NCBI GenBank assembly: GCA_021018995.1
Contig: CM037593.1
Coordinates: 42,111,810 to 42,175,809 of the forward strand
Origin: Chloranthus sessilifolius
Taxonomy: Eukaryota; Streptophyta; Magnoliopsida; Chloranthales; Chloranthaceae
Length of the DNA: 64,000 nt
Direction: 5' to 3'
Under the pieces are notes generated by a model that was not told the origin of the DNA, did no database searches, and worked only from the letters and a program-made list of their open reading frames with translations. Position numbers and translations under genes: made by a program. This document shows, piece after piece, positions 1-64,000 of this stretch; the first letter of the stretch is position 1; each line of letters begins with the position of its first letter.

Positions 1-300
1 ATAAAGCGATGGGAGTAATTTTGAGACAATATGAAGAAGACCGCAAGAGAGAGAAGGCTATCTACTACCTAAGTAGGACGATGATTGAGTACGAGCAAAA
101 ATACACGTCAATGGAGAAAACCTGCCTCACACTAGTGTGGGCCTTGACAAAATTACGACACTACTTCGGAGCACAAGATATTAGTACTAGCACGCATGGA
201 CCCTCTGAAGTACATCTTCGAGAAGCCCGCTACCTCCGGGATGATCACTTGCTGACATATGCTACTACAAGAGTTTGACATCACCTATGTCATGTAAAAA
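1..300 (+). pseudogene. Tat-L pol: end of RT and RNase H (RNase H1-like) fragment
   Basis: The first 90 codons read KAMGVILRQYEED, then a segment with AIYYLSRTM and YTSMEKTCLTLVWALTKLRHY. This is the classic Ty3/gypsy RNase H order: AMGVxLxQ, then AIYYLSRTL, then Y.xxEKxCLALVWAxxKLRHY. It is the direct continuation of the domain that the right edge of the window enters in Tat-3. The reading frame breaks near position 278. The expected TDHxPLKYIF segment is scrambled, so the domain is inactive. A fragment of a dead element; family call is firm. Confidence 0.85.
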
Positions 301-800
301 TCAATTAAAGGACAAGCAATCACCGATTATCTCGCAGACCTCCCACTTCCAAGCAATGAGCCCGTACACATTGACTTCCCCAATGAAGGCCTACTCACTA
401 TCCACAACGAAGAGCCCAATAAAACATCGTGGACCCTCTACTTCGACGGTGCTCTCAACCACAAAGGAAAAGGCATCGGGATAGTCCTGCTAAGCCCAGA
501 AGGAGTTGTCATACCTAAAGCCTTTCAACTAGACTCCCCGTCACTAATAATGTTGTAGAGTATGAAGCCTTCATAGCCTTACTACGAGCAACATTGTAAT
601 TAGGCGTCAAGCAGTTGAAAACTATCGGCGACTCCAAACTCATAATATCACAAGTCATCGAAGAATGGAAGACCAAGGAGAGAAGACTGATGGCATACCT
701 AGAGATAGCTCAGTACTTGATAAAGTAGTTTGAGAGAATTTCTTTCACACACATCCCTAGACTAGAAAATGAGCACGTGGATTCCCTTGCCACATTACTC
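301..800 (+). pseudogene. Tat-L pol: second RNase-H-like domain (Tat hallmark), broken
   Basis: From about 420 the frame reads WTLYFDGALNHKGKGIGIVL followed by SPEGVVIPKAFQL. This matches the W.LYFDGAxNxxGxGxGIVLxSPEG start of the second RNase H domain that Tat-lineage elements carry after the ordinary one. The D of FDGA would be the first catalytic Asp. Downstream pieces (EYEA-like, GDSKL-like, ISQV-like) are spread over several frames with stops near 556 and 597. Known role in the family: extra RNase H next to integrase in the polyprotein. Here it is non-functional. Confidence 0.75.
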
Positions 801-1109
801 TCAGTCATCCAGATAGCCGTCGGACAGAGTACAAAGGCCTTCTTCATCAAAAAGCTGATAGTGCCCGCACACGAGCTACCATGGATAGTTAAGCGAAAAC
901 TACCAATCCTCCCCAGGGCCTGAGAACGAAACAAAATAATTACGCTGGGAAACCCTGTCAAAATAGAGGTTGCCCTCACAACCTTCAGATTCGAGAAATC
1001 ACTGACCGATGATGGACAACCATGGTACTTCGACATATGGAACTTCTTGAAGTATCAAAATGTCCCTCCATACGCCACGAAGATTGAGTGAAAGACTATA
1101 AGAAATTGA

Positions 1110-2300
1110 TGTGCCAGATTCTACATCTCAGGCGAGATACTAGATAAGAAATCCTTCACCAGAGGAGTACTGCTCCGATGCGTTATGACAATCGAAGGAT
1201 AATACATCATCAGAGAAGCACACAATAGTTCTTGCGGCGCCCACGCTAGTAGACAAAGACTCATAGATCAAATCATACGACAAGGCTACTTCTGGCCAAC
1301 AATGATAAGAGATTACCACCTCTACGTCCAATGTTGTAAACAACGCCAAGAGCACGCTGCGCTTATCAAAGCCCCATCAGCTGCATTGAACCCTACAACT
1401 TCACCATGGCCATTCTCGATGTGAGCCTTTGATATCATCAAACCCTTCACAGACACCGTTGGGAACACTCATAAGCACGCGTTCATACTCATTGTGACCA
1501 AATGTTATACCAAATGGGCAAAAGTTGAATCTTACGTCATAATCATCACTTTGACACTCGTAAAGTTTATCATTTGGAACATCATCACCAGATTTGGAGT
1601 ACCCAAGATGTTTATCATCGACAACGGACCATAATTCATTACAGAGAAGATGAAGAAGCTATGTAAGAAATTTGGCATTGATCTACACCACTCATCACTG
1701 TTCTACCCTTAAGGCAATGGACAAGCAGAAGCCACAAACAAAATGCTGATCCAAATTCTAAAATGAACAGTAGAGATGAGCAATGGAGCTGACTAGCTTA
1801 AACGACTACCAGAAGCACTCTGGGCCTATAGAACTTCTATTCGAATGGCCACTGGCCAAACTCCTTACTCCTCACCTACGGGATGGAGGCAGCCCTACCA
1901 TACGAGATACAGGTACCATCACTATGAATCTAACTTGATGATGAGCTATCCTTAGACGAGAGGAGAATTACTCTACTCACTGAGCTATAACAACTTGATG
2001 AGACACGTCTAAGGGCAGCTGATCACACGCAAGTGTACCAAGGAGAATGGCCAAAGCTTATGATAAGAAAGTCCTTGAACGAACCTTCAACATTGGAGAA
2101 TTAGTCTTTAAGAAAATCATGCCCTCCAAACACGCTCATCCAAAAGGGAAGCTGAAACCAAACTAGGAGGGCCCATATGTTATAGTAGCCGCATACCCCG
2201 AGCATGTATACAAACTGGTGAACAAAGACGAGGAAGAACTCCCCAGCCCTTAGAACGCTATGTATCTTAGAAAATACTCTCCTTAACCCTGTGATCATCA
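1110..2300 (+). pseudogene. Tat-L pol: integrase, broken
   Basis: Zinc-binding HHCC part at about 1205-1350: a REAHNSSCGAHASRQ-like stretch gives the two histidines, then GYFWPTM and a VQCCKQRQ cysteine pair. The core follows: first Asp region AFDIIKPF near 1425, HAFILIVTKCYTKWAKVE near 1473, second Asp in FIIDNGP near 1615, and the Glu in GNGQAEATNK near 1712-1742. An ALWAYRTS segment lies near 1815, and the C-terminal part runs to EEGPYVIVAA-like sequence near 2170. At least five in-frame stops (for example after FIIDNGP and before GNGQAEA) make it a pseudogene. Role in the family: insertion of element DNA into chromosomes. Confidence 0.8.
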
Positions 2301-3080
2301 CATCCCGTAACCAAATACTTATATCTACTGCCCCCGTAGTTGTCACGACTCATTCATTGGTCGTACGCCTTCAATTCTTAAAGAATCCTTAAGACTTCTG
2401 ATTTACTGCCCACCCTTTTTTGAGCAATTTGATCAAAGGACTAGTGACATACCTGACCTCTTTCAAAAGCATAAGTAACACCCTATTCTTATCCCTTTTT
2501 TCCCACCATTGGAGGAGACGTCAGAGCGCAGAAAAATGGAGATGCTAGGTTTAATCAAAACTCACCATTCTTGTATTACCAGGTTGCTTTCGAAAAAAAA
2601 ATACATACACAAAAAAAAATCAAGTGAGAGCAATACGACGAATGAACCAGTCAATGAGCTCAAGGAAGCATACGTAGGCCGTGAGGATGCCCCTGATAAC
2701 TCTACTAGGAACGTATAAGTAAGCTGTGAGGGAATCCCTGATATCCCCATACTACTAGATGTCATCGTAAGGTGGCGGGAGGAGGACAAACTCCTACTAA
2801 CCATAGAATGTGAGACTTTGATGGTGCTGAAACATGACGAAGGGCTCAATCATGGCACCCCATATCCCCTATGAGAAAAAGACTGTTACTCATCTCTTTT
2901 AGTAGCCGTCAGATACAAACTATTCCCCAACATCATTGAGCCTTATCCCTCTTTCACCTTTTCTTTCATTTTTAGACGATAAATCGAAAGCCTCTAAAGA
3001 TATTCCTAGAACTGAAATCGAAAACTGGTGAATGGCAACTGATGCAATCACTTATTATGCACCACACACCCTCCATAATA
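2300..3080 (+). other. Tat-L spacer between integrase and the antisense gene block
   Basis: No recognisable domain. A 69-codon open frame at 2509-2718 is Lys/Glu/Asn-rich and unlike known families; I do not call it a gene. Clear similarity to Tat-R on the opposite strand starts near 3050-3080 (pairs with about 54720). Left of that there is no partner in the window, because Tat-3 interrupts Tat-R at 54761. Confidence 0.5.
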
Positions 3081-3420
3081 ATGACTACGGGATAGGATGA
3101 CCACTATGAAAGGTAGACCCCAATATACGGCTGAAATGATAAAATACCTCTCTGGTTCGATGACAATATCAAAGAACTCTTCTTCAGGACTAACTCCCCA
3201 AGTACATATGACTCCCTGTGGCCCCAAAGTACTCGTTAAAAGTTTAGAAAAGCTCCATTGCACCTCGACACTGGGGCATTTATTTTCAGAGGAAGAATCA
3301 CATTAAAGGCTCTCGCTTGCCCATAAAGAAGATGCAGAATAATGAAGTTACCACCCGAGGAATGATACCGAGGATACTACGCTGCCGATTCTACCACGCT
3401 CTTACACTAGGGCATTTTTT
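3048..3420 (-). other. Conserved stretch beyond the 3' end of antisense gene C (left copy)
   Basis: Read on the - strand it is collinear with 54430-54720 of the right copy: a TGCATCTTCTTTATGG stretch, then GCCCNAGTGTCGAGGTGCAATGGAGCTTTT, then a decayed remainder. A 71-codon open frame (3263 to 3048) exists in the left copy only; the right copy has no matching frame, so coding is doubtful. It may be 3' flank of gene C or an internal boundary of the element. Confidence 0.45.
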
Positions 3421-3783
3421 CATGTTATTAGCTTTTTTTTTAGTTATTTGCTCTCCCTGTTGCATTATTTTCATTTTCTTGTAATTGAGTAGCCAACTAT
3501 ATATATATATATCTTTTGCTACCAGACCCCGGCCTGAGACACTTCCCCCCTTGACAATCAACAAGGGGAGAAATAAAATTACCAACAACCTTACACTTCC
3601 TGTGCAGATACAAAGTAACCTTCAACTATTACTGGGCCAGCTCAGGAAGCATCCAAGTCCCAATAACAGCTGATGGCACCGGAAGCAGGAGTCAAAATGC
3701 ATAAGACAACCAAAAGGAAAAGAAAAAAAAGCAAGGCCAGGTACATCTGAACCAAAAGAACTCTATATATATCAAAATTTTCC

Positions 3784-3820
3784 TTTACATCTATCACCGG
3801 AGGCATACCCCCTGTATACA
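3784..3820 (-). promoter_or_regulatory. Shared 3'-end motif of unit C, left copy
   Basis: On the - strand it reads TACAGGGGGTATGCC then TCCGGTGATAGATGTAAA. The same TATGCCNCCGGTGAnNnnTGTAA core closes units A and B and all three right-copy units, always downstream of the coding or transcribed part. A role in 3'-end formation is inference. Confidence 0.4.
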
Positions 3821-4021
3821 TAATAAACACAAAAAATACAAAGAAAAAGTTACACACCACTACTCCCTATGCTGCCTCTGGGATGGTCGGTCACCGCTAT
3901 CTCCAGTATCATCGGCCCGGAGGCCAGGAGTCTGATCCTCTGAAAGCACGATCCCGGCACCCGGAGTCAGCGAACAATCCCAAGGGATGAAAGGCCCTGC
4001 AATTGAACCCCCCTCACTCGC

Positions 4022-4429
4022 CTAACTAATAGTCCGCCTGGACCGAGAGTGAGAAGGACCCCTAGCAAGTAACTCTTGAATGATGGAGTCCTCCTCAACA
4101 TAGTCCTTGACACGCTCACATATCATACGAAGAGCCTGCTCAGCCTGGGAGCATGTGGCCATCGAATCTGATCGGGCGAGATTACCAACCATCCCATGCA
4201 CCCCACGCTCACTCCTCGCCAGAGGATACAGCAGTCGATCCATCATCGCCTGCATCTCTACCCACACCATCCCCTGTGCTACCTCTATCACCTCTGTCTG
4301 AGTCCCCTGTATGGCAATCATCTTGACGAGCAGATCCTGGCGACTATATGCATCACCAAGAACCTGCCTCACCCCGGGAGTGGTGCTCGCTCGCGCCACC
4401 TCTAGACGCGACTCCTCTAGCTGACGAGC
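4022..4429 (-). CDS. Gene C left, terminal exon 10 (open to its stop)
   Basis: The acceptor is ATGCAG before 4429; the frame stays open for about 136 codons to a TAG at 4022-4024. It begins ARQLEESRLEVARA and holds EMQAMMDRLLYPLARSE and SQAEQALRMICERVKDYVEE, a Glu/Gln/Arg-rich sequence with heptad-like spacing of Leu, suggesting coiled coil, ending in a basic SHSRSRRTIS. The right-copy partner (53373 on) is alignable: ELEQSHLEMQ and AEMQAMIELLQHELRE are the counterparts, but it has stops. An upstream in-frame ATG at 4439 lies in the intron and is probably not used. Confidence 0.55.
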   Translation of the reverse strand, partial: ARQLEESRLEVARASTTPGVRQVLGDAYSRQDLLVKMIAIQGTQTEVIEVAQGMVWVEMQAMMDRLLYPLARSERGVHGMVGNLARSDSMATCSQAEQALRMICERVKDYVEEDSIIQELLARGPSHSRSRRTIS

Positions 4430-5108
4430 CTGCATGACCACACCAAGTCAAGAAAAACCAATATATATTTGCAGAGGAAGGGAAAGTTGAAGAGAAGAGA
4501 AGCACACCAGATCCATGTTCTCCCAAAGGAGGCGCTCAACGGTCGCAACAGTCATCGGATCGGCGGGAGGCGCTAAAGGAACAACAAACATGGACGACTA
4601 CAATGTGAACAAATAGTTATATTAGATAACCTTAAGCCTAAAAATGATAATGAATAGACCATAACTTCACTAATTAAAACATACCTAAGTAGGAACGGGA
4701 GTAGACGCCTAAGGAGGAGCCTCAGGAGCAGAGTCAGAATAACCTGCACGTAAACAATATCAATACACACAAAACTTATTAGCAAACAAAATAAATACCA
4801 AACAAACTATACATGAATAAATTATACCTAACTCTCTGGGCATAAAGAGGTGACAGTTGCCTCCCTCGTTTGGAGATCCTTACCAAGACGATGCTGAAAA
4901 TTCATAACACATGACATCAACAAACTGCTAAAATAATATAAAGTCAGATAACCCAGAGATCGAAGAGGCTCACCCAATGCTCTAGCTCAACCTAGAGCTA
5001 AGCCATCGCCGGATCCTCCCGACTAGAAGAGGCGACCGAAGATGGATCAAACGTCAGAGCTGGATCTCCAATAGCGGCAAGCTCCGCTCTCTACGTGTAT
5101 CAATAAGC

Positions 5109-7648
5109 ACATCTGTTGGTGTACACTTTTTCTGGGTTCCTCTCGGTTCCTGTTGAATGAGTGGCTTCCAATTCTGTGGTGGACTCTAGCAATGTGGCAT
5201 TTAGAATGGTTAAGATAAAAATAAATAATAATGAAAAGGAGTTTTCTAGGAAGATTCCTAGTTTATTGCGATCGCCAGCTGTAAATATTTATCGAAGCTG
5301 CAACACATCAATGATCACGCTTAAGAGCGGGTATGGGTTACTTCTATGCTGAATCGTCTGCCTGCGAACGTCAGCAATAGTCTTTTTCTTAATTTAGATA
5401 GTTTAATTTTCCTTTTATTTCCCGTTGTGGTTGTAGTTCCAGTCAGTTTAGACTTTCCTGATTCTATTGTGAGCTTGGTTATATATAAGTTTATTCTAAT
5501 CCTATTAATAGTCCAGTTAATGTTAATTCCCTAATTTCATTAGAAGTCTAATTAATATTATTTTCCTAATCTTATTAGAAGTCTAATTAATATTAGTGTC
5601 TAGTAATACTAAAAGTCCAATTAATTTCAGTCTCCTATTGGTACAAGGAGTGCACATGTACTAGTTTCGGTGACACTTTAGTTAGTTTGGACATGTTCAA
5701 TTCTACTGAGATTCTAAGCATAGCAAGTATACCAGTTGTATTGGAATTCTCATTAAATCAAGTGTACTAATTGTATCAAAATTCTTACTAAGGCAATTAT
5801 AACAGTCCTACTAGAATTCTGATTGGGATAAAAAAAGTGATTTTAATTAAATTCTAATTTAAGCAAAGGAATTAATATTATTGAGATCTAATTAAAAACA
5901 AGTAAATTGATTTTTATCAGAATCTAATTGAGATAGATAAACTAATTTTATTAAAATTCTAATTAAAGCAATGAATTAACTATACTAAAAATCCAATTAA
6001 AGTAATGAAATTAGTCATACTAAATTCTAATTGAAGCAAGGAATTAATCAATTAAATTCTGATTTAAAGGGATTAATCAGTCATACTAAGATTTAAGGCA
6101 CTTAATTAATTAAACATGTTGAAATACAATAAACCTACTAATTAACTATACTAAAAGGATGAAACAAAAGAAATTAATTAATTCTAAAATTCTTAAAAAA
6201 AGGGGTTTTGGGCCCGCTATGCTAAGGAGGATTGGCCTCGTTCCCGAGTATCCTCCATAAGCTCCCTTGGCAAATTGGATGGATGAGATTAAAGATAGAT
6301 TGAATTTAGATTGTGAAATAATATTTTTAGGCTTTTCAGAGTTGATTTCAAAATAATAATCATGAATTAAATTGGGAACTAAGATTATAGAAGATAAAAT
6401 TAATGTTTAGGATTTTTGAAAGTATTAAAAATAGGGAATTAAAACTATAATTTAAATTCTTAGGACTGTATTCGGGTTCGAAATCAGAAAATCAGGCCGT
6501 ATGATTAAGGACTGGTTCTGAATCGAAGGATTAGAACCAAAAATTAATGATAGGACTGTAGATTAAGATTTTAGAACAGAATTAGAGCCTAGGATCGGTG
6601 TATCAGACCGTTAGATTAAGGACTGGTTCTAGAAACTGAGAACTAGAACCATATATAGAGAATTTCGGTCCGAAAAGGATGCTACGGTCTAAGACTGAAA
6701 AAAAAATTAAAAAAATTCCTAGATCTAGAGATTAGAAGCTATGGCTGGAGACTAAAAGATTAAATCCTTACCTAAGGGTCGGGGCAGCAGAGAGAAATCT
6801 CAAAGATTAGAAGCTTGAATCTCGAAACCATGATTAAGGTGCTCTATGGATTGGTCCTTGGAGTTCTCCAGTTTCGGAATTCGTTCTCTCTCGAAAATTC
6901 TAGCCTTTTTTCATCCAACCACCTGTCTAATCTCTTGGGTGAATTAAGAAAAAAAATCTTTTATAGGTTTTTTTTCAATTACGCGCCCTTTTTCGGGCGT
7001 TTAATCAAATTGCACGCTAGTTTCCCGGCGCTTAATCGCTTTGAGTCGGTCACCGACTTAGTGAGCGATTGGCTGACTTGCTCAGTGAGTTTCCTAGTCC
7101 TAATAGCGTTAGGGCTAATTGCATGCTTAGTAGGACGTGCACAATCTAATTAAGCGTTTCTTCAGAAGAGCTCAATCAAGGAAACTTAAAGGTCAAGGAT
7201 AGTGAGACTAGGTCGGGCGTAGGCCAATTGTGCGTGGGTGATCTGGCATGCAATCCGATCGCGCATTCGATTTCAGGTGCATGATCGAGTCTCGATATGG
7301 TATGAGAAAGAAAGTCTGGTCTGAAAGGGGGACTGATTGCGTGTTTGTGGTCAGGCGTGCAATCGAATTATGCGCGGGGTTTCAGGCGCTTAATTCGGGG
7401 TTGTCCGGGTTTGGTCTCTAGTCTGAAATGCAAGATTATTATTTCAATCTGCATTCTGACTATATACTATTGCTTCAGTATATGGTCTCCCTATGTGGGG
7501 ATCTGAGCCACAGAGCTATTATTTCAGCCTGTGTTCAGCCATGTACTATTATTTCAGTGCATGGTTCCCATATCAGGGTTATAAGATCGAAGATTGCCGA
7601 ATAAATTTATATATTCCGAGAAGGCAAAATGGGGGTGTTTACAACATC
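5109..7648 (-). mobile_element. Tat solo LTR in intron 5 of left gene C
   Basis: The LTR proper is 5114-7643 (2530 bp). On the - strand it begins TGTAAACACCCCCATTTTGC and ends GTACACCAACA. It is flanked by a perfect 5-bp target duplication ACATC (5109-5113 and 7644-7648) with no internal element sequence, so it is a solo LTR left by LTR-LTR recombination. Inside on the - strand: GCGC/AATT-rich U3 (7000-7500), TATA box ACCTATAAAAG near 6958-6967, leader, a GC-rich conserved block (6187-6275) and an AT-rich quasi-repeat part (5480-6180). The matching position in the right copy is empty, which confirms a late insertion. Confidence 0.93.
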
Positions 7649-7798
7649 ATACCTGGCAAGTTTACAATGCTAACAACTAATAAGACCAAACCAATAGGGA
7701 CACTCACTAATTGACCAACCTCAAAATGTAGGCTAGCCGCTACCTCCCGGTCAGCCTGCTGTTGACTGTGATAGGACTTAAGCAATGCCGCCTGATGA

Positions 7799-7821
7799 GT
7801 GACCTCTCTCTCTCTCTCAGT
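7799..7821. repeat. (CT)n microsatellite inside gene C exon 5
   Basis: CT repeats on the + strand; on the - strand they code an ERERE stretch at the start of exon 5 of the left gene C. Confidence 0.7.
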
Positions 7822-7905
7822 CTGACGAACAAGAAACAAATAAGACTATCAAGCTAAGATGACTAGAAATAGAAATGAATAAAACTCATAAACAATTACA
7901 CTCAC

Positions 7906-8412
7906 CAGAGATCGCCGGGTCTCCGCCAGCTGAGCCCTTAGCCCATCTTCCGCCGCCCTAGCCCGAGCCACCTAGGTAGCCAGGGAGCCTAACATCTTCT
8001 CATCAGGACAAGGAGCATACCCCGTTTGCTCCATTGCCCTATGGAGGGCGTCCAAAGCTCCGCAAACACCTGCTGTAAGATGGCCCTGCTCTAGTGTGGC
8101 CAATTTCTCCCTCAATGCTGACGCCGACTCAAGACCGTCGACAGCAAAAGAGCCACTCCTGTGAAATGGATGTGTGAAGAGGCACCCACCGCTAAATGCC
8201 TCGAACCATCTCACAAACTCTCGGGGCATAAGTCTCATCGTGTGCCCCCGTCACCCTGGTCCCCCTAGCTCTGAAATCCTCCATCTGATCTACCATCCAT
8301 CTTGCAAAGTCCCTACCAGGGGGACCCATATATCCACATCAAGGAAGGGCCGGCCAGTCTGAATCACTGGCAAATTGGCGTCCTCCCCAGCCGCGTAAGG
8401 CCTCCAAATCAC
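7906..8412 (-). CDS. Gene C left, exon 4 (end of PMD-like domain, start of tail)
   Basis: The acceptor CTATAG precedes 8412, and the donor GTGAGT follows 7906. It opens VIWRPYAAGED; a WRPY at this point is typical of plant-mobile-domain proteins. A frame break and a deletion follow: the block containing FEKVERIHF...RQLGLPQGVP in the right copy is missing here. The second half is open: REFVRWFEAFSGGCLFTHPF, then SASALREKLATLEQGHL, ALDALHRAMEQTG and PDEKMLGSLAT. These match the right copy at 52.2-52.5 kb at most positions, so the tail was protein-coding when the copies diverged. Confidence 0.6.
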
Positions 8413-8745
8413 CTATAGTCAAACGAGCAAACTCGTTAGTAAAACCCTAGGACCCAAAACAAAGGCACGTCCGAAATATGGACAACACATACCTAACCCG
8501 CATGCATGCCCTCAAAAAGACCTCGTGCAGTTTAAAGTTTCGAAGACCAACGGCGATGCCTTAGCGCCATCCTCCATACGGGAATCGGCAGGAACGTGAA
8601 AGTGATCTTCGTCGAGACCCGCGGGTGAAGGAAAGTGAAGTGATCTTACACCCAAAACTAGAACACACAAAATGCCAAAACAATCACTACAATGAAAGAC
8701 TGGACAACAAGGAGCTCATAACGCTAACAATTAACTAAAACTCAC

Positions 8746-9431
8746 CTGGAGAAAAGGAAAGAAGCCCCCGATGGTGGAGCTGCTCATAGATATGCGCCAA
8801 TGCGTCTGCACCCCAAGCATCAATTGGGACCTGGTCCAGATCCCCAAGAAGTCTTAAAAATAATTTGGTAACGCATCCCCGTGTCGAGGAAGAAAAGAGC
8901 ACTGCACCAAAAATCCCCGAAGCACCCTACCCGCTGCCAATCTCGGCTCATCCACGGGCTCCCGATGCCCCATCACCTCGCAACGTTCCTCAAACAACAC
9001 CCTCAGCTCTGAATGGCTTCTCGAAGGAACGAATCCGCTGGCAAAAGTTTCAAAAAACTAGGTGACTCAGACCATCCTTGGCCTTGACCACTAGACCAAT
9101 AGGCGACACCCAAAATCTCGGCGCATACTCTCAGGTAGTCCCCCGCCATCTGCCTCGTGATTGGCTCCCCCTCGAATCGAAGACTAGTGATGCGGACCCA
9201 GTCCTCTGGGGTCGGCAGCAACATCCCAACTGGGAAAAGCAGCACCTGCTGCTCCTCCCTCCACCTCTCCAGAATCGTCGCGATCAGACTGCGGTCAACC
9301 TGAAAAGGCTCCAACTCTAGAATTGGCCCAAAGTCGAAAGACGCCAATTGCGCCCGTTGGAACTCAAGCAAGGCATGATACCATGTATGGGACTCAGACC
9401 ATGCCGTGCTGATAGCCAGCTGCGGAGGCTC
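8746..9431 (-). CDS. Gene C left, exon 2 (N-terminal half of PMD-like domain)
   Basis: The acceptor TGGTAG lies before 9431; the donor GTGAGTTTTAG follows 8746. The frame is open for at least 140 codons from 9431: EPPQLAISTAWSES, FGPILELEPFQVDRSLIATI, LERWREEQQVLLFPVGM, LLPTPEDWVRITSLRFEG, YLRVCAEILGVAYW. The TPEDWxxITSLxFxG segment corresponds to the T-x-x-DV-x-x-L-x-GL-x-x-G motif of plant mobile domains. After a frame slip near 9000 the tail reads LLGDLDQVPIDAWGADALAH, matching the LxDLxxVxxYxWGxAxLAxLYxxL signature of that family. The right copy (50795-51521) has the same order. Homology call is by motif reading only. Confidence 0.6.
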
Positions 9432-9971
9432 CTACCAAGCAATAAAGCGATAAAAAAGTAACATAAGACTAGCACCTACAACTACAACAAGACTAAAAAA
9501 ACCAAGTAGACCTAATGTTAAAACAATAAAACATATGATGAGCTACAACAACAGTCCATAATAGAGCACGCAAAACATGATGAAAATGAGATAAGAGCAA
9601 TAAAAGAAACGTGATCTAAAACTAGATACAATCATGATGCATGAATGCGCACACAATCAATAACAAATGAAGGTTCGACATAAATAAAAAAGGGGTTTCC
9701 AGATATTAAGAAGCCTATGTTATAACCTAAATGCCTAAGAAACGAAAGGAATTCTTGTTCACAGGTACCTACTTGGCCTCGTGCAAAGAACTCCTCCAAC
9801 GGGATGTGTGAGCACCCCTGACACTGAGCACCCTCATCCTTAGCATCCTCATCCTCGTCGACCTAACCAACCTCAGGTACCTCCTCCCTGACCACCACCT
9901 CAACACCCTCCTCCAAGGCACCAGCACTAGTCTGAACCTCAAAAGTCTCACCAACCTCCATCACTATCATC

Positions 9972-11815
9972 AGCTCTATTGAGAACTGGAAAATACCATT
10001 TTTCACCCCTTAATCTGGGCCTTGATAGACCCTTGAGAGAACTAAATAAGTGTTTTAAGTGCCTATGTTGCAGCTAACAATAAAGACAGGCTTAACCATA
10101 AAAGCAGCTTAAAAGTGCCAAAAAGATGACAATCCATGTCAGTCCAAAGAAAGGAAGTGAAGAAACAACCTCATCAACTGTTGAAAGGTCTAAAGTAAAG
10201 AGGCAAAGACCTGTAGGCGAAGCAGGGAACAATTCGAACAAAGAAATGCACTACAAAGTTCTTTTCGCAAAGAACCTGCACTTTTCGTAAAGAACCTTGA
10301 ACTCTGCGAAAAGGACTAAAACTCCAGGCATAGCTTTCGAAGAGCATCTGAACTCCTCGAAGAGAAGATTGAACTTTGCAAAAAGGTCCCCAAGCTTTGC
10401 GAATAGATCTCCAGAAGTTAGCTTTCTTTTGAAAAGGTCTCCAATCATGCGAAAAGAGCTTGAAGTCACAAGACTTGCGAAAAGACCCTTAAGCTCTGCA
10501 AAAGGTATTGAGATTCTATTCTTTAACAAGGGCAATTCATGTCTGCACGTCCCAATGCGTTTTAAAACCCAAGGACATTCGGAAGATTCGAGCACGAACC
10601 AAAGGCATATTCCACCCCATGAACACCCAAAATGAAATTACTTGGGAACTTCAAAAAGCTCAAACAGATTTTGAATTACATAGAATTGATGCCTCTGTTT
10701 CTGATTGGTGAACCAGATCAAGCATTTGATTGGCGAACAGATCCGGATCACGGTGCTCGACTCTATTGGTTGATCTGAGATCTATCCAATTACGATTGGT
10801 TGATACACATCCGAGCGGCTTAGGGAAAACTATAATAGACGAACCATTTGCCCAATTTGGGTATCCAGATTTTGAGTTTCATTTCTAATCCCCATTTCCC
10901 ATGCGACATGCCAATCCTTGTAATAGCCTACTTTGTACCGGCATTTGAGAGTCGTGAGATCTGCTTTGTAACTCAAAGGAGAGTTTGCATCAAGCATCCA
11001 AGGCAAATCAGAGTTAAGCCGTGCTCTGTAAATTGTAAGAATGAATTTTAAAAGGTTGCTGTAAGCTATGCATTCTCCATTGGACTCATGTCAAGGGTTC
11101 CCTCCGATCTCCTGAGTACATTAGACTCCTTTAGATTCATTGTTTTGCATGCGATTTCCCTTGATTCATTAATCCTGTAAGAATTAGTGTTGGTAACCTA
11201 GTACCTTACAGCATTTGTAGTGATGTTCCTGTTCTGAATTAAGGATTTGGATTGAAGACTATTGGATGGTTTGTGGCCATTAAAGTGGACAGACCATAGC
11301 CATAAGTGTAAGCCTAATCCTTGAATTAGATTTATCTCTCTTACATCTGTGCTTGTAGCCAAATAAAGATTGGATCACCTCTGCTGAGCTTCAGTTTTTC
11401 TCATTAGATTTCAAGGAACAAATCAGATTTAGATATTACTTCTCCATCTTTGTTTCAATCATTCCCCCAACTCGGATCTGGATCATTTCGTTAAAGTTTT
11501 CTTTGTTTTTAGTTAGTTAAACGTGACAAATTCAAACCTCTTATCAGTAATCTAGATAGGATAAGGAGCCAGATCTGGTAGCTCAGATCTGGAGGTTTAT
11601 CTTACATTTTAGACAAATTCTCTGTGGACGATCTTTCACTCACTTACTTTTAAAACTTGCTACAATTGGCCCTGATCTTGCAGGCTAATTCTCTTCTAAT
11701 TGTGCTGATATTTCTTTACTCTTTTTAATATTCTAGATTCAGTATAATTTAGCAGTTGCAAACCTGTTTTCAAAACACACATAAATCAAGCACACTAAGA
11801 AGCAACAACAAGCTC
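9972..11815 (+). mobile_element. Athila solo LTR inserted in exon 1 of left gene C
   Basis: The LTR is 9977-11810 (1834 bp), + orientation, starting TATTGAGAACTGG (ancestral TGTTGAGAACTAG) and ending in an AACACACATAAATCA...CAACAACA stretch, collinear with the LTRs of the full Athila at 29686-43989. A perfect target duplication AGCTC lies at 9972-9976 and 11811-11815. It carries the same blocks of short TTCGNAAAG-type repeats (10250-10510) as the other two LTR copies. It splits the first coding exon of gene C. Confidence 0.92.
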
Positions 11816-12033
11816 CACCTTCAAAACAGTCGTGTAAAGCTGGTCACTACCCTCGAACTCCATCTTGGAAGCAAGAGCTCAAAAAATTGGAAAGAACGAA
11901 AGAAACGACACCAGAAATGGACGGGTAAACAACAAGAAATCACGAAAACACGGAAATAGGAATGCAAGAAAGCAGGGAAGCAGAGAATTGAAGAAAAAAA
12001 TGGATAGCGCGGGTAGAAATGAAGACTCCTCAG

Positions 12034-12460
12034 TTTATATAACACACAACTTGATCGCGGGCCTTGATCCAAGGGCACAATTGAATCGCGCGCTCAATTA
12101 ATAGCGCGTAATAAAAATGTCGCCGGCTCGAAAACCTGCAGCCCGACGATCACACGCCCATATATGGGTGCGTAATCCAATTATGCGCCGCAAAACCTGC
12201 GCGTAATTCCTAAAAACACTTGCATACTAAGCCAGTGACACTCCATTTGTGCGTGTTATAAAGATCGTGAAATTGAATCAAGCGCTCGTCTCCTGACGTG
12301 CAATACCCCTTTCGTCCCTTCCATCACGCGCATCCTTCCAGTCGCACAACTTAATTATGCCCCTTGTGGATTGCGTGTAATTACCCTAGCCTGACAAAAA
12401 AATGTATGCCCAACTGTTGCAACCAGAAATGGAAGCTACAGGCTTGGGCACCAACGAACA
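12034..12460 (-). promoter_or_regulatory. Unit C promoter block, left copy
   Basis: TATA box TTATATAAAC on the - strand at 12034-12043, about 170 bases upstream of the ATG at 11863. Upstream (12050-12390) are many copies of a GCGCGTAATT/AATTNCGCGC motif, the same block seen upstream of the right copy (47230-47610), unit A and the Tat LTR TATA boxes. A TATA followed by a pyrimidine-rich leader is a standard plant pol II promoter layout; activity is inferred. Confidence 0.5.
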
Positions 12461-12750
12461 CACACAGATATCCTAGCTCATACACATACACTCTGAAAAT
12501 CCGAAAATCCAAAACAAAACTCACCCTCATTTAAACACCAAAACTTAAACGCATTACAGCACCATCAAAACTTAGCCCCTAATTTATGCCCAACCACACC
12601 AAAACAACACCTCAAGAACTCCAACTATAATTGAAAGAATTAACCAAAGAAATAAATGCACCCCACCAAACAACCAAACCGAATCAATTCAGCCAAATCA
12701 AAACTAGCTAAAAATTCAAACTTCACAAAAAATTTCCTTCCATAAATGAA
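12460..12750. other. A-rich spacer between units B and C, left copy
   Basis: AC-rich sequence collinear with the right copy at 46.80-47.2 kb on the other strand. No open frame or motif that I can support. Confidence 0.4.
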
Positions 12751-12756
12751 TAAAAT

Positions 12757-13570
12757 TATTACAAGTCACACCGAGGGCATACCCTCTGAATACACAATTT
12801 GAACAAATTCAGCACCTTCAGGCAATGCCTGAATATGAATTTATTCGGGGGAGAAGAGATCTTGGAGAGGCCCGGAGAAGAAGCACACCCTGAATGAATT
12901 TTGACTATGACATCCTCTTCTCCTCCTTTTCTTCCAGAGATGCTTCTTGCCATACAATTCTTCGAATTACACGACAAAATAGCATCATCTCAAAGCCCCG
13001 AGTCTGCAGAAAAGAAAGAGCGACTCATAGGAAGCTACTCAGGACCTGTGGGATCCAACTAGGGAAGCCTACCTTAGAAAGCATAATAGGGAGGGCTGAC
13101 AAAAGGTCAATCCGCAGAGCCTACCAAGGAGCAATTGGTATCGGTCACGAGAACTCTGACCCAGCTCCATCCTTTGGTTTTCTTCCTACCACCCTTAACT
13201 CTTCCATCTCTTCTCCCAATGGGTGACATTTCAAGCCAGATTGACATCATTGACCCTAGCACCACCCTGAATTCCCAATACCATCCATTCCCAATAATAA
13301 TTAATAAAAAATAATTACAAATCCCTTAGAATCTAACACCCGAGAAACAAAATAAAAAGGGAGAAAAGACATTAATGAAAGGAAAATAATAAAATGCTCC
13401 AAACCTTTGAATAAAATGCCTTGAACTTTCAAATCCTAAAGTTAAAATAAAATTCAAAATAAAACCCAATCCCTTAGCCTCTATTAATAATATACACCTC
13501 CTAAACCACAAAGCGAGAAGTGTCACATTCTTATACTCTCTCAATCTAATCTAAACCAAACACATACCCC
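12757..13570 (-). other. Unit B, left copy: conserved transcription-unit-like block
   Basis: Collinear on the - strand with 46.04-46.79 kb. It ends at the shared TATGCC/CGGTG motif (12757-12795). The middle part (13250-12900) is conserved with the right copy, for example GTCAATGATGTCAATCTG, but has stops in every frame of both copies. It may be a decayed gene or a non-coding transcript. The TATA seen in the right copy is degenerate here. Confidence 0.4.
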
Positions 13571-14160
13571 CTAAAAGACCATAATTCATGACAAGCCTAG
13601 ATAAACCAATAGTCACACAACACTTACCCCTCCAAGAAACACAAATCCACTATAGGATAAATGAACTAATAGGATTAAAATACTAAACATCCATCTAGAA
13701 CTCTTAAAATTAAACCTTAAACTCACACATTTCTAACAAGTGTCATCCCAAATCTAATATAAGACCAAAACAAAATACCTTAAATTTTAAACACGAGATT
13801 CAACTCATACCTCAATTCTTTAAAAGGGAAACTCTAACTTATCTGAATCACAAAATGACCTCAAGATAACTCTCCAAATAAAGTCAAACAAATCTATAAA
13901 ATAAAAATATATATAATATAGTAAATGCCTTAATAAACTTAACTTAATCAAAATAAAATACTGAATAAACTCCAAATAAATCCTAAAATTCCAAGTTAAA
14001 TTTCAAGTCAAATGAAATCAAAACAAAATCCTAATCAAATCCTAATCAGCCAAGTAAGTCAGATAAATGCCTAAATAAGTCGGATTAAATCCAATAATAG
14101 AGGTAAACAAACATAAATAAAATAAACATAATAAACAAAATATCTCTTTATTTAATAAAA
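13570..14160. other. AT-rich spacer between units A and B, left copy
   Basis: Strongly A-rich with quasi-repeats of AAATCCTAATCAAAT and AAATAAACTC type. It pairs with 45.46-46.04 kb on the other strand, which has the mirrored TTTATTTGGATTTA type. No gene seen. Confidence 0.45.
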
Positions 14161-15010
14161 AAAATTTTGTACATCACCAGAGGCATACCACCTGAACATA
14201 CAATCCAAAGCAAAAGCCTAAAACCTAACCTACAACCTAGAACTTGACACGCCACCCAAAAATGTCAAACACTCCATTAGAAGCGGCAAAGAGGCGAGGG
14301 GAGGATTGGTTGGGTAACACATCCCTCCACTTACAACACCTTCCCTTCCGCCATCTTCACCTCCTCCAATGTCGCCTCCTCAACGCTACCTTCACTGCTC
14401 CCTAAAAGGGATTGATGTGAAGGCTAATCTCCTGTTTCCCAACACCGTCCATCCTCAGAGTCACGTCATCACCTAGCATCACCTCAGGTTGAAGATCACG
14501 CAAAACGATGAATACCAAAAGAAACGACATCACGATCGGACGGTTAGATCACACAATATCATAGAAACACGGATATCCAAGCACCAAGAAAATAGAAAAG
14601 GTCAAAACGAAATTGAAAGCATAGGAAGAATGAAGATCCTCCCCCTTATATAGAGCACAGCTCAATCACGCGCCTGATAATTGGCGCACAATTCAATCAC
14701 GCACAGGCAAACAGGCGCGTAACCTCAATCTTGCACAACAGATTGAACGTGCAATCAAACTTTCGCCCGCCCAGCGGGCGTGACACTTTAATCTCATGCC
14801 CTGATAAGAGCGCGTAATCAGATTGTGCGCTATACGATTGGCACACAATTCAAAAGGTTACCCGCACAGTGACCTGGTGATGCCTCAATCAGGCGCTCTT
14901 GTTAGAGCGCGTAATTAGATTCCATGCACGCATTCAAAGGCATAATTGACCCCTTAAAACCATCAATCACGCGCCCCCAAATAGACGCACAATTTAATTA
15001 ACCTCGTCAC
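14160..15010 (-). other. Unit A, left copy: short transcription-unit-like block
   Basis: Upstream GCGC/AATT motif block (14660-15000), TATA box CTCTATATAAGG on the - strand (14645-14656), a leader with GTGATCTAACCGTCCGATCG-like sequence, a short conserved segment (GAGGTGATGCTAGGTGATGA at about 14485), and the shared 3'-end motif at 14166-14195. The conserved segment matches 45160-45200 in the right copy. The leader resembles the leader of unit C, so A looks like a shortened relative of C. No long frame. Confidence 0.45.
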
Positions 15011-15800
15011 ACATTACCCATCGCGATAGGATGCTATCCCAACACCTAAGCTCATTGGCCTGAATCATCTATGCCCATCCAATCATGAAAAGCCAAAAGC
15101 AAACCTCCCGAAAACACGGGCACACCACCGAAGTCAAAAGCGAGTCCCGTCACAATGCAACCACAACGTGATCTTGTATAACCCAAGATCTACCAAAGAA
15201 ATAAATAACACAACTATCCTATCGCACAAATATCCCAGCCCATCGCGAACACCTCACCATGCGATCCAAACATCCTGCACGGAGCAACTATCAAGTCCCG
15301 TCGCGAGCCCCTCATCAAAACACTCCGATGTTCCATCGCAACATCACTACCCAAAACGTTCAGACATAACCCGCCACGCTACATGACCAAAAGGGGAAGA
15401 CTCAACCAATGTCCCATCGCAATAGTGAAAGCAAAGAGCTCACTTCCCGAATCCCTTGCTATGTAGCAGTCTCCAGACACCATTACAGCAGAAACATATC
15501 CCATCACATCCGATCAATATCAAGTTAAAGCGCGAATTTCCCACCAGAGTCCCCTTATGTCCCATCGTGCCTGCAATCATCAGGACTCATCACACCATGC
15601 AATCATAAAGGGGAAGGCTCAACCAATTTCCCATTACGAGCCTCACTTCCCCAAGACGTTTCATTACACTAGCTATAAGGTCTTGCTATAGCAGAAATGA
15701 AGAAAAAAAAAACTTTAAGGTCCCATTGCGACATCACTACGACAACCGATTAGTCCCATTGTGAGCTATACACAAGTCAGGTAAGTATCACCCCTTTTTC
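15010..15800 (+). repeat. PBS-complementary motif cluster, left copy
   Basis: On the + (element-sense) strand there are about ten or more degenerate copies of GTCCCATCGCGA, for example at 15296 (GTCCCGTCGCGAG), 15411 (GTCCCATCGCAATAG), 15560 (GTCCCATCGTG), 15721 (GTCCCATTGCGAC) and 15753. The reverse complement GCGATGGGAC is the second half of the Tat primer binding site seen at 57359. Spacing is irregular (40-150 bp). The right copy (28440-29680 and 43990-44400) has the same cluster on the other strand. Confidence 0.65.
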
Positions 15801-15859
15801 TCTTTACTCGATATTTCTTCTAAAATATAGTTAGCTATGATTATTAAGTCAAATGTTCT

Positions 15860-16042
15860 TCAAAACCTGTCTCTCTCTATTCGCGAATCACTGTAGTCCT
15901 CCCACAAGTGACAATCATCAGTATTCATGGGAAGGTTAGACAGAGCATCTGACATGCCAAGTGTTGTCTTGACAACCACATAAACAGTCGGGTCCACAAA
16001 TCCCATTCCGGTGGATTTGCTTAGCAACACCTCGGAAGCCAC
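15860..16042 (-). CDS. ORF D, left copy: small conserved ORF of unknown function
   Basis: Sixty codons, including KSTGMGFVDPTVYVVVKTTL and HLWEDYSDSRIERDRF, ending in TGA. The right copy (28150-28340) has recognisable STGMGFGDPTIYVVVKTT and then a frame break. Both copies have a CTTCAGA/CTTCAAA sequence just upstream, so this could be a last exon with the ATG at 16042 not being the true start. No family recognised. It lies between the motif cluster and the 3' LTR, on the same strand as genes A-C. Confidence 0.4.
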   Translation of the reverse strand: MASEVLLSKSTGMGFVDPTVYVVVKTTLGMSDALSNLPMNTDDCHLWEDYSDSRIERDRF

Positions 16043-16836
16043 GTTTTCTGAAGTTTTAACATCGAATTGATCTTAAATTAAACTCCCAAATTTTCAAAAA
16101 TCTTGAATTTTTAAAAATAAAATAAAAATATAATAATAGACTCTTATCTATTGACTTTCATTGCTTATCACTCAAATCCATTCTTTTCCCTAGGAAACCA
16201 AACACTTAATATACTCAATTTAGGAACACACAAATGTCCACTAGAAAAGAGAAGCCTAATGCGCCATTGGTGTGAGCAATGGCACACTCGGTCTGACATG
16301 ACTTGCGAAAGCCTTCACCATTACATGATATTACATCTTATTATTATCGGTCTCTGGACCCTATCTCTGGACATTTGTATGACGCCCCCGATATCTCTAC
16401 TGCATTATTTCCCTCTATTTGACTACCCCTTGCAGTAAGTCACACCATATGGGATGTCCCTTACACTCACGGATTAGGATATGATGATTTTCCTATCATT
16501 TGATAGCCCCTTGTAGTAGGGCGCAACATGCGACAGGATGCCCCTTGCACCCGCAAATTAGGATATGTCGACTTCCCCCATTGACTGCTACTCGCAGCAG
16601 GTCGTGATACATGACGGGGTTGCCCCCTTGGTACCCACGGCAAGGAATACGCCATTAAATAGCTACCACTGGGCCCCTGAATGCTCTATTTTAGCTTGTA
16701 CTGATAGATAAGAAAGCTAAGCATTTTATGTTAGCGCCCCCAGTTCACATTTGTGATTTTCCAAAAAAAAAAAGAGAAGGCACCTCGGATGAGGGGTGTC
16801 TACTTCTTCGATGCATTCTTACTTCACAAGAACACG
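16042..16836 (+). other. Tat-L sequence between ORF D and 3' LTR, with decayed polypurine tract
   Basis: Collinear with 27391-28150 on the opposite strand. It contains two or three quasi-repeats of about 80-90 bp (16450-16660) built around GCGACGGGATG-like cores. The bases before the LTR at 16837 have lost the purine run that Tat-R keeps (27391-27404), by a deletion of about 15 bp. Confidence 0.5.
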
Positions 16837-17296
16837 TGACACTCCCATTTTGCCCTCTCAGAGTATACAGATCTATTCAGTCAACCTTTGACTTTACCCA
16901 TGACTTTTTGAAAAGGACTTACCTTCTCTGAAAGTTTTAAAACCCTAATACAGGGACCATATACTAAAACAATAGTATATGGTTGAACACAGGCTAAAAC
17001 AATAGCTCTGTGCTCAGATCCCATAACCCAAAGGCAGGGACTATATACTGAAATAATAGTACATAGTCGAGACACAGACTGAAATAATAGCCTTGTGCTT
17101 CAGACCCGAGACAATCCTGAATTACACACATGATCCGTGCGCGCAATTCGATTGTGCACCACACCATCAGCACACAAGTAGTCCGCTATGGACTAGTCCC
17201 TAACCTTCTAGAAAAACTTTCTAGAAACCATCTGAGACGCGATTGTGTGCCCTTACCAGCGCGTATAATCGGATTAAACGCCCAATCACCGACGCG

Positions 17297-20200
17297 TAAT
17301 TGATCCATTTCGGACCTGGTCTCTAAGTCCTATGACTGCCAAAACTCCATGATTAAGCGCAATGCATAATGTGCTTAATCAGATTGTACCCATCAAAATG
17401 GGCGCGCAATTAGTCTAATTAGACTAGGACTGGAACATCCTGACTAAGCCAGTCAGCCGATCACTCACTAAGTCTGTCACCGACTCAAAGTTCTTAAGCA
17501 CGTGGTACACGACACACAATTTAATTAAACGCATTGGATAGGGCGTGTAATTGAAGTTACCCGGTTAATTAAGCACACCCCACATGGCGCGTAATTAGCA
17601 AAATACCTATAAATAGACCCCTTTACCTCAACCCACAACACAACTTTGAGATTCGAGTTTCAAGTTCTTTGCCTCCAAGCTCAGGATTTCGAGATTTCCC
17701 ATCCTTCAGCGTTTAGGTTTAGGTAATCCCTCTCTAGTTTTAGTTTCAAATTTCTAGTTCTAGATTTTAGTTCTAGAGGTTAGTCTTTAATTTTTTGTCT
17801 TTAGTTCTTAGGTTTAGATTTTAGGTCTCAATTATTAGCTTTGATTCACTCCTAAACCATAATACCTTCCTTTTAATCTATAGTTTTTAATCTCTAGCTC
17901 TAGTTCTTAGTTTCTAGAACCATTTCTTAATGCTATTATCTAATTTTCAGTCTTAAATCTTAGTTTTTATCCCGATACCTTAATTTTCAGTCATAATTGA
18001 TCCATTTCGGACCTGGTCTCTAAGTCCTATGACTGCCAAAACTCCATGATTAAGCGCAATGCATAATGTGCTTAATCAGATTGTACCCATCAAAATGGGC
18101 GCGCAATTAGTCTAATTAGACTAGGACTGGAACACCCTGACTAAGCCAGTCAGCCGATCACTCACTAAGTCTGTCACCGACTCAAAGTTCTTAAGCACGT
18201 GGTACACGACACACAATTTAATTAAACGCATTGGATAGGGCGTGTAATTGAAGTTACCCGGTTAATTAAGCACACCCCACATGGCGCGTAATTAGCAAAA
18301 TACCTATAAATAGACCCCTTTACCTCAACCCACAACACAACTTTGAGATTCGAGTTTCAAGTTCTTTGCCTCCAAGCTCAGGATTTCGAGATTTCCCATC
18401 CTTCAGCGTTTAGGTTTAGGTAATCCCTCTCTAGTTTTAGTTTCAAATTTCTAGTTCTAGATTTTAGTTCTAGAGGTTAGTCTTTAATTTTTTGTCTTTA
18501 GTTCTTAGGTTTAGATTTTAGGTCTCAATTATTAGCTTTGATTCACTCCTAAACCATAATACCTTCCTTTTAATCTATAGTTTTTAATCTCTAGCTCTAG
18601 TTCTTAGTTTCTAGAACCATTTCTTAATGCTATTATCTAATTTTCAGTCTTAAATCTTAGTTTTTATCCCGATACCTTAATTTTCAGTCATAATTGATCC
18701 ATTTCGGACCTGGTCTCTAAGTCCTATGACTGCCAAAACTCCATGATTAAGCGCAATGCATAATGTGCTTAATCAGATTGTACCCATCAAAATGGGCTAA
18801 TTAGTCTAATTAGACTAGATCGAACACCCGACTAAGCCTCACCGATCACTCACTAAGTCTGTCACCGACTCAAAGTTCTTAAGCACGTGGTACACGACAC
18901 ACAATTTAATTAAACGCATTGGATAGGGCGTGTAATTGAAGTTACCCGGTTAATTAAGCACACCCACATGGCGTAATTAGCAAAATACCTATAAATAGAC
19001 CCTTTACCTCAACCCACAACACAACTTTGAGATTCGAGGTTTCAAGTTCTTTGCCTCCAAGCTCGGATTTGAGATTTCCATCCTTGACGTTTAGGTTTAG
19101 GTAATCCCTCTCTAGTTTTAGTTTCAAATTTCTAGTTCTAGATTTTAGTTCTAGAGGTTAGTCTTTAATTTTTGTCTTTAGTTCTTAGGTTTAGATTTTA
19201 GGTCTCAATTATTAGCTTTGATTCACTCTAAACCATAATACCTTCCTTTTAATCTATAGTTTTTAATCTCTAGCTCTAGTGCTTAGTTTCTAGAACCATT
19301 TCTTAATGCTAGTATCTAATTTTCAGGCTTAAATCTTAGTTTTTATCCCGATACCTTAATTTTCAGTCATAATTGATCCATTTCGACTGGTCTCTAAGTC
19401 CTATGATCGCCAAAACTCCATGATTAAGCTTAATGCATAATGTGCTTAATCAGATTGTACCATCAAAATGGCGCATAATTAGTCTAATTAGACTAGGATG
19501 GAACACCGACTAAGCCCGGTCCCGATCACTCACTAAGTCTCACACGACTCAAAGTTCTTAAGCACGTGGTACACGACACACAATTTAATTAAACGCATTG
19601 GATAGGGCGTGTAATTGAAGTTACCCGTTAATTAAGCACACCCACATGGCGTAATTAGCAAAATACCTATAAATAGACCCTTTACCTCAACCCACAACAC
19701 AACTTTGAGATTCGAGTTTCAAGTTCTTTGCCTCCAAGCTCGAGTTTGAGATTTCCCATCATTCAGCGTTTAGGTTTAGGTAATCCCTCTCTAGTTTTAG
19801 TTTCAAATTTCTAGTTCTAGATTTTAGTTCTAGAGGTTAGTCTTTAATTTTTTGTCTTTAGTTCTTAGGTTTAGATTTTAGGTCTCAATTATTAGCTTTG
19901 ATTCACTCCTAAACCATAATACCTTCCTTTTAATCTATAGTTTTTAATCTCTAGCTCTAGTTCTTAGTTTCTAGAAGCATTTCTTAATGCTATTATCTAA
20001 TTTTCAGTCTTAAATCTTAGTTTTTATCCCGATACCTTAATTTTCAGTCATAATTGATCCATTTCGGACCTGGTCTCTAAGTCCTATGACTGCCAAAACT
20101 CCATGATTAAGCGCAATGCATAATGTGCTTAATCAGATTGTACCCATCAAAATGGGCGCGCAATTAGTCTAATTAGACTAGGACTGGAACACCCTGACTA

Positions 20201-21444
20201 AGCCAGTCAGCCGATCACTCACTAAGTCTGTCACCGACTCAAAGTTCTTAAGCACGTGGTACACGACACACAATTTAATTAAACGCATTGGATAGGGCGT
20301 GTAATTGAAGTTACCCGGTTAATTAAGCACACCCCACATGGCGCGTAATTAGCAAAATACCTATAAATAGACCCCTTTACCTCAACCCACAACACAACTT
20401 TGAGATTCGAGTTTCAAGTTCTTTGCCTCCAAGCTCAGGATTTCGAGATTTCCCATCCTTCAGCGTTTAGGTTTAGGTAATCCCTCTCTAGTTTTAGTTT
20501 CAAATTTCTAGTTCTAGATTTTAGTTCTAGAGGTTAGTCTTTAATTTTTTGTCTTTAGTTCTTAGGTTTAGATTTTAGGTCTCAATTATTAGCTTTGATT
20601 CACTCCTAAACCATAATACCTTCCTTTTAATCTATAGTTTTTAATCTCTAGCTCTAGTTCTTAGTTTCTAGAACCATTTCTTAATGCTATTATCTAATTT
20701 TCAGTCTTAAATCTTAGTTTTTATCCCGATACCTTAATTTTCAGTCATAATTGATCCATTTCGGACCTGGTCTCTAAGTCCTATGACTGCCAAAACTCCA
20801 TGATTAAGCGCAATGCATAATGTGCTTAATCAGATTGTACCCATCAAAATGGGCGCGCAATTAGTCTAATTAGACTAGGACTGGAACACCCTGACTAAGC
20901 CAGTCAGCCGATCACTCACTAAGTCTGTCACCGACTCAAAGTTCTTAAGCACGTGGTACACGACACACAATTTAATTAAACGCATTGGATAGGGCGTGTA
21001 ATTGAAGTTACCCGGTTAATTAAGCACACCCCACATGGCGCGTAATTAGCAAAATACCTATAAATAGACCCCTTTACCTCAACCCACAACACAACTTTGA
21101 GATTCGAGTTTCAAGTTCTTTGCCTCCAAGCTCAGGATTTCGAGATTTCCCATCCTTCAGCGTTTAGGTTTAGGTAATCCCTCTCTAGTTTTAGTTTCAA
21201 ATTTCTAGTTCTAGATTTTAGTTCTAGAGGTTAGTCTTTAATTTTTTGTCTTTAGTTCTTAGGTTTAGATTTTAGGTCTCAATTATTAGCTTTGATTCAC
21301 TCCTAAACCATAATACCTTCCTTTTAATCTATAGTTTTTAATCTCTAGCTCTAGTTCTTAGTTTCTAGAACCATTTCTTAATGCTATTATCTAATTTTCA
21401 GTCTTAAATCTTAGTTTTTATCCCGATACCTTAATTTTCAGTCA
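17297..21444 (+). repeat. Six tandem copies of a 697-bp LTR promoter segment
   Basis: Copies at 17297-17993, 17994-18690, 18691-19369, 19370-20050, 20051-20747 and 20748-21444. Lengths are 697, 697, 679, 681, 697 and 697. Each starts TAATTGATCCATTTCGGACC. Copies 1, 2, 5 and 6 look nearly identical (for example one T/C difference near 17428). Copies 3 and 4 carry many single-base losses. Each unit spans distal U3 motifs, the TATA box and the leader, so the LTR has six promoters in series. Breakpoints share TAATT/TAAT, which suggests microhomology-driven duplication. Confidence 0.95.
17607..17616 (+). promoter_or_regulatory. First of six LTR TATA boxes
   Basis: CTATAAATAG followed by a C/A-rich leader. 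Repeated at 18304, 18989, 19667, 20361 and 21058, one per tandem unit. Other LTRs of the family have CTATAAAAG or CTATAAATAG at the same place (48867, 55433, - strand 6958-6967 and 26548-26558). Confidence 0.7.
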
Positions 21445-22479
21445 TAATATTAATCTCTAGTTCTAGTTTTTAGTTCTCAAGAACCAGTCCTTAATTCTAT
21501 GGTTTGACTTTTCAAATTTGGATCCCGATTTCAATCCTGAGATTTTAACTCTTAGTCTTAATCTCTTATAGTTCTAGATCCTAAATTCTGATTTATAGTT
21601 CTAGTTCTTAATTTTTAGTTCTAAAATTTTAGCCCGTAATTATCCATCATCGATTGTTCAATTCATAAAAAATATTATTTTATAATTCAAATTCAGCTTC
21701 TTTCAGTCCTAGCCACCTGATTTGCCTAAGGAGGCCTACGAAGGGTACCTGAGAACGAGGTCAATCCTCCTTAGCATAGCAGGCCAAACCCCCCTTTTTT
21801 TGGATTTTTAGTAGAAATAGGATACTTAAAATAAGTAAATCTCTAATAGATTTAGGATATTTAAATTGAATAGACTTCAAATAGAAGTAGGTAGCTTGAA
21901 ATTAGTTAGACTCCTAATAAAATTAGGATATTTGGATTAATTAGACTTATAATAGAATTAGGATACTTAAAATAATTAGATTTTTAATAGAAGTAAGACA
22001 TTAGAAATAATTAGATTTCTAACAGAGTTAGACTCCTAGTAGAATTAGGATATTTGGATTAATTACACTTTTTAGTAGAATTAGGATTAATTAGAATAAC
22101 AATAGAAGATTAACATAATTAGACATCTAGTAGGATTAGAAGAAACTTAAATCAATCAGAAATAGAGTAGAAAGCTAGATTCTCTAAACTCCTAGGCGAC
22201 CCAGTGTTGCTGACGTTGGTAGGTCGACGATTAAGTAAAGAAGGAACCCACACCTCCTCACAAGCGTGATCAGTGACGTGTTGCAGCGTCAATAAATATC
22301 TGCAGTTGGCGATTGCATTGAACCAGGTATCTTCACCCCAAATTTACCTATTTAATTTCAGCACTCATTATTTTCTAATCTATTACTCCATCATCACCTT
22401 TCGCCAGAGTCCACTTGGGACCGAATTGGGCCACTGATTCCGGGGATCGAAAGGAACCCAGAAAAAGCGTGTACCAACA

Positions 22480-25291
22480 GTTAGGCATTTACTTGCAATA
22501 AAAACAAAGGAATTGTCATGACTTTAGTCAAGGCACCATATGAATCTTGAGCTCCGCCAAAGGGTAAAAGCGATCAAAATTGAAATTAACTCCTTGCTTG
22601 AGAAATTGGAGGTGATGTGGAAACAACGGTCAAAAGAATTATGGCTTCGTGAGGGAGATAATAACACAATTTTTTTTCACACTCATGCATCTCAACATAA
22701 GAAAAGAAATATCATCAAGGGTATTTATGATGCAGAAGGGATCTGGACCACATCGGGGAAGGAGATACAGGAGATTATCCAAGCCTACTATAGGGACTTA
22801 TTCCACACCGCAAACCCAGTAAGAATTGATGAGGCTTTGTCACACATTCAAAGCAAAGTCACAAAATATCAAAACGGGTGGTTAACCAAACTTTTCACGG
22901 CAGCATAGGTCAAAAAGTCACTTTTCCAGATGCAACCCTTAAAATCTCCAGGACCTGATGGTATGCCTCCTCTTTTCTTTCAAATATATTGGAATATTAT
23001 TGGTCAATCTGTTACAAATTCTGTTATTGCATATATTAATGGGAGTGCTGACATCCACACCTTAAATAAAACCAACATTGTACTTATTCCCAAAATAAAG
23101 ACCTGACCCGTGTTACAGATTTTTGGCCTATAAGTCTTTGTAATGTTCTCTACAAGGTCATTGCAAAGGCATTGGCTAATCATTTCAAATTGATCCTTCC
23201 TAATATTATTTCTGAAAACTAGAGCACTTTTGTTTCGGGTCGTCTCATTATGGATAATGTTCTTGTGTCTTTTGAAATTGGCCATCACATGAAATCTAAA
23301 AGGGGCAAAGATAAAGGTTGTTGTGCTATCAAACTTGACATGAGAAAAGCTTATGATCAAGGTGAATGGCTTTTTCTAGAGAAAGCCCTTCTCAAACTTG
23401 GTTTTAATCAAGCATAGGTCAACCTGATCGTGGGTTGTGATCTGTCTCTTATTCCTTCTCCTTAAATGGTAATGTGATGGGTCATATTAATCCTACTAGA
23501 GGCATTTGACAAGGGGACCCGCTCTCTCCTTATTTATTATATGTGCCAAATTTTTTTCCTCCATGCTTCACCATGCGGCTTTGTTGAGAAAGATTTCAGG
23601 AATCTAGGTGGAACGGGGTGCTCCTAAGGTATCCCATCTTTTTTTCGTCGATGACAGCCTAGTTTATAAAAAGCAGATGAGAATCAGTGGGAAGAACTAA
23701 TTCATATTTTAAATTTATATGAAGATGCATCGGGGCAGATGGTGAATATGGACAAATCTGCTATTTCATTCTATACTAATGTAAGGGTTGCTGACCGTGA
23801 TCGGGTACTTCAGATACCTGGAATGAGGAGGGTTTCGGTTCAGGAAAAATACCTTGGACTTCCAACTATTATAGGCAGGTCTAAGAAAGGGGTGTTTGGT
23901 GCGATCAAAGATAGAGCGTGGTGAAAGCTTCAGGGATGGAAGGAAAAGTTGCTATCGAGAGCGGGAAAAGAAATTCTTATCAAAGTTGTGGCCCAGGCAA
24001 TTCTTACTTATACCATGAGTTGTTTTTGTATCCCGGGTAATCTTCTTCATGAGATTTCTATGCTCATTGCCAATTTTTGGTGAGGTAACAATTGTGATTC
24101 AAAAGGGATTCGTTGGGTGAGTTGGGATAAGATGTGCAGCTCGAAATCCTGGGGAGGGCTCGGTTTTAAGGAACTCCAAGCCTTTAATAGTGCCATGTGC
24201 ATAAAACAATGTTGGAGGATTCTCACTAATCCAACCTCTTTAGTAGCAAGGGTTCTAAAAGCAAAGTATTTTCCATCTTTGAATTTTTTGAAGGCAAATC
24301 TTGGTCCACGTCCATCTTACACATGGCAGAGCATACACTCGAAAATTCCTATTGTTGATAAAGGAATGATATGGCGTATTGGAAATGGGGCCAACATTAA
24401 CATTTGGGATGATAAGTGGGTACCTCATAAATCCACTTTCAAACTAATCACTCCAGATCAACAAAGTGGGGGACATCTTATTGCAAAATCCATTACGTTG
24501 GAATGAAACTGAGATCCGAAAAAATTTCTTACCTCTTGATGTAGAAACAATTCTAAATATCCCCTTACCCTGTAGACCTGGGTCAGATAAATTAGCTTGG
24601 GTGCACCAAAAAATGGGCGATTCTCAGTGAAATCAGCTTATTATGTGGCCAGAGATTATAATTATTGTGTTGGAGGAAAAGATGGCACAACTACCACTAG
24701 CTCTCTGGAAGGTGATTTGATATGGAAATGCATTTGGAATAGTTCTATCCTAAATAAAGTTAAGAATTTCATGTGGCACACTTACAAAGGAATCCTTTCG
24801 GTGAAAGAAAAGCTTCATCAATGGCAATGTAACTTGAATCCAACTTGCAACTTGTGTGGGATGTATTTAGTATCTATCAATCATGCAATCTAGAAATGTG
24901 AGTGGGCAGCTAAGCAATGGTTTCTTTCTTCATTGGGTATCAGAGTTCATCTCACTAGACATCCTTGTTTCACTGGATGGCTGTCGCAGATTGTTAAAGA
25001 AGATAGTGAAATTGATTTAAACATAGTTTTTACAGTTACATGGGCAGTTGGAAATTCAGAAACAAGGTAGTGAATAACGAAAAAGTGGGGGACCTGTATA
25101 GCCATATTCGGGATAGCAAAAATTGGTTAAGGGAGTATACTGAAGCAACTTTGAAATGTGTTCCTGGGGAGGATGTGAAATCCTCGACTATATTGACACC
25201 CAAATGGATCCCACCAGTGGAAGGGATTTATAAGATAAATGTTGATGCTGCATGGAGAAAAGAGTCAAGGAAGGGAGGTACTGGTGTTATT
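22480..25291 (+). pseudogene. L1-type LINE fragment: RT, zinc-binding and RNase H parts
   Basis: The start shows the plant LINE pre-RT signature KQRSKELWLREGDNNTIFFH (22620-22680). The RT core follows: LKSPGPDGMPPLFFQ (22938-22985), IALANHFKLILPNII-like, FVSGRLIMDNVLVSFE (23230-23275), CCAIKLDMRKAYDQGEW (23320-23370, first Asp), and FFVDDSLVY near 23641 (catalytic VDD). Then KYLGLPTIIGRSKKG, the GGLGFKELQAFNSAMC region (24150), a zinc-binding part FMWHTYKGILSVKEKL...CNLC (24765-24860), and the RNase H start GIYKINVDAAWRKES (25220-25260). Many stops and frameshifts. Both ends are cut by Tat LTRs, so the endonuclease part and the end of RNase H should lie outside the two Tat elements. Confidence 0.88.
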
Positions 25292-27390
25292 TGTTGGTAC
25301 ACACTTTTTCTGGGTTCCTTTTGGTCCCCGGAAAGAGTGGCCCAATTCTGTCCAAGTGGACTCTGGCAAAAGCGGTAAAGTAATAATAGAAGATATATAA
25401 AAAAAAGGGTAAATCCTATGGTGAGGATACCTGGGTCGTTGCGATCATTGGTCGACCAACGTCAGTAGCACTGGGTCACCTAAAAGTTTAGTTAACCTAA
25501 TCTTCCTAATCCTACACGAAGTTTAATTACTCTACTTTTCCCAATCCTATTGGGAGTCTAATTAATTTAATGTCCTAATTATAATAGGAATCTAATTAAT
25601 TTACGTATTGTAACTTTACTAATGACTAACCAACTTTCCTAATCCCACTAGAAGTCTAATTAATACTAGTCTCCTAATTGTACTAGGAAAGCAAATATGT
25701 TAATTAAATTGAAATTACTTTCCTGATTCTATTAGGAATGCCAAAATATACTAATTATACTAAGAAAACTAATTCAATTAGAACTCTAATTAATTGAAAA
25801 TATGCTAATTATATTAAAATTCTAATTAAAAGTATACTAATTTTACTAAAAATCTAAAAAAAGGGTTTGGCCCTCTATGCTAAGGGTTTACTTCGAAAAT
25901 AATATAGATTGAAAAACTGATTTTGAATTTATGGATTATGAGTTTATGGATTGAAAATCGAAGATTTTAAAAATTATGAATTGAAAATTATAACTAAAAT
26001 TCTAGAACTAGAATTTAAGAACTAGAATATTAAAATTGATCTAAGAATTAGAACCTAAGATCTAAAACTAGAGATTTAGAACTAAATTCGAAATTCTAAG
26101 ACTGAATTTAAGACTGAAATTTAAAGACTAGTTCTAGAAACTAATGACTAGAACCAAAAAACTAAAAATTTAGATTAAAACCTAAGATCTAAGATCTAGA
26201 ATTAGGGCCTAGAGGCTAGAACCTAAATCTGAAACTAAAATTTTAAAAAGGAACTGGTTCTAGAACCTAAGAACTAGAACCAAAAAATTAAGAACTAGAA
26301 AAAAATTAAGAACTGGTTCTTAGAAATTAAGAATTAGAACCAGAGATTAAAAACTAAGATCTAAGACTAGAATTTAAGAACTAAAAGCTAGAACTTAAGA
26401 ACTAGACTCTAGAACCAGAAGGAAGTTAAGAACCAAAAAAATTGAGAACTAGAGGAGAATATACCTGAAGCTAAGCACTGCAGAGGGGGAACTCGAAAAC
26501 TCCAGTATTGGATGCTAGAAATTGTGTGTTGGTCGAGATAAAGGGGTCTATTTATAGGTATTTAGGCAATTGCACACCCTATGGGGTGCACTTAATTAGC
26601 TGGTCGAATTCAATTACGCGCCCTATGGGGTGCGCTTTGAAGCAAGTGCGTAATCACTTTGAGTCGGTGACTGACTCAGTGAGTGACCGGCTGACTGGCT
26701 CAGCCGGGCATCCTAGTCCTAGTCTAATTAGACTAATTACGCACCCTATTTAGTACGCACAATCCAATTAAGCACTACATACAAGGTGCTTAATCATGGA
26801 GTTTGGGCGGTCATAGGACTTAGCGACCAAGTCTGAATTAGACCAATTATGCGTTGTTGAAGGGGCGCATAATCTGATTGCGCGCGCTAGTTAGAGCGCG
26901 CAATCAGGTCTCAAGGCGGTCTAAGGGAGGGGAGTTTCGATCAAAATTAGACCGATTGCGCGCCAGTGGTGATGTGTGCAATTGGATTATGCACGCTGCC
27001 TAATGCTCACAATCCACTCCTAAGCCGGTCCACAGGAAGGGGATTCCTGATCCAAATTGGACCAATTACGTGCCAGCTGTGTGACGTGTAATCAAATTAC
27101 ACACACTATAGAGGGCGCGTAATTCAAGATCTACTTGGGTTTGGGTCGGGTTCGAGCCACAGAGCTATTGTTTCAGTGCATGGACCTCATATTAGGGTTG
27201 TGGGGTCTGAGCCACAGAGCTATTGTTTTAGCCTGTGTTCAGCCATATACTATTCTTTCAGTATATGATCCCCATATTAGGGTTTTAAGGCTTTCAAAGA
27301 AGGTAAGTCCCTTCTGAAACTCATGAGCAAGGTCAAAGGTTGACCGAATACGTTTGTATATTTTGAGAGGGCAAAATTGGGGTGTCTACA
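25292..27390 (-). mobile_element. Tat-R 3' LTR
   Basis: On the - strand it begins TGTAGACACCCCAATTTTGC and ends TGTACCAACA (2099 bp). TATA box CTATAAATAG lies within 26548-26558. U3 with GCGC/AATT motifs spans 26560-27120. A purine-rich quasi-repeat AAGAACTAGAACC recurs through 25990-26460 and is the complement of the TTAGTTCTAG block of the other LTRs. The conserved GC island is shortened (25858-25895). There is no matching target duplication on its two sides, as expected for one LTR of a longer element. Confidence 0.88.
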
Positions 27391-27404
27391 GATGCCCCTC
27401 TTCG
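27391..27404 (-). other. Tat-R polypurine tract
   Basis: On the - strand CGAAGAGGGGCATC directly precedes the LTR start TGTAGAC. A purine run abutting the 3' LTR is the plus-strand primer site of LTR retrotransposons; this fixes 25292-27390 as a 3' LTR and fixes the polarity of the 3' region. Confidence 0.7.
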
Positions 27405-28150
27405 TTGCGTCCTTATAAAGTAAGGATGCATTGAAGAAGTAGACACCCCTCTCCCAAGGATGCCTTCTCATTTTTTTGGGAAATTACAAGTGTGAATCGG
27501 GGTTGCTGACATAAAATGCTTGGCTTTCTTATCTATCAGCACAAGCTAAGATGGAGCATTCGGGGGCCCAGTGGTAGCTGTCGAAAGGCATATTTTATGT
27601 CGTGGATGCGAGTGACATCCCATCGCATATCGCGACTTGCTGCGAATAGCAGTCAACGGGGGATAATTGGCCTATCCAAATCCGTAGGTACAAAGAGCAT
27701 CCCGTCGCATTTCGTGACTTGTTGCAAGGGACAGTCAAACGGTATGAGAGTCGATATCCAAAGCTATAAGTATAAGGGGCAATCAAACAAAGGGATATTC
27801 GACACAATCGATGTACCAGGGGGCATCATATGAATGTCCAAAGACAAGGTCCAGAGATCTAAATAATAAGATATAATATCATGTAATGGCAAAGGTTTTC
27901 GCAAGTCATGTCAGACCGGGCGCATCATTGCTCACACCAATGGTGCGCCAGGTGTCCCTTTCTAGTAGACATTTGTGATTTCTTAGAATTGAGTATACTT
28001 AGTGTTCGGTTTCCCAGAGGAAAGAACGAATTGGAGAGGTGAGAAGTGAATTTTGATAGGTAGGAAATTTATTTTTATTTATTTATTTTTTGAAAATATG
28101 AAATTTTTGAATATTTGGGATTTAACTTAAGATCAATTCGGTTATAAAAC
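27405..28150. other. Tat-R sequence between polypurine tract and ORF D, with about 90-bp quasi-repeats
   Basis: Two imperfect units at about 27608-27698 and 27699-27790 share CATCCCRTCGCATNTCGNGACTTG. An AT-rich stretch (28060-28110) follows. The left partner is 16042-16836. No gene seen. Confidence 0.5.
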
Positions 28151-28345
28151 TTCAAAAAATGTGGCTTTCGAGATGCAGTTGAGCAGATCCACCGGTATGG
28201 GATTTGGAGACCCGACCATTTATGTGGTTGTCAAGACGACATTTGGCATGCCTGGATGCTCCGTCTAACCTTATCATAAATACTGATAATTGTCTCTTAT
28301 AGGAGGACTACATTGATTCACGAATAGAGAGACATGTTTTGAAAG
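28150..28345 (+). pseudogene. ORF D, right copy, broken
   Basis: Reads STGMGFGDPTIYVVVKTTFG, then shifts frame near 28255; sequence matching the left ORF end (GACTACATTGATTCACGAAT) continues to 28345 in other frames. Counterpart of 15860-16042. Confidence 0.4.
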
Positions 28346-28439
28346 ACATTTGACTTAATATTAGCTAACTATATTTTACAGGAAAATATTGAGCATAAGG
28401 GGGGTGATAATACTTACCTGATTTATTACCTGTTGGAGG

Positions 28440-29685
28440 CTTGTGTATGCAATGGGACTTGTTGGTTGTTGTGTTGGTGTCGTGATAGGGAGATTGGTAT
28501 TCTCCTTCATTTCTATTGTGGTGAGGATTTGATGCTTGCCAGAGTGATGAAATGTTTTGGGGAGGTGAGGTTCGTGATGGGACATTGGTGATCCTCCCCT
28601 TCCTGGTTGTGTTATGGGACGAGTTTGTTATGGGATGTCCAGATTGGCCGATTAGATGTCGTGATGGGAAATTCAGAGGATCTCCTTCCCTTCTGGTTTT
28701 TTTACTGTGATGAGTCCTGCTGGTCGTAAGAGAGATGGGTTGTAAGGGGACTCTAATGAGATGTCCGCACTAAGACTTGATATTTGTTGGGTGCGATGGG
28801 ACATTTGGAGGGTTTGGCTCTTCATTCGTACATTTCTACTCTAGTGGAGTCTGGCAATTGCTGCATAGTGATGTATTTGGAGATTGGGCCCTCTACTTCC
28901 GTGATGGGACAGTGGTTGAGTCCTCCCCTCTATTTGTTATGTCGGGTCACGTGATGGGATTTCGGGGAGGTGTAATTGGCGGGTTGGGACCAAGCATTTT
29001 GGATAGTAGTCTTGTGATGGGATAGGTTTGTGATGAAATCAAGTTGTAGTTGCATCACGACGGGTCATGTTTATGAGTGTGTAACAAGATGCTTGTTTGA
29101 ATGGTTTTTGAGATTGTGATGGGACTTGTGTTTGGCCTTGACAGCGTGATTTCTTCCTCTGATTGGGGCCGCTTTATTCGATGTGCAAGTTTACATGATG
29201 GAACGGAGTTTGTTCCTTCCTTTGACAGGTCTGGGACTGTGTGCTGAGGACAGTGGTTGAGTCCTCCCTTCTGTTTGTTGTACGGGGTCACGTGATGGGA
29301 TTTTGGGGAGGTGTAATTGGCGGGTTGTGACCAAGCATTTTGGATAGTAGTGTCGCAATGGGATAGGTTTGTGATGAGATCAAGTTGCAATTGCATCGCG
29401 ACGGGTCATGTTCATGATTGTGTAACAGGATGTTTGTTTGAATGGTTTCTGAGATTGCGACGGGACTTACGTTTGGCCTTGACAATGTGATTTCTTCCTC
29501 TGATTGGGGCCGCTTTATTCGATGTGCAAGTTTACGTGATGGAACAGAGTTTGTTCCTTCCTTTGGCAGATATGGGGTTGTGTGCATAGTCGCATCGCAT
29601 TGGGACCTGATATGAGTGTATGATAGGGTGTCGGTCTGATGACTCCTCGGCGATTTCGACGTCATGACGAGATAGTGAGGGTGTC
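28440..29685 (+). repeat. PBS-core motif cluster, right copy, part 1
   Basis: Degenerate copies of GCGATGGGAC or GTGATGGGAC, for example at 28569, 28654, 28793, 28894, 28951, 29010, 29118, 29292 and 29358, with further GCGACGGGAC variants near 29397 and 29457. The consensus equals the second half of the Tat PBS (TGGCGATCGCGATGGGA). The cluster continues at 43990-44400 after the Athila insertion. Confidence 0.7.
28909..29590 (+). repeat. Tandem duplication of about 341 bp within the motif cluster
   Basis: GACAGTGGTTGAGTCCTCCC at 28909 recurs at 29250. GTGATGGGAT at 28951 recurs at 29292, and GATGTGCAAGTTTAC at 29179 recurs at 29521. The two copies differ at a few per cent of sites. Confidence 0.85.
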
Positions 29686-31519
29686 TGTTGGTGTTCTGAG
29701 TGTGCATGATTTATATGTGTTTTGAAAACAGACTTAAAAATGATGAATTGTACTTAATTTGGGAAAAAGAATAAAGAAATATCAGCACAGAGAGAACATA
29801 ATTAGCCCGCAAGATCAGGGCCAATTATAGCAAGTTTTAAATGTAAGTGAGTAAAAGATCGTCCACAGAGAATTTGTTTAAAATGTAAGATAAACCTCCA
29901 GATCTAGGCTACCAGATCTGGCCTCTTATCCTATCTACAAAGCACATAAGATGGGAGGTTGAATTTGTCACGTTAACTAAATGATAAAAGTAAAAGTTAA
30001 ACTAAATGATCCAGATCTGAGTTGGGAGAATTTTAATGTAAATTTAAAAAAATGGAGAAATAATATCTAACTTTGATTTGGTCCTTGAAACACAATGAGA
30101 ATGACTGCAGGTCAAATGAGAGATGATCCAATCTTCATCTGGCTACAAGCACAGATGCAAGAGAAATAAATCTAACTCAAGGATTAAATTTAGGCTTATG
30201 GTTATGGTCTGTCCACTTCAATGGCCACAGACCATCCAATAGTCTTTAATCTAAACCCTTAATTCAGAACAAGAAATATCACTACAAATGCTGTGAGAGA
30301 TTAGGTTACAAACACTAATTCCCACAGGGTTAATGAATCAAGGGAAATTACATGAAAAACAGTAAATCTAAAGGAGTCTAGTGCAATAAGGAGATCAGAG
30401 GGAACCCTTAACACGAATCCAATTGAGAATGTACGGTTGCAACAACCTTTTCAAATTCACCATTACAATTACAGAGCACAGCTTAAATAGCTCTCAGATT
30501 TGTAGTCTTGAATACAATTCTCTTTTGAATTACAGAGGTATCTCACAGCTCTTAATTGCAAGTAAAAGTTAGGCTATTACAGGGGTTTCAGACAAACTAG
30601 CTGATTTAGAAATGGGGGAATAGGAATGAAACTCAAAATCTGGATGCCCAAATTGGGCCAATGGTTCATCTATTTATAGTTTTCCCCAGGTCTAGCTCTG
30701 ATGCATATCGACCAATCAGAAGTGCTCAGATCTGTATCAACCAATGGTAGTAGAGCACAAGGATCCAGATCTGTTCTGGCAAATCAGAATTGCTCGATCC
30801 GTTCAAATCAATCAGCACATAAGCATCAATTCATTATGCAATTTGAAAATCTGTTAGAGCTTCTAGAAGTTCCCGCCAAGTGATTTCATCTTCGGGTGCT
30901 CACATGGGGTGGAATATGCCTTCCCTTCGTGCTTAGAATCTTCTGGAATGTCCCTAGGTTTTTAAATGCATTGGGACGCGTGAAAAAGATTACTGAATTA
31001 CCCTTGCAAAAGCTAGGAATCTCCAGAATACCATTTCCCATAGTTTAGGGAACTTTTCGCAAGGTACTGTGACTCCTGAAGCTCTTTTCGCAAAGTTTAG
31101 GTTCGTCGTAGGAGTTCTCTTCTTTTGAAAAGGTCAATCATCCTTTCAAGAGTTCAGTGCTCTTCAAAACTAAGCTGGAGCTTTTAGTTCATTTCGCAGG
31201 TTCAGTTCTTTTCGAATGTTGATTCTTTTCAAAAGCACTCAGAGTGCATTTTCTTCAAATTGCTCCACATTTCTTTTAAGGTTGAGACGGTCTTTGCCTC
31301 TTCGATTGCATTTTGATGCCTAGTGAGGTCGTCCTTCTCTTTCTTCCTTTGGATCGACATGGATTATCATCTTTTGGCACTTTTTTTAGGCTTTCATGGT
31401 TAAGCTTTGTCTTTATTGTTAGTCAGAACACAAGCACTTAAAACACTTATTTAGTTCTCTCAAGGGTCTATCAAGGCCCAGGTTAAAGGGTGGAAAATGG
31501 TATTTTCTAGTTCTCAACA
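29686..31519 (-). repeat. Athila 3' LTR
   Basis: 1834 bp, against 1862 bp for the 5' LTR. Most of it is nearly identical to the 5' copy. The block 31080-31420 instead shows many short losses relative to 43515-43850, so divergence is very uneven. Confidence 0.93.
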
Positions 31520-31534
31520 CACCCCCAAACCTAA
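31520..31534 (-). other. Athila polypurine tract
   Basis: On the - strand TTAGGTTTGGGGGTG directly precedes the 3' LTR start. A near-identical copy lies 1.6 kb further inside the element (33104-33120). Confidence 0.75.
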
Positions 31535-33235
31535 GCTTTGCTAGTCCCTTAGGAAAGTCAAAATTAAAAACGTAATAAAAGCCACTTTTGTAGGGAACAT
31601 TGCATTTAGCATATACAACAAGCCTTTTAAACCCTAGGTGATCCCTAGTGGAGGAGTGAAGTCTCCGAGGGTTTTCGGTGAAGGTACCCTACAAACTTCT
31701 CCAATAAATCGCTTAAGATCAATGCGCTCATAAAGCAAACTTTCATCCAATCAGATTATTCACACCGCATCGGTCAGTCAGAAGAAGATTTTCAAGAAAA
31801 CATCAGTTCAAAACTAAAATTCTGCTGTAATTCCTTTTACCATTCACTCAATTTGTGTCAAAAAGTTATTTACAAGAAAAATTAATGAACAACTTGCCTT
31901 CTATTTGAGAATTCAATTTTGATGTTACCCCAATGAGTTGATTTCAAACCCAACTCTCTCCAGGATTTTCACTCAATATGCAAATAAGAGGGTTGTACCA
32001 TTTCACACGGCTCAAGAGCAGTTACAGCCCTCAAATAGGACTGTAAGCATGAGAATAGGCATTGCTTTTTTAGTTCTGAATTCACTGCTCTTTTCACCAT
32101 AGATTACACAAATCCTTATCTCCATGTGACAGCTCAATCCATCATTGATCAGTACGGACTTTAACTTGGGTTGTAATGTGGCTTATGGGTGAAATTTATC
32201 AAGAATAAAGGGGTGGAATGGAGTTCAAAATTGAGAAGTCAGTCAAGGTAAGGAGGTGATAGACACACCTTCTTCAATTCAGCATAATTTCATCTTCTTT
32301 TTTGAATTTTTAGAGCCAAAGTGGCCATCTTTTTCTCTTTCTTTTTCAAACTTCCAATGAAATGCCTTCTCCTTCTTTTTTATTTTTTATTTTTTATTTT
32401 TTTATTTTTTTTTATCAAGGTAATATTGACTGGAATGCCACATTTCTTCTGCTGATACATTATTGCCTTCAATTATGATTCTTCCTCTTTTATCAAACTG
32501 TTACTCCATTCTCCTTTCTTCAGCTTCCTTCCCTTTATCTTCTGACTTCTCAGAGTGAGGATTAGGCTAACTGAGGTTGATGAGGTTTCAAAGAAATCTT
32601 AGATTTATAAAGCTCAAATGGTGTGTATCAAGGGCAGTTTCAAAAGGTGGGGCTTTGTAAGGTTCAAACTGTCCAAAAGGAAGCCTTACATCATTTCTTT
32701 AATATCATGATTGCTGTCAAGTTATTTCAATTTGAATATGTGTAACTTCTAGTGAAAAGAAGCAGGTTCAAACAGTCCCAAGAGCAGAAAAAATTGCCAA
32801 TTCATACCTCCAAAGAATACAGTTCAGATCCAAATCTCACTGGGTGTGGTTTTCTATCAAATTCCTGAGGTATATCATCACTGTTTTCTCTCTTTTTAGG
32901 TTTACTAAAACATCAATTTTCTTTTGGAAATTTAAATTTTCTGACATTCACTTCATGAAAGTATTAGAATTATACTAGAAGTTAATTTTAAAAAGTTTTA
33001 ACTTTCTCATTTTTCAAAACAACAGCTGTGAAATTACTTCATTTTCAAAAATTCTACTGATCATAAGCTGCATTGATGTTAACTCAATTATTGACATTTC
33101 TGCCACACCCCCAAACCTATGGTGAGCAGGGTCCGCACTGGTCCAAAGCAAAGAAAAGAAACAATCAAGCAGAAATCATAATGACAAGAAGAAAGAACAG
33201 AAATGCATAGTAATTACACAAGAAAAACCAGAATT
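31535..33235 (-). other. Athila 3' non-coding region
   Basis: No open frame of note on either strand. Contains a T-rich run on the + strand (32368-32416) and the second polypurine-like site (33104-33120). AT-rich, with no recognisable domain. Confidence 0.6.
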
Positions 33236-33275
33236 TTATATTACAAACTCATAACACAGATAAGTACAATGTGAT

Positions 33276-34027
33276 CTAATAACTGGGGTCAAAATCTGTA
33301 TCATAAGTTGGTTCAATGGGATCAGAACTGGAGTCACTGTCAAAGTCAGAACTAGAAACAGTATTGGAGTCTGAACTCGATTTAGCCTTCTCCTGGATTG
33401 TGTTTTGCAGCTTAGTGTATTCCTCTGATTTGATCTTTTTGGTGAGGCCAATGTACTTTCCAAGTCTAGTAGTCCTCAGTTTTTCCTGTTCAAGCTGTGC
33501 TTGCAACATGGTCACCTTGTGCTGCTCACTCCTAACCATCTGAAAAGTTTGACCCAGCAGGTCCTTCATTTTCTCTCTCTCAAATTTCATGAATAACTCC
33601 AATTTCTGAATCTGGTTTTCATAAGGGTTCTAATGTAAGCTTGCAAATCAGCTAACCCCTTGAGGACATCTCGACAGATATATGGATTCTCTTCCATAGC
33701 CCTTTTGAGAGCGGCAAATCTGGGAATGGGAATGGAATGGTAGGGGACCAAAGGTATCCCAGCTATGGGAGTGGGAGAAGAGGGGTCCAGAAGGATGACT
33801 TCAGGGTCGGTCTGATTGGCTTGATCCGAGAAAGTGAGGAGAGGTGAAGGGGGCTCAACAAGAGCTACCTCAGGTTCAGTTTGGGTAGCATGGGCTGTAG
33901 TGGTGAGGGTGGGCGGATCAACCAATACTACCTCAGGTTCTGTTTGGGTAGCATGGTCATCAACGCTGATGGCTAAGGTAGTTGTGTGGGAAGTGGAGGC
34001 TAAGGTTTGGAGAAGCTCATTGGTCAC
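33276..34027 (-). pseudogene. Athila 3' ORF, C-terminal part (overlapping frames)
   Basis: Two overlapping frames (34027-33587 and 33602-33276) join by a small frameshift. The first holds three imperfect repeats: HATQTEPEVVLVDPPTL, HATQTEPEVALVEPPSP and QANQTDPEVILLDPSSP. The second is charged and heptad-like (EREKMKDLLGQTFQMVRSEQ), then Ser/Asp-rich (SSDSNTVSSSDFDSDSSSD). No enzyme motif. In Athila elements this place is held by an ORF once called env-like; nothing here shows a signal peptide or a membrane segment, so I do not call it envelope. Confidence 0.5.
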
Positions 34028-34659
34028 AGACTGATTATCTGTGTTGATCTGTAGTTGGGCTTGGATGGATTGGAGAAAGGTAAATATTTGGCTAATAGAT
34101 TCAGGTGTGGTGTAGTATGCATAGTAGGGGCTGGTAAAACTGAAGTGGATGGTGGAGGTGCAATGGGTGAAATGGCTGTAAAGGGAGAAGTAGCCAAGTG
34201 AGTGAAATGAGGAGGGTCAGGTATAGGGACAGATTCAAGCCCAACATTTTCAAAAATAGACCCCATCAATGATGAATAAGCCTCTGTAGTGAAAATCTCA
34301 GGTTTAGGGGTATGGGTTACTTCAGGTGTGTGGGCTGAAGGAGTAGGTGAACTTGAGAGGCTTTGGAGAAGAGGAGTGCTAGGAGATTGTTCAATAAAAT
34401 CTATGGCCAGGTCTTGGGCATTGGTGGGAGAAATTGGTGGTGTGAGTATGGCTGGAGTGGTTGGTGTAGAGGGGGAGTCTGCAATTGGGATAATGGTTGG
34501 TATGGGAGATGGGACTGCTGGAATAGGTGAAGTGGCAGGAGCTGGACTAGGTGAGGAGGGTAAAATGACAACTTCTTCAAGAATGGGTGCAGCTGAAGAG
34601 CTGGTCACCACAAGAAGCACAACTTCTTCAAGAATGGGTGCAGCTAAAGAGCTGGTCAC
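34024..34659 (-). CDS. Athila 3' ORF, Pro/Ser/Thr-rich part
   Basis: 211 codons, very rich in Pro, Ser, Thr and Ala (PSSPSPAPATSPIPAVPSPI and similar), low complexity. It opens with a duplicated segment AAPILEEVV coded by a 51-bp tandem repeat (34568-34609 and 34619-34660). It probably continues upstream into the segment at 34700-35240 in another frame. No known domain; likely a disordered linker of the 3' ORF product. Confidence 0.5.
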   Translation of the reverse strand: MTSSLAAPILEEVVLLVVTSSSAAPILEEVVILPSSPSPAPATSPIPAVPSPIPTIIPIADSPSTPTTPAILTPPISPTNAQDLAIDFIEQSPSTPLLQSLSSSPTPSAHTPEVTHTPKPEIFTTEAYSSLMGSIFENVGLESVPIPDPPHFTHLATSPFTAISPIAPPPSTSVLPAPTMHTTPHLNLLAKYLPFSNPSKPNYRSTQIISL

Positions 34660-34699
34660 CTCGTGGTCCGCAAGCGGTGTTCTAAGGGAGCCTGCAGGG

Positions 34700-35240
34700 T
34701 AGGTTCATGTATGGCGTGTCCACTAGCAAGATGAGATGTGCTCAAGAATAATTGCGGTGCTCACCTTCCTCTCTCATTCTTTTCAGCATTGCTTGGCTTG
34801 TAGTCCAAGCCTTTTTCCCAAAAGTATGAGGAGCTATGACTTCAAATGGCTCCTGGTCATCAATGTCAAACTTAGCTCTTAGTAGGGCTGTGATCAGTCT
34901 ACCAAATGAGATTCCAGCTAATTTCTACTCCTTTTTCAACTTGGCACTAATATCAGCCATGGCTTCAAATTAACATAGGGGCATTGAAAAATTGCCTTAG
35001 AAAAATGAAAGAGAGCCTCTAAAATTGGTGTCCTCCTTTCTTGGTGGCGATGACATAAAAACTTTCCCTCAAAATTGAGTCCATCAGTAAAAATTGAGGT
35101 GCTAGGTCTCTCCTCATTATGGACTGTCCAGTTCCAACGATCCCTTGGGTTAAATGTGCAGCCATTTCTTCGAAGAGGCTGTACGGTGCAGACCAATGGA
35201 CCAAATAGGATCATATTGAAAAGGTATCCCCAAAGCATTC
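34700..35240 (-). pseudogene. Athila 3' ORF, folded N-terminal part, frameshifted
   Basis: The - strand reads NLKPWLILVP- and LEALFHFSKAIFQCPYVN-type pieces, then AGISFGRLITALLRAKFDID near 34920-34860, FEVIAPHTFGKKAWTTSQ near 34835-34780. The ISxGxLITxLLxxxxxD arrangement resembles the putative plant transposon protein domain found in Athila 3' ORFs (memory of the family, not a search). Broken by frameshifts near 35000. Confidence 0.45.
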
Positions 35241-36540
35241 AATGTCTTCATATGTGACAGTTAAATCACAATCATCAATGAAAATAACAAGAGTAGGGAC
35301 ATCAGCATCCTTCTCTGTCACTTTTACCAAGTTTTGGTACCATAATTTCACCATTCGCGGATAAATTTTCTGGCAGGGGTAAGGATATTGCTCGATGAGG
35401 CATCCCTAATGTATCTTAAAGATAGGCATGACATCCGGTTTGTTGTGAAAAAGTTTCATCCACGATAAGCTCAGAATCGACGAGCTTCAATGAATGGATT
35501 TGGCATTACCAAATGCATAGGCGAGGAGGAAGCTCGGGCTCGGGACTAGCAAATTTGGGATGGGTTCCTCATGTCTAACCTTCTTCCTTTTCAATCCTAT
35601 CACTCTATCCATTGATAGTTTTCTTTTTCAAGCTTTGGTTTTTCCTTTTGGGGTTGGTTTGCTAATTTTCTTAGCGTAAGATTTTGGGAACATGGCAAAG
35701 GATTTTTAGCTTTCCCCATTCTAAAGTTTGTATAAACACTCCCACAACAACTGCTGACACCAAATCAAACTTTGCAAATGAAAAATAGAGGAAATGTACA
35801 GAAAAATACCGAAATCTAGGGTTTTGGTTGAACGTGGTGCTTGATCGCTGAAATCCACCAGAACCAGAAGCTAAAATCCCTCTCTTCAAGCTTAAATGAT
35901 CGAACAAATGTGAAGAAAAGTGTGGCTGAATTCTAAAATCACGCAAGAAAGAAATGGGGTTTCTGTGAAACAGGACGTTCTCAGAAAGCTTTCGAATATG
36001 AAACCCTTACTTCGAAAGGGTTTAAATATATTCAAAGTTAATTTCGCAAAGTAATTTTTAAGTTTTCGAAAAGTTCCAAAACAGTCCTTTTTACAACAGA
36101 GAATGGCATCAGTACCATTCGAAAAGCTAATAGCTTCAGAAACAACTATTCGAAAAGCAAATAGCTTCAGAAACACCTTTTCGAAAAGCAAATAGCTTCA
36201 GAAACAACTATTCGAAAAGCAAATCATTGCTTTCGAGCAGTTCGTTACAAATCCAAATCCTTTTCGAAAAGCAAATTGAACTTTGCGAAAAGACAATTTT
36301 TACTTTGTGAATTAATTTTTCACATATTTAAACTTCTCGAAAAGAGAACAAACATGACTAAAAACAGAGAAATAGAAAATTATGCAAAAACTATAGAAAA
36401 AAAACATATTGTACAGTTGTATACCATCAGATTTGGGGAGGTTCTTGATGATAGATAGTCAGCACAGGCTCCTAGGTATTTTCAATGCATGGTTTGAGCC
36501 TCTGACCATTTACTTTCAAGATTCTTCCATCACTTGGGTC
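35240..36540 (-). other. Athila region between integrase and the 3' ORF
   Basis: Frames at 35946-35671 and 36191-35892 are Phe-rich with no recognised domain. The + strand at 36100-36240 has five copies of a motif around TTCGAAAAGCAAATAGCTTC, spaced about 30 bp, related to the TTCGAAAAG repeats of the Athila LTRs. Confidence 0.45.
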
Positions 36541-36547
36541 TAAAATT

Positions 36548-37398
36548 TCAACAAATTTCGAGGAGCTGCATGAATGACAGTATATGGCCTTCCCATCTGG
36601 ATCTCAGCTTTCCAGGAAAAAACTTAAGTTTTGAGTTAAATAGCCATACCTTAGAGCCAGCTATGAACTCTTTTCTCAACAAATTTTTATCATGGAAGGC
36701 TTTGACTTTCTCTTTGTAAGATCTTGAATTGGTGTATGCATCCATTCTCAGCTCCTCCAACTCAGCAAGTTGCAGTTTCCTGTGATTACCAGCAGTAGTC
36801 AGATCCATGTTCAATGTTTTAATAGCCCAAAAGGCTTTATATTCTAACTCCACTGGTAAATGGCATGCTTTTCCATAGACCAATCTGAATGGGGACATGC
36901 CAATTGGGGTTTTATAGGCTGTCCTATATGCCCACAATGTATCATTAAACAAGGACCAATCCTTTTCATCCTTCTTCGGTCTTTTCCGATTATATGTTTG
37001 ATTTCTCTATTGGAAATCTCCACTTGTCCACTGGTTTGTGGATGATATGGAGTAGCTACTCTATGAGTCACAGAGTATTTTTTCAATAAAGCTTCAAAAT
37101 GTTTATTACAAAAATGGCTTCCCCCATCACTGATAATAGCTCTGGGAAAACTAAACCTGGAAAAAATGTGATCCTTTAAAAATTTCAGAACCACTCCGTG
37201 ATCATTGGTTTTAGTGGCTGTGGATTCAACCCATTTGGATACATAATCCACAGCTACTAAAATGAAATTACACCCATTGGAAGGAGGAAAGGGTCCCATG
37301 AAGTCTATCCCCCAAATATCAAACAATTCAACTACCAAAATAACAGTAAAGGCATTGAGTTTCTCTTGGAAATCTTTGCCCAATTTCTCGCGATTCAA
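36548..37398 (-). pseudogene. Athila integrase core and C-terminal part
   Basis: Core: [15 protein letters not shown] (first Asp, near 37315), [20 protein letters not shown] (second Asp, near 37130), [19 protein letters not shown] (Glu, near 37020). The frame then shifts near 36950 into [40 protein letters not shown], and a C-terminal [20 protein letters not shown] segment. The D-D-E triad is complete, but the protein is split into overlapping frames and ends early near 36548. Confidence 0.85.
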
Positions 37399-38257
37399 GA
37401 CTTACCTGAGCATCTTTGAAAAGTGTAGGCCAATAAAATCCACACTGCAAAACCTTTGCAGCAGTTTTGTTTCCACTAAAATGACCTCCACAGGCCTGTT
37501 CATGACACATAGAAAGTATGCTATGAAATTCTTCTTCAGGGACACATCTCCTTATGATTTGGTCTGCACAAATCTTAAACAGATAAGGATCTTCCCAAAT
37601 AAAATGTTTAACCTTTGAGAAGAAAAGATCTTTATCCATTTTATTCAAATGTTGAGGAATTCTTCCAGTAGCCAAAAAGTTGACTATGTTTGCAAACCAA
37701 GGGGTGTGTATACTAATAGCAAAATGTTGCTCATCAGGGAAAGATTCATTGATAGGCAGCCTATCAATCTCAAAGAAGCTTAAAATTCTAGGCAGTGATC
37801 GTACCACCACATTCTCCACACCCTTTTTATCTTTGATCTGTAAGTCAAATTCCTGTAATAGGAGGATCCACCTAATTAATCTTGGTTTGGTGTCCTTCTT
37901 AGACAGAAGGTATTTCAAGGCAGAGTGGTCAGTGAACACCACTATTTGTGAACCCAAGACATATGGCCTGAATTTCTCTAAAGCAAAAACAATTGCCAGC
38001 AGCTCCTTCTCAGTTGTTGTGTAATTGAGCTGTGCATCAATCATTGATCTACTGGCATAAGCTATGACATGAGGCAGCTTATCCTTTCTCTGTCCAAGGA
38101 TAGCTCCCAAAGCATAATTTGATGCATCACACATCAGTTCAAAAGGCAGTGAATAATCTGGAGACTGTAATATTGGCGCTGAAATCAAACAGTTTTTTAA
38201 GAATTCAAATGCCTTCATGCATTCATTGTTGAAAATAAAAGGGACATCTTGGCACAA
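37328..38257 (-). pseudogene. Athila RNase H and integrase zinc-binding part
   Basis: RNase H: FELMCDASNYALGAILGQRK, VIAYASRSM, TTTEKELLAIVFALEKFRPY, IVVFTDHSALKYLLSKKD, and RWILLLQEFDLQIKDKKGVE (expected ADxLSR replaced by VVVRSLPR). The integrase N-terminal part follows: LSMCHEQACGGHFSGNKTAA and KVLQCGFYWPTLFKDA, then a frameshift where the second Cys pair should be. Separated from the RT frame by a stop near 38340 and a frameshift. Confidence 0.88.
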
Positions 38258-38344
38258 TAAATGACAAAGAGGCTTGGTTATTTTACTGAAGTCCTTAATG
38301 AACCTTCTGTAAAATCCAGCATGTCCCAGAAAACTTCGACATGC

Positions 38345-39337
38345 TTAAGCTTTGGGAGGTGGTAAATGTGCAATTAAATCAATTTTTGCTCTGTCTACCT
38401 CAATGCCCTTGTGGGAGACAACATGGCCAAGGACAATGCCTTGGGTGACCATGAAATGGCTCTTCTCCCAGCTCAAAACTAGATTGGTTTCTTCACATCT
38501 CTGTAACACCAATTTGAGATGATGTAAACACTGGGCAAAACTGTCTCCATAGATTGAAAAATCATCCATAAAAATCTCCATAAATTGGTCAATTATATAA
38601 GAGAAAATGGAGTACATGCATCTTTGAAAGGTAGCAGGAGCATTACAAAGACCAAAAGGCATTCTCCTATAGGCAAAAGTGCCAAAAGGGCAAGTGAATG
38701 TGGTCTTTTCCTGATCTTGTGGGTACACAGGTATCTGGTTGTAACCAGAGTAACCATCAAGAAAATAGTAATAAGCTTTTCCTGCTAGCTTATCTAAAAT
38801 TTTATCAATGAATGGGAGAGGGAAATGGTCTTTTCTGGTCATTGAATTTAATTTTCTGTAATCAATACAGACCCTCCAACCAGTTGTTTGTCTGGTTGAC
38901 ATAAGCTCACCAGAATCTGAGGTTACAACAGTGATCCCAGATTTCATAGGTACCACCTGTGTAGGTGCCACCCAAGCTGAATCTGAAATGGGGTAAATGA
39001 CCCCTGCATCCAACAATTTAACAACCTCTTTCATGACCACTTCTTGCATATGAGGATTCAACCTCCTTTGCATTTCCCTAGAAGGCTTTGCATCTTCTTG
39101 CAAATGGATTTTATGCATGCAAACAGCTGGACTGATTCCTCCCAAATCAGTAATAGTCCAGCCAATTGCCCTTTTATGTTGTTTCAAAACAATCAACAGC
39201 TCTTCCTCCTGCTCATTTGTGAGGGAGGAAGAAATAATTACAGGCAATGATTTATGGTTTCCTAAAAACACATATTTCAAAATTTCTGGCAACTGCTTCA
39301 GTTCTACATCAGGTGGGCTGAGAAAAGAAGGTAGCAA
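38345..39337 (-). CDS. Athila reverse transcriptase (open 330 codons)
   Basis: Domains in order: pre-RT AIGWTITDLGGISPAVCMHK, MQRRLNPHMQEVVMKEVVKL, WVAPTQVVPMKSG, WRVCIDYRKLNSMTRKDHFP, then YYFLDGYSGYNQIPV (first Asp), TFTCPFGTFAYRRMPFGLCN, APATFQRCMYSIFS, and the active site EIFMDDFSIYGDSF (38557-38576). FMDDFS in place of YVDDIL is usual in Athila. The stretch is open, though upstream and downstream coding is broken. Reverse transcription of element RNA is the family role. Confidence 0.92.
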   Translation of the reverse strand: MLPSFLSPPDVELKQLPEILKYVFLGNHKSLPVIISSSLTNEQEEELLIVLKQHKRAIGWTITDLGGISPAVCMHKIHLQEDAKPSREMQRRLNPHMQEVVMKEVVKLLDAGVIYPISDSAWVAPTQVVPMKSGITVVTSDSGELMSTRQTTGWRVCIDYRKLNSMTRKDHFPLPFIDKILDKLAGKAYYYFLDGYSGYNQIPVYPQDQEKTTFTCPFGTFAYRRMPFGLCNAPATFQRCMYSIFSYIIDQFMEIFMDDFSIYGDSFAQCLHHLKLVLQRCEETNLVLSWEKSHFMVTQGIVLGHVVSHKGIEVDRAKIDLIAHLPPPKA

Positions 39338-39649
39338 AGGTACCTTAGCTATTTGTGGAAGGGGAAGAATAACAGGTTTTCAAGAAGAGAAACTTGCTGA
39401 TTGATTATGAGTTCCTTGCACAGCATTTACTTCCTCAGACTTTGAGGTACAAAATGTTTCTTCCTCGAAATTTCCCCAAGCATCTTTAGAATCTGTGGTT
39501 AAATCTTCACCGCAAAAAGCTGTTGTAAAGTCCTTCCACCGAGTTCATCCAATAGATCAACATGAAAACATTCTCTGAATTGATTGAATTTGTGGTTGCA
39601 TTATAAACATTTAATTTCACCTTCATATTTCCAAAAGAGACTTCCATAA

Positions 39650-40070
39650 TACCAGACCTGCATTAAATGCAAGCATTTGCTGTAGCCAGAAATGGTCTTC
39701 CCAAAATGACAGGGATGGAAGTTTTGCTTTTTGTAGGTTCCATGTCCAAAACTAGAAAATCAGTAGGATAGAAAAATTTATCTACTCCTACCAATACATC
39801 CTCAATCATCCCAATCGGCTTTCTTTCGGATCATCGCTAGTGTAACACCACATGAGTGAGTTTTAATTCTCCCAAACCTAGTTTCTCATATCTGAGAATA
39901 TGGAAGCGAGTTGACACTAGCACCCAAATCTAATAAAGCTTTTTCAATGGTATGTTCCCCAATAATGCAAGGGATTGTGGGATTCAGATCTTGAAGTTTA
40001 GGAGGTGTGGTAATAGACAACACGATTAACTCTTTCCACAAAGAAAGACCTTCTTGGATAAGCTGTATCC
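39650..40070 (-). pseudogene. Athila protease, broken
   Basis: The active-site segment LLDLGASVNSLPYS is readable at about 39890-39936; DLGAS is a retropepsin DxGA(S/T) motif. Stops and frame changes lie on both sides, including loss of the C-terminal Gly-rich segment frame. It joins gag upstream and RT downstream in the polyprotein order. Confidence 0.75.
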
Positions 40071-40740
40071 TAGGATCTTTTGTGAGTGCAAATATCTTTC
40101 AAAAATTTTGCATATGCTGGAATTTGTTTGATTGCATCAAGCAAAGGTAGATTTATCTTGACTTGCTTGAAAGTCTCCATCATTTCCTCTATTTTTGTGT
40201 TCCCTTTATCAAAAGGGGATACAGATTTCATGGCATGAGGAAATGGTAAATGAGGAACTAGTCCTTCATCTACAGCTTTAGAAGCATTATCAGAATCTTT
40301 TTGAATTTTTTTTTTTTCATATTTTTGATTTTTCTGAGGTACATCAGCACCCCCACTGCTATCATTATGCTTCTCCTGCTGCATATCTTTATCATTTTCC
40401 TCACTTTTTTCTTCTTCAGTACCCACTTTGTTATTTATAATTCTTCCACTTCTCAAAGTTGTGACAGTTTTTACTTCTTCATGTGAAATAGAAGCCTCTC
40501 CAACCATGAACTGTCCTTTGGGATTGTTCAAAGGTTGGCTGGATAACTTTCCTTCCTCTCTTTTGGCCAAAGTATTTGAAAGTTGACCCAATGTTTCTTC
40601 AATCTTCTTTATGCTCTGACTGTGAAAGTTCACAGTCTGAGTTAAAGATCCTAAATTCTAAAGTGAATTTAGGACTTGATCTTCAAAAGAAGGGGACCTG
40701 GAAGGGACTTGAACTGGAGCAGATTGCTGTACAGGTTATT
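40070..40740 (-). pseudogene. Athila gag C-terminal and linker part
   Basis: Open 187 codons from 40633: heptad-like QSIKKIEETLGQLSNTLAKR, VKTVTTLRSGRIINNK (a TLRSGR motif seen in many Athila gag-pro linkers), a Lys/Glu-rich stretch, and PHAMKSVSPFDK then FKQVKINLPLLDAIKQIPAY and AKFLKDICTHKR, the known segment before the protease. Separated from the gag frame by stops near 40750, 40735 and 40655. Confidence 0.8.
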
Positions 40741-40750
40741 GTGGAATGGG

Positions 40751-41821
40751 CTACTGAAAATTTGGCTTGGCATAAAAATTCTCCTGATAAGGCTGAGCAG
40801 TTTTGAAAGGCATTTGGTTCTTTGTTTGCTGCTGCTGTTGTGATTGATAATTCCCCTGGCTCCACCTCAAATTGGGGTGCCCTCTCCATGGATATTCATT
40901 TGACTGCATCTGTCCAAATGATTGGGCAGCATGAGCTTGTTCCACCACTAGATCTGAGAACTGTGGTGCAGCGGGACATTGGTCAAGTGAATGAGTAGGG
41001 GACTGGCATATCAGACATGCCTCCTCTACTCTTACAACCATTGGATTTTTAAGTGAGTCCATCAATCTATCAAACTTTGTGGTTAAATTATCCATCTTTC
41101 TTTCCAACTCATTCACCTCATAAATCTTTTCTTTGGTGGTTTGCTGATTGTTCAACCTAGCAGGATTCTCAATATCTCTTGACAAAGATTCCTGTTGAGT
41201 TGAGTTTTCACCAATTACTTCAAATAAGTCCCAAACCTCCTCAACTATTTTTTGCAAGTAAGTGCCTCCACAGGAAGCATCTACCATATTCTTGCCTTTT
41301 TGATCAATTTCTTGATAGAAGCTTTGAACAAGCTGCCATCGGGGAATTTGATTATGAGGACATTGCCTTAAAAGTTTCTTAAACCTTTCCCATGCTTCAT
41401 GGAAAGTTTCAGTTGAGTTTTGTGAGAAGGAAATAATACTTTGTCTCAATTGGCTTGTTTTAGACATAGGGAAGTATTTGGCTAAAAATTGACACTGCAA
41501 ATCATTCCAAGAAGTGATACTATTTGGTGCTAACATAGACAACCATGCTCTAGCTTTGTCCTTTAATGAAAAAGGAAAGAGCCTAAGCTTGGTTGCCTCT
41601 GGACCAAGTCTAGCTATGTTGAATGTGGTGCAAAGAGATAAGAATTCATCCACATGTTTGTATGGATCTTCCTTACTCAACCCATGGAAGGAAGGAAGCA
41701 TTTGGATAGTCGATGATTTGATCTCATAATTTCCTTCAACAGTAGGAAATTGAATGCAAAAGGGAGAATTATAAGCACCAGGTGCAAAGTATTCCCTCAA
41801 AAGTCGAGGTTCTTCACCCAT
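40751..41821 (-). CDS. Athila Gag (356 codons, C-terminus cut by stops)
   Basis: The start ATG at 41821 gives MGEEPRLLREYFAPGAY, a typical Athila N-terminus (RxLxDYxxP). Capsid-type motifs: YEIKSSTIQMLPSFHGLSKE, PYKHVDEFLSLCTTF, FPFSLKDKARAWLSMLAPNS, SWNDLQCQFLAKYFPMSKT, SFSQNSTETFHEAWERFKKL, LRQCPHNQIPRWQLVQSFYQ. A zinc-knuckle-like CLICQSPTHSLDQCP follows (near 41015), then a Gln-rich tail. A stop near 40750 breaks the link to the part at 40633. Structural protein of the virus-like particle in the family. Confidence 0.9.
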   Translation of the reverse strand: MGEEPRLLREYFAPGAYNSPFCIQFPTVEGNYEIKSSTIQMLPSFHGLSKEDPYKHVDEFLSLCTTFNIARLGPEATKLRLFPFSLKDKARAWLSMLAPNSITSWNDLQCQFLAKYFPMSKTSQLRQSIISFSQNSTETFHEAWERFKKLLRQCPHNQIPRWQLVQSFYQEIDQKGKNMVDASCGGTYLQKIVEEVWDLFEVIGENSTQQESLSRDIENPARLNNQQTTKEKIYEVNELERKMDNLTTKFDRLMDSLKNPMVVRVEEACLICQSPTHSLDQCPAAPQFSDLVVEQAHAAQSFGQMQSNEYPWRGHPNLRWSQGNYQSQQQQQTKNQMPFKTAQPYQENFYAKPNFQ

Positions 41822-42103
41822 AGTAAGCTTTGACAGTAATTACGTCTTTGTTTATGCAGTTCGTAATAGCCTTTCAACTTCTAAATTCAGAGGGATAATC
41901 TCAGGGCTGAGAGTCCTCCTACCAAACATACAACACAGAACAGAGAATCAGATTATGCACAGCAAACCTTCATAATTCCTTTTAAAGTAGATTCCCCTCT
42001 TCAAAATGGATATGAATAACTGCACAGATATAAACAATAGAATAGTTTAGCACTGATGTAAAAATAAAAATGAAAACTTAGGTCTACCTATTTTAAAACA
42101 AAT
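41822..42103 (-). other. Athila 5' untranslated leader
   Basis: Between the PBS and the gag ATG, about 280 bp. It contains CAGCCCTGAGATTATCC-like sequence and no long frame. Confidence 0.6.
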
Positions 42104-42121
42104 TCCCCGGCAACGGCGCCA
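42104..42121 (-). other. Athila primer binding site (tRNA-Asp type)
   Basis: On the - strand TGGCGCCGTTGCCGGGGA, six bases inside the 5' LTR end. It is the exact complement of the 3' end of plant tRNA-Asp as I know it. This fixes 42128-43989 as the 5' LTR. Confidence 0.92.
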
Positions 42122-42127
42122 AAAACT

Positions 42128-43989
42128 TGTTGGTGTTCTGAGTGTGCATGATTTATTTGTGTTTTGAAAACAGACTTACAAATGATGAATTGTACTGAAT
42201 TTGGGAAAAAGAAAAAAGAAATATCAGCACAGAGAGAACATAATTAGCCTGCAAGATCAGGGCCAATTGTAGCAAGTTTTAATTGTAAGTGAGTAAAAGA
42301 TCGTCCACAGAGAATTTGTTTAAAATGTAAGATAAACCTCCAGATCTGGGCTACCAAATCTGGCCTCTTATCCTATCTACAAAGCACATAAGATGGGAGG
42401 TTGAATTTGTCACGTTAACTAAATGATAAAAGTAAAAGTTAAACTAAATGATCCAGATCTGAGTTGGGGGAATTTTGATGTAAATTTAAAAAAATGGAGA
42501 AATAATATCTAACTTTGATTTGGTCCTTGAAACACAATGAGAATGACTGCAGGTCAAATGAGAGATGATCCAATCTTCATCTGGCTACAAGCACAGAGGC
42601 AAGAGAAATAAATCTAACTCAAGGATTAAATTTAGGCTTATGGTTATGGTCTGTCCACTTCAATGGCCACAGACCATCCAATAGTCTTTAATCTAAACCC
42701 TTAATTCAGAACAAGAAATATCACTACAAATGCTGTGAGAGATTAGGTTACAAACACTAATTCCCACAGGGTTAATGAATCAAGGGAAATTGCATGAAAA
42801 ACAGTAAATCTAAAGGAGTCTAGTACAATAAGGAGATCAGAGGGAACCCTTAACACGAATCCAATTGAGAATGTACGGTTACAGCAACCTTTTCAAATTC
42901 ACCATTACAATTACAGAGCACAGCTTAAACAGCTCTCAGATTTGTAGTCTTGAATACAATTCTCTTTTGAATTATAGAGGTATCTCACAGCTCTCAATTG
43001 CAAGTAAAAGTTAGGCTATTACAGGGGTTTCAGACAAACTAGCTGATTTGGAAATGGGGGAATAGGAATGAAACTCAAAATCTGGATGCCCAAATTGGGC
43101 CAATGGTTCATCTATTTATAGTTTTCCCCAGGTCTAGCTCAGATGCGTATCGACCAATCAGAAGTTCTCAGATCTGTATCAACCAATGGTAGTCGAGCAC
43201 AAGGATCCAGATCTGTTCTGGCTAATCAGAATTGCTCGATCTGGTTCAGCCAATCAGGCGACATAAGCATCAATTCTGTTATGCAATTTGAAAATCTGTT
43301 AGAGCTTTTAGAAGTTCCCGCCAAGTGATTTCATCTTCGGGTGCTCACATGGGGTGGAATATGCCTTCGCTTCGTGCTTAGAATCTTCTGGAATGTCCCT
43401 AGGTTTTTAAATGCATTGGGACGTGCGAAAAAGATTACTGAATTACCCTTGCAAAAGCTAGGAATCTCCAGAATACCATTTCGCATAGTTTAGGGAACTT
43501 TTCGCAAGGTACTGTGACTCCTGAAGCTCTTTTCGCAAAGTTCAGGTTCTGTTCACAAGGAGTTCTCTTCTTTTCGAAAAGGTCAATCATCCTTTCGAAG
43601 AGTTCAGGTGCTCTTCGAAAACTAAGCCTGGAGCTTTTAGTTCTTTTCACAGGGTTCAGGTTCTTTTCGAAATGTTTAGATTCTTTTCGAAAAGCACTCT
43701 GTAGTGCATTTTTCTGTTCGAATTGCTCCACATTTCTTTTCTGGGTTGAGACTAGGTCTTTGCCTCTTCAGTTCAGGCATTTTGCCAGCTAGTGAGGTCA
43801 TCCCTTCTCTTTCTTCCTTTGGATCGACATGGATTATCATCTTTTTGGCACTTTTAGGCTGCTTTCATGGTTAAGCCTCTCTTTATTGTTAGCTGTAACA
43901 CAAGCACTTAAAACACTTATTTAGTTCTCTCAAGGGTCTATCAAGGCCCAAGTTAAAGGGTGGAAAATGGTATTTTCTAGTTCTCAACA
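42128..43989 (-). repeat. Athila 5' LTR
   Basis: 1862 bp, TGTTGAG to CCAACA on the - strand. The block 43480-43740 holds about a dozen short CTTTTCGNAAAG-type repeats (a TTCGAAAAG near-palindrome). A TATA-like TATAAATAGATG complement lies near 43112-43122. Confidence 0.93.
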
Positions 43990-44400
43990 GTGTCTTTAAG
44001 ATCGCAATGGCACTTGCCTTGTGATCTTGGTGATGTGACAGGGTTTCAGTGTCGCGATGGATTATAAGGGTGTGGCTGATGAAATGTCAGTGAGTTTGGG
44101 TGTTGGGGTAACATTGGTTATATGTATGTTCTGTCGTGATAGGACATGTTAACGTGGGGTTGCGATGGGACATCAGCAGCTCTCTCCCTCTGATTGACGT
44201 GTAAGGTTATGTGATGGGACAAGGGAGAGTGGTTTTGATTATGATGGGACAAGTATTTGTGGGGCTATTGCGACAGGATGTGTATGTTTAGCAATAGGTT
44301 ATGAGTGATGATTTTAATCGCGATGGAACGTTACGAGTTACCAGGGGGTGACTTGGTTGTGGCGGGACTGCGAGGGGATGTCTCGGGCATGGTTGGAAAC
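43990..44400 (+). repeat. PBS-core motif cluster, right copy, part 2
   Basis: Continues the cluster of 28440-29685 across the Athila insertion: GCGATGGGAC at 44164, GTGATGGGAC at 44212, ATGATGGGAC at 44241, CGCGATGGAAC near 44319 and others. Ends before the unit A promoter block. Confidence 0.65.
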
Positions 44401-44549
44401 GGTTTGTGTATTTTATGATGATCTCATAGGGCTTAAGGGTAGACTTGCTCGACTTGGGTGATAATTTTCAGGGTGGATGTGTGTGTAGGAGGGATTTTCT
44501 AATTTTGGAAGGTGTGTGTTTAAATTTGTAGCATGTGCTTGGAATTGCG

Positions 44550-45455
44550 TGCATGAACCAAAGCGCGTGAATCAACTACGCGCTAAGGAAGAAGTGCATG
44601 ATTGGGAGGATGGTGGCTCTATTGCGTGCTTATGATGTCGCGTGTAATCTAATTATGAGTGTGGTGAAGCACAAGCAATCGAAACATCGGCGGGCTTGTA
44701 AGGGGAGATGTTCGGGTGTCGATTCAGATTTCGTGTAGCTGTGTAAGCGTTTAATTCAATTGCACGCTCTGACTAGTGCACGCGATTGAAGAGTCACCAA
44801 GTCACTGTGCGGGTGACTTTTAGAATTCCACGCAGAGTGGAGGATGCGTGATTTGATTACGTGCAGGATTGTCTACATGGAATTGGAGCGTCGGGACTTT
44901 TGAGCAGAAGAAAGTCTAGTTGCGCGCTTTAACTATTGCGCGCGATTGGGATTCCGCACAGGTGTCTATGCGCATAATTTGATTATGTGCTTGATTTCTG
45001 GCGCTTAATTGGCTGAATGCCTATATATGTTTGTACTTCATTTTTTCTTCATTCTCTCAGTTTTATTCTAATTTCCGTGTTTTGGTGATATCTCGTGATC
45101 TAATCGTTTGATTGTGATGTCGTTTCTTCCGATGTTCGTTGTTTCGTGTGATCTTCGGCCTGAGGTGATGTTAGGTGATGATGTGACTCTGAGGATGGTG
45201 GTATTAGGAATGAGGCGATTGATACATCCTTCATTATTGTTAGAAGGTGAAGACGACGCAAGGGAAGTCCTCCAAATGGATGGAAAGGGTGTTCCCAACC
45301 AATCCTTCCTTTCGCCTTCTGTTGCTTCGCTATCTTGGGGTTTGTGTCCGTTTTGGGGTTCTAGGTTTTTGTTTTGGGCTGTATGTTAGGGTTTTAGGTT
45401 TTCGTTTTGGGTTATATGTTTAGGAGTTATGCCTCCGATGACACTTGTAAAAGAA
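44550..45455 (+). other. Unit A, right copy: short transcription-unit-like block
   Basis: GCGC/AATT motif block (44550-45010), TATA box CTATATATGT (45021-45030), leader with GGTGATATCTCGTGATCTAA near 45083, a 93-codon open frame at 45108-45389 (holds DLRPEVMLGDDVTLRM), and the shared 3'-end motif GTTATGCCTCCGATGACA (45427-45452). Only a part of the frame (45160-45200) is conserved in the left copy, so protein coding is uncertain. The leader is similar to that of unit C (GCGATATCTTGCGATC near 47713). Confidence 0.45.
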
Positions 45456-46040
45456 TTTGTTATATGAATAAAGAAGATTTTGATTATTAAGCTGGCGTTT
45501 ATCTTTTGGCGTATTACATATTTTTTTTATAACTTTTTTCTTTCTAGACTTTATTTGATTTTATTTGGATTTATTATTATTTTTTTGGATTTATTCCTTA
45601 TTTAAATTTGTTTAGGATTCATTTAGATTTATTTGTAATTTGTTTGAATTTATTTAAGTTCATTTGGAATTTATTTGTAATTTACTTGAATTTATTAAGG
45701 TTTATTAAGGTCACATTAATGTTATTGGGATTTTTTTAAAGGTTTTTTTTTTGTTCTACTTAAGGTGTATTATTCCTAGGTTGGATATTTAGTTTGGGGT
45801 GACACTTGTTAATAATGTGGAGTTTTTTCAAGTTTCTAGATGGGTGTTAAGTGTTTTAATCCTATTGGTCCATCTACTTTGATTTGGATTTGTGTTTCTT
45901 GAGGGGTAAGTGTTATGTGTTGATTGGTTAATCTTGATTTGTCAGGGATTATGGTCCTTTTAGGGGGCATGTGTCCTGTTTGGATTTAACTAGATGAAGG
46001 GTGTTTAAAAGTGAGACATTTGTCTCATTCTGGTGAAAGG
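45455..46040. other. AT-rich spacer between units A and B, right copy
   Basis: T-rich quasi-repeats of ATTTGGATTTATT type (45545-45720), then sequence collinear with 13.57-13.75 kb of the left copy. No gene seen. Confidence 0.45.
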
Positions 46041-46795
46041 GGTGTATGTTTATAAATAGGTGCTAAGAGTTGGGTGTCATTTTGATTTTTATTGGTTTAG
46101 AATTGTAATTTTAGTATTAAGAATTTTGGGGCATTTTTTTATTATGCCTTTTCTTCCCTTTTATTTTGTATCACGGGTGTTAAATCCTGAGGGGTTTATT
46201 ATTATTATTATTATTTTAGAATGAGCAGCATTGGGAAATCGGGATGGTACTAGGATCAATGATGTCAATCTGACCCGAAGTGCCACCCCACTGGGGGAGA
46301 AATGGAAGAGTCAAAGGTGGAGGAAAGGAAACCCAAGGATAAGGTTGTGACAGAGTTCTCATGACTGACACCACTTGGTCCATGGGAGGCTCTGAAGATT
46401 GTCTTTAGGTTGGCCCACCCTTGGGAGCTTCCAAGACCGGCCTTCCATAGGTGTATTCTTTAGATCCTGGGTGGCTTTCTATGAGCTACTCTTTCTTTCC
46501 TGCCAACTCGGAGCTCTAGGATGCTGCTAATTGGTCGTGTAACTTGAAGGATCGCATCATAAGCAGCGTCTCCTGAAGATAAGGAGGGGAAAATCAGATT
46601 CTTTGTTGGCATTCGTTCAGGGCGTGCTTGCTTTCCGGGCTTTTATGTTATTTTACCCCTCCTTTTTTGTTATTATTTTGGGCATTTCTTTTAAGGATGC
46701 CTCTTCTATTTCATCTCTTAGTTTTGGGATCGTAATTATTTTTGTCAGCTCAAAGGGTATGCCCTTGGTGTAATTTGTAATTAACTTCCACTATA
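46040..46795 (+). other. Unit B, right copy: conserved transcription-unit-like block
   Basis: TATA box TTATAAATAG (46050-46059). A TTATTATTATTATTATTTTAG run (46197-46220) could be an intron end, but the left copy lacks it. A conserved middle (46240-46620) has stops in all frames, and the shared 3'-end motif GGGTATGCCCTTGGTG is at 46755-46780. It may be non-coding or decayed. Confidence 0.4.
46195..46218. repeat. (TTA)n microsatellite in unit B
   Basis: Seven or so TTA units followed by TTTTAG. Not present in the left copy. Confidence 0.7.
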
Positions 46796-47229
46796 TTTAC
46801 GAGGATTTTTATTCATATATGATTATCTTGAAATTTTGATTAATTTTGATTTGATTTAGTTAATTAGATTTGCTTTATTTACTTGAGTGTATTAAGGATT
46901 AAATCTTGAGTTTGTTTTAGGTTAGTTTGGTTCTCTAACGCGTTTAAGCGGCTAAGTAAAGAAACATTTTGATTTTCGGGTCGTAGAGGCCTAAGTAAAA
47001 TGGGTGTACGTGTATTTGGAGTTGTGTATTTTGTTTGATTGGGGGTTGGACTGGTTTGGGCTTCAACAAGTTTTGATGGTTAAGTGTAAGTTCCCAATTG
47101 AATTTTCAATTTTTTAGGAGAGATATCAGAGTGTGCACGTTTACCCAGTCTTGAGAATTTAATCTATTGTAGGTGCCCAAGCCTGTAGCTCCCTTTTTAG
47201 GTTGTTGCAACTGGGCACGCATTTTTTGC

Positions 47230-47623
47230 TGAAGCTAGGGAATTGCGCAATGAAAACAAGGCGCCTAATAAGATTGCGTGCCTTTACAACTGTGAGGGAA
47301 TGAGAGGTTTGAGGGGTTGATTATGCGCTTTAATGGGCGCGTATATTTTAATTGCACGCACAATGTAATGGGCGCAATCCAAACGTCCCCCTGGTCACTG
47401 TGAGGGTGACCTTTGGGATCGCGCACATAGATTGTTGCGCGTAATGTTATTGCACATCTTGCCTAGGCCGCGCAATTGGTGAGTAGCGTATTTTCGGGCG
47501 GGCGACAAATTGGTTACGCGCATGTTCCAGTGTGCGCGATTAAATTTGCGTGCGGTCTTCAATGCGTGCAACTCAAATGCGCGCTCAAAGCTGAGCGCGC
47601 AATTAAGTCATGCTCTATATAAG
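47230..47623 (+). promoter_or_regulatory. Unit C promoter block, right copy
   Basis: At least ten GCGCAATT/AATTGCGCGC-type motifs (47230-47605), then TATA box CTATATAAGG at 47614-47623, and a pyrimidine-rich leader to the ATG at 47792. It mirrors the left copy (12034-12460) and the U3-TATA layout of the Tat LTRs. Confidence 0.5.
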
Positions 47624-47791
47624 GTCCTGATTTTTCATTTCTTCCCGCACTTTTTGATCTTTCTACGATTCTTGTGTTTCCTGGCTTCCTAGTGCTCAAG
47701 TTTTCATGTTTTTGCGATATCTTGCGATCCACCCGTGTATTTCAGGTACCATTTCTTTCTTTCTTCTTAGTTTTTCATGCTCTTTTCTGGG

Positions 47792-48034
47792 ATGGAGTTT
47801 GAGAGTGGTGACTAGATGTACCTGACTACATACGAGCTAGAGCGGATGGTCGAGGAGGGAGGCGAGGCCTCCAAGGTCCGTACTGGTGTTGATGTCGTTG
47901 CTGAGGGTGACACTGAGGTAGTCATCAAAGATGAGGCACCTAAGATCGGTGGGACCGATGAGGGTGGCGAGGATGCTACTCCACACAAGCCTGCGATGAA
48001 GATTTTGATGGAGGAGTTCTTTGCCCGAGATCAG
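47792..48034 (+). pseudogene. Gene C right, exon 1
   Basis: The ATG at 47792 matches the left ATG at 11863 (both MEFE...GD). After the stop at 47813 the frame is open: MYLTTYELERMVEEGGEA, then an acidic Val/Glu/Asp-rich stretch and LMEEFFARDQ before the donor GTAGGT. The left copy ends LEEFFARGQ before the same donor. Acidic, likely disordered N-terminus. Confidence 0.55.
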
Positions 48035-48192
48035 GTAGGTACGCGTGAGCAAGAGTCCTTCCGTTATTTCTAGGCATTTAGGTTATAACATAGACTTCTT
48101 TGGATAGAAACCCTTTTAATTTATGTCAAACCTGCATTTAGCGTTCGCGTGCGTGTACATTCATGCATCATGTCGATATATAGTCTTAGGTC

Positions 48193-50569
48193 ATGCTTGT
48201 AGACACCCCCATTTTGTCTTCTCATAGTATACAACTTGTTCGGTCAACCTTTGACCCCTTTTAACTCGCAGTGTGGGACCATGCAATAGTACATGGCTGA
48301 ATGCAGGCTGAAACAATAGCTCTGTAGCTCAGATCCCAGCATAGGGAGACTATATATTAAGCAACAGTATATAGCCGGAATGCAGACTGAAACAATAGTG
48401 TTGCATTTCATTCTAGAGACCATACCCAAATAACCTTGAATTACGTGCTAGAAACCCAGCGCTCAATTCGATCATGTGCAAAACCACAAGCATGTGACTA
48501 GTCCACCTTTCAGACCAAAGTTCCTTTCCTAGACCGATTTGAGACTCGATTGCGCGCCTGAAATAGAGTGGGTGATTGGATTGAGCGCTTCACCACCTGT
48601 GCGCAATTGGCCTATGCCCGACCTAGTCTTACTACCCTTGACTCTTATGTTTCCTTGATTAAACATTTTGGATTAAATGCTTAACCAGATTGAGCGCATG
48701 ATAACATGCACGCAATTAGTCCTAATTTGTTAGGACTAGGAGATTTGTTGAGCAAGTCAGCCGGTTGCTCATTGAGTCGGTGACCGACTCAAAGTGATTA
48801 AGCGCCAAAATCCAGGCGCACAATTCAATTAAACATCCGTAAATAGGCGTGTAATTGAAGGAAAACCTATAAAAGCTTTTTTCTCGAAGAGAGAGGGGAG
48901 GTTGGACGAAAAAGGCTAGAATTTTTTAGAGAGAAGGAATTCCAAAGACAGAGAACTCCGAGGACAAACCCATAGAGCACCCTAATCCTGGTTTCGAGAT
49001 TCAAGCTTCTAATCTTCGAGATTTCTCTCCGCAGCCCCGACCCTTAGGTAATAATTTAATTTTTTTAGTTTCCTACCATAGCTTATAATCTCTAGGTTTA
49101 GGAGTTTATCTTCAGTCTTAGACCGTAGCACCCTCTTTGAGTCGAATATTCTATTTCTTGTTTTAATTCCCTGCTTTTAGAACCAGTCCTTGATTCGTTG
49201 GTCTGATATACCAACCCTTAAGACCGAATTCTACTCTAAAATCATGATTTACAGTCCTATCATTAATTTATTGTTCTAACCCTTAGAGTTTAGAACCAGT
49301 CCTTAATCATACGGATTGATTTTCTGATTTCGGACCCAAATTTAGTCCTTAAAGTTTTTTTTTTAATTTCAATTTCTTAGTTTAATACCTCCAAAAATTC
49401 AAAATATTAATTTTAGTTTTCATAATTCTAGTTTATAATTCAATTTGCCCTTATTGTTTCGAAATCAACTCTGAAAAGCCTAAAAATATTACTTTACCAT
49501 CTAAAATTCATTTTTTTTTCTCATTAATCTCAGCCACCCGATTTGCCCAAGGGAGCTTACAGAGGGTACTCAAGAATAAGGCCAATCCTCCTTAATATAG
49601 CAGGCCCAAACTCCCTTTTCTTTAGAGTTTTTTAGAATTAATAAATTACGTTAATTAGTTTATATCTAAACATAATTGATTATTTGTATTAATTAGGCCT
49701 TGATATAATTATTAGTGTTAAATCAGAATTTCCCTTTCATTAGTTTAGTTAATTGATTGTTCAAATCCGAATTCTAGGAAGTTTAGTTTATTCATGATTA
49801 GTTATATTTTACCACCATAAATTCGTCAATAATTAGGGTCGTAGAAAAATCAGTCCTTTCATTTCTGTTGATACTATAATAGAAAATTAAATTTATTGCT
49901 TTACTTAGGCCCGTAGGAAAAAACAGTCTTTTTATTTCAATTAGAATCATAGTAGAATTATTATGAGTGCTTTAATTAGAATTATAATAGAATTACCACA
50001 ATTGCTTTAATTAGAATCCCAGTACAATGAGCATGCTTAATTTTAGTTAGAATATTATTGGAATTGATACATATGCACTCCTAGTACCAATAGGAGACTA
50101 ATACCGATTGGACTTTTAGTAATACCAGAACCTTGATGCTCACTGGACTCTTGACAGCATCAGAACACTAATATAACTCACCTTAATAAGCCCACACAAT
50201 CAGAGCATAATAATAATAGAATTGGAAAATCTAAATTGACTGGAATTATAATTACAAAGGGAATTAAGAGGAGAATTAAACTAACTAAACTAAAGACAAG
50301 CACTGCTGCTGATGTTCGCAAGTGGACGATTCAGTATAGAAGTAACCCACACCAGCTTCACAACGTGATCACTGATGTATTGCAGCATCGTTAAATATCT
50401 ACTGCTGGCGATCACAATCAAACTAGGAAACTTCCTAGAAAAATCCCCCCTTTTTATTTATTTTTGTCATTCCAAACACCGCATTGCTGGAGTCCACCTG
50501 GACAGAATTGGAGCCACTGATTCAATGGGAGCAGAGAGGAACCCAAAAATAGCACGCACCAACAATGTT
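48193..50569 (+). mobile_element. Tat solo LTR in intron 1 of right gene C
   Basis: LTR 48198-50564 (2367 bp), TGTAGACACCCCCATTTTG to GCACGCACCAACA. Flanks ATGCT (48193-48197) and ATGTT (50565-50569) differ at one base, so an older insertion. TATA at 48867-48875; a splice-donor-like TTAGGTAATAATTT follows the leader near 49046; conserved GC island at 49545-49617. No internal element sequence on either side. Confidence 0.88.
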
Positions 50570-50794
50570 TATTTTACTGTTTTGTGTTATTCATGTTTTG
50601 CATGCTTATTGTAAATTTCTATCATGATTATAGTACTATTTCTTTTATTATTATTGTTATATTATTATTTTTATCATCGTTGTGATTATTCTCATTAAGA
50701 TTAGGCTTAGTCACAATCTTTAATTGGTCTTAGCGTAGGTACAAATTTTTGGCTTACTATTTTTTTTTTTCGATTTTGTTGTATCGTTCGTTTG

Positions 50795-51521
50795 GAGCCT
50801 CCGGTGCTAGCCATTAGCACTGCGTGGTCGGAGTCCCACGCATGGTATCGTGCCTTGCCTGAGTTCTAACAGGTGCGGTTGGTACCTTTCGGCTTTGGGC
50901 CGATTCTGGAGTTGGAGCCCTTCACGGTTGACTGTGGTCTGATTGGGGCGATCTTGGAGTGATGGCGGGAGGAGCAGTAGGCACTGCTCTTCCCGGTAGG
51001 GATGTTGCTGCCGACCCCTAAGGATTGGGTCCACATCACTGGGCTCAGGTTTGAGGGGGCACCGGTTATGGGGCAGATGGAGAGTGATTACCAGGTAGTG
51101 TGCGAGGAGGTACTTTGTGTTGAGTACTGGTACAGTGGATCCGGGACTGGATTGGTCCGGGTGGTGTCACTTGGTTCTATGACACCTTTGCTATCGGGTT
51201 CGTCCCTCCAAGACATCATTCTGAGTCGAGGATGACATTACAGGCATGTCGTGAGGCGATGGTGTGTCGGTGCCAGTGACGGAGCCAAGAGTGGTAGCAG
51301 ATCGGGTACTCTGAGCATTCTTGATTCACTTTTTCGGGGCGGTCCTCTTCTCGTCCTCGACTCGAGGGTGTGTGACGGGTCTTCTCTTGACTTTGCTGAG
51401 GGACCTGGATCGGGTGCCCTCCTACACTTGGGGGGTAGCAGCGTTGGCGCACCTCTACAAGCAGCTCTACCGTAGAGGGAGAGGTGTTGCAACCATTCGA
51501 GGCTTCCTCTCTTTCCTCCAG
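50795..51521 (+). pseudogene. Gene C right, exon 2 (N-terminal half of PMD-like domain)
   Basis: EPPVLAISTAWSESHAWYRA, FGFGPILELEPFTVDCGLIG, LLFPVGMLLPTPKDWVHITG, LRFEGAPVMGQM, then frame changes and LRDLDRVPSYTWGVAALAHL with YKQLYRRGRG and ATIRGFLSFLQ before donor GTGAGTTTT. The last part is the best match to the plant mobile domain signature (VxxYxWGxAxLAHLYxxL...GGxLxLLQ). It has at least three stops. Confidence 0.6.
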
Positions 51522-51850
51522 GTGAGTTTTAGTTAGTTGTTATTTTTTTTTTTCGTAACACCTTAGTAGTCTTAGTGTTTATTTTAGTGACGATTTCTGA
51601 CATATATGACCACTTCTCCTTCCTACCCCTGCGGGTCCCGAGGGAGGTCACTTTTACATTCTCGCAGATGCATGTGTGGAGGAGAGCATTGGGGCACCGT
51701 CGCCAGTCGTCGGATCTTCAGACTGCGCGAGGTTTACTTGAGGACATGCACGTAGGGCAAGTATGTGCCATTTGTGTTGTCATGGTGTTTTAGGTATTTA
51801 GGTGGTAGATTTTTCTCATTGATGGTCGTTTTATTTTCTTCTGATTGCAG

Positions 51851-52470
51851 GTGATTTAGAGGCCCTATGGTGCTGGAGAGGATGTCGGGTAGCCGATGAT
51901 TCAGTCTGGCCTGTCCTTCTTTGATTTGGACATTTAGGTCCATTATTTTGAGAAGGTGGAGCGTATCCACTTTTCTCGAGTGGTTCGCCAATTGGGGCTC
52001 CCTCAGGGAGTCCCTCTAGAGATTCACCACCGAGTGGCGAGGAGGATGATTGGTCCCTCTAATCGGATATTCTCGTTGAGGATGGCGGCTCAGATTGAGG
52101 ACTTCAAAGCCGGGGGACTAGGGTTATCGGGGAGTGCAATGAGGCAGATTCTCGTGAGTTTTTTAGATGGTTCCAGGACCTAGGCGGTGGTCGGCTCTTC
52201 ACCCATCCTTTCCATGGGAGTGGCTCTTTCATGGTGGGTGATCCTGAGTCTGCTTCGGCTTTGCGGGAGAGGTTGTCCGCATTAGAGCAGGGCCACCTGG
52301 GTGCAGGTGTCCGCGAGGCGTTAGACGCCCTCCATAGAGTGATGGAGAGGACAGGGTGTGCCCCCCATCCAGATGAGGAGATGTTGCGGTCTTTGACAGC
52401 CTCCGTCTTCCAGGCCAGGGCCTCGGAGGATGAGCTGAGGGTTCAGCTTACAGGGACCCAACAATCTCTG
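51851..52470 (+). pseudogene. Gene C right, exon 4 (C-terminal half of PMD-like domain and tail)
   Basis: Acceptor TTGCAG before 51851. Reads a RPYGAGED start, then FEKVERIHFSRVVRQLGLPQ, matching the VExHxxDRVxRQFGLxQxIP motif of plant mobile domain proteins. Then RMAAQIEDFKAGGLG, a one-base deletion near 52150, and the open tail PESASALRERLSALEQGHLG, AGVREALDALHRVMERTG. Donor GTGAGTTTA after 52470. Confidence 0.6.
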
Positions 52471-53372
52471 GTGAGTTTATTCATTTTGTTTGTAAGCTTT
52501 GTTCATCTATTATTTTGGTGTACTGGTCTTGATTTGGTCCCCTTTGTGTTGGTCAGATCATGAGAGAGGGTGAGGTCGCCCATTAGGTGGCATTGTTAGT
52601 GGTGTTCCGCAGCCAGGACTAGGCTGGCCGGGAGGTAGAGGCTAGTCCATGCTCCGAGATCGACCATCTAGTGAGTGCTGGTTTGGTTTTATTAATTGTT
52701 AGAGTTGTTCATTTTTTCATATCTGATGTGTTTGTTATGTGTCATGTTTGTAGAGGTCAGAGCTATTTGGTGCTGGGTGGTGTTTGATCCTTCTTCGGCT
52801 ACGTTATCCAGTTGGGAGGATCCAGTGATAGCCCAGCTTCGTGCCGAGCTAGAGCAATGGGTGAGTTTCTTCGGTCTTCTAAGTTATACGGTTATGTATT
52901 GCTTTAGCAATTCACTAACATTGGGTTGTACATTTTCAGTGTTGACTTGCTGAGGACCTCCAGACGAGGGAGGCAGCGGTTGCCTCTCTACGTCCTGAGA
53001 GCTAGGTATAGTGTGTTTAGAGCATGTGTATGTTGGTTTGTTTTGTTTCATTAATTAGTTTTATCTGATGAGTTCCTTGTTTTTCTATTTTATTCTTGTG
53101 CAGGTTTTTCTTTACTCTGCTCCCGAGGCTCCTCCTTAGGAGTTTACTCCCATTCCTTCTCAGGTATATTTAGTTGGTGTGGTTATATTTCGTTTTGATT
53201 TTTAGTCATAGTATTTTTGATGTTCTTTCTCTATCTCTTGCAGCTGCCTTCGTCTGAGATTCCTCTGACGCCACTTGCTGATCCAGTGATTCATGCAACT
53301 GTCGAGCGCCTTCTTTCGGAGCATGTTGACTTGGTATGCCTTTTCTTATCTTAACTTCGTGCTTGTGTGTAG

Positions 53373-53930
53373 GTCCGCGAGCTGGAGCAGTCACATTTAG
53401 AGATGCAGTGTGCCCAGGCTTGGTAGGAGGTCCATGAGATTCCATCCGATCTCACCGATCGTCATCTTCAGGAGGTGACTGTCGACTTACTGGTATAGCA
53501 GAGGACCTGTACAGCGAAGCTAGAGAGTGTACGAGCCGTAGCTCATGCTGAGATGCAGGCGATGATCGAGCTTCTACAACATGAGTTGCGAGAGTCAGGG
53601 GGAGAGTGCGAGGGATGCTCGATCACTTTCCTAGGTCAGGATCGAGGGCTTCTGGCTCGCTGGCTAAGATCCATCGACAGACTCGTGAGCTCATGAGGGC
53701 TTATGCTCAGGTAGACTCAGCTCTCGAGCCTTATTCACCTTGGACCCTTCACGCTCTCGATGTGTTTCGAGCCAAGCGAGCGAGGGAGGTTTTATTGCTA
53801 GGCCTTCCTCTTCTAGGAGGCCTTCACCCAGGCCCCAGGTTTCAGCTGAGGCCTCAGTGGACCAGGCTCCTGGTCTTCGGGTTGATGAGGCTGGAGAGGG
53901 TGATGAGTGTCCCTCGTAGAGGCAGCGGAG
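53373..53930 (+). pseudogene. Gene C right, terminal exon 10
   Basis: Acceptor GTGTAG before 53373. VRELEQSHLEMQCAQAW, then stops; AKLESVRAVAHAEMQAMIEL matches the left EVIEVAQGMVWVEMQAMMDR region. Frame shifts near 53610. The 3'-end motif follows at 53974-54008. Confidence 0.5.
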
Positions 53931-54007
53931 GGAGTAGGGCATTCTTTTTTTGTATACTTTTACCCATTGTATATACAGGGGGTATGCCCCCGGTGACAAA
54001 TGTAAAA

Positions 54008-54761
54008 GAGAAAATTTTGACATATATAGAAAAGGATTTTTGGTTTAGATGTACCTGGTCTTGCTTTTGGCTTCTTTTTTTTATTACCTTTCATGCTTTG
54101 GCTGTCTGTTTTTGATGTCGTCGCCTATTATTGGGACTTGGATGCTCCTTTGAGTTGGCCCAGTAATAGTTGAAGACTACGCTATATCTGCACATGAGGA
54201 TGAGGTTATTAGTAATTTTATTTTCCCCCTTGCTGATTGTCAAGGGGGGGGGGCATCTCAGATCGAGGTCTAGTAATAAAAGGGGAGATCATTTTTTTTT
54301 CTCTTTTTTTTGTCTATTTTTTTTTTCTTTCTTTTCTTTTCTTTTCTACTACTTTATTACAAGGAGATGAAAATAATGCAACAGGGAAAGCAAATAACTG
54401 AAAAAAAGTTCTAAAAACCATAAAAACAAAATTAAAAATGCCCGAGTGTAGGAGTGTGATAGAGTAGGCAATGTGGTATTGCCAGCGATTATCCTTAGTG
54501 ATAGGTTCGTTGTTTTGCATCTTCTTTATGGACAAGCAGGGGCTTTAAGGCGACTTATCTTCCAAAAAAAAAAAATGCCCTAGTGTCAAGGTGCAATGGA
54601 GCTTTTTTGAATTTTTGGCAGGTACTCGAGTCTATAAGGAGTCGTGGGTATTTGGCGAGCTAATGTCGAGAAAAGTTCTTCAATACTATCGCTAAACCAA
54701 GTGAGGTCAGTTAGTCATATATGCAGTATATCGATGTTCTTCCTTAGGCAGTGGTTGTCCC
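54008..54761 (+). other. Flank of gene C up to the Tat-3 insertion
   Basis: Collinear with 3050-3780 on the - strand. A G run (54245-54254) and a T/C-rich stretch (54289-54350) are present. GTCCC (54757-54761) should be one copy of the Tat-3 target duplication. Confidence 0.5.
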
Positions 54762-57355
54762 TGTAAATACCCCCATTTCGCCCTCTCGAAGTACACGAAT
54801 TCGTTTGGTCAGCTCTTGACCTTTTTAACCCTTGACATGGGACCATGCAACTGTACATGGCTGAACACAAACTGAAATAATAGCTTTGTGGCTCAGATCC
54901 CAACATAGGGAGGCTATATACTAAGCAATAGTATATAGTCGGAATGTAGACTAAAACAATAGTCCTGCATTCCATTCTTGAGACCATACCCGGACAACCC
55001 TGAATTAAGCGCCTGAAAACTCGCGCATAATTATATCACGCGCACAACCACAAGAGCGCGATTAGTCCTCCCCTTTCAGACCAACCTTCCTTTCACAGAC
55101 CGTTTCGAGACTCTATTACGCGCCTAGAACTAGACGCGCGATCGGATTGAGCGCTACAGCACCAGCGCGCAATTGGCCTACGCCCGACCTAGTCTCCTAC
55201 CCTTGACTCCTACATTTCCTCAATTAAGCACTTCGGGTAACACGCTTAATCGGATTACGCACGTCCCACCACGTGCATAATTAGTCCTGATTTTGTTAGG
55301 ACTAGGAAACCCGCTGAGTAATTCAGCCGGTCGCTCACTGAGTCGGTGACCAACTCAAAGCGATTAAGCTCCAGAAAACTGGCGCATAATTCAGTTAAAC
55401 ATCCGAAAATGGGCACGTAATTGAATGAAAACCTATAAAAGTTTTTTTTTTCAAAGAGAGATAAGGAGGGTTGCAAGTTTTGATAAACGAGACCGTAAAT
55501 AAAAAATCAGAGAGCTCCGAGAATGGATCCCTAGAGCAAATTAGCCATGATTTTAATATTCGAACTTCGAGAAGTCTCACCGCAGCCTCGATTCTAATTT
55601 TTAGACCGTAGCATCCTCTTCGAACACACAACATGAGGAGGCTGGTAATTTTGAGAGAGAGAACGGAATATTTTTGAGACTTCGAAACTAGAGAACTCCG
55701 AGGACAAGCCCATAGAGCAAATTAGTCATGATTTCAAGATTCAAACCCCCGAATCTTCGATGATTCCTCTCTGCAGCCCCGACCTTAGGTAAGAATTTTA
55801 TTTTATTTTAGACTTAGGATTTCCCCTTAGTTTAATTATTTAATTCTATTTCTAATTTTTAGACCGTAGAACCCTCTTTGGACCGAAATTCTCTATGTCC
55901 GGTTCTAGTTCTCTGTTTCTAGAACCGGTTCTTATTCTAGCGGTCCGACATACCGACCTTATGCTTTGATTCTACTCTAAAATCTTAATCTACAGTCCTA
56001 TTATTATTTTCTGGTTCCGACTCTCAGAGTTTAGAACCAGTCCTTAATCATACGGCCTGGTTTTTTCTGATTTCAGACCCGAATTCAGTCCTAAATTTTA
56101 ATCTATAATTTAATTCTATATTTTCAAATGTCAAAAATCCAAAACTATAAATTTTAGTTCATAACTTTAGTTTCTCAATCTAATTTCTTATTATAATTTC
56201 GAATTCAATTCTAAAAATCCCCATTTTATTATTCAATTACCCACCTATCTTTTATCTCAGCCATTCGATTTGCCCAAGGGAGCTTATGGAGGGTACTCGG
56301 GAACGAGGCCAATCCTCCTTAGCATAGCGGGCCCAACCCCCCCTATTTTTTAGTTTAGTTTTTTTTTTATTATTTCAATATAATTGACTAATTGCATCAA
56401 ACAGGCCTTCATATCATTATTTGCTTTGATTCAATTCAGTCTTCTAGTTCAGTCACTTTATTATCTCAACCAAAATTAGGGAAGTTAATTCATTCATTAT
56501 TAGTTAGATTTTTACCATAATTGATTCGTAGATTATGATTCTAAAAAAAAGAGAGTTAATTTTGTCACCTCGATCATTTATTTTTAGTTTAGTAAATTGA
56601 TTTATTGCTTCAATCAAAAATCTCAAAAGAAGATTAGTCTTTATTTTCTTCAAATTAGAATGCTAGTAAGATTACCTTAAGTGCTTTAGTTGTGATTGTC
56701 ATGCGATTGATACATCTACTTGTCTAGAATTGCAATAAAATTAATATACTTGCTTTATCTAGAATTGCGATATAATTGGACTCTTTTGTTTAATCAGAAT
56801 ATTATTGGAACTGATACACATGCACTCCTAGTACCAGTAGGAGACTGAAATTGATTAGACTCTTAGCAGTACCAGGACTTTGATATTAATTGGACTCCTA
56901 ATGATACGGAGAAACTAAAAATGATTGGACTCCTGATAGCATCAGGACACTAAAATAACCCGTCATAATAAGCGTCATAATAAGCGTACCTAATCATAAT
57001 TCACAACAAAAAAAAGGAATCTAAATTGACTATAACAGCAACAAGGGAAACTAAAAAGAAAGCTGAAATTATCTAATTAAAAGAGGACACTGCTGCTGAT
57101 GTTCGCAGGCGGACAATTCAGTATAGAAGTAATCCACACCTGCCTAAACGCGCGATCATTGACGTGTTGCAGCGTTGATAAATATCTACAGCTGGCGATC
57201 GCAAATCAACTAAGAATCATCCTAGGAAATTCCTCCTATTACCATTTATCCCCACCTTATCACATACACTGCATCGCTTGAGTCCAACATGATGGAATTG
57301 GAAGCCACTTATTCAATGGGAACCGAGAGGAACCCAGAAAAAGCACGCACCAACA
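54762..57355 (+). repeat. Tat-3 5' LTR
   Basis: 2594 bp, TGTAAATACCCCCATTTCGC to GCACGCACCAACA. U3 motif block 55006-55260, TATA CTATAAAA at 55433-55440. The leader is partly duplicated in tandem (about 55505-55595 and 55690-55790, around GAGAGCTCCGAG and AGAGCAAATTAG). Splice-donor-like CTTAGGTAAGAATT at about 55786. Conserved GC island 56271-56342, AT-rich part 56343-57090, and CTGGCGATCGC (57192-57202), which repeats the start of the PBS. Confidence 0.92.
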
Positions 57356-57358
57356 GAC

Positions 57359-57376
57359 TGGCGATCGCGATGGGAC
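57359..57376 (+). other. Tat-3 primer binding site
   Basis: TGGCGATCGCGATGGGAC, three bases after the LTR end. TGGCGA is the start seen in Tat/Ogre-type PBS that pair with tRNA-Arg; the exact tRNA-Arg isoacceptor is inferred, not checked. Its second half is the motif that recurs in the 3' regions of Tat-L and Tat-R. Confidence 0.75.
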
Positions 57377-57990
57377 CCTTTTGTAAACCCCTTCTTTTCC
57401 TTTAGATAATTAGCTTTATTTTACTTCCCTATTTTTCTTTCCTGTCGTGTCGTTTAAATTTTGATTTTTTAATTTTTTTTTTATATATGAGCCGTCGCCA
57501 AAGACTCGAAATGTCTGACATACGTAGAGTAAGTTGAAGAGACCCTCCGTTGTAAGGATTTCATAACAACCCTGCCTATGAGGAAGAACCACCTTATACT
57601 TTTAGCTCACGACAACCTGAAGTCAACATGGCTGGTGAACAAGAGAACCCCTTTTCTACACCACACGCCGGTAATAGCCATGACGACAGAAATAATCACT
57701 CTGGATAAAATCTCACCACTAAATAAATCGTAGAACTTAGCATCCAAAGAATACAAAGAGGAGGCGATGATTCTGAAGAGTTGCTTCGAGGATTGGCTGC
57801 TGCATATGAAACCATTAGGGGACAATAAAATTCGGGAGAGCAGGAGCGACAAGAGAGACCACCTTCAACCCCAAGCACAGTGTCAGCCCGCGCTACGCCA
57901 TTAAGGCAACATACTCACATGTTCTTTAATGACAGTTTGTCAGACAAGAGTATCTAACACGCCACTCTCAAAGACAACACTATAAAGGCC
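57377..57990 (+). pseudogene. Tat-3 leader and start of gag, broken
   Basis: The leader runs to about 57620; a possible gag start is the ATG at 57628 (MAGEQENPF), followed within 27 codons by a stop. Short pieces such as GGDDSEELLRGLAAAYETI can be read near 57753-57810 in another frame. No firm start can be set. Confidence 0.55.
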
Positions 57991-58009
57991 GAAGACCTCC
58001 CAAAAATGC

Positions 58010-58760
58010 TTGATGGCCAAGAGGGAATGCCCAGGTCGCTCATTCGGATTCGATAAATTCTGTCGAGACATTGAATTTGACCTACCCATAGGATTTAAAC
58101 CGCCAAAATTTACTAAATACAATGGCACCGAAAACCCAAACCATCACTTGGCCCTCTTTTGTAATGATTGGCGACCTATACGCAACAATCAAGGACTTCT
58201 CATTCACTACTTTCAACGTTCATTAGAAGGAGAAGCTCTAGACTGGTTTGCGGAGCTCCCACTTTATAAGATAGAGACTTTTGATGAGCTAGTTGGTTGA
58301 TTCCTAGACCAATAAAAACACTTGATTCAAGAGACGGTTAGCCTCAGCGACCTGATGGCGGCCAAGTAAGGACCAGATGAAGAATTCACCGACTTCGTCG
58401 CTAGATGGCGAAAGCTTGCTGCTAGAATTGGAACTTCAATGAAAGAGAAAGATTCAATTGACATCATCATTGACAATACTAAGGAACCACTAAGGAGCGC
58501 CCTAGTCATCAGCAATTGCCCCGACTTCACTGCACTTCACTCTCGGGCGTCCCGATTGACGCGACACATCAAGGGCGGAGATCTTGCATTATCCATAGTC
58601 ACGTCAAAGGTGGGCTCCTCCAACGAGTCAAAACCGAAAAATCATAAGAAAGCCTCAGGAACCGAACAAATTAATATGGTTGTCAATCAAGGGAAAATTT
58701 TGAATAACGGGAACTTCCCACCACATAACTTCGGGCAGAACTAGATCCAACAATGATACG
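58010..58760 (+). pseudogene. Tat-3 Gag capsid part, two frame pieces
   Basis: Capsid-type Retrotrans_gag motifs: FDLPIGFKPPKFTKYNGTEN, PNHHLALFCNDW, IHYFQRSLEGEALDWFAELP, YKIETFDELVG, stop at 58299, then HLIQETVSLSDLMAAK, stop, and DEEFTDFVARWRKLAARIGT, followed by IDIIIDNTKEPLRSALVISN. This order (LPxGFKxPKFxxYxGTxxPxxHL, FQxSLxGxALxWFxxL, ESFxxYxxRWR) is typical of Tat gag. At least three stops. Confidence 0.85.
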
Positions 58761-58779
58761 CTAGTCAAAATCAGGGCGC

Positions 58780-59270
58780 TAATCAACACAGGTATGCAAA
58801 CCAGAACCAGGGCCAAAACCAGAACCAGGGCCAAAACCAGAACCAACGCCAATATCAAAATAGAAACCAATACCCTAACGCTTGTCAGGCCCAAAACGCA
58901 GAACATAATCGACCGGCCCACGTGCCAAATTATAACAGCATACCTCCACCTTAGAACTTTAACCCAGCTAGGGGACCCTACCAGCCAAAGTGGGAACACT
59001 ATCCCCCTTTACCCGATACTATTTCCAATATTTTTCGTCTCCTTAGCGCCCAGAATCTCTTACGATTCCCACAAGAAAAGCCTAGGCCATGGCCTGCAAA
59101 TCTAGACTACGATAAATATTGTTCTTTCCATCGGTACGCGGGACACAACTTAGAGGACTGTTAGGTTCTCAGGGATGTGATCTATGACATGAACGACCGG
59201 AATCAAATTGATTGGAAAGCGCTTAGGATCCCTGACCCTAATAACAATCAACCCTAACAAAATTTAGGGA
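58780..59270 (+). pseudogene. Tat-3 Gag C-terminal Gln/Asn-rich and zinc-knuckle part
   Basis: A Gln/Asn-rich stretch is coded by about three 18-bp repeats of CAGAACCAGGGCCAAAAC (58800-58855). Further on, DKYCSFHRYAGHNLEDC at about 59110-59162 is a zinc-knuckle-like CxxHxxxGHxxEDC motif of Tat gag, followed by a stop and LRDVIYDMNDRN. Nucleocapsid role in the family. Confidence 0.75.
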
Positions 59271-60264
59271 TCATAAATAACCCCATGCCTAACCACAACC
59301 AAGGGACACCGGCCCAGGTCACTACTATAGATCTCCCCAGTGAACCTTATTTCCAGCCTTCGGCATTAATCACTCGTATCCTACCCTCTGACGCTGTAAC
59401 TACCCCTATAAGAACTCCATCCTCCTTACACCCCACTACCTTGATCATACAGATCGCGCCACTGATCCCGCCTCCATATCCAAAGTTTATCCAAATACGA
59501 GTCCATTCCTTCAGGGCCAGGAGGCCGTTCCTCCATCATTCCCCACTAGAGCCATTGACCCTGCCAAATTCTGAATCACCAGTGTTGCCACTCCCTTCAC
59601 CCAACTCTAAATCTGAGTGTAGAGACTATGCTCTCTAAACCGTCATTCTGACTGTCGCACGAATAGATAGTGTCGCCCACACGACTCCCAACCAAGAGAG
59701 TGAAGCTAGAACTGAGTATCCATTAGATGAAGAGCAAAGTGAATGAAAAGAATACCTAAAGCCATGCGAGACGTTGGTCTCCACTTTCTTAGAGGAAGAG
59801 GATCACACGCAATACCTCCCACCTTGGAGTAATACCATACAGACACGCACACCGACCCATAACTTCACTCGCTTCACAAATGCATCGACATCGAGGCACG
59901 ATAGGTTCGACTAGCAACCGGCCTAACCTATTCTCAAGTCAGGAACCAACTATCCACCTCCCCCTTTCCTGCGGAACAAAGATTTCACACTGGCACAACT
60001 ATGCGAGGGGAACATGAGAGAAAGGGAAGTTGACTTACCACCCCATCGCATGTCATCCCACCACCAATTCCCGTACCACAATCACCTCAGTCACCTGCAC
60101 CTAGGGCCCATCGGCCGGGCAAAGAAATAGCACTTGAGCTAGGGCAAGAGTACGATTTGTTACGACCTCTCCAAAAGATCCCAGCTCAGATATCTATACT
60201 AGAACTCATCAAGAAGTCGCCTGATCATCACTGACTATTAATAAGGACACTCAAGGACATTCAA
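59270..60264 (+). other. Tat-3 gag-protease linker
   Basis: Pro/Ser/Thr-rich reading with several stops. Open 117 codons at 59285-59638 with no known domain. This matches the long, poorly conserved linker of the family. Confidence 0.5.
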
Positions 60265-60780
60265 GTGAAAGAAGACACGACCTTGGATGAGCTTCATCAA
60301 ATTACCTCTATCATGGCACAACCTCCTGCCCTTCCATTCACGGACGCAGACATGCTTAAGGAGTCACTTCACGGGAGCGCTGCCCCCATATATCTTACAG
60401 TCATAATCAGAGGATTTTCTGTACCCCATGCAATAGTCGACATAGGCACGGGACTCAATATTTGCCCTCTCACCACATTGAAAACACTTGAATACACGGA
60501 ATAAGACGTTAGGCCCTCGGCCTTGTCACTCATAGCCTATGACAGCTCACATCGTTTCGTATAAGGAACTATCAAACTTCAGGTCCGCCTTGGACTCGTG
60601 ACAAAAGATGTTATGTTCCATGTTGCTGACTCTGCTAGCACATATAATCTCATTTTAGGTAGAAAATGGTTAGAATCAATAAAGGCTGTCGCGTCCACAT
60701 ACCATCAATGCATTAAATTCCTGTATGAGGACTCCATCATCCGTATATTTCGACGGCCCATGAATCCGTACTAAACACAG
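60265..60780 (+). pseudogene. Tat-3 protease, one internal stop
   Basis: PIYLTVIIRGFSVPHAIVDI then GTGLNICPLTTL: the retropepsin active site normally DxGSxxNxxP is DIGTGLNICP here. After a stop at 60502 the frame continues with SALSLIAYDSSHRFV, a stop, LQVRLGLVTKDVMFHVADSA, then STYNLILGRKWLESIKAVAS and YHQCIKFLYE, the typical YNLLLGRxWIHxxxAVxSxxHQxxKF end. Family role: polyprotein cleavage. Confidence 0.85.
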
Positions 60781-60794
60781 GCCACATAAAAAAG

Positions 60795-61139
60795 ATGCGA
60801 ATTCCTGATGAAGCAGCTGTCACAGGAGTCTGCTCACCTGCCCTTCCTGGTTTTCACCCAGAGCGACAACAAGAGCTAATGAGGAGGGAGGTTGGCCCTG
60901 ACCTCGCTAGATTATACGACATCAACCCAACCGCGAAGAAAGGGTGGGATCTTATATACCAACTCGGATACTTCTCCCACAGTGGACTCGATAAGAATAA
61001 GCAAGGTCGTGTGAAACCTATATTCCTGACTAAAATACACAAGCACAAACCAGCCGATTTATTCCCTACCTCATCAAAATGGTCTGTTTATGACCACTTC
61101 GTCTATGAAACTACTGAGAAAATAAATGTGCCGAAGTAG
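60795..61139 (+). CDS. Tat-3 segment with a G-patch-like motif after the protease
   Basis: 115 codons open. The middle reads KKGWDLIYQLGYFSHSGLDK then NKQGRVKPI, which fits the G-patch pattern (xGxxhhxxxGYxxGxGLGKxxQG) with three of the usual glycines replaced. G-patch segments next to retroelement proteases are known in some families. It ends in VYETTEKINVPK. RNA or nucleic-acid binding is inference only. Confidence 0.5.
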   Translation: MRIPDEAAVTGVCSPALPGFHPERQQELMRREVGPDLARLYDINPTAKKGWDLIYQLGYFSHSGLDKNKQGRVKPIFLTKIHKHKPADLFPTSSKWSVYDHFVYETTEKINVPK

Positions 61140-62857
61140 AAGGGAGTATCCTTCACCAAACCCCAGGAGATTGAAATTGAACAAATATCTAAAGCATTCA
61201 ATGATTTGACGAACCTGAATGATGATATCGATGAACCCCTCGAAGGAGTCAAACTTTTGTTTGACACTAAAAATCCCATAGAAGGAAGAAAGAAAGACCC
61301 TTCAGAAATCGAACCGCAATTACAAGATTGGGAATCTATAGATGATGAAGATTTTCACATAGCGGCCTTACGAGATGACGAAGAACACTCATGATCGCCA
61401 TGGGAACAGGATTATACCTTGCAAGAAAATATTAATTCATATAGCATCCACCTTTGCCTCGGCCTTAGAGGATGGGAATGCCTGTGGGACTCGCCTTGTA
61501 TCTTTCACCCATATCAACCCCGGTGCGAAGCATGCACTCGCATACTAGAGTAATTTGCTAGCAAGATCACACATCCTATAACGATCGAGGTGGATGGAGC
61601 TGACCCTATAACCATAAGCACGACCAGTAATCCACCAACCTCTCTCTTGGCACCAGAAGGGGGAAGACCCGAAGGTCAGTTATTCGACTCAGGAGGAAAC
61701 ACCCACATCCCACTCCTAGAGTTTGAAGGGGAGTTTGAATTAGACGCTCCTTCATCCCCAGATGCACCACAACTCCAAATATTTTGGCAATCACTCGAGG
61801 TAGAGTGGCGACCTCCACCAAGTGATGACGAGGACTATTGGATAGACCTTCCCACACTCGAACTGGTAGAGCAAGCCAACCTAGAGCTTCACACCTTATC
61901 TGATCCAGAGAGTGAGTTGGATAATATCATCGACCATAACTTGGAAGGATGGGAATGCCCTTGGGAATCTCCCTACATTTTCTTACCATTACTAGATCCG
62001 CTGTCGAGCATGTGCGCCCATCCCAACATATCATGAAGATTAAGAGAAAGAGTTCCCCCCCAAGGGACCCTTTAGGAGATTCCCCCTCACAGGAAGGATA
62101 ATCATCTCATAACTTCGACGACGATAGTTCAATCGATTATGATCACTCGAGCTTCTTCAGGGAAGAGATAATCAACCTAGTAGAGGAAACTCAAACTATG
62201 ATACCTCTGTCATCAGCATTGCTTATTCGAAAGATCCCATTGGATGAGGACTCCAAAAAAAAAAATGCCAAATTTGCAACAAGTTCGCGTTCCCCGAAGG
62301 ATCGCCCGAATGACTCCAACAGCCGTCTCGCTCTCTCAACTAGAGGAAGTTGCTCTCCCGGTGTCTCTTGAGGCCACCAACCCTGTGCCGTATTTATTAT
62401 CAAAGATAAAAAAAATAGAAAATATAGAAAACCCTAAAAAACTAGAAACACAAAACCCAAAAATAATATAAAACCTTAAAAAAGAAAGGGAACTCTGTAT
62501 CCCGATTCAAGTCTACGATCAACGAGGGGACTTCCCTCCTCTAACTCCTGACCCATCTCACGCGCAAGGACGCAAAGCTTTCAGGCTAAGTAATAATCCA
62601 GTCATCATACCAGAAGAGATACTCCATGACTTCGAGAGAAGAATTAATAGCCTTGACCTTCACTTTACCAAAGATCTTTCAGCCATAAGTTGCACTGATG
62701 AAAAGTGGCCTTGCGCAAAAATAAATCCCCAACCTAGTAATTTCACTGTATATGAGCTTATCGAGAATGAAGGAGGAACACCAGGCCCTGATGAGACTCA
62801 GGACTTCTGACAGGTTATTAACGTTTTGACGAACAGACCCAGGCTACTGTCGAACCC
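61140..62857 (+). pseudogene. Tat-3 acidic linker between protease and RT
   Basis: Acidic open pieces at 61206-61394 and 61590-62036. A GWECxWxSPxIF motif is present twice (about 61468-61505 and 61948-61983), pointing to an old internal duplication. The last part (62500-62800) reads IPEEILHDFERRINSLD and similar, with a stop at 62808. No enzyme domain. Confidence 0.5.
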
Positions 62858-63926
62858 ATGGAGGATATCAATTTTCGCATCGACAAGAAGCCCAAGAAAC
62901 TATTAATTAGTGTGACGCTCAATTCCAGAGAACGTCAATGGATTGTACAAATCCTACAGGAACATCTCCACTCTTTTGCATGGTCCTACGAGGATATGCC
63001 TGGTTTAAACCCAAGCCTAGTAGAACATCGTCTTGTCTTAGAACCCGATGTAAAACCTACTAAGCAGAAACTCCACAAGATGCACCGCCGAACAGCCCTT
63101 CAAGTCAAAGAGGAAGTTGATAAGTTACACAAAGCTAAATTCATCCGAGTTGTCCTCTATCCCAAGTGGGTAGCCAACATAGTACCTGTCTCCAAGAAAG
63201 ACGGCAGGGTATGGGTTTACATTGACTTTCGAAACCTCAATCAGGCATGCCCAAAAGATGAGTTCCCACTCCCACATATTGACGCTCTTGTTGACAACAC
63301 CGCTGGACATGAGATGCTGTCTTTTATGGACGCTTTCTCTGGATATAATCAGATCAAGTTAGCAGAGTCTGACCAAGAGAAGACTTCCTTCACCACACCA
63401 TGGGAAACTTACTACCACGTCGTCATGCCTTTTGGGCTCGAGAATGCAGGAGCCACATATCAACGCGCGATGATGGCTATTTTTTACGACATGATGCATA
63501 AGTGTGTAGAAGTTTATGTCGATGACATATTAGTGAAGTCCTAGACGCGAGTAGGACACACTGAAGCCCTTCGGCTAATGCTACAGAGAGCTAAGAAATA
63601 TCAACTAAAAATGAATCCTAAGAAATGTGTTTTCGGAGTCACCTCAGGAAAATTACTTGGTTTTATAGTTAGCAACCGAGGGATTGAAGTCGACCCTATG
63701 AAAGTGAGAGCCATTTTAGAGATGCCACCTCCCAGCAATATTAAGGAATTACGAGGTTTGCTAGGAAGATTGCAATTTATCAGGAGATTTATCTCTCAGC
63801 ATTCAGACCGATGCCATCCTTTCTATAAACTACTTAAAGGAGGGACCGAGTACAGATGGGATGACCAATGCCAGCAAGCTTTTGATAATATTAAAAAATA
63901 CCTCCTTAACCCGTCAATACTATAGC
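62858..63926 (+). pseudogene. Tat-3 reverse transcriptase, one in-frame stop
   Basis: Pre-RT HSFAWSYEDMPGLNPSLVEH, then KLHKAKFIRVVLYPKWVANI, VPVSKKDGRVWVYIDFRNLN, QACPKDEFPLPHID, SFMDAFSGYNQIKLAESDQE (first Asp), YYHVVMPFGLENAGATYQRA, and VEVYVDDILVKS with YVDD at 63515-63526. A TAG at 63542 interrupts; the same frame goes on with MNPKKCVFGVTSGKLLGFIV, VDPMKVRAILEMPPPSNIKE, LRGLLGRLQFIRRFI and WDDQCQQAFDNIKKYL. Motifs (VxVYVDDMxVKS, ENAGATYQRAM) are those of Tat. Catalytic residues are intact apart from the stop. Confidence 0.93.
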
Positions 63927-64000
63927 CACCAGTTCCTGGAAGACCCCTAATCCTATATCTTTTAGCAAACGATAAAGCGATGGGAGTAATCTTAGGACAA
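63924..64000 (+). pseudogene. Tat-3 RNase H start, cut by window edge
   Basis: After a TAG at 63923 the frame reads PPVPGRPLILYLLANDKAMG then VILGQ, the start of RNase H. The same sequence at 1-29 continues into the rest of the domain in Tat-L. Confidence 0.8.

Follow-up and report, generated by a model that had tools for sequence, protein, structure and literature searches.

Ogre/Tat elements that bear a plant mobile domain (PMD) were reportedly described by Steinbauerova 2011. In the available parts of the literature, the PMD often appears as an additional ORF in Gypsy elements, Ogre among them (Neumann 2019, PMC6317226; Ikeda 2017, PMC5418596), and 57% of Ogre elements have a PMD extra ORF. 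In the Ogre/Retand arrangement, RNase H is followed by a second RNase H and then by integrase, and an Ogre intron is mentioned, in the available text, solely between gag-prot and RT (PMC6317226). The family analysed here, from 64,000 nucleotides of Chloranthus sessilifolius DNA (the window) and from the host genome, is alike in its Tat-type element, in an extra gene matching PF10536 and in the order RNase H, second RNase H (aRH), integrase. However, the extra gene of the published elements is described as an ORF, whereas here it has ten predicted exons, conserved splice sites and a putative internal LTR-like promoter.

Other systems resemble the locus in part. Maize Grande gene23 is likewise an accessory gene that lies antisense and has a promoter of its own, although no PMD is stated for it in the available text (PMC7264820). 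The reverse-orientation intron cassettes of retrotransposition reporters share the strand logic by which introns are lost or retained via an RNA stage, but those cassettes are engineered and the nine introns here are natural (PMC12786077). The TRP28 ORFs of Retand also run antisense, in the region that separates pol from the 3' LTR, and are near-universal in their family and close to tandem repeats; unlike the present gene, they have PF04195 instead of PMD, they are called ORFs, and the word "intron" is absent from the available text (PMC11963269). PF04195 had no match in the exon pieces that we scanned. The HBZ gene of HTLV-1 is spliced and has its promoter in the 3' LTR. It is alike as an accessory gene that a reverse-transcribing element carries in antisense, with splicing here predicted from sequence, and differs in its unrelated protein and in the 3' LTR location of its promoter; HBZ is named in PMC11963269.

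No description of a multi-intron antisense PMD gene was found in the available parts of the literature searched, which includes PMC6317226, PMC9289625, PMC11963269, PMC7264820, PMC7156037, PMC5418596, PMC12786077 and PMC8616336 and stops short of Steinbauerova 2011 and Gomez-Orte 2013. The original prediction of an undescribed system thus holds in part: the PMD as an extra ORF is published, whereas the many introns and the promoter built like the LTR of the element seem new.

Table 1. Features of the window, with positions counted from its first nucleotide; "octamer" stands for GCGYRATT.
Feature	Position	Strand	Remarks
Pol end, Tat-type element 1	3..2300	+	RNase H 3-275, second RNase H ~423-920, integrase 1203-~1950
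Hairpin-like motif GGGGGTATGCCTCC, copy 1	3793..3815	-	directly 3' of stop
Exon 10, copy 1	3860..4429	-	stop TAG 3862-3860
Exon 9, copy 1	4508..4597	-	90 nt
Exon 8, copy 1	4685..4743	-	
Exon 7, copy 1	4828..4893	-	66 nt
Exon 6, copy 1	4974..5090	-	
Solo Tat-type LTR, intron 5 of copy 1	5122..7643	-	target repeat GATGT
Exon 5, copy 1	7708..7821	-	114 nt
Exon 4, copy 1	7906..8412	-	PMD end and tail start; 115-bp gap vs copy 2
Exon 3, copy 1	8493..8657	-	165 nt, PMD
Exon 2, copy 1	8746..9431	-	N-terminal half of PMD
Exon 1, copy 1	9773..11863	-	ATG at 11863; solo LTR inside
Solo LTR in exon 1, copy 1	~9976-11812		from neighbouring Athila-like element; target repeat AGCTC
TATA box, gene copy 1	12034..12041	-	octamer-like site (2 mismatches) starting 19 bp upstream
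Second antisense TATA, unit T1, copy 1	14646..14652	-	upstream; exact octamer 19 bp upstream
3' LTR, Tat-type element 1	16835..22480	+	~six tandem units of ~697 bp, each octamer-19-TATA
3' LTR, Tat-type element 3	25290..27380	-	opposite orientation
Second antisense TATA, unit T1, copy 2	45022..45028	+	1-mismatch octamer at 19 bp by eye; script: another at 33 bp
TATA box, gene copy 2	47616..47623	+	exact octamer starting 19 bp upstream
Exon 1, copy 2	47792..48034	+	ATG at 47792
Solo Tat-type LTR, intron 1 of copy 2	48198..50566	+	imperfect target repeat ATGCT/ATGTT
Exon 2, copy 2	50795..51521	+	PMD; acceptor lost
Exon 3, copy 2	51589..51760	+	PMD; start uncertain
Exon 4, copy 2	51851..52470	+	PMD end and tail start
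Exon 5, copy 2	52557..52670	+	
Exon 6, copy 2	52754..52860	+	
Exon 7, copy 2	52940..53005	+	
Exon 8, copy 2	53104..53163	+	
Exon 9, copy 2	53244..53333	+	
Exon 10, copy 2	53373..53937	+	stop TAG 53935-53937
Hairpin-like motif, copy 2	53975..53997	+	3' of stop

Gene structure and coding signal in the window

Both gene copies are decayed versions of the same ten-exon gene with nine phase-0 introns, copy 1 on the minus strand (11863-3860) and copy 2 on the plus strand (47792-53937; Table 1). Two diverged copies with a common exon order and GT/AG junctions had been predicted, and this part stood, but the proposed end of copy 1 at 4022 did not, as the conserved TAG lies at 3862-3860. In copy 2, the intron 1 acceptor is lost (TTTG) and the intron 2 acceptor is uncertain. 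Exon lengths in copies 1 and 2 are equal for exons 5 (114/114), 7 (66/66) and 9 (90/90) and differ by one nucleotide for exon 8 (59/60); those of exons 1, 2, 4, 6 and 10 are unequal due to indels.

The alignment of the window pair retains nine strict donor hexamers on the gene strand, six of them donors of the model, and none on the opposite strand; column shuffling gave a mean of 2.4 and reached nine in 0 of 1000 trials. Conserved acceptor-like sites number 16 on the gene strand (six are model acceptors) and 0 on the opposite strand, against a mean of 5.2 and a maximum of 14 in 300 shuffles. The T content is 38-57% in introns and 25-26% in exons. Identity ranges from 0.57 to 0.86 in exons and from 0.51 to 0.69 in the seven of nine introns measured, a gap that is not large. 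The individual exons are open frames, as they would be if the locus held separate short antisense ORFs with T-rich, intron-like spacers and no splicing; we judge this very unlikely, given that splice signals stand at the projected places, all nine introns are in phase 0 and the PMD continues across exons 2-4.

Mismatches between the window copies fall at 0.28, 0.27 and 0.45 on the three codon positions (third-position excess, p=2e-17), and dN/dS was 0.29 in the gene-sense frame (bootstrap 0.23-0.36) and 0.46-1.02 in the five other frames. Among eight genome copies, the first 345 nt of exon 2 gave a mean dN/dS of 0.17 (range 0.10-0.27, 28 pairs). Because the third-position excess and the low dN/dS peak in the gene-sense frame, selection has acted on the protein. 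The antisense transcript might instead work as RNA, a dsRNA/siRNA precursor regulating the element, with the protein incidental. Antisense transcripts of plant LTR elements have been proposed as a dsRNA source (PMC7264820), and unit T1 combines the same promoter layout with a downstream hairpin-like motif and no PMD seen; however, the coding signal (dN/dS 0.17-0.29) argues against an RNA role, which we consider quite improbable.

Premature stops number 11 and 13 in the two window copies, in an alignment of 790 codons, frameshifts occur too, and both copies are dead. Two in-frame TAGs are common to both, at the end of exon 7 and within exon 8. The exon 7 end is CAG or CAA in all eight genome copies, and independent CAG-to-TAG decay fits the shared stops (Fisher p=0.37).

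The PMD, the tail and protein relatives

The PMD profile match that the original prediction called for was found in the exon read-throughs of both window copies, at 84.2 bits (1.3e-23) and 99.4 bits (3.2e-28), above the curated PF10536 cut-off of 34.9 bits. A lone exon piece of copy 1 scored 32.6 bits, just under the cut-off, and single uninterrupted exon-2 frames reached 47.9-76.1 bits in the four genome copies tested out of eight. From the summed exon lengths, the predicted protein would have roughly 900 residues. The coiled-coil tail proposed earlier was not upheld: low-confidence helices appeared in one exon-10 piece only (pLDDT 51), with no Pfam match. The tail is probably helical.

When the full copy 2 read-through was searched against a protein database that included plant proteins, none of 7992 candidates scored. 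A two-row profile of exons 2-4 recovered one of 7996 database candidates, which comes from Colocasia esculenta and is 29% identical (3.5e-37). Viral contigs scanned with exon 2 gave seven pattern matches and 0 confirmed, and solved structures gave 0 matches. The structure models of two exon pieces (pLDDT 38 and 51) were too poor for structure search.

The host element and copies elsewhere in the genome

The pol of element 1 matched RT_RNaseH (1.4e-13) and Integrase_H2C2 (1.5e-9), and its second RNase H gave a weak RVT_3 match, below cut-off (0.01, 0.14). This second RNase H lies between RNase H and integrase, as in Tat elements, and the three occur in order in 6/8 genome copies. Ogre elements have a tRNA-Arg primer site. 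In the third Tat-type element of the window, a primer-site-like sequence follows the LTR at ~57355.

Of 9812 candidates in the host genome, 150 places received a score, the window among them. Eight further copies, picked by open exon-2 frames, were submitted to an exon-order search that covered all exons except exon 8. The exon order was kept in 8/8, with exon 5 found in seven. Exon lengths in these copies are projections from the query, and splice signals were used as evidence instead: GT occurred at the exact projected donor in 51/63 sites and AG at the acceptor in 49/63 (chance 0.079 and 0.074; intron 8 donor and intron 7 acceptor excluded). Both signals of exon 3 were at matching places in seven of the eight copies. 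Where measured, the first intron spans ~290-380 nt and the others mostly 65-120 nt. Each of the eight copies is defective in some exon or splice site.

The second RNase H and integrase were found downstream, in antisense, in 7/8 of these gene-chosen copies, six of which also had RNase H. In the reverse sample, 7/8 integrase-chosen loci had gene exons in antisense, three of them only partially within the 4.5 kb examined; each sample (n=8) held one locus without a partner. The predicted placement, on the antisense strand and flanked by pol and the 3' LTR, therefore agrees between the window layout and both genome samples, and relatives of the element carry the gene rather than lack it. Given the exon order, the splice places and the orientation to pol across genome copies, the gene looks like a real, regular part of a Ty3/gypsy family that is abundant and Tat-type (Ogre/Retand-like).

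PMDs are found in host genes too, and three loci (L001-L003) hold uninterrupted host-like PMD frames of 641-739 aa, which could suggest a host gene nested or captured by chance in a few elements. Such a capture is extremely unlikely, considering the 150 places scored, the constant orientation to pol in two samples (7/8 and 7/8) and the lack of introns inside the PMD of L001-L003. Another of the eight top Pfam loci (L001-L008), L007, has an integrase antisense nearby.

Twenty loci among the top Pfam scorers (L009-L028) form a separate PMD repeat family, which was left out of the gene-structure counts. Within 8 kb, these loci showed no Tat pol apart from an RNase H match of 25% in one of them. 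PMD-MULE fusions exist (Ikeda 2017, PMC5418596), and GT directly follows the same PMD position in 15/20 of these loci; a MULE-type DNA transposon with a PMD gene may thus have entered an ancestral Tat element and become fixed. This would concern the origin only and is compatible with an element-borne gene, but the gene promoter resembles the Tat LTR promoter, and we regard a MULE origin as unlikely.

Antisense promoters

The antisense promoter has the core layout of the LTR, in which GCGYRATT begins 19 bp before TATA. Genome-wide, this octamer-19-TATA arrangement occurs at 4532 sites, whereas a reversed control gave 67. A promoter of its own had been predicted for the antisense gene, and, judged by motif, a TATA box is present in both window copies and in 8/8 genome copies. 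The octamer (at most two mismatches) stands at -19 in 6/8 gene promoters against 0/151 other TATAWA sites; the remaining two have three and eight mismatches. The T1/T3 promoter likeness was 58 against a shuffle maximum of 31 in copy 1, and 30 against 33, not exceeded, in copy 2.

As an RNA terminator, the hairpin is a weak candidate, with folding z-scores of -0.4 to -2.1. Two-sided changes affect 3/5 of its pairs; 39/500 shuffles reach three, and 5/500 reach the paired percentage.

Proposed mechanism and implications

We are confident that the locus represents an element-borne, antisense, ten-exon PMD gene between pol and the 3' LTR, predicted to be spliced and to be driven by an internal LTR-like TATA promoter. 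From this promoter, an antisense transcript with ten exons would arise, and removal of the nine phase-0 introns would yield the mRNA of the PMD protein. The sense full-length RNA, which is reverse transcribed, would hold the introns as reverse complements without usable splice sites, whereas the antisense mRNA would be spliced yet not serve as a replication template. The introns may persist because they are reverse-complemented in the replicating sense RNA.

PMD-A clades, among them PMD-A1 and PMD-A2, are exclusively Gypsy-encoded and MAIN/MAIL1 function in silencing (Ikeda 2017, PMC5418596), and a counter-silencing role has already been suggested in print; the available parts of the literature searched yielded no experiment tying silencing to a PMD carried by an element. 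The likeliest role, judged from MAIN/MAIL1 as an analogy, would be a nuclear one in which the protein helps the element to escape or tune host silencing, a tentative proposal to which we give somewhat less than an even chance. A broader scheme is doubtful: the LTR and antisense promoters, sharing GCGYRATT-19 bp-TATA, would form a two-way regulon in which genomic RNA and the nine-intron PMD mRNA are co-controlled, introns that would be lost from the sense strand stay in place without limit of time, and host PMD silencing is countered by the PMD protein.

Extra-ORF surveys have used a minimum of at least 250 codons (PMC6317226) or mainly at least 600 bp (PMC11963269), as far as their available text states. 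In surveys for single long ORFs, a gene of this kind would show up only as fragments, and accessory genes with introns may therefore have been undercounted. Reverse transcription is expected to erase introns. By antisense coding, this family appears to retain nine introns over many copies. The LTR-like antisense promoter offers a testable handle on how such genes are controlled, and it also bears on the question of why a domain akin to the host silencing proteins MAIN and MAIL1 has been retained in Gypsy elements.

Structure and coding signal of the antisense gene

The original prediction of two copies of one ten-exon gene was borne out, as all ten exons are recognisable in both. Copy 1 lies antisense to the pol of Tat-type element 1, and copy 2 lies on the plus strand of element 3, which runs in the opposite direction. 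In the exon model, all nine introns are in phase 0 in both copies. Exons 5, 7, and 9 have the same length in the two copies, exon 8 is off by one base, and the remaining exons differ in length by indels. The T content was 38-57% in introns versus 25-26% in exons.

The differences between the copies were 0.28, 0.27, and 0.45 by codon position. The gene frame gave a dN/dS of 0.29 (bootstrap 0.23-0.36), whereas the five other frames gave 0.46-1.02. By part, dN/dS was 0.21 in the plant mobile domain (PMD) and 0.24 in the stretch running from the second part of exon 4 through exon 9, versus 0.43 in exon 1 and 0.47 in exon 10. An alignment variant that misframed exon 8 gave p=2e-17 in the codon-position test and a dN/dS of 0.28. 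Nine strict donor hexamers were kept in both copies in gene sense, six of them model donors, versus none in antisense; 0/1000 column shuffles scored as high.

The presumed PMD was recovered by Pfam in exons 2-4 of both copies (84.2 and 99.4 bits; cut-off 34.9). The exon-10 pieces scanned gave no Pfam match above cut-off, and one was modelled as helices with low confidence. The two window copies are defunct: they carry 11 and 13 premature stops as well as several frameshifts. Among 20 unshared premature stops, 11 stand opposite a CAG, CAA, or TGG codon of the partner copy, the pattern expected from cytosine loss. The two TAGs that the copies share are in line with independent decay.

Copies in the host genome

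The genome (2.17 Gb, 32 contigs; window at C10:42111810-42175809) was searched with exon 2, resulting in at least 150 scored places, including the window's own, among 9812 candidates; the weakest scored had E=2.3e-51. Eight of these were picked for long open exon-2 frames, so this gene-first sample is biased to better-preserved copies. Exon order was kept in 8/8 (exons 1-7, 9, and 10 searched), and exon 5 was found in 7/8. With splice places projected from the window exons, covering the donors of introns 1-7 and 9 and the acceptors of introns 1-6, 8, and 9, GT stood at the exact donor place in 51/63 cases (chance rate 0.079) and AG at the exact acceptor place in 49/63 (chance rate 0.074). Per intron, each signal was found in 5-8 of 8 copies, with 5/7 for the intron 5 donor and 4/7 for the intron 4 acceptor; shifts of up to 12 nt raised this to 6-8 of 8, some shifted matches not being credible. 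Over the initial 345 nt of exon 2, the mean pairwise dN/dS was 0.17 (28 pairs).

Downstream, seven of the eight gene-first copies carry antisense pieces of the window's second RNase H (aRH) and integrase, six of them also RNase H; the eighth had none of the three within 3.5 kb. A second sample comprised eight loci chosen by integrase (ranks 2-9 of 150 scored, from 39339 candidates). Antisense gene exons were present in seven: four span the gene from exon 1 through exon 10 (exon 3 went unmatched in one of them), and three show later exons only within the 4.5 kb examined. In the remaining locus (L051), no gene exons were found within 4.5 kb. The antisense gene belongs to the regular make-up of this Tat-type family and is more than a passenger in two elements.

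The genome also contains a second, abundant PMD repeat family (L009-L028), whose exon matches, in the loci that have them, are about 20-60% identical, with GT after the same PMD position (~182) in 15/20 loci. Three further loci (L001-L003) carry PMD in a single unbroken frame (739, 641, and 645 aa) and show no Tat pol match within the ~4 kb examined; they are likely host MAIN-like genes.

Promoter of the antisense gene

A TATATAA box precedes the ATG by ~175 bp in both window copies. The octamer GCGYRATT begins exactly 19 bp before TATA in all five Tat-type LTR promoters of the window (0-1 mismatch) and, with 0 to 2 mismatches, in its antisense promoters. The octamer (up to 1 mismatch) stands 17-21 bp before 13 of the window's 110 TATAWA sites, and all 13 are assignable, 10 to LTRs and three to antisense promoters, one read by eye. 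Since the octamer was noticed by eye in the window, it is post hoc there. The genome gene promoters, data outside its definition, provided an independent test: with up to 2 mismatches it stood at -19 in 6/8 and was lacking in 2/8, versus 0/151 other TATAWA sites of the same loci. Genome-wide, the exact octamer-TATA pattern occurred 4532 times versus 67 for the pattern read backwards (all places counted together). Four antisense promoter stretches held 12 octamers versus 0.2 expected; no enrichment was found in the Athila-like element (1 versus 1.7) or the gene body (1 versus 0.9). As LTR and antisense promoters share this layout, the antisense gene seems to be served by the promoter code of the element itself. 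This suggests that the two are under common control or that the antisense promoter is derived from an LTR.

A second antisense promoter unit (T1) has a short conserved ATG-led stretch and can be aligned to the promoter and leader of the PMD gene; the likeness exceeds shuffles in copy 1 and does not in copy 2 alone. Each element has three occurrences of a hairpin-like motif (GGGGG TATG CCCCC type), all oriented like the gene and one of them directly after the PMD stop, with two-sided changes in 3/5 pairs and 28/30 cells paired; a search with its strict pattern recovered it from 3/8 gene-first copies.

The retroelement nest

Self-comparison and element ends show that nested retroelements make up the window.

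Features of the window
Feature	Position	Strand	Remarks
PMD gene, copy 1	11863-3860	-	in Tat-type element 1
PMD gene, copy 2	47792-53937	+	in Tat-type element 3
Tat-type element 1	pol 1-2300; 3' LTR ~16835-22480	+	self-comparison, element ends
Tat-type element 3	3' LTR ~27380-25290	-	self-comparison, element ends
Athila-like element	29686-43989		splits Tat-type element 3; LTRs 94.7% identical
Third Tat-type element	LTR start 54762		apparently cuts Tat-type element 3
~697-bp units	17297-21448		about six in tandem, in 3' LTR of element 1
341-bp unit	28907-29585		two tandem copies, adjoining Athila-like insertion
LINE-like reverse transcriptase frames	22490-25290	+	by-eye call; flanked by 3' LTRs of Tat-type elements 1 and 3
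snoR71 match (Rfam)	41346-41451	+	52.5 bits (gathering 40); in gag region of Athila-like element, opposite strand
T1	14652; 45022	-; +	second antisense promoter, ~2.6 kb upstream
Hairpin-like motif	3815, 12789, 14195; 45420, 46750, 53975	-; +	

The Athila-like element is so named by its layout. Element 1 has RNase H, then aRH (a weak match), then integrase, the same order as in Ogre and Retand (Neumann 2019, PMC6317226). The ~697-bp units are mostly 94-100% alike, one being 74% over part of its length; each holds the octamer-19-TATA core promoter, and the surrounding element 1 is otherwise old. Three pieces of the LINE-like frames gave no Pfam support.

Known and apparently new features, and possible role

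The template of reverse transcription is the full-length sense RNA. On it, the introns of the antisense gene would be reverse complements without splice signals and would for this reason be copied intact, while the antisense transcript would be spliced and lack what replication requires. The reasoning rests on established retroelement biology, and we infer that it holds for this element.

PMD is reported in 57% of Ogre elements (PMC6317226) and as the most frequent non-canonical domain of a further survey, and antisense accessory ORFs are described as general in Retand (PMC11963269). For Grande gene23, transcription is driven by its own promoter, according to a title and a review (PMC7264820). 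A 2025 review states that introns are generally absent from plant LTR elements, with Ogre and EVADE as exceptions; the Ogre intron is placed between gag-prot and RT (PMC6317226). A 2020 review calls for examining antisense and spliced transcripts (PMC7264820). In the parts of the literature searched, neither an antisense gene with multiple introns nor an antisense promoter resembling that of an LTR was found; Steinbauerova 2011, the most relevant, was outside this scope. PMD in such elements and antisense accessory ORFs are therefore known, and the multi-intron form and the LTR-like antisense promoter are apparently new.

MAIN and MAIL1 are PMD proteins in a silencing pathway, and PMD-A clades are described as encoded exclusively by Gypsy elements (PMC5418596). 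A counter-silencing role of element PMDs has already been proposed (PMC8616336); by analogy, counter-silencing may be the role of the PMD carried here, a tentative reading and the likeliest of those available.
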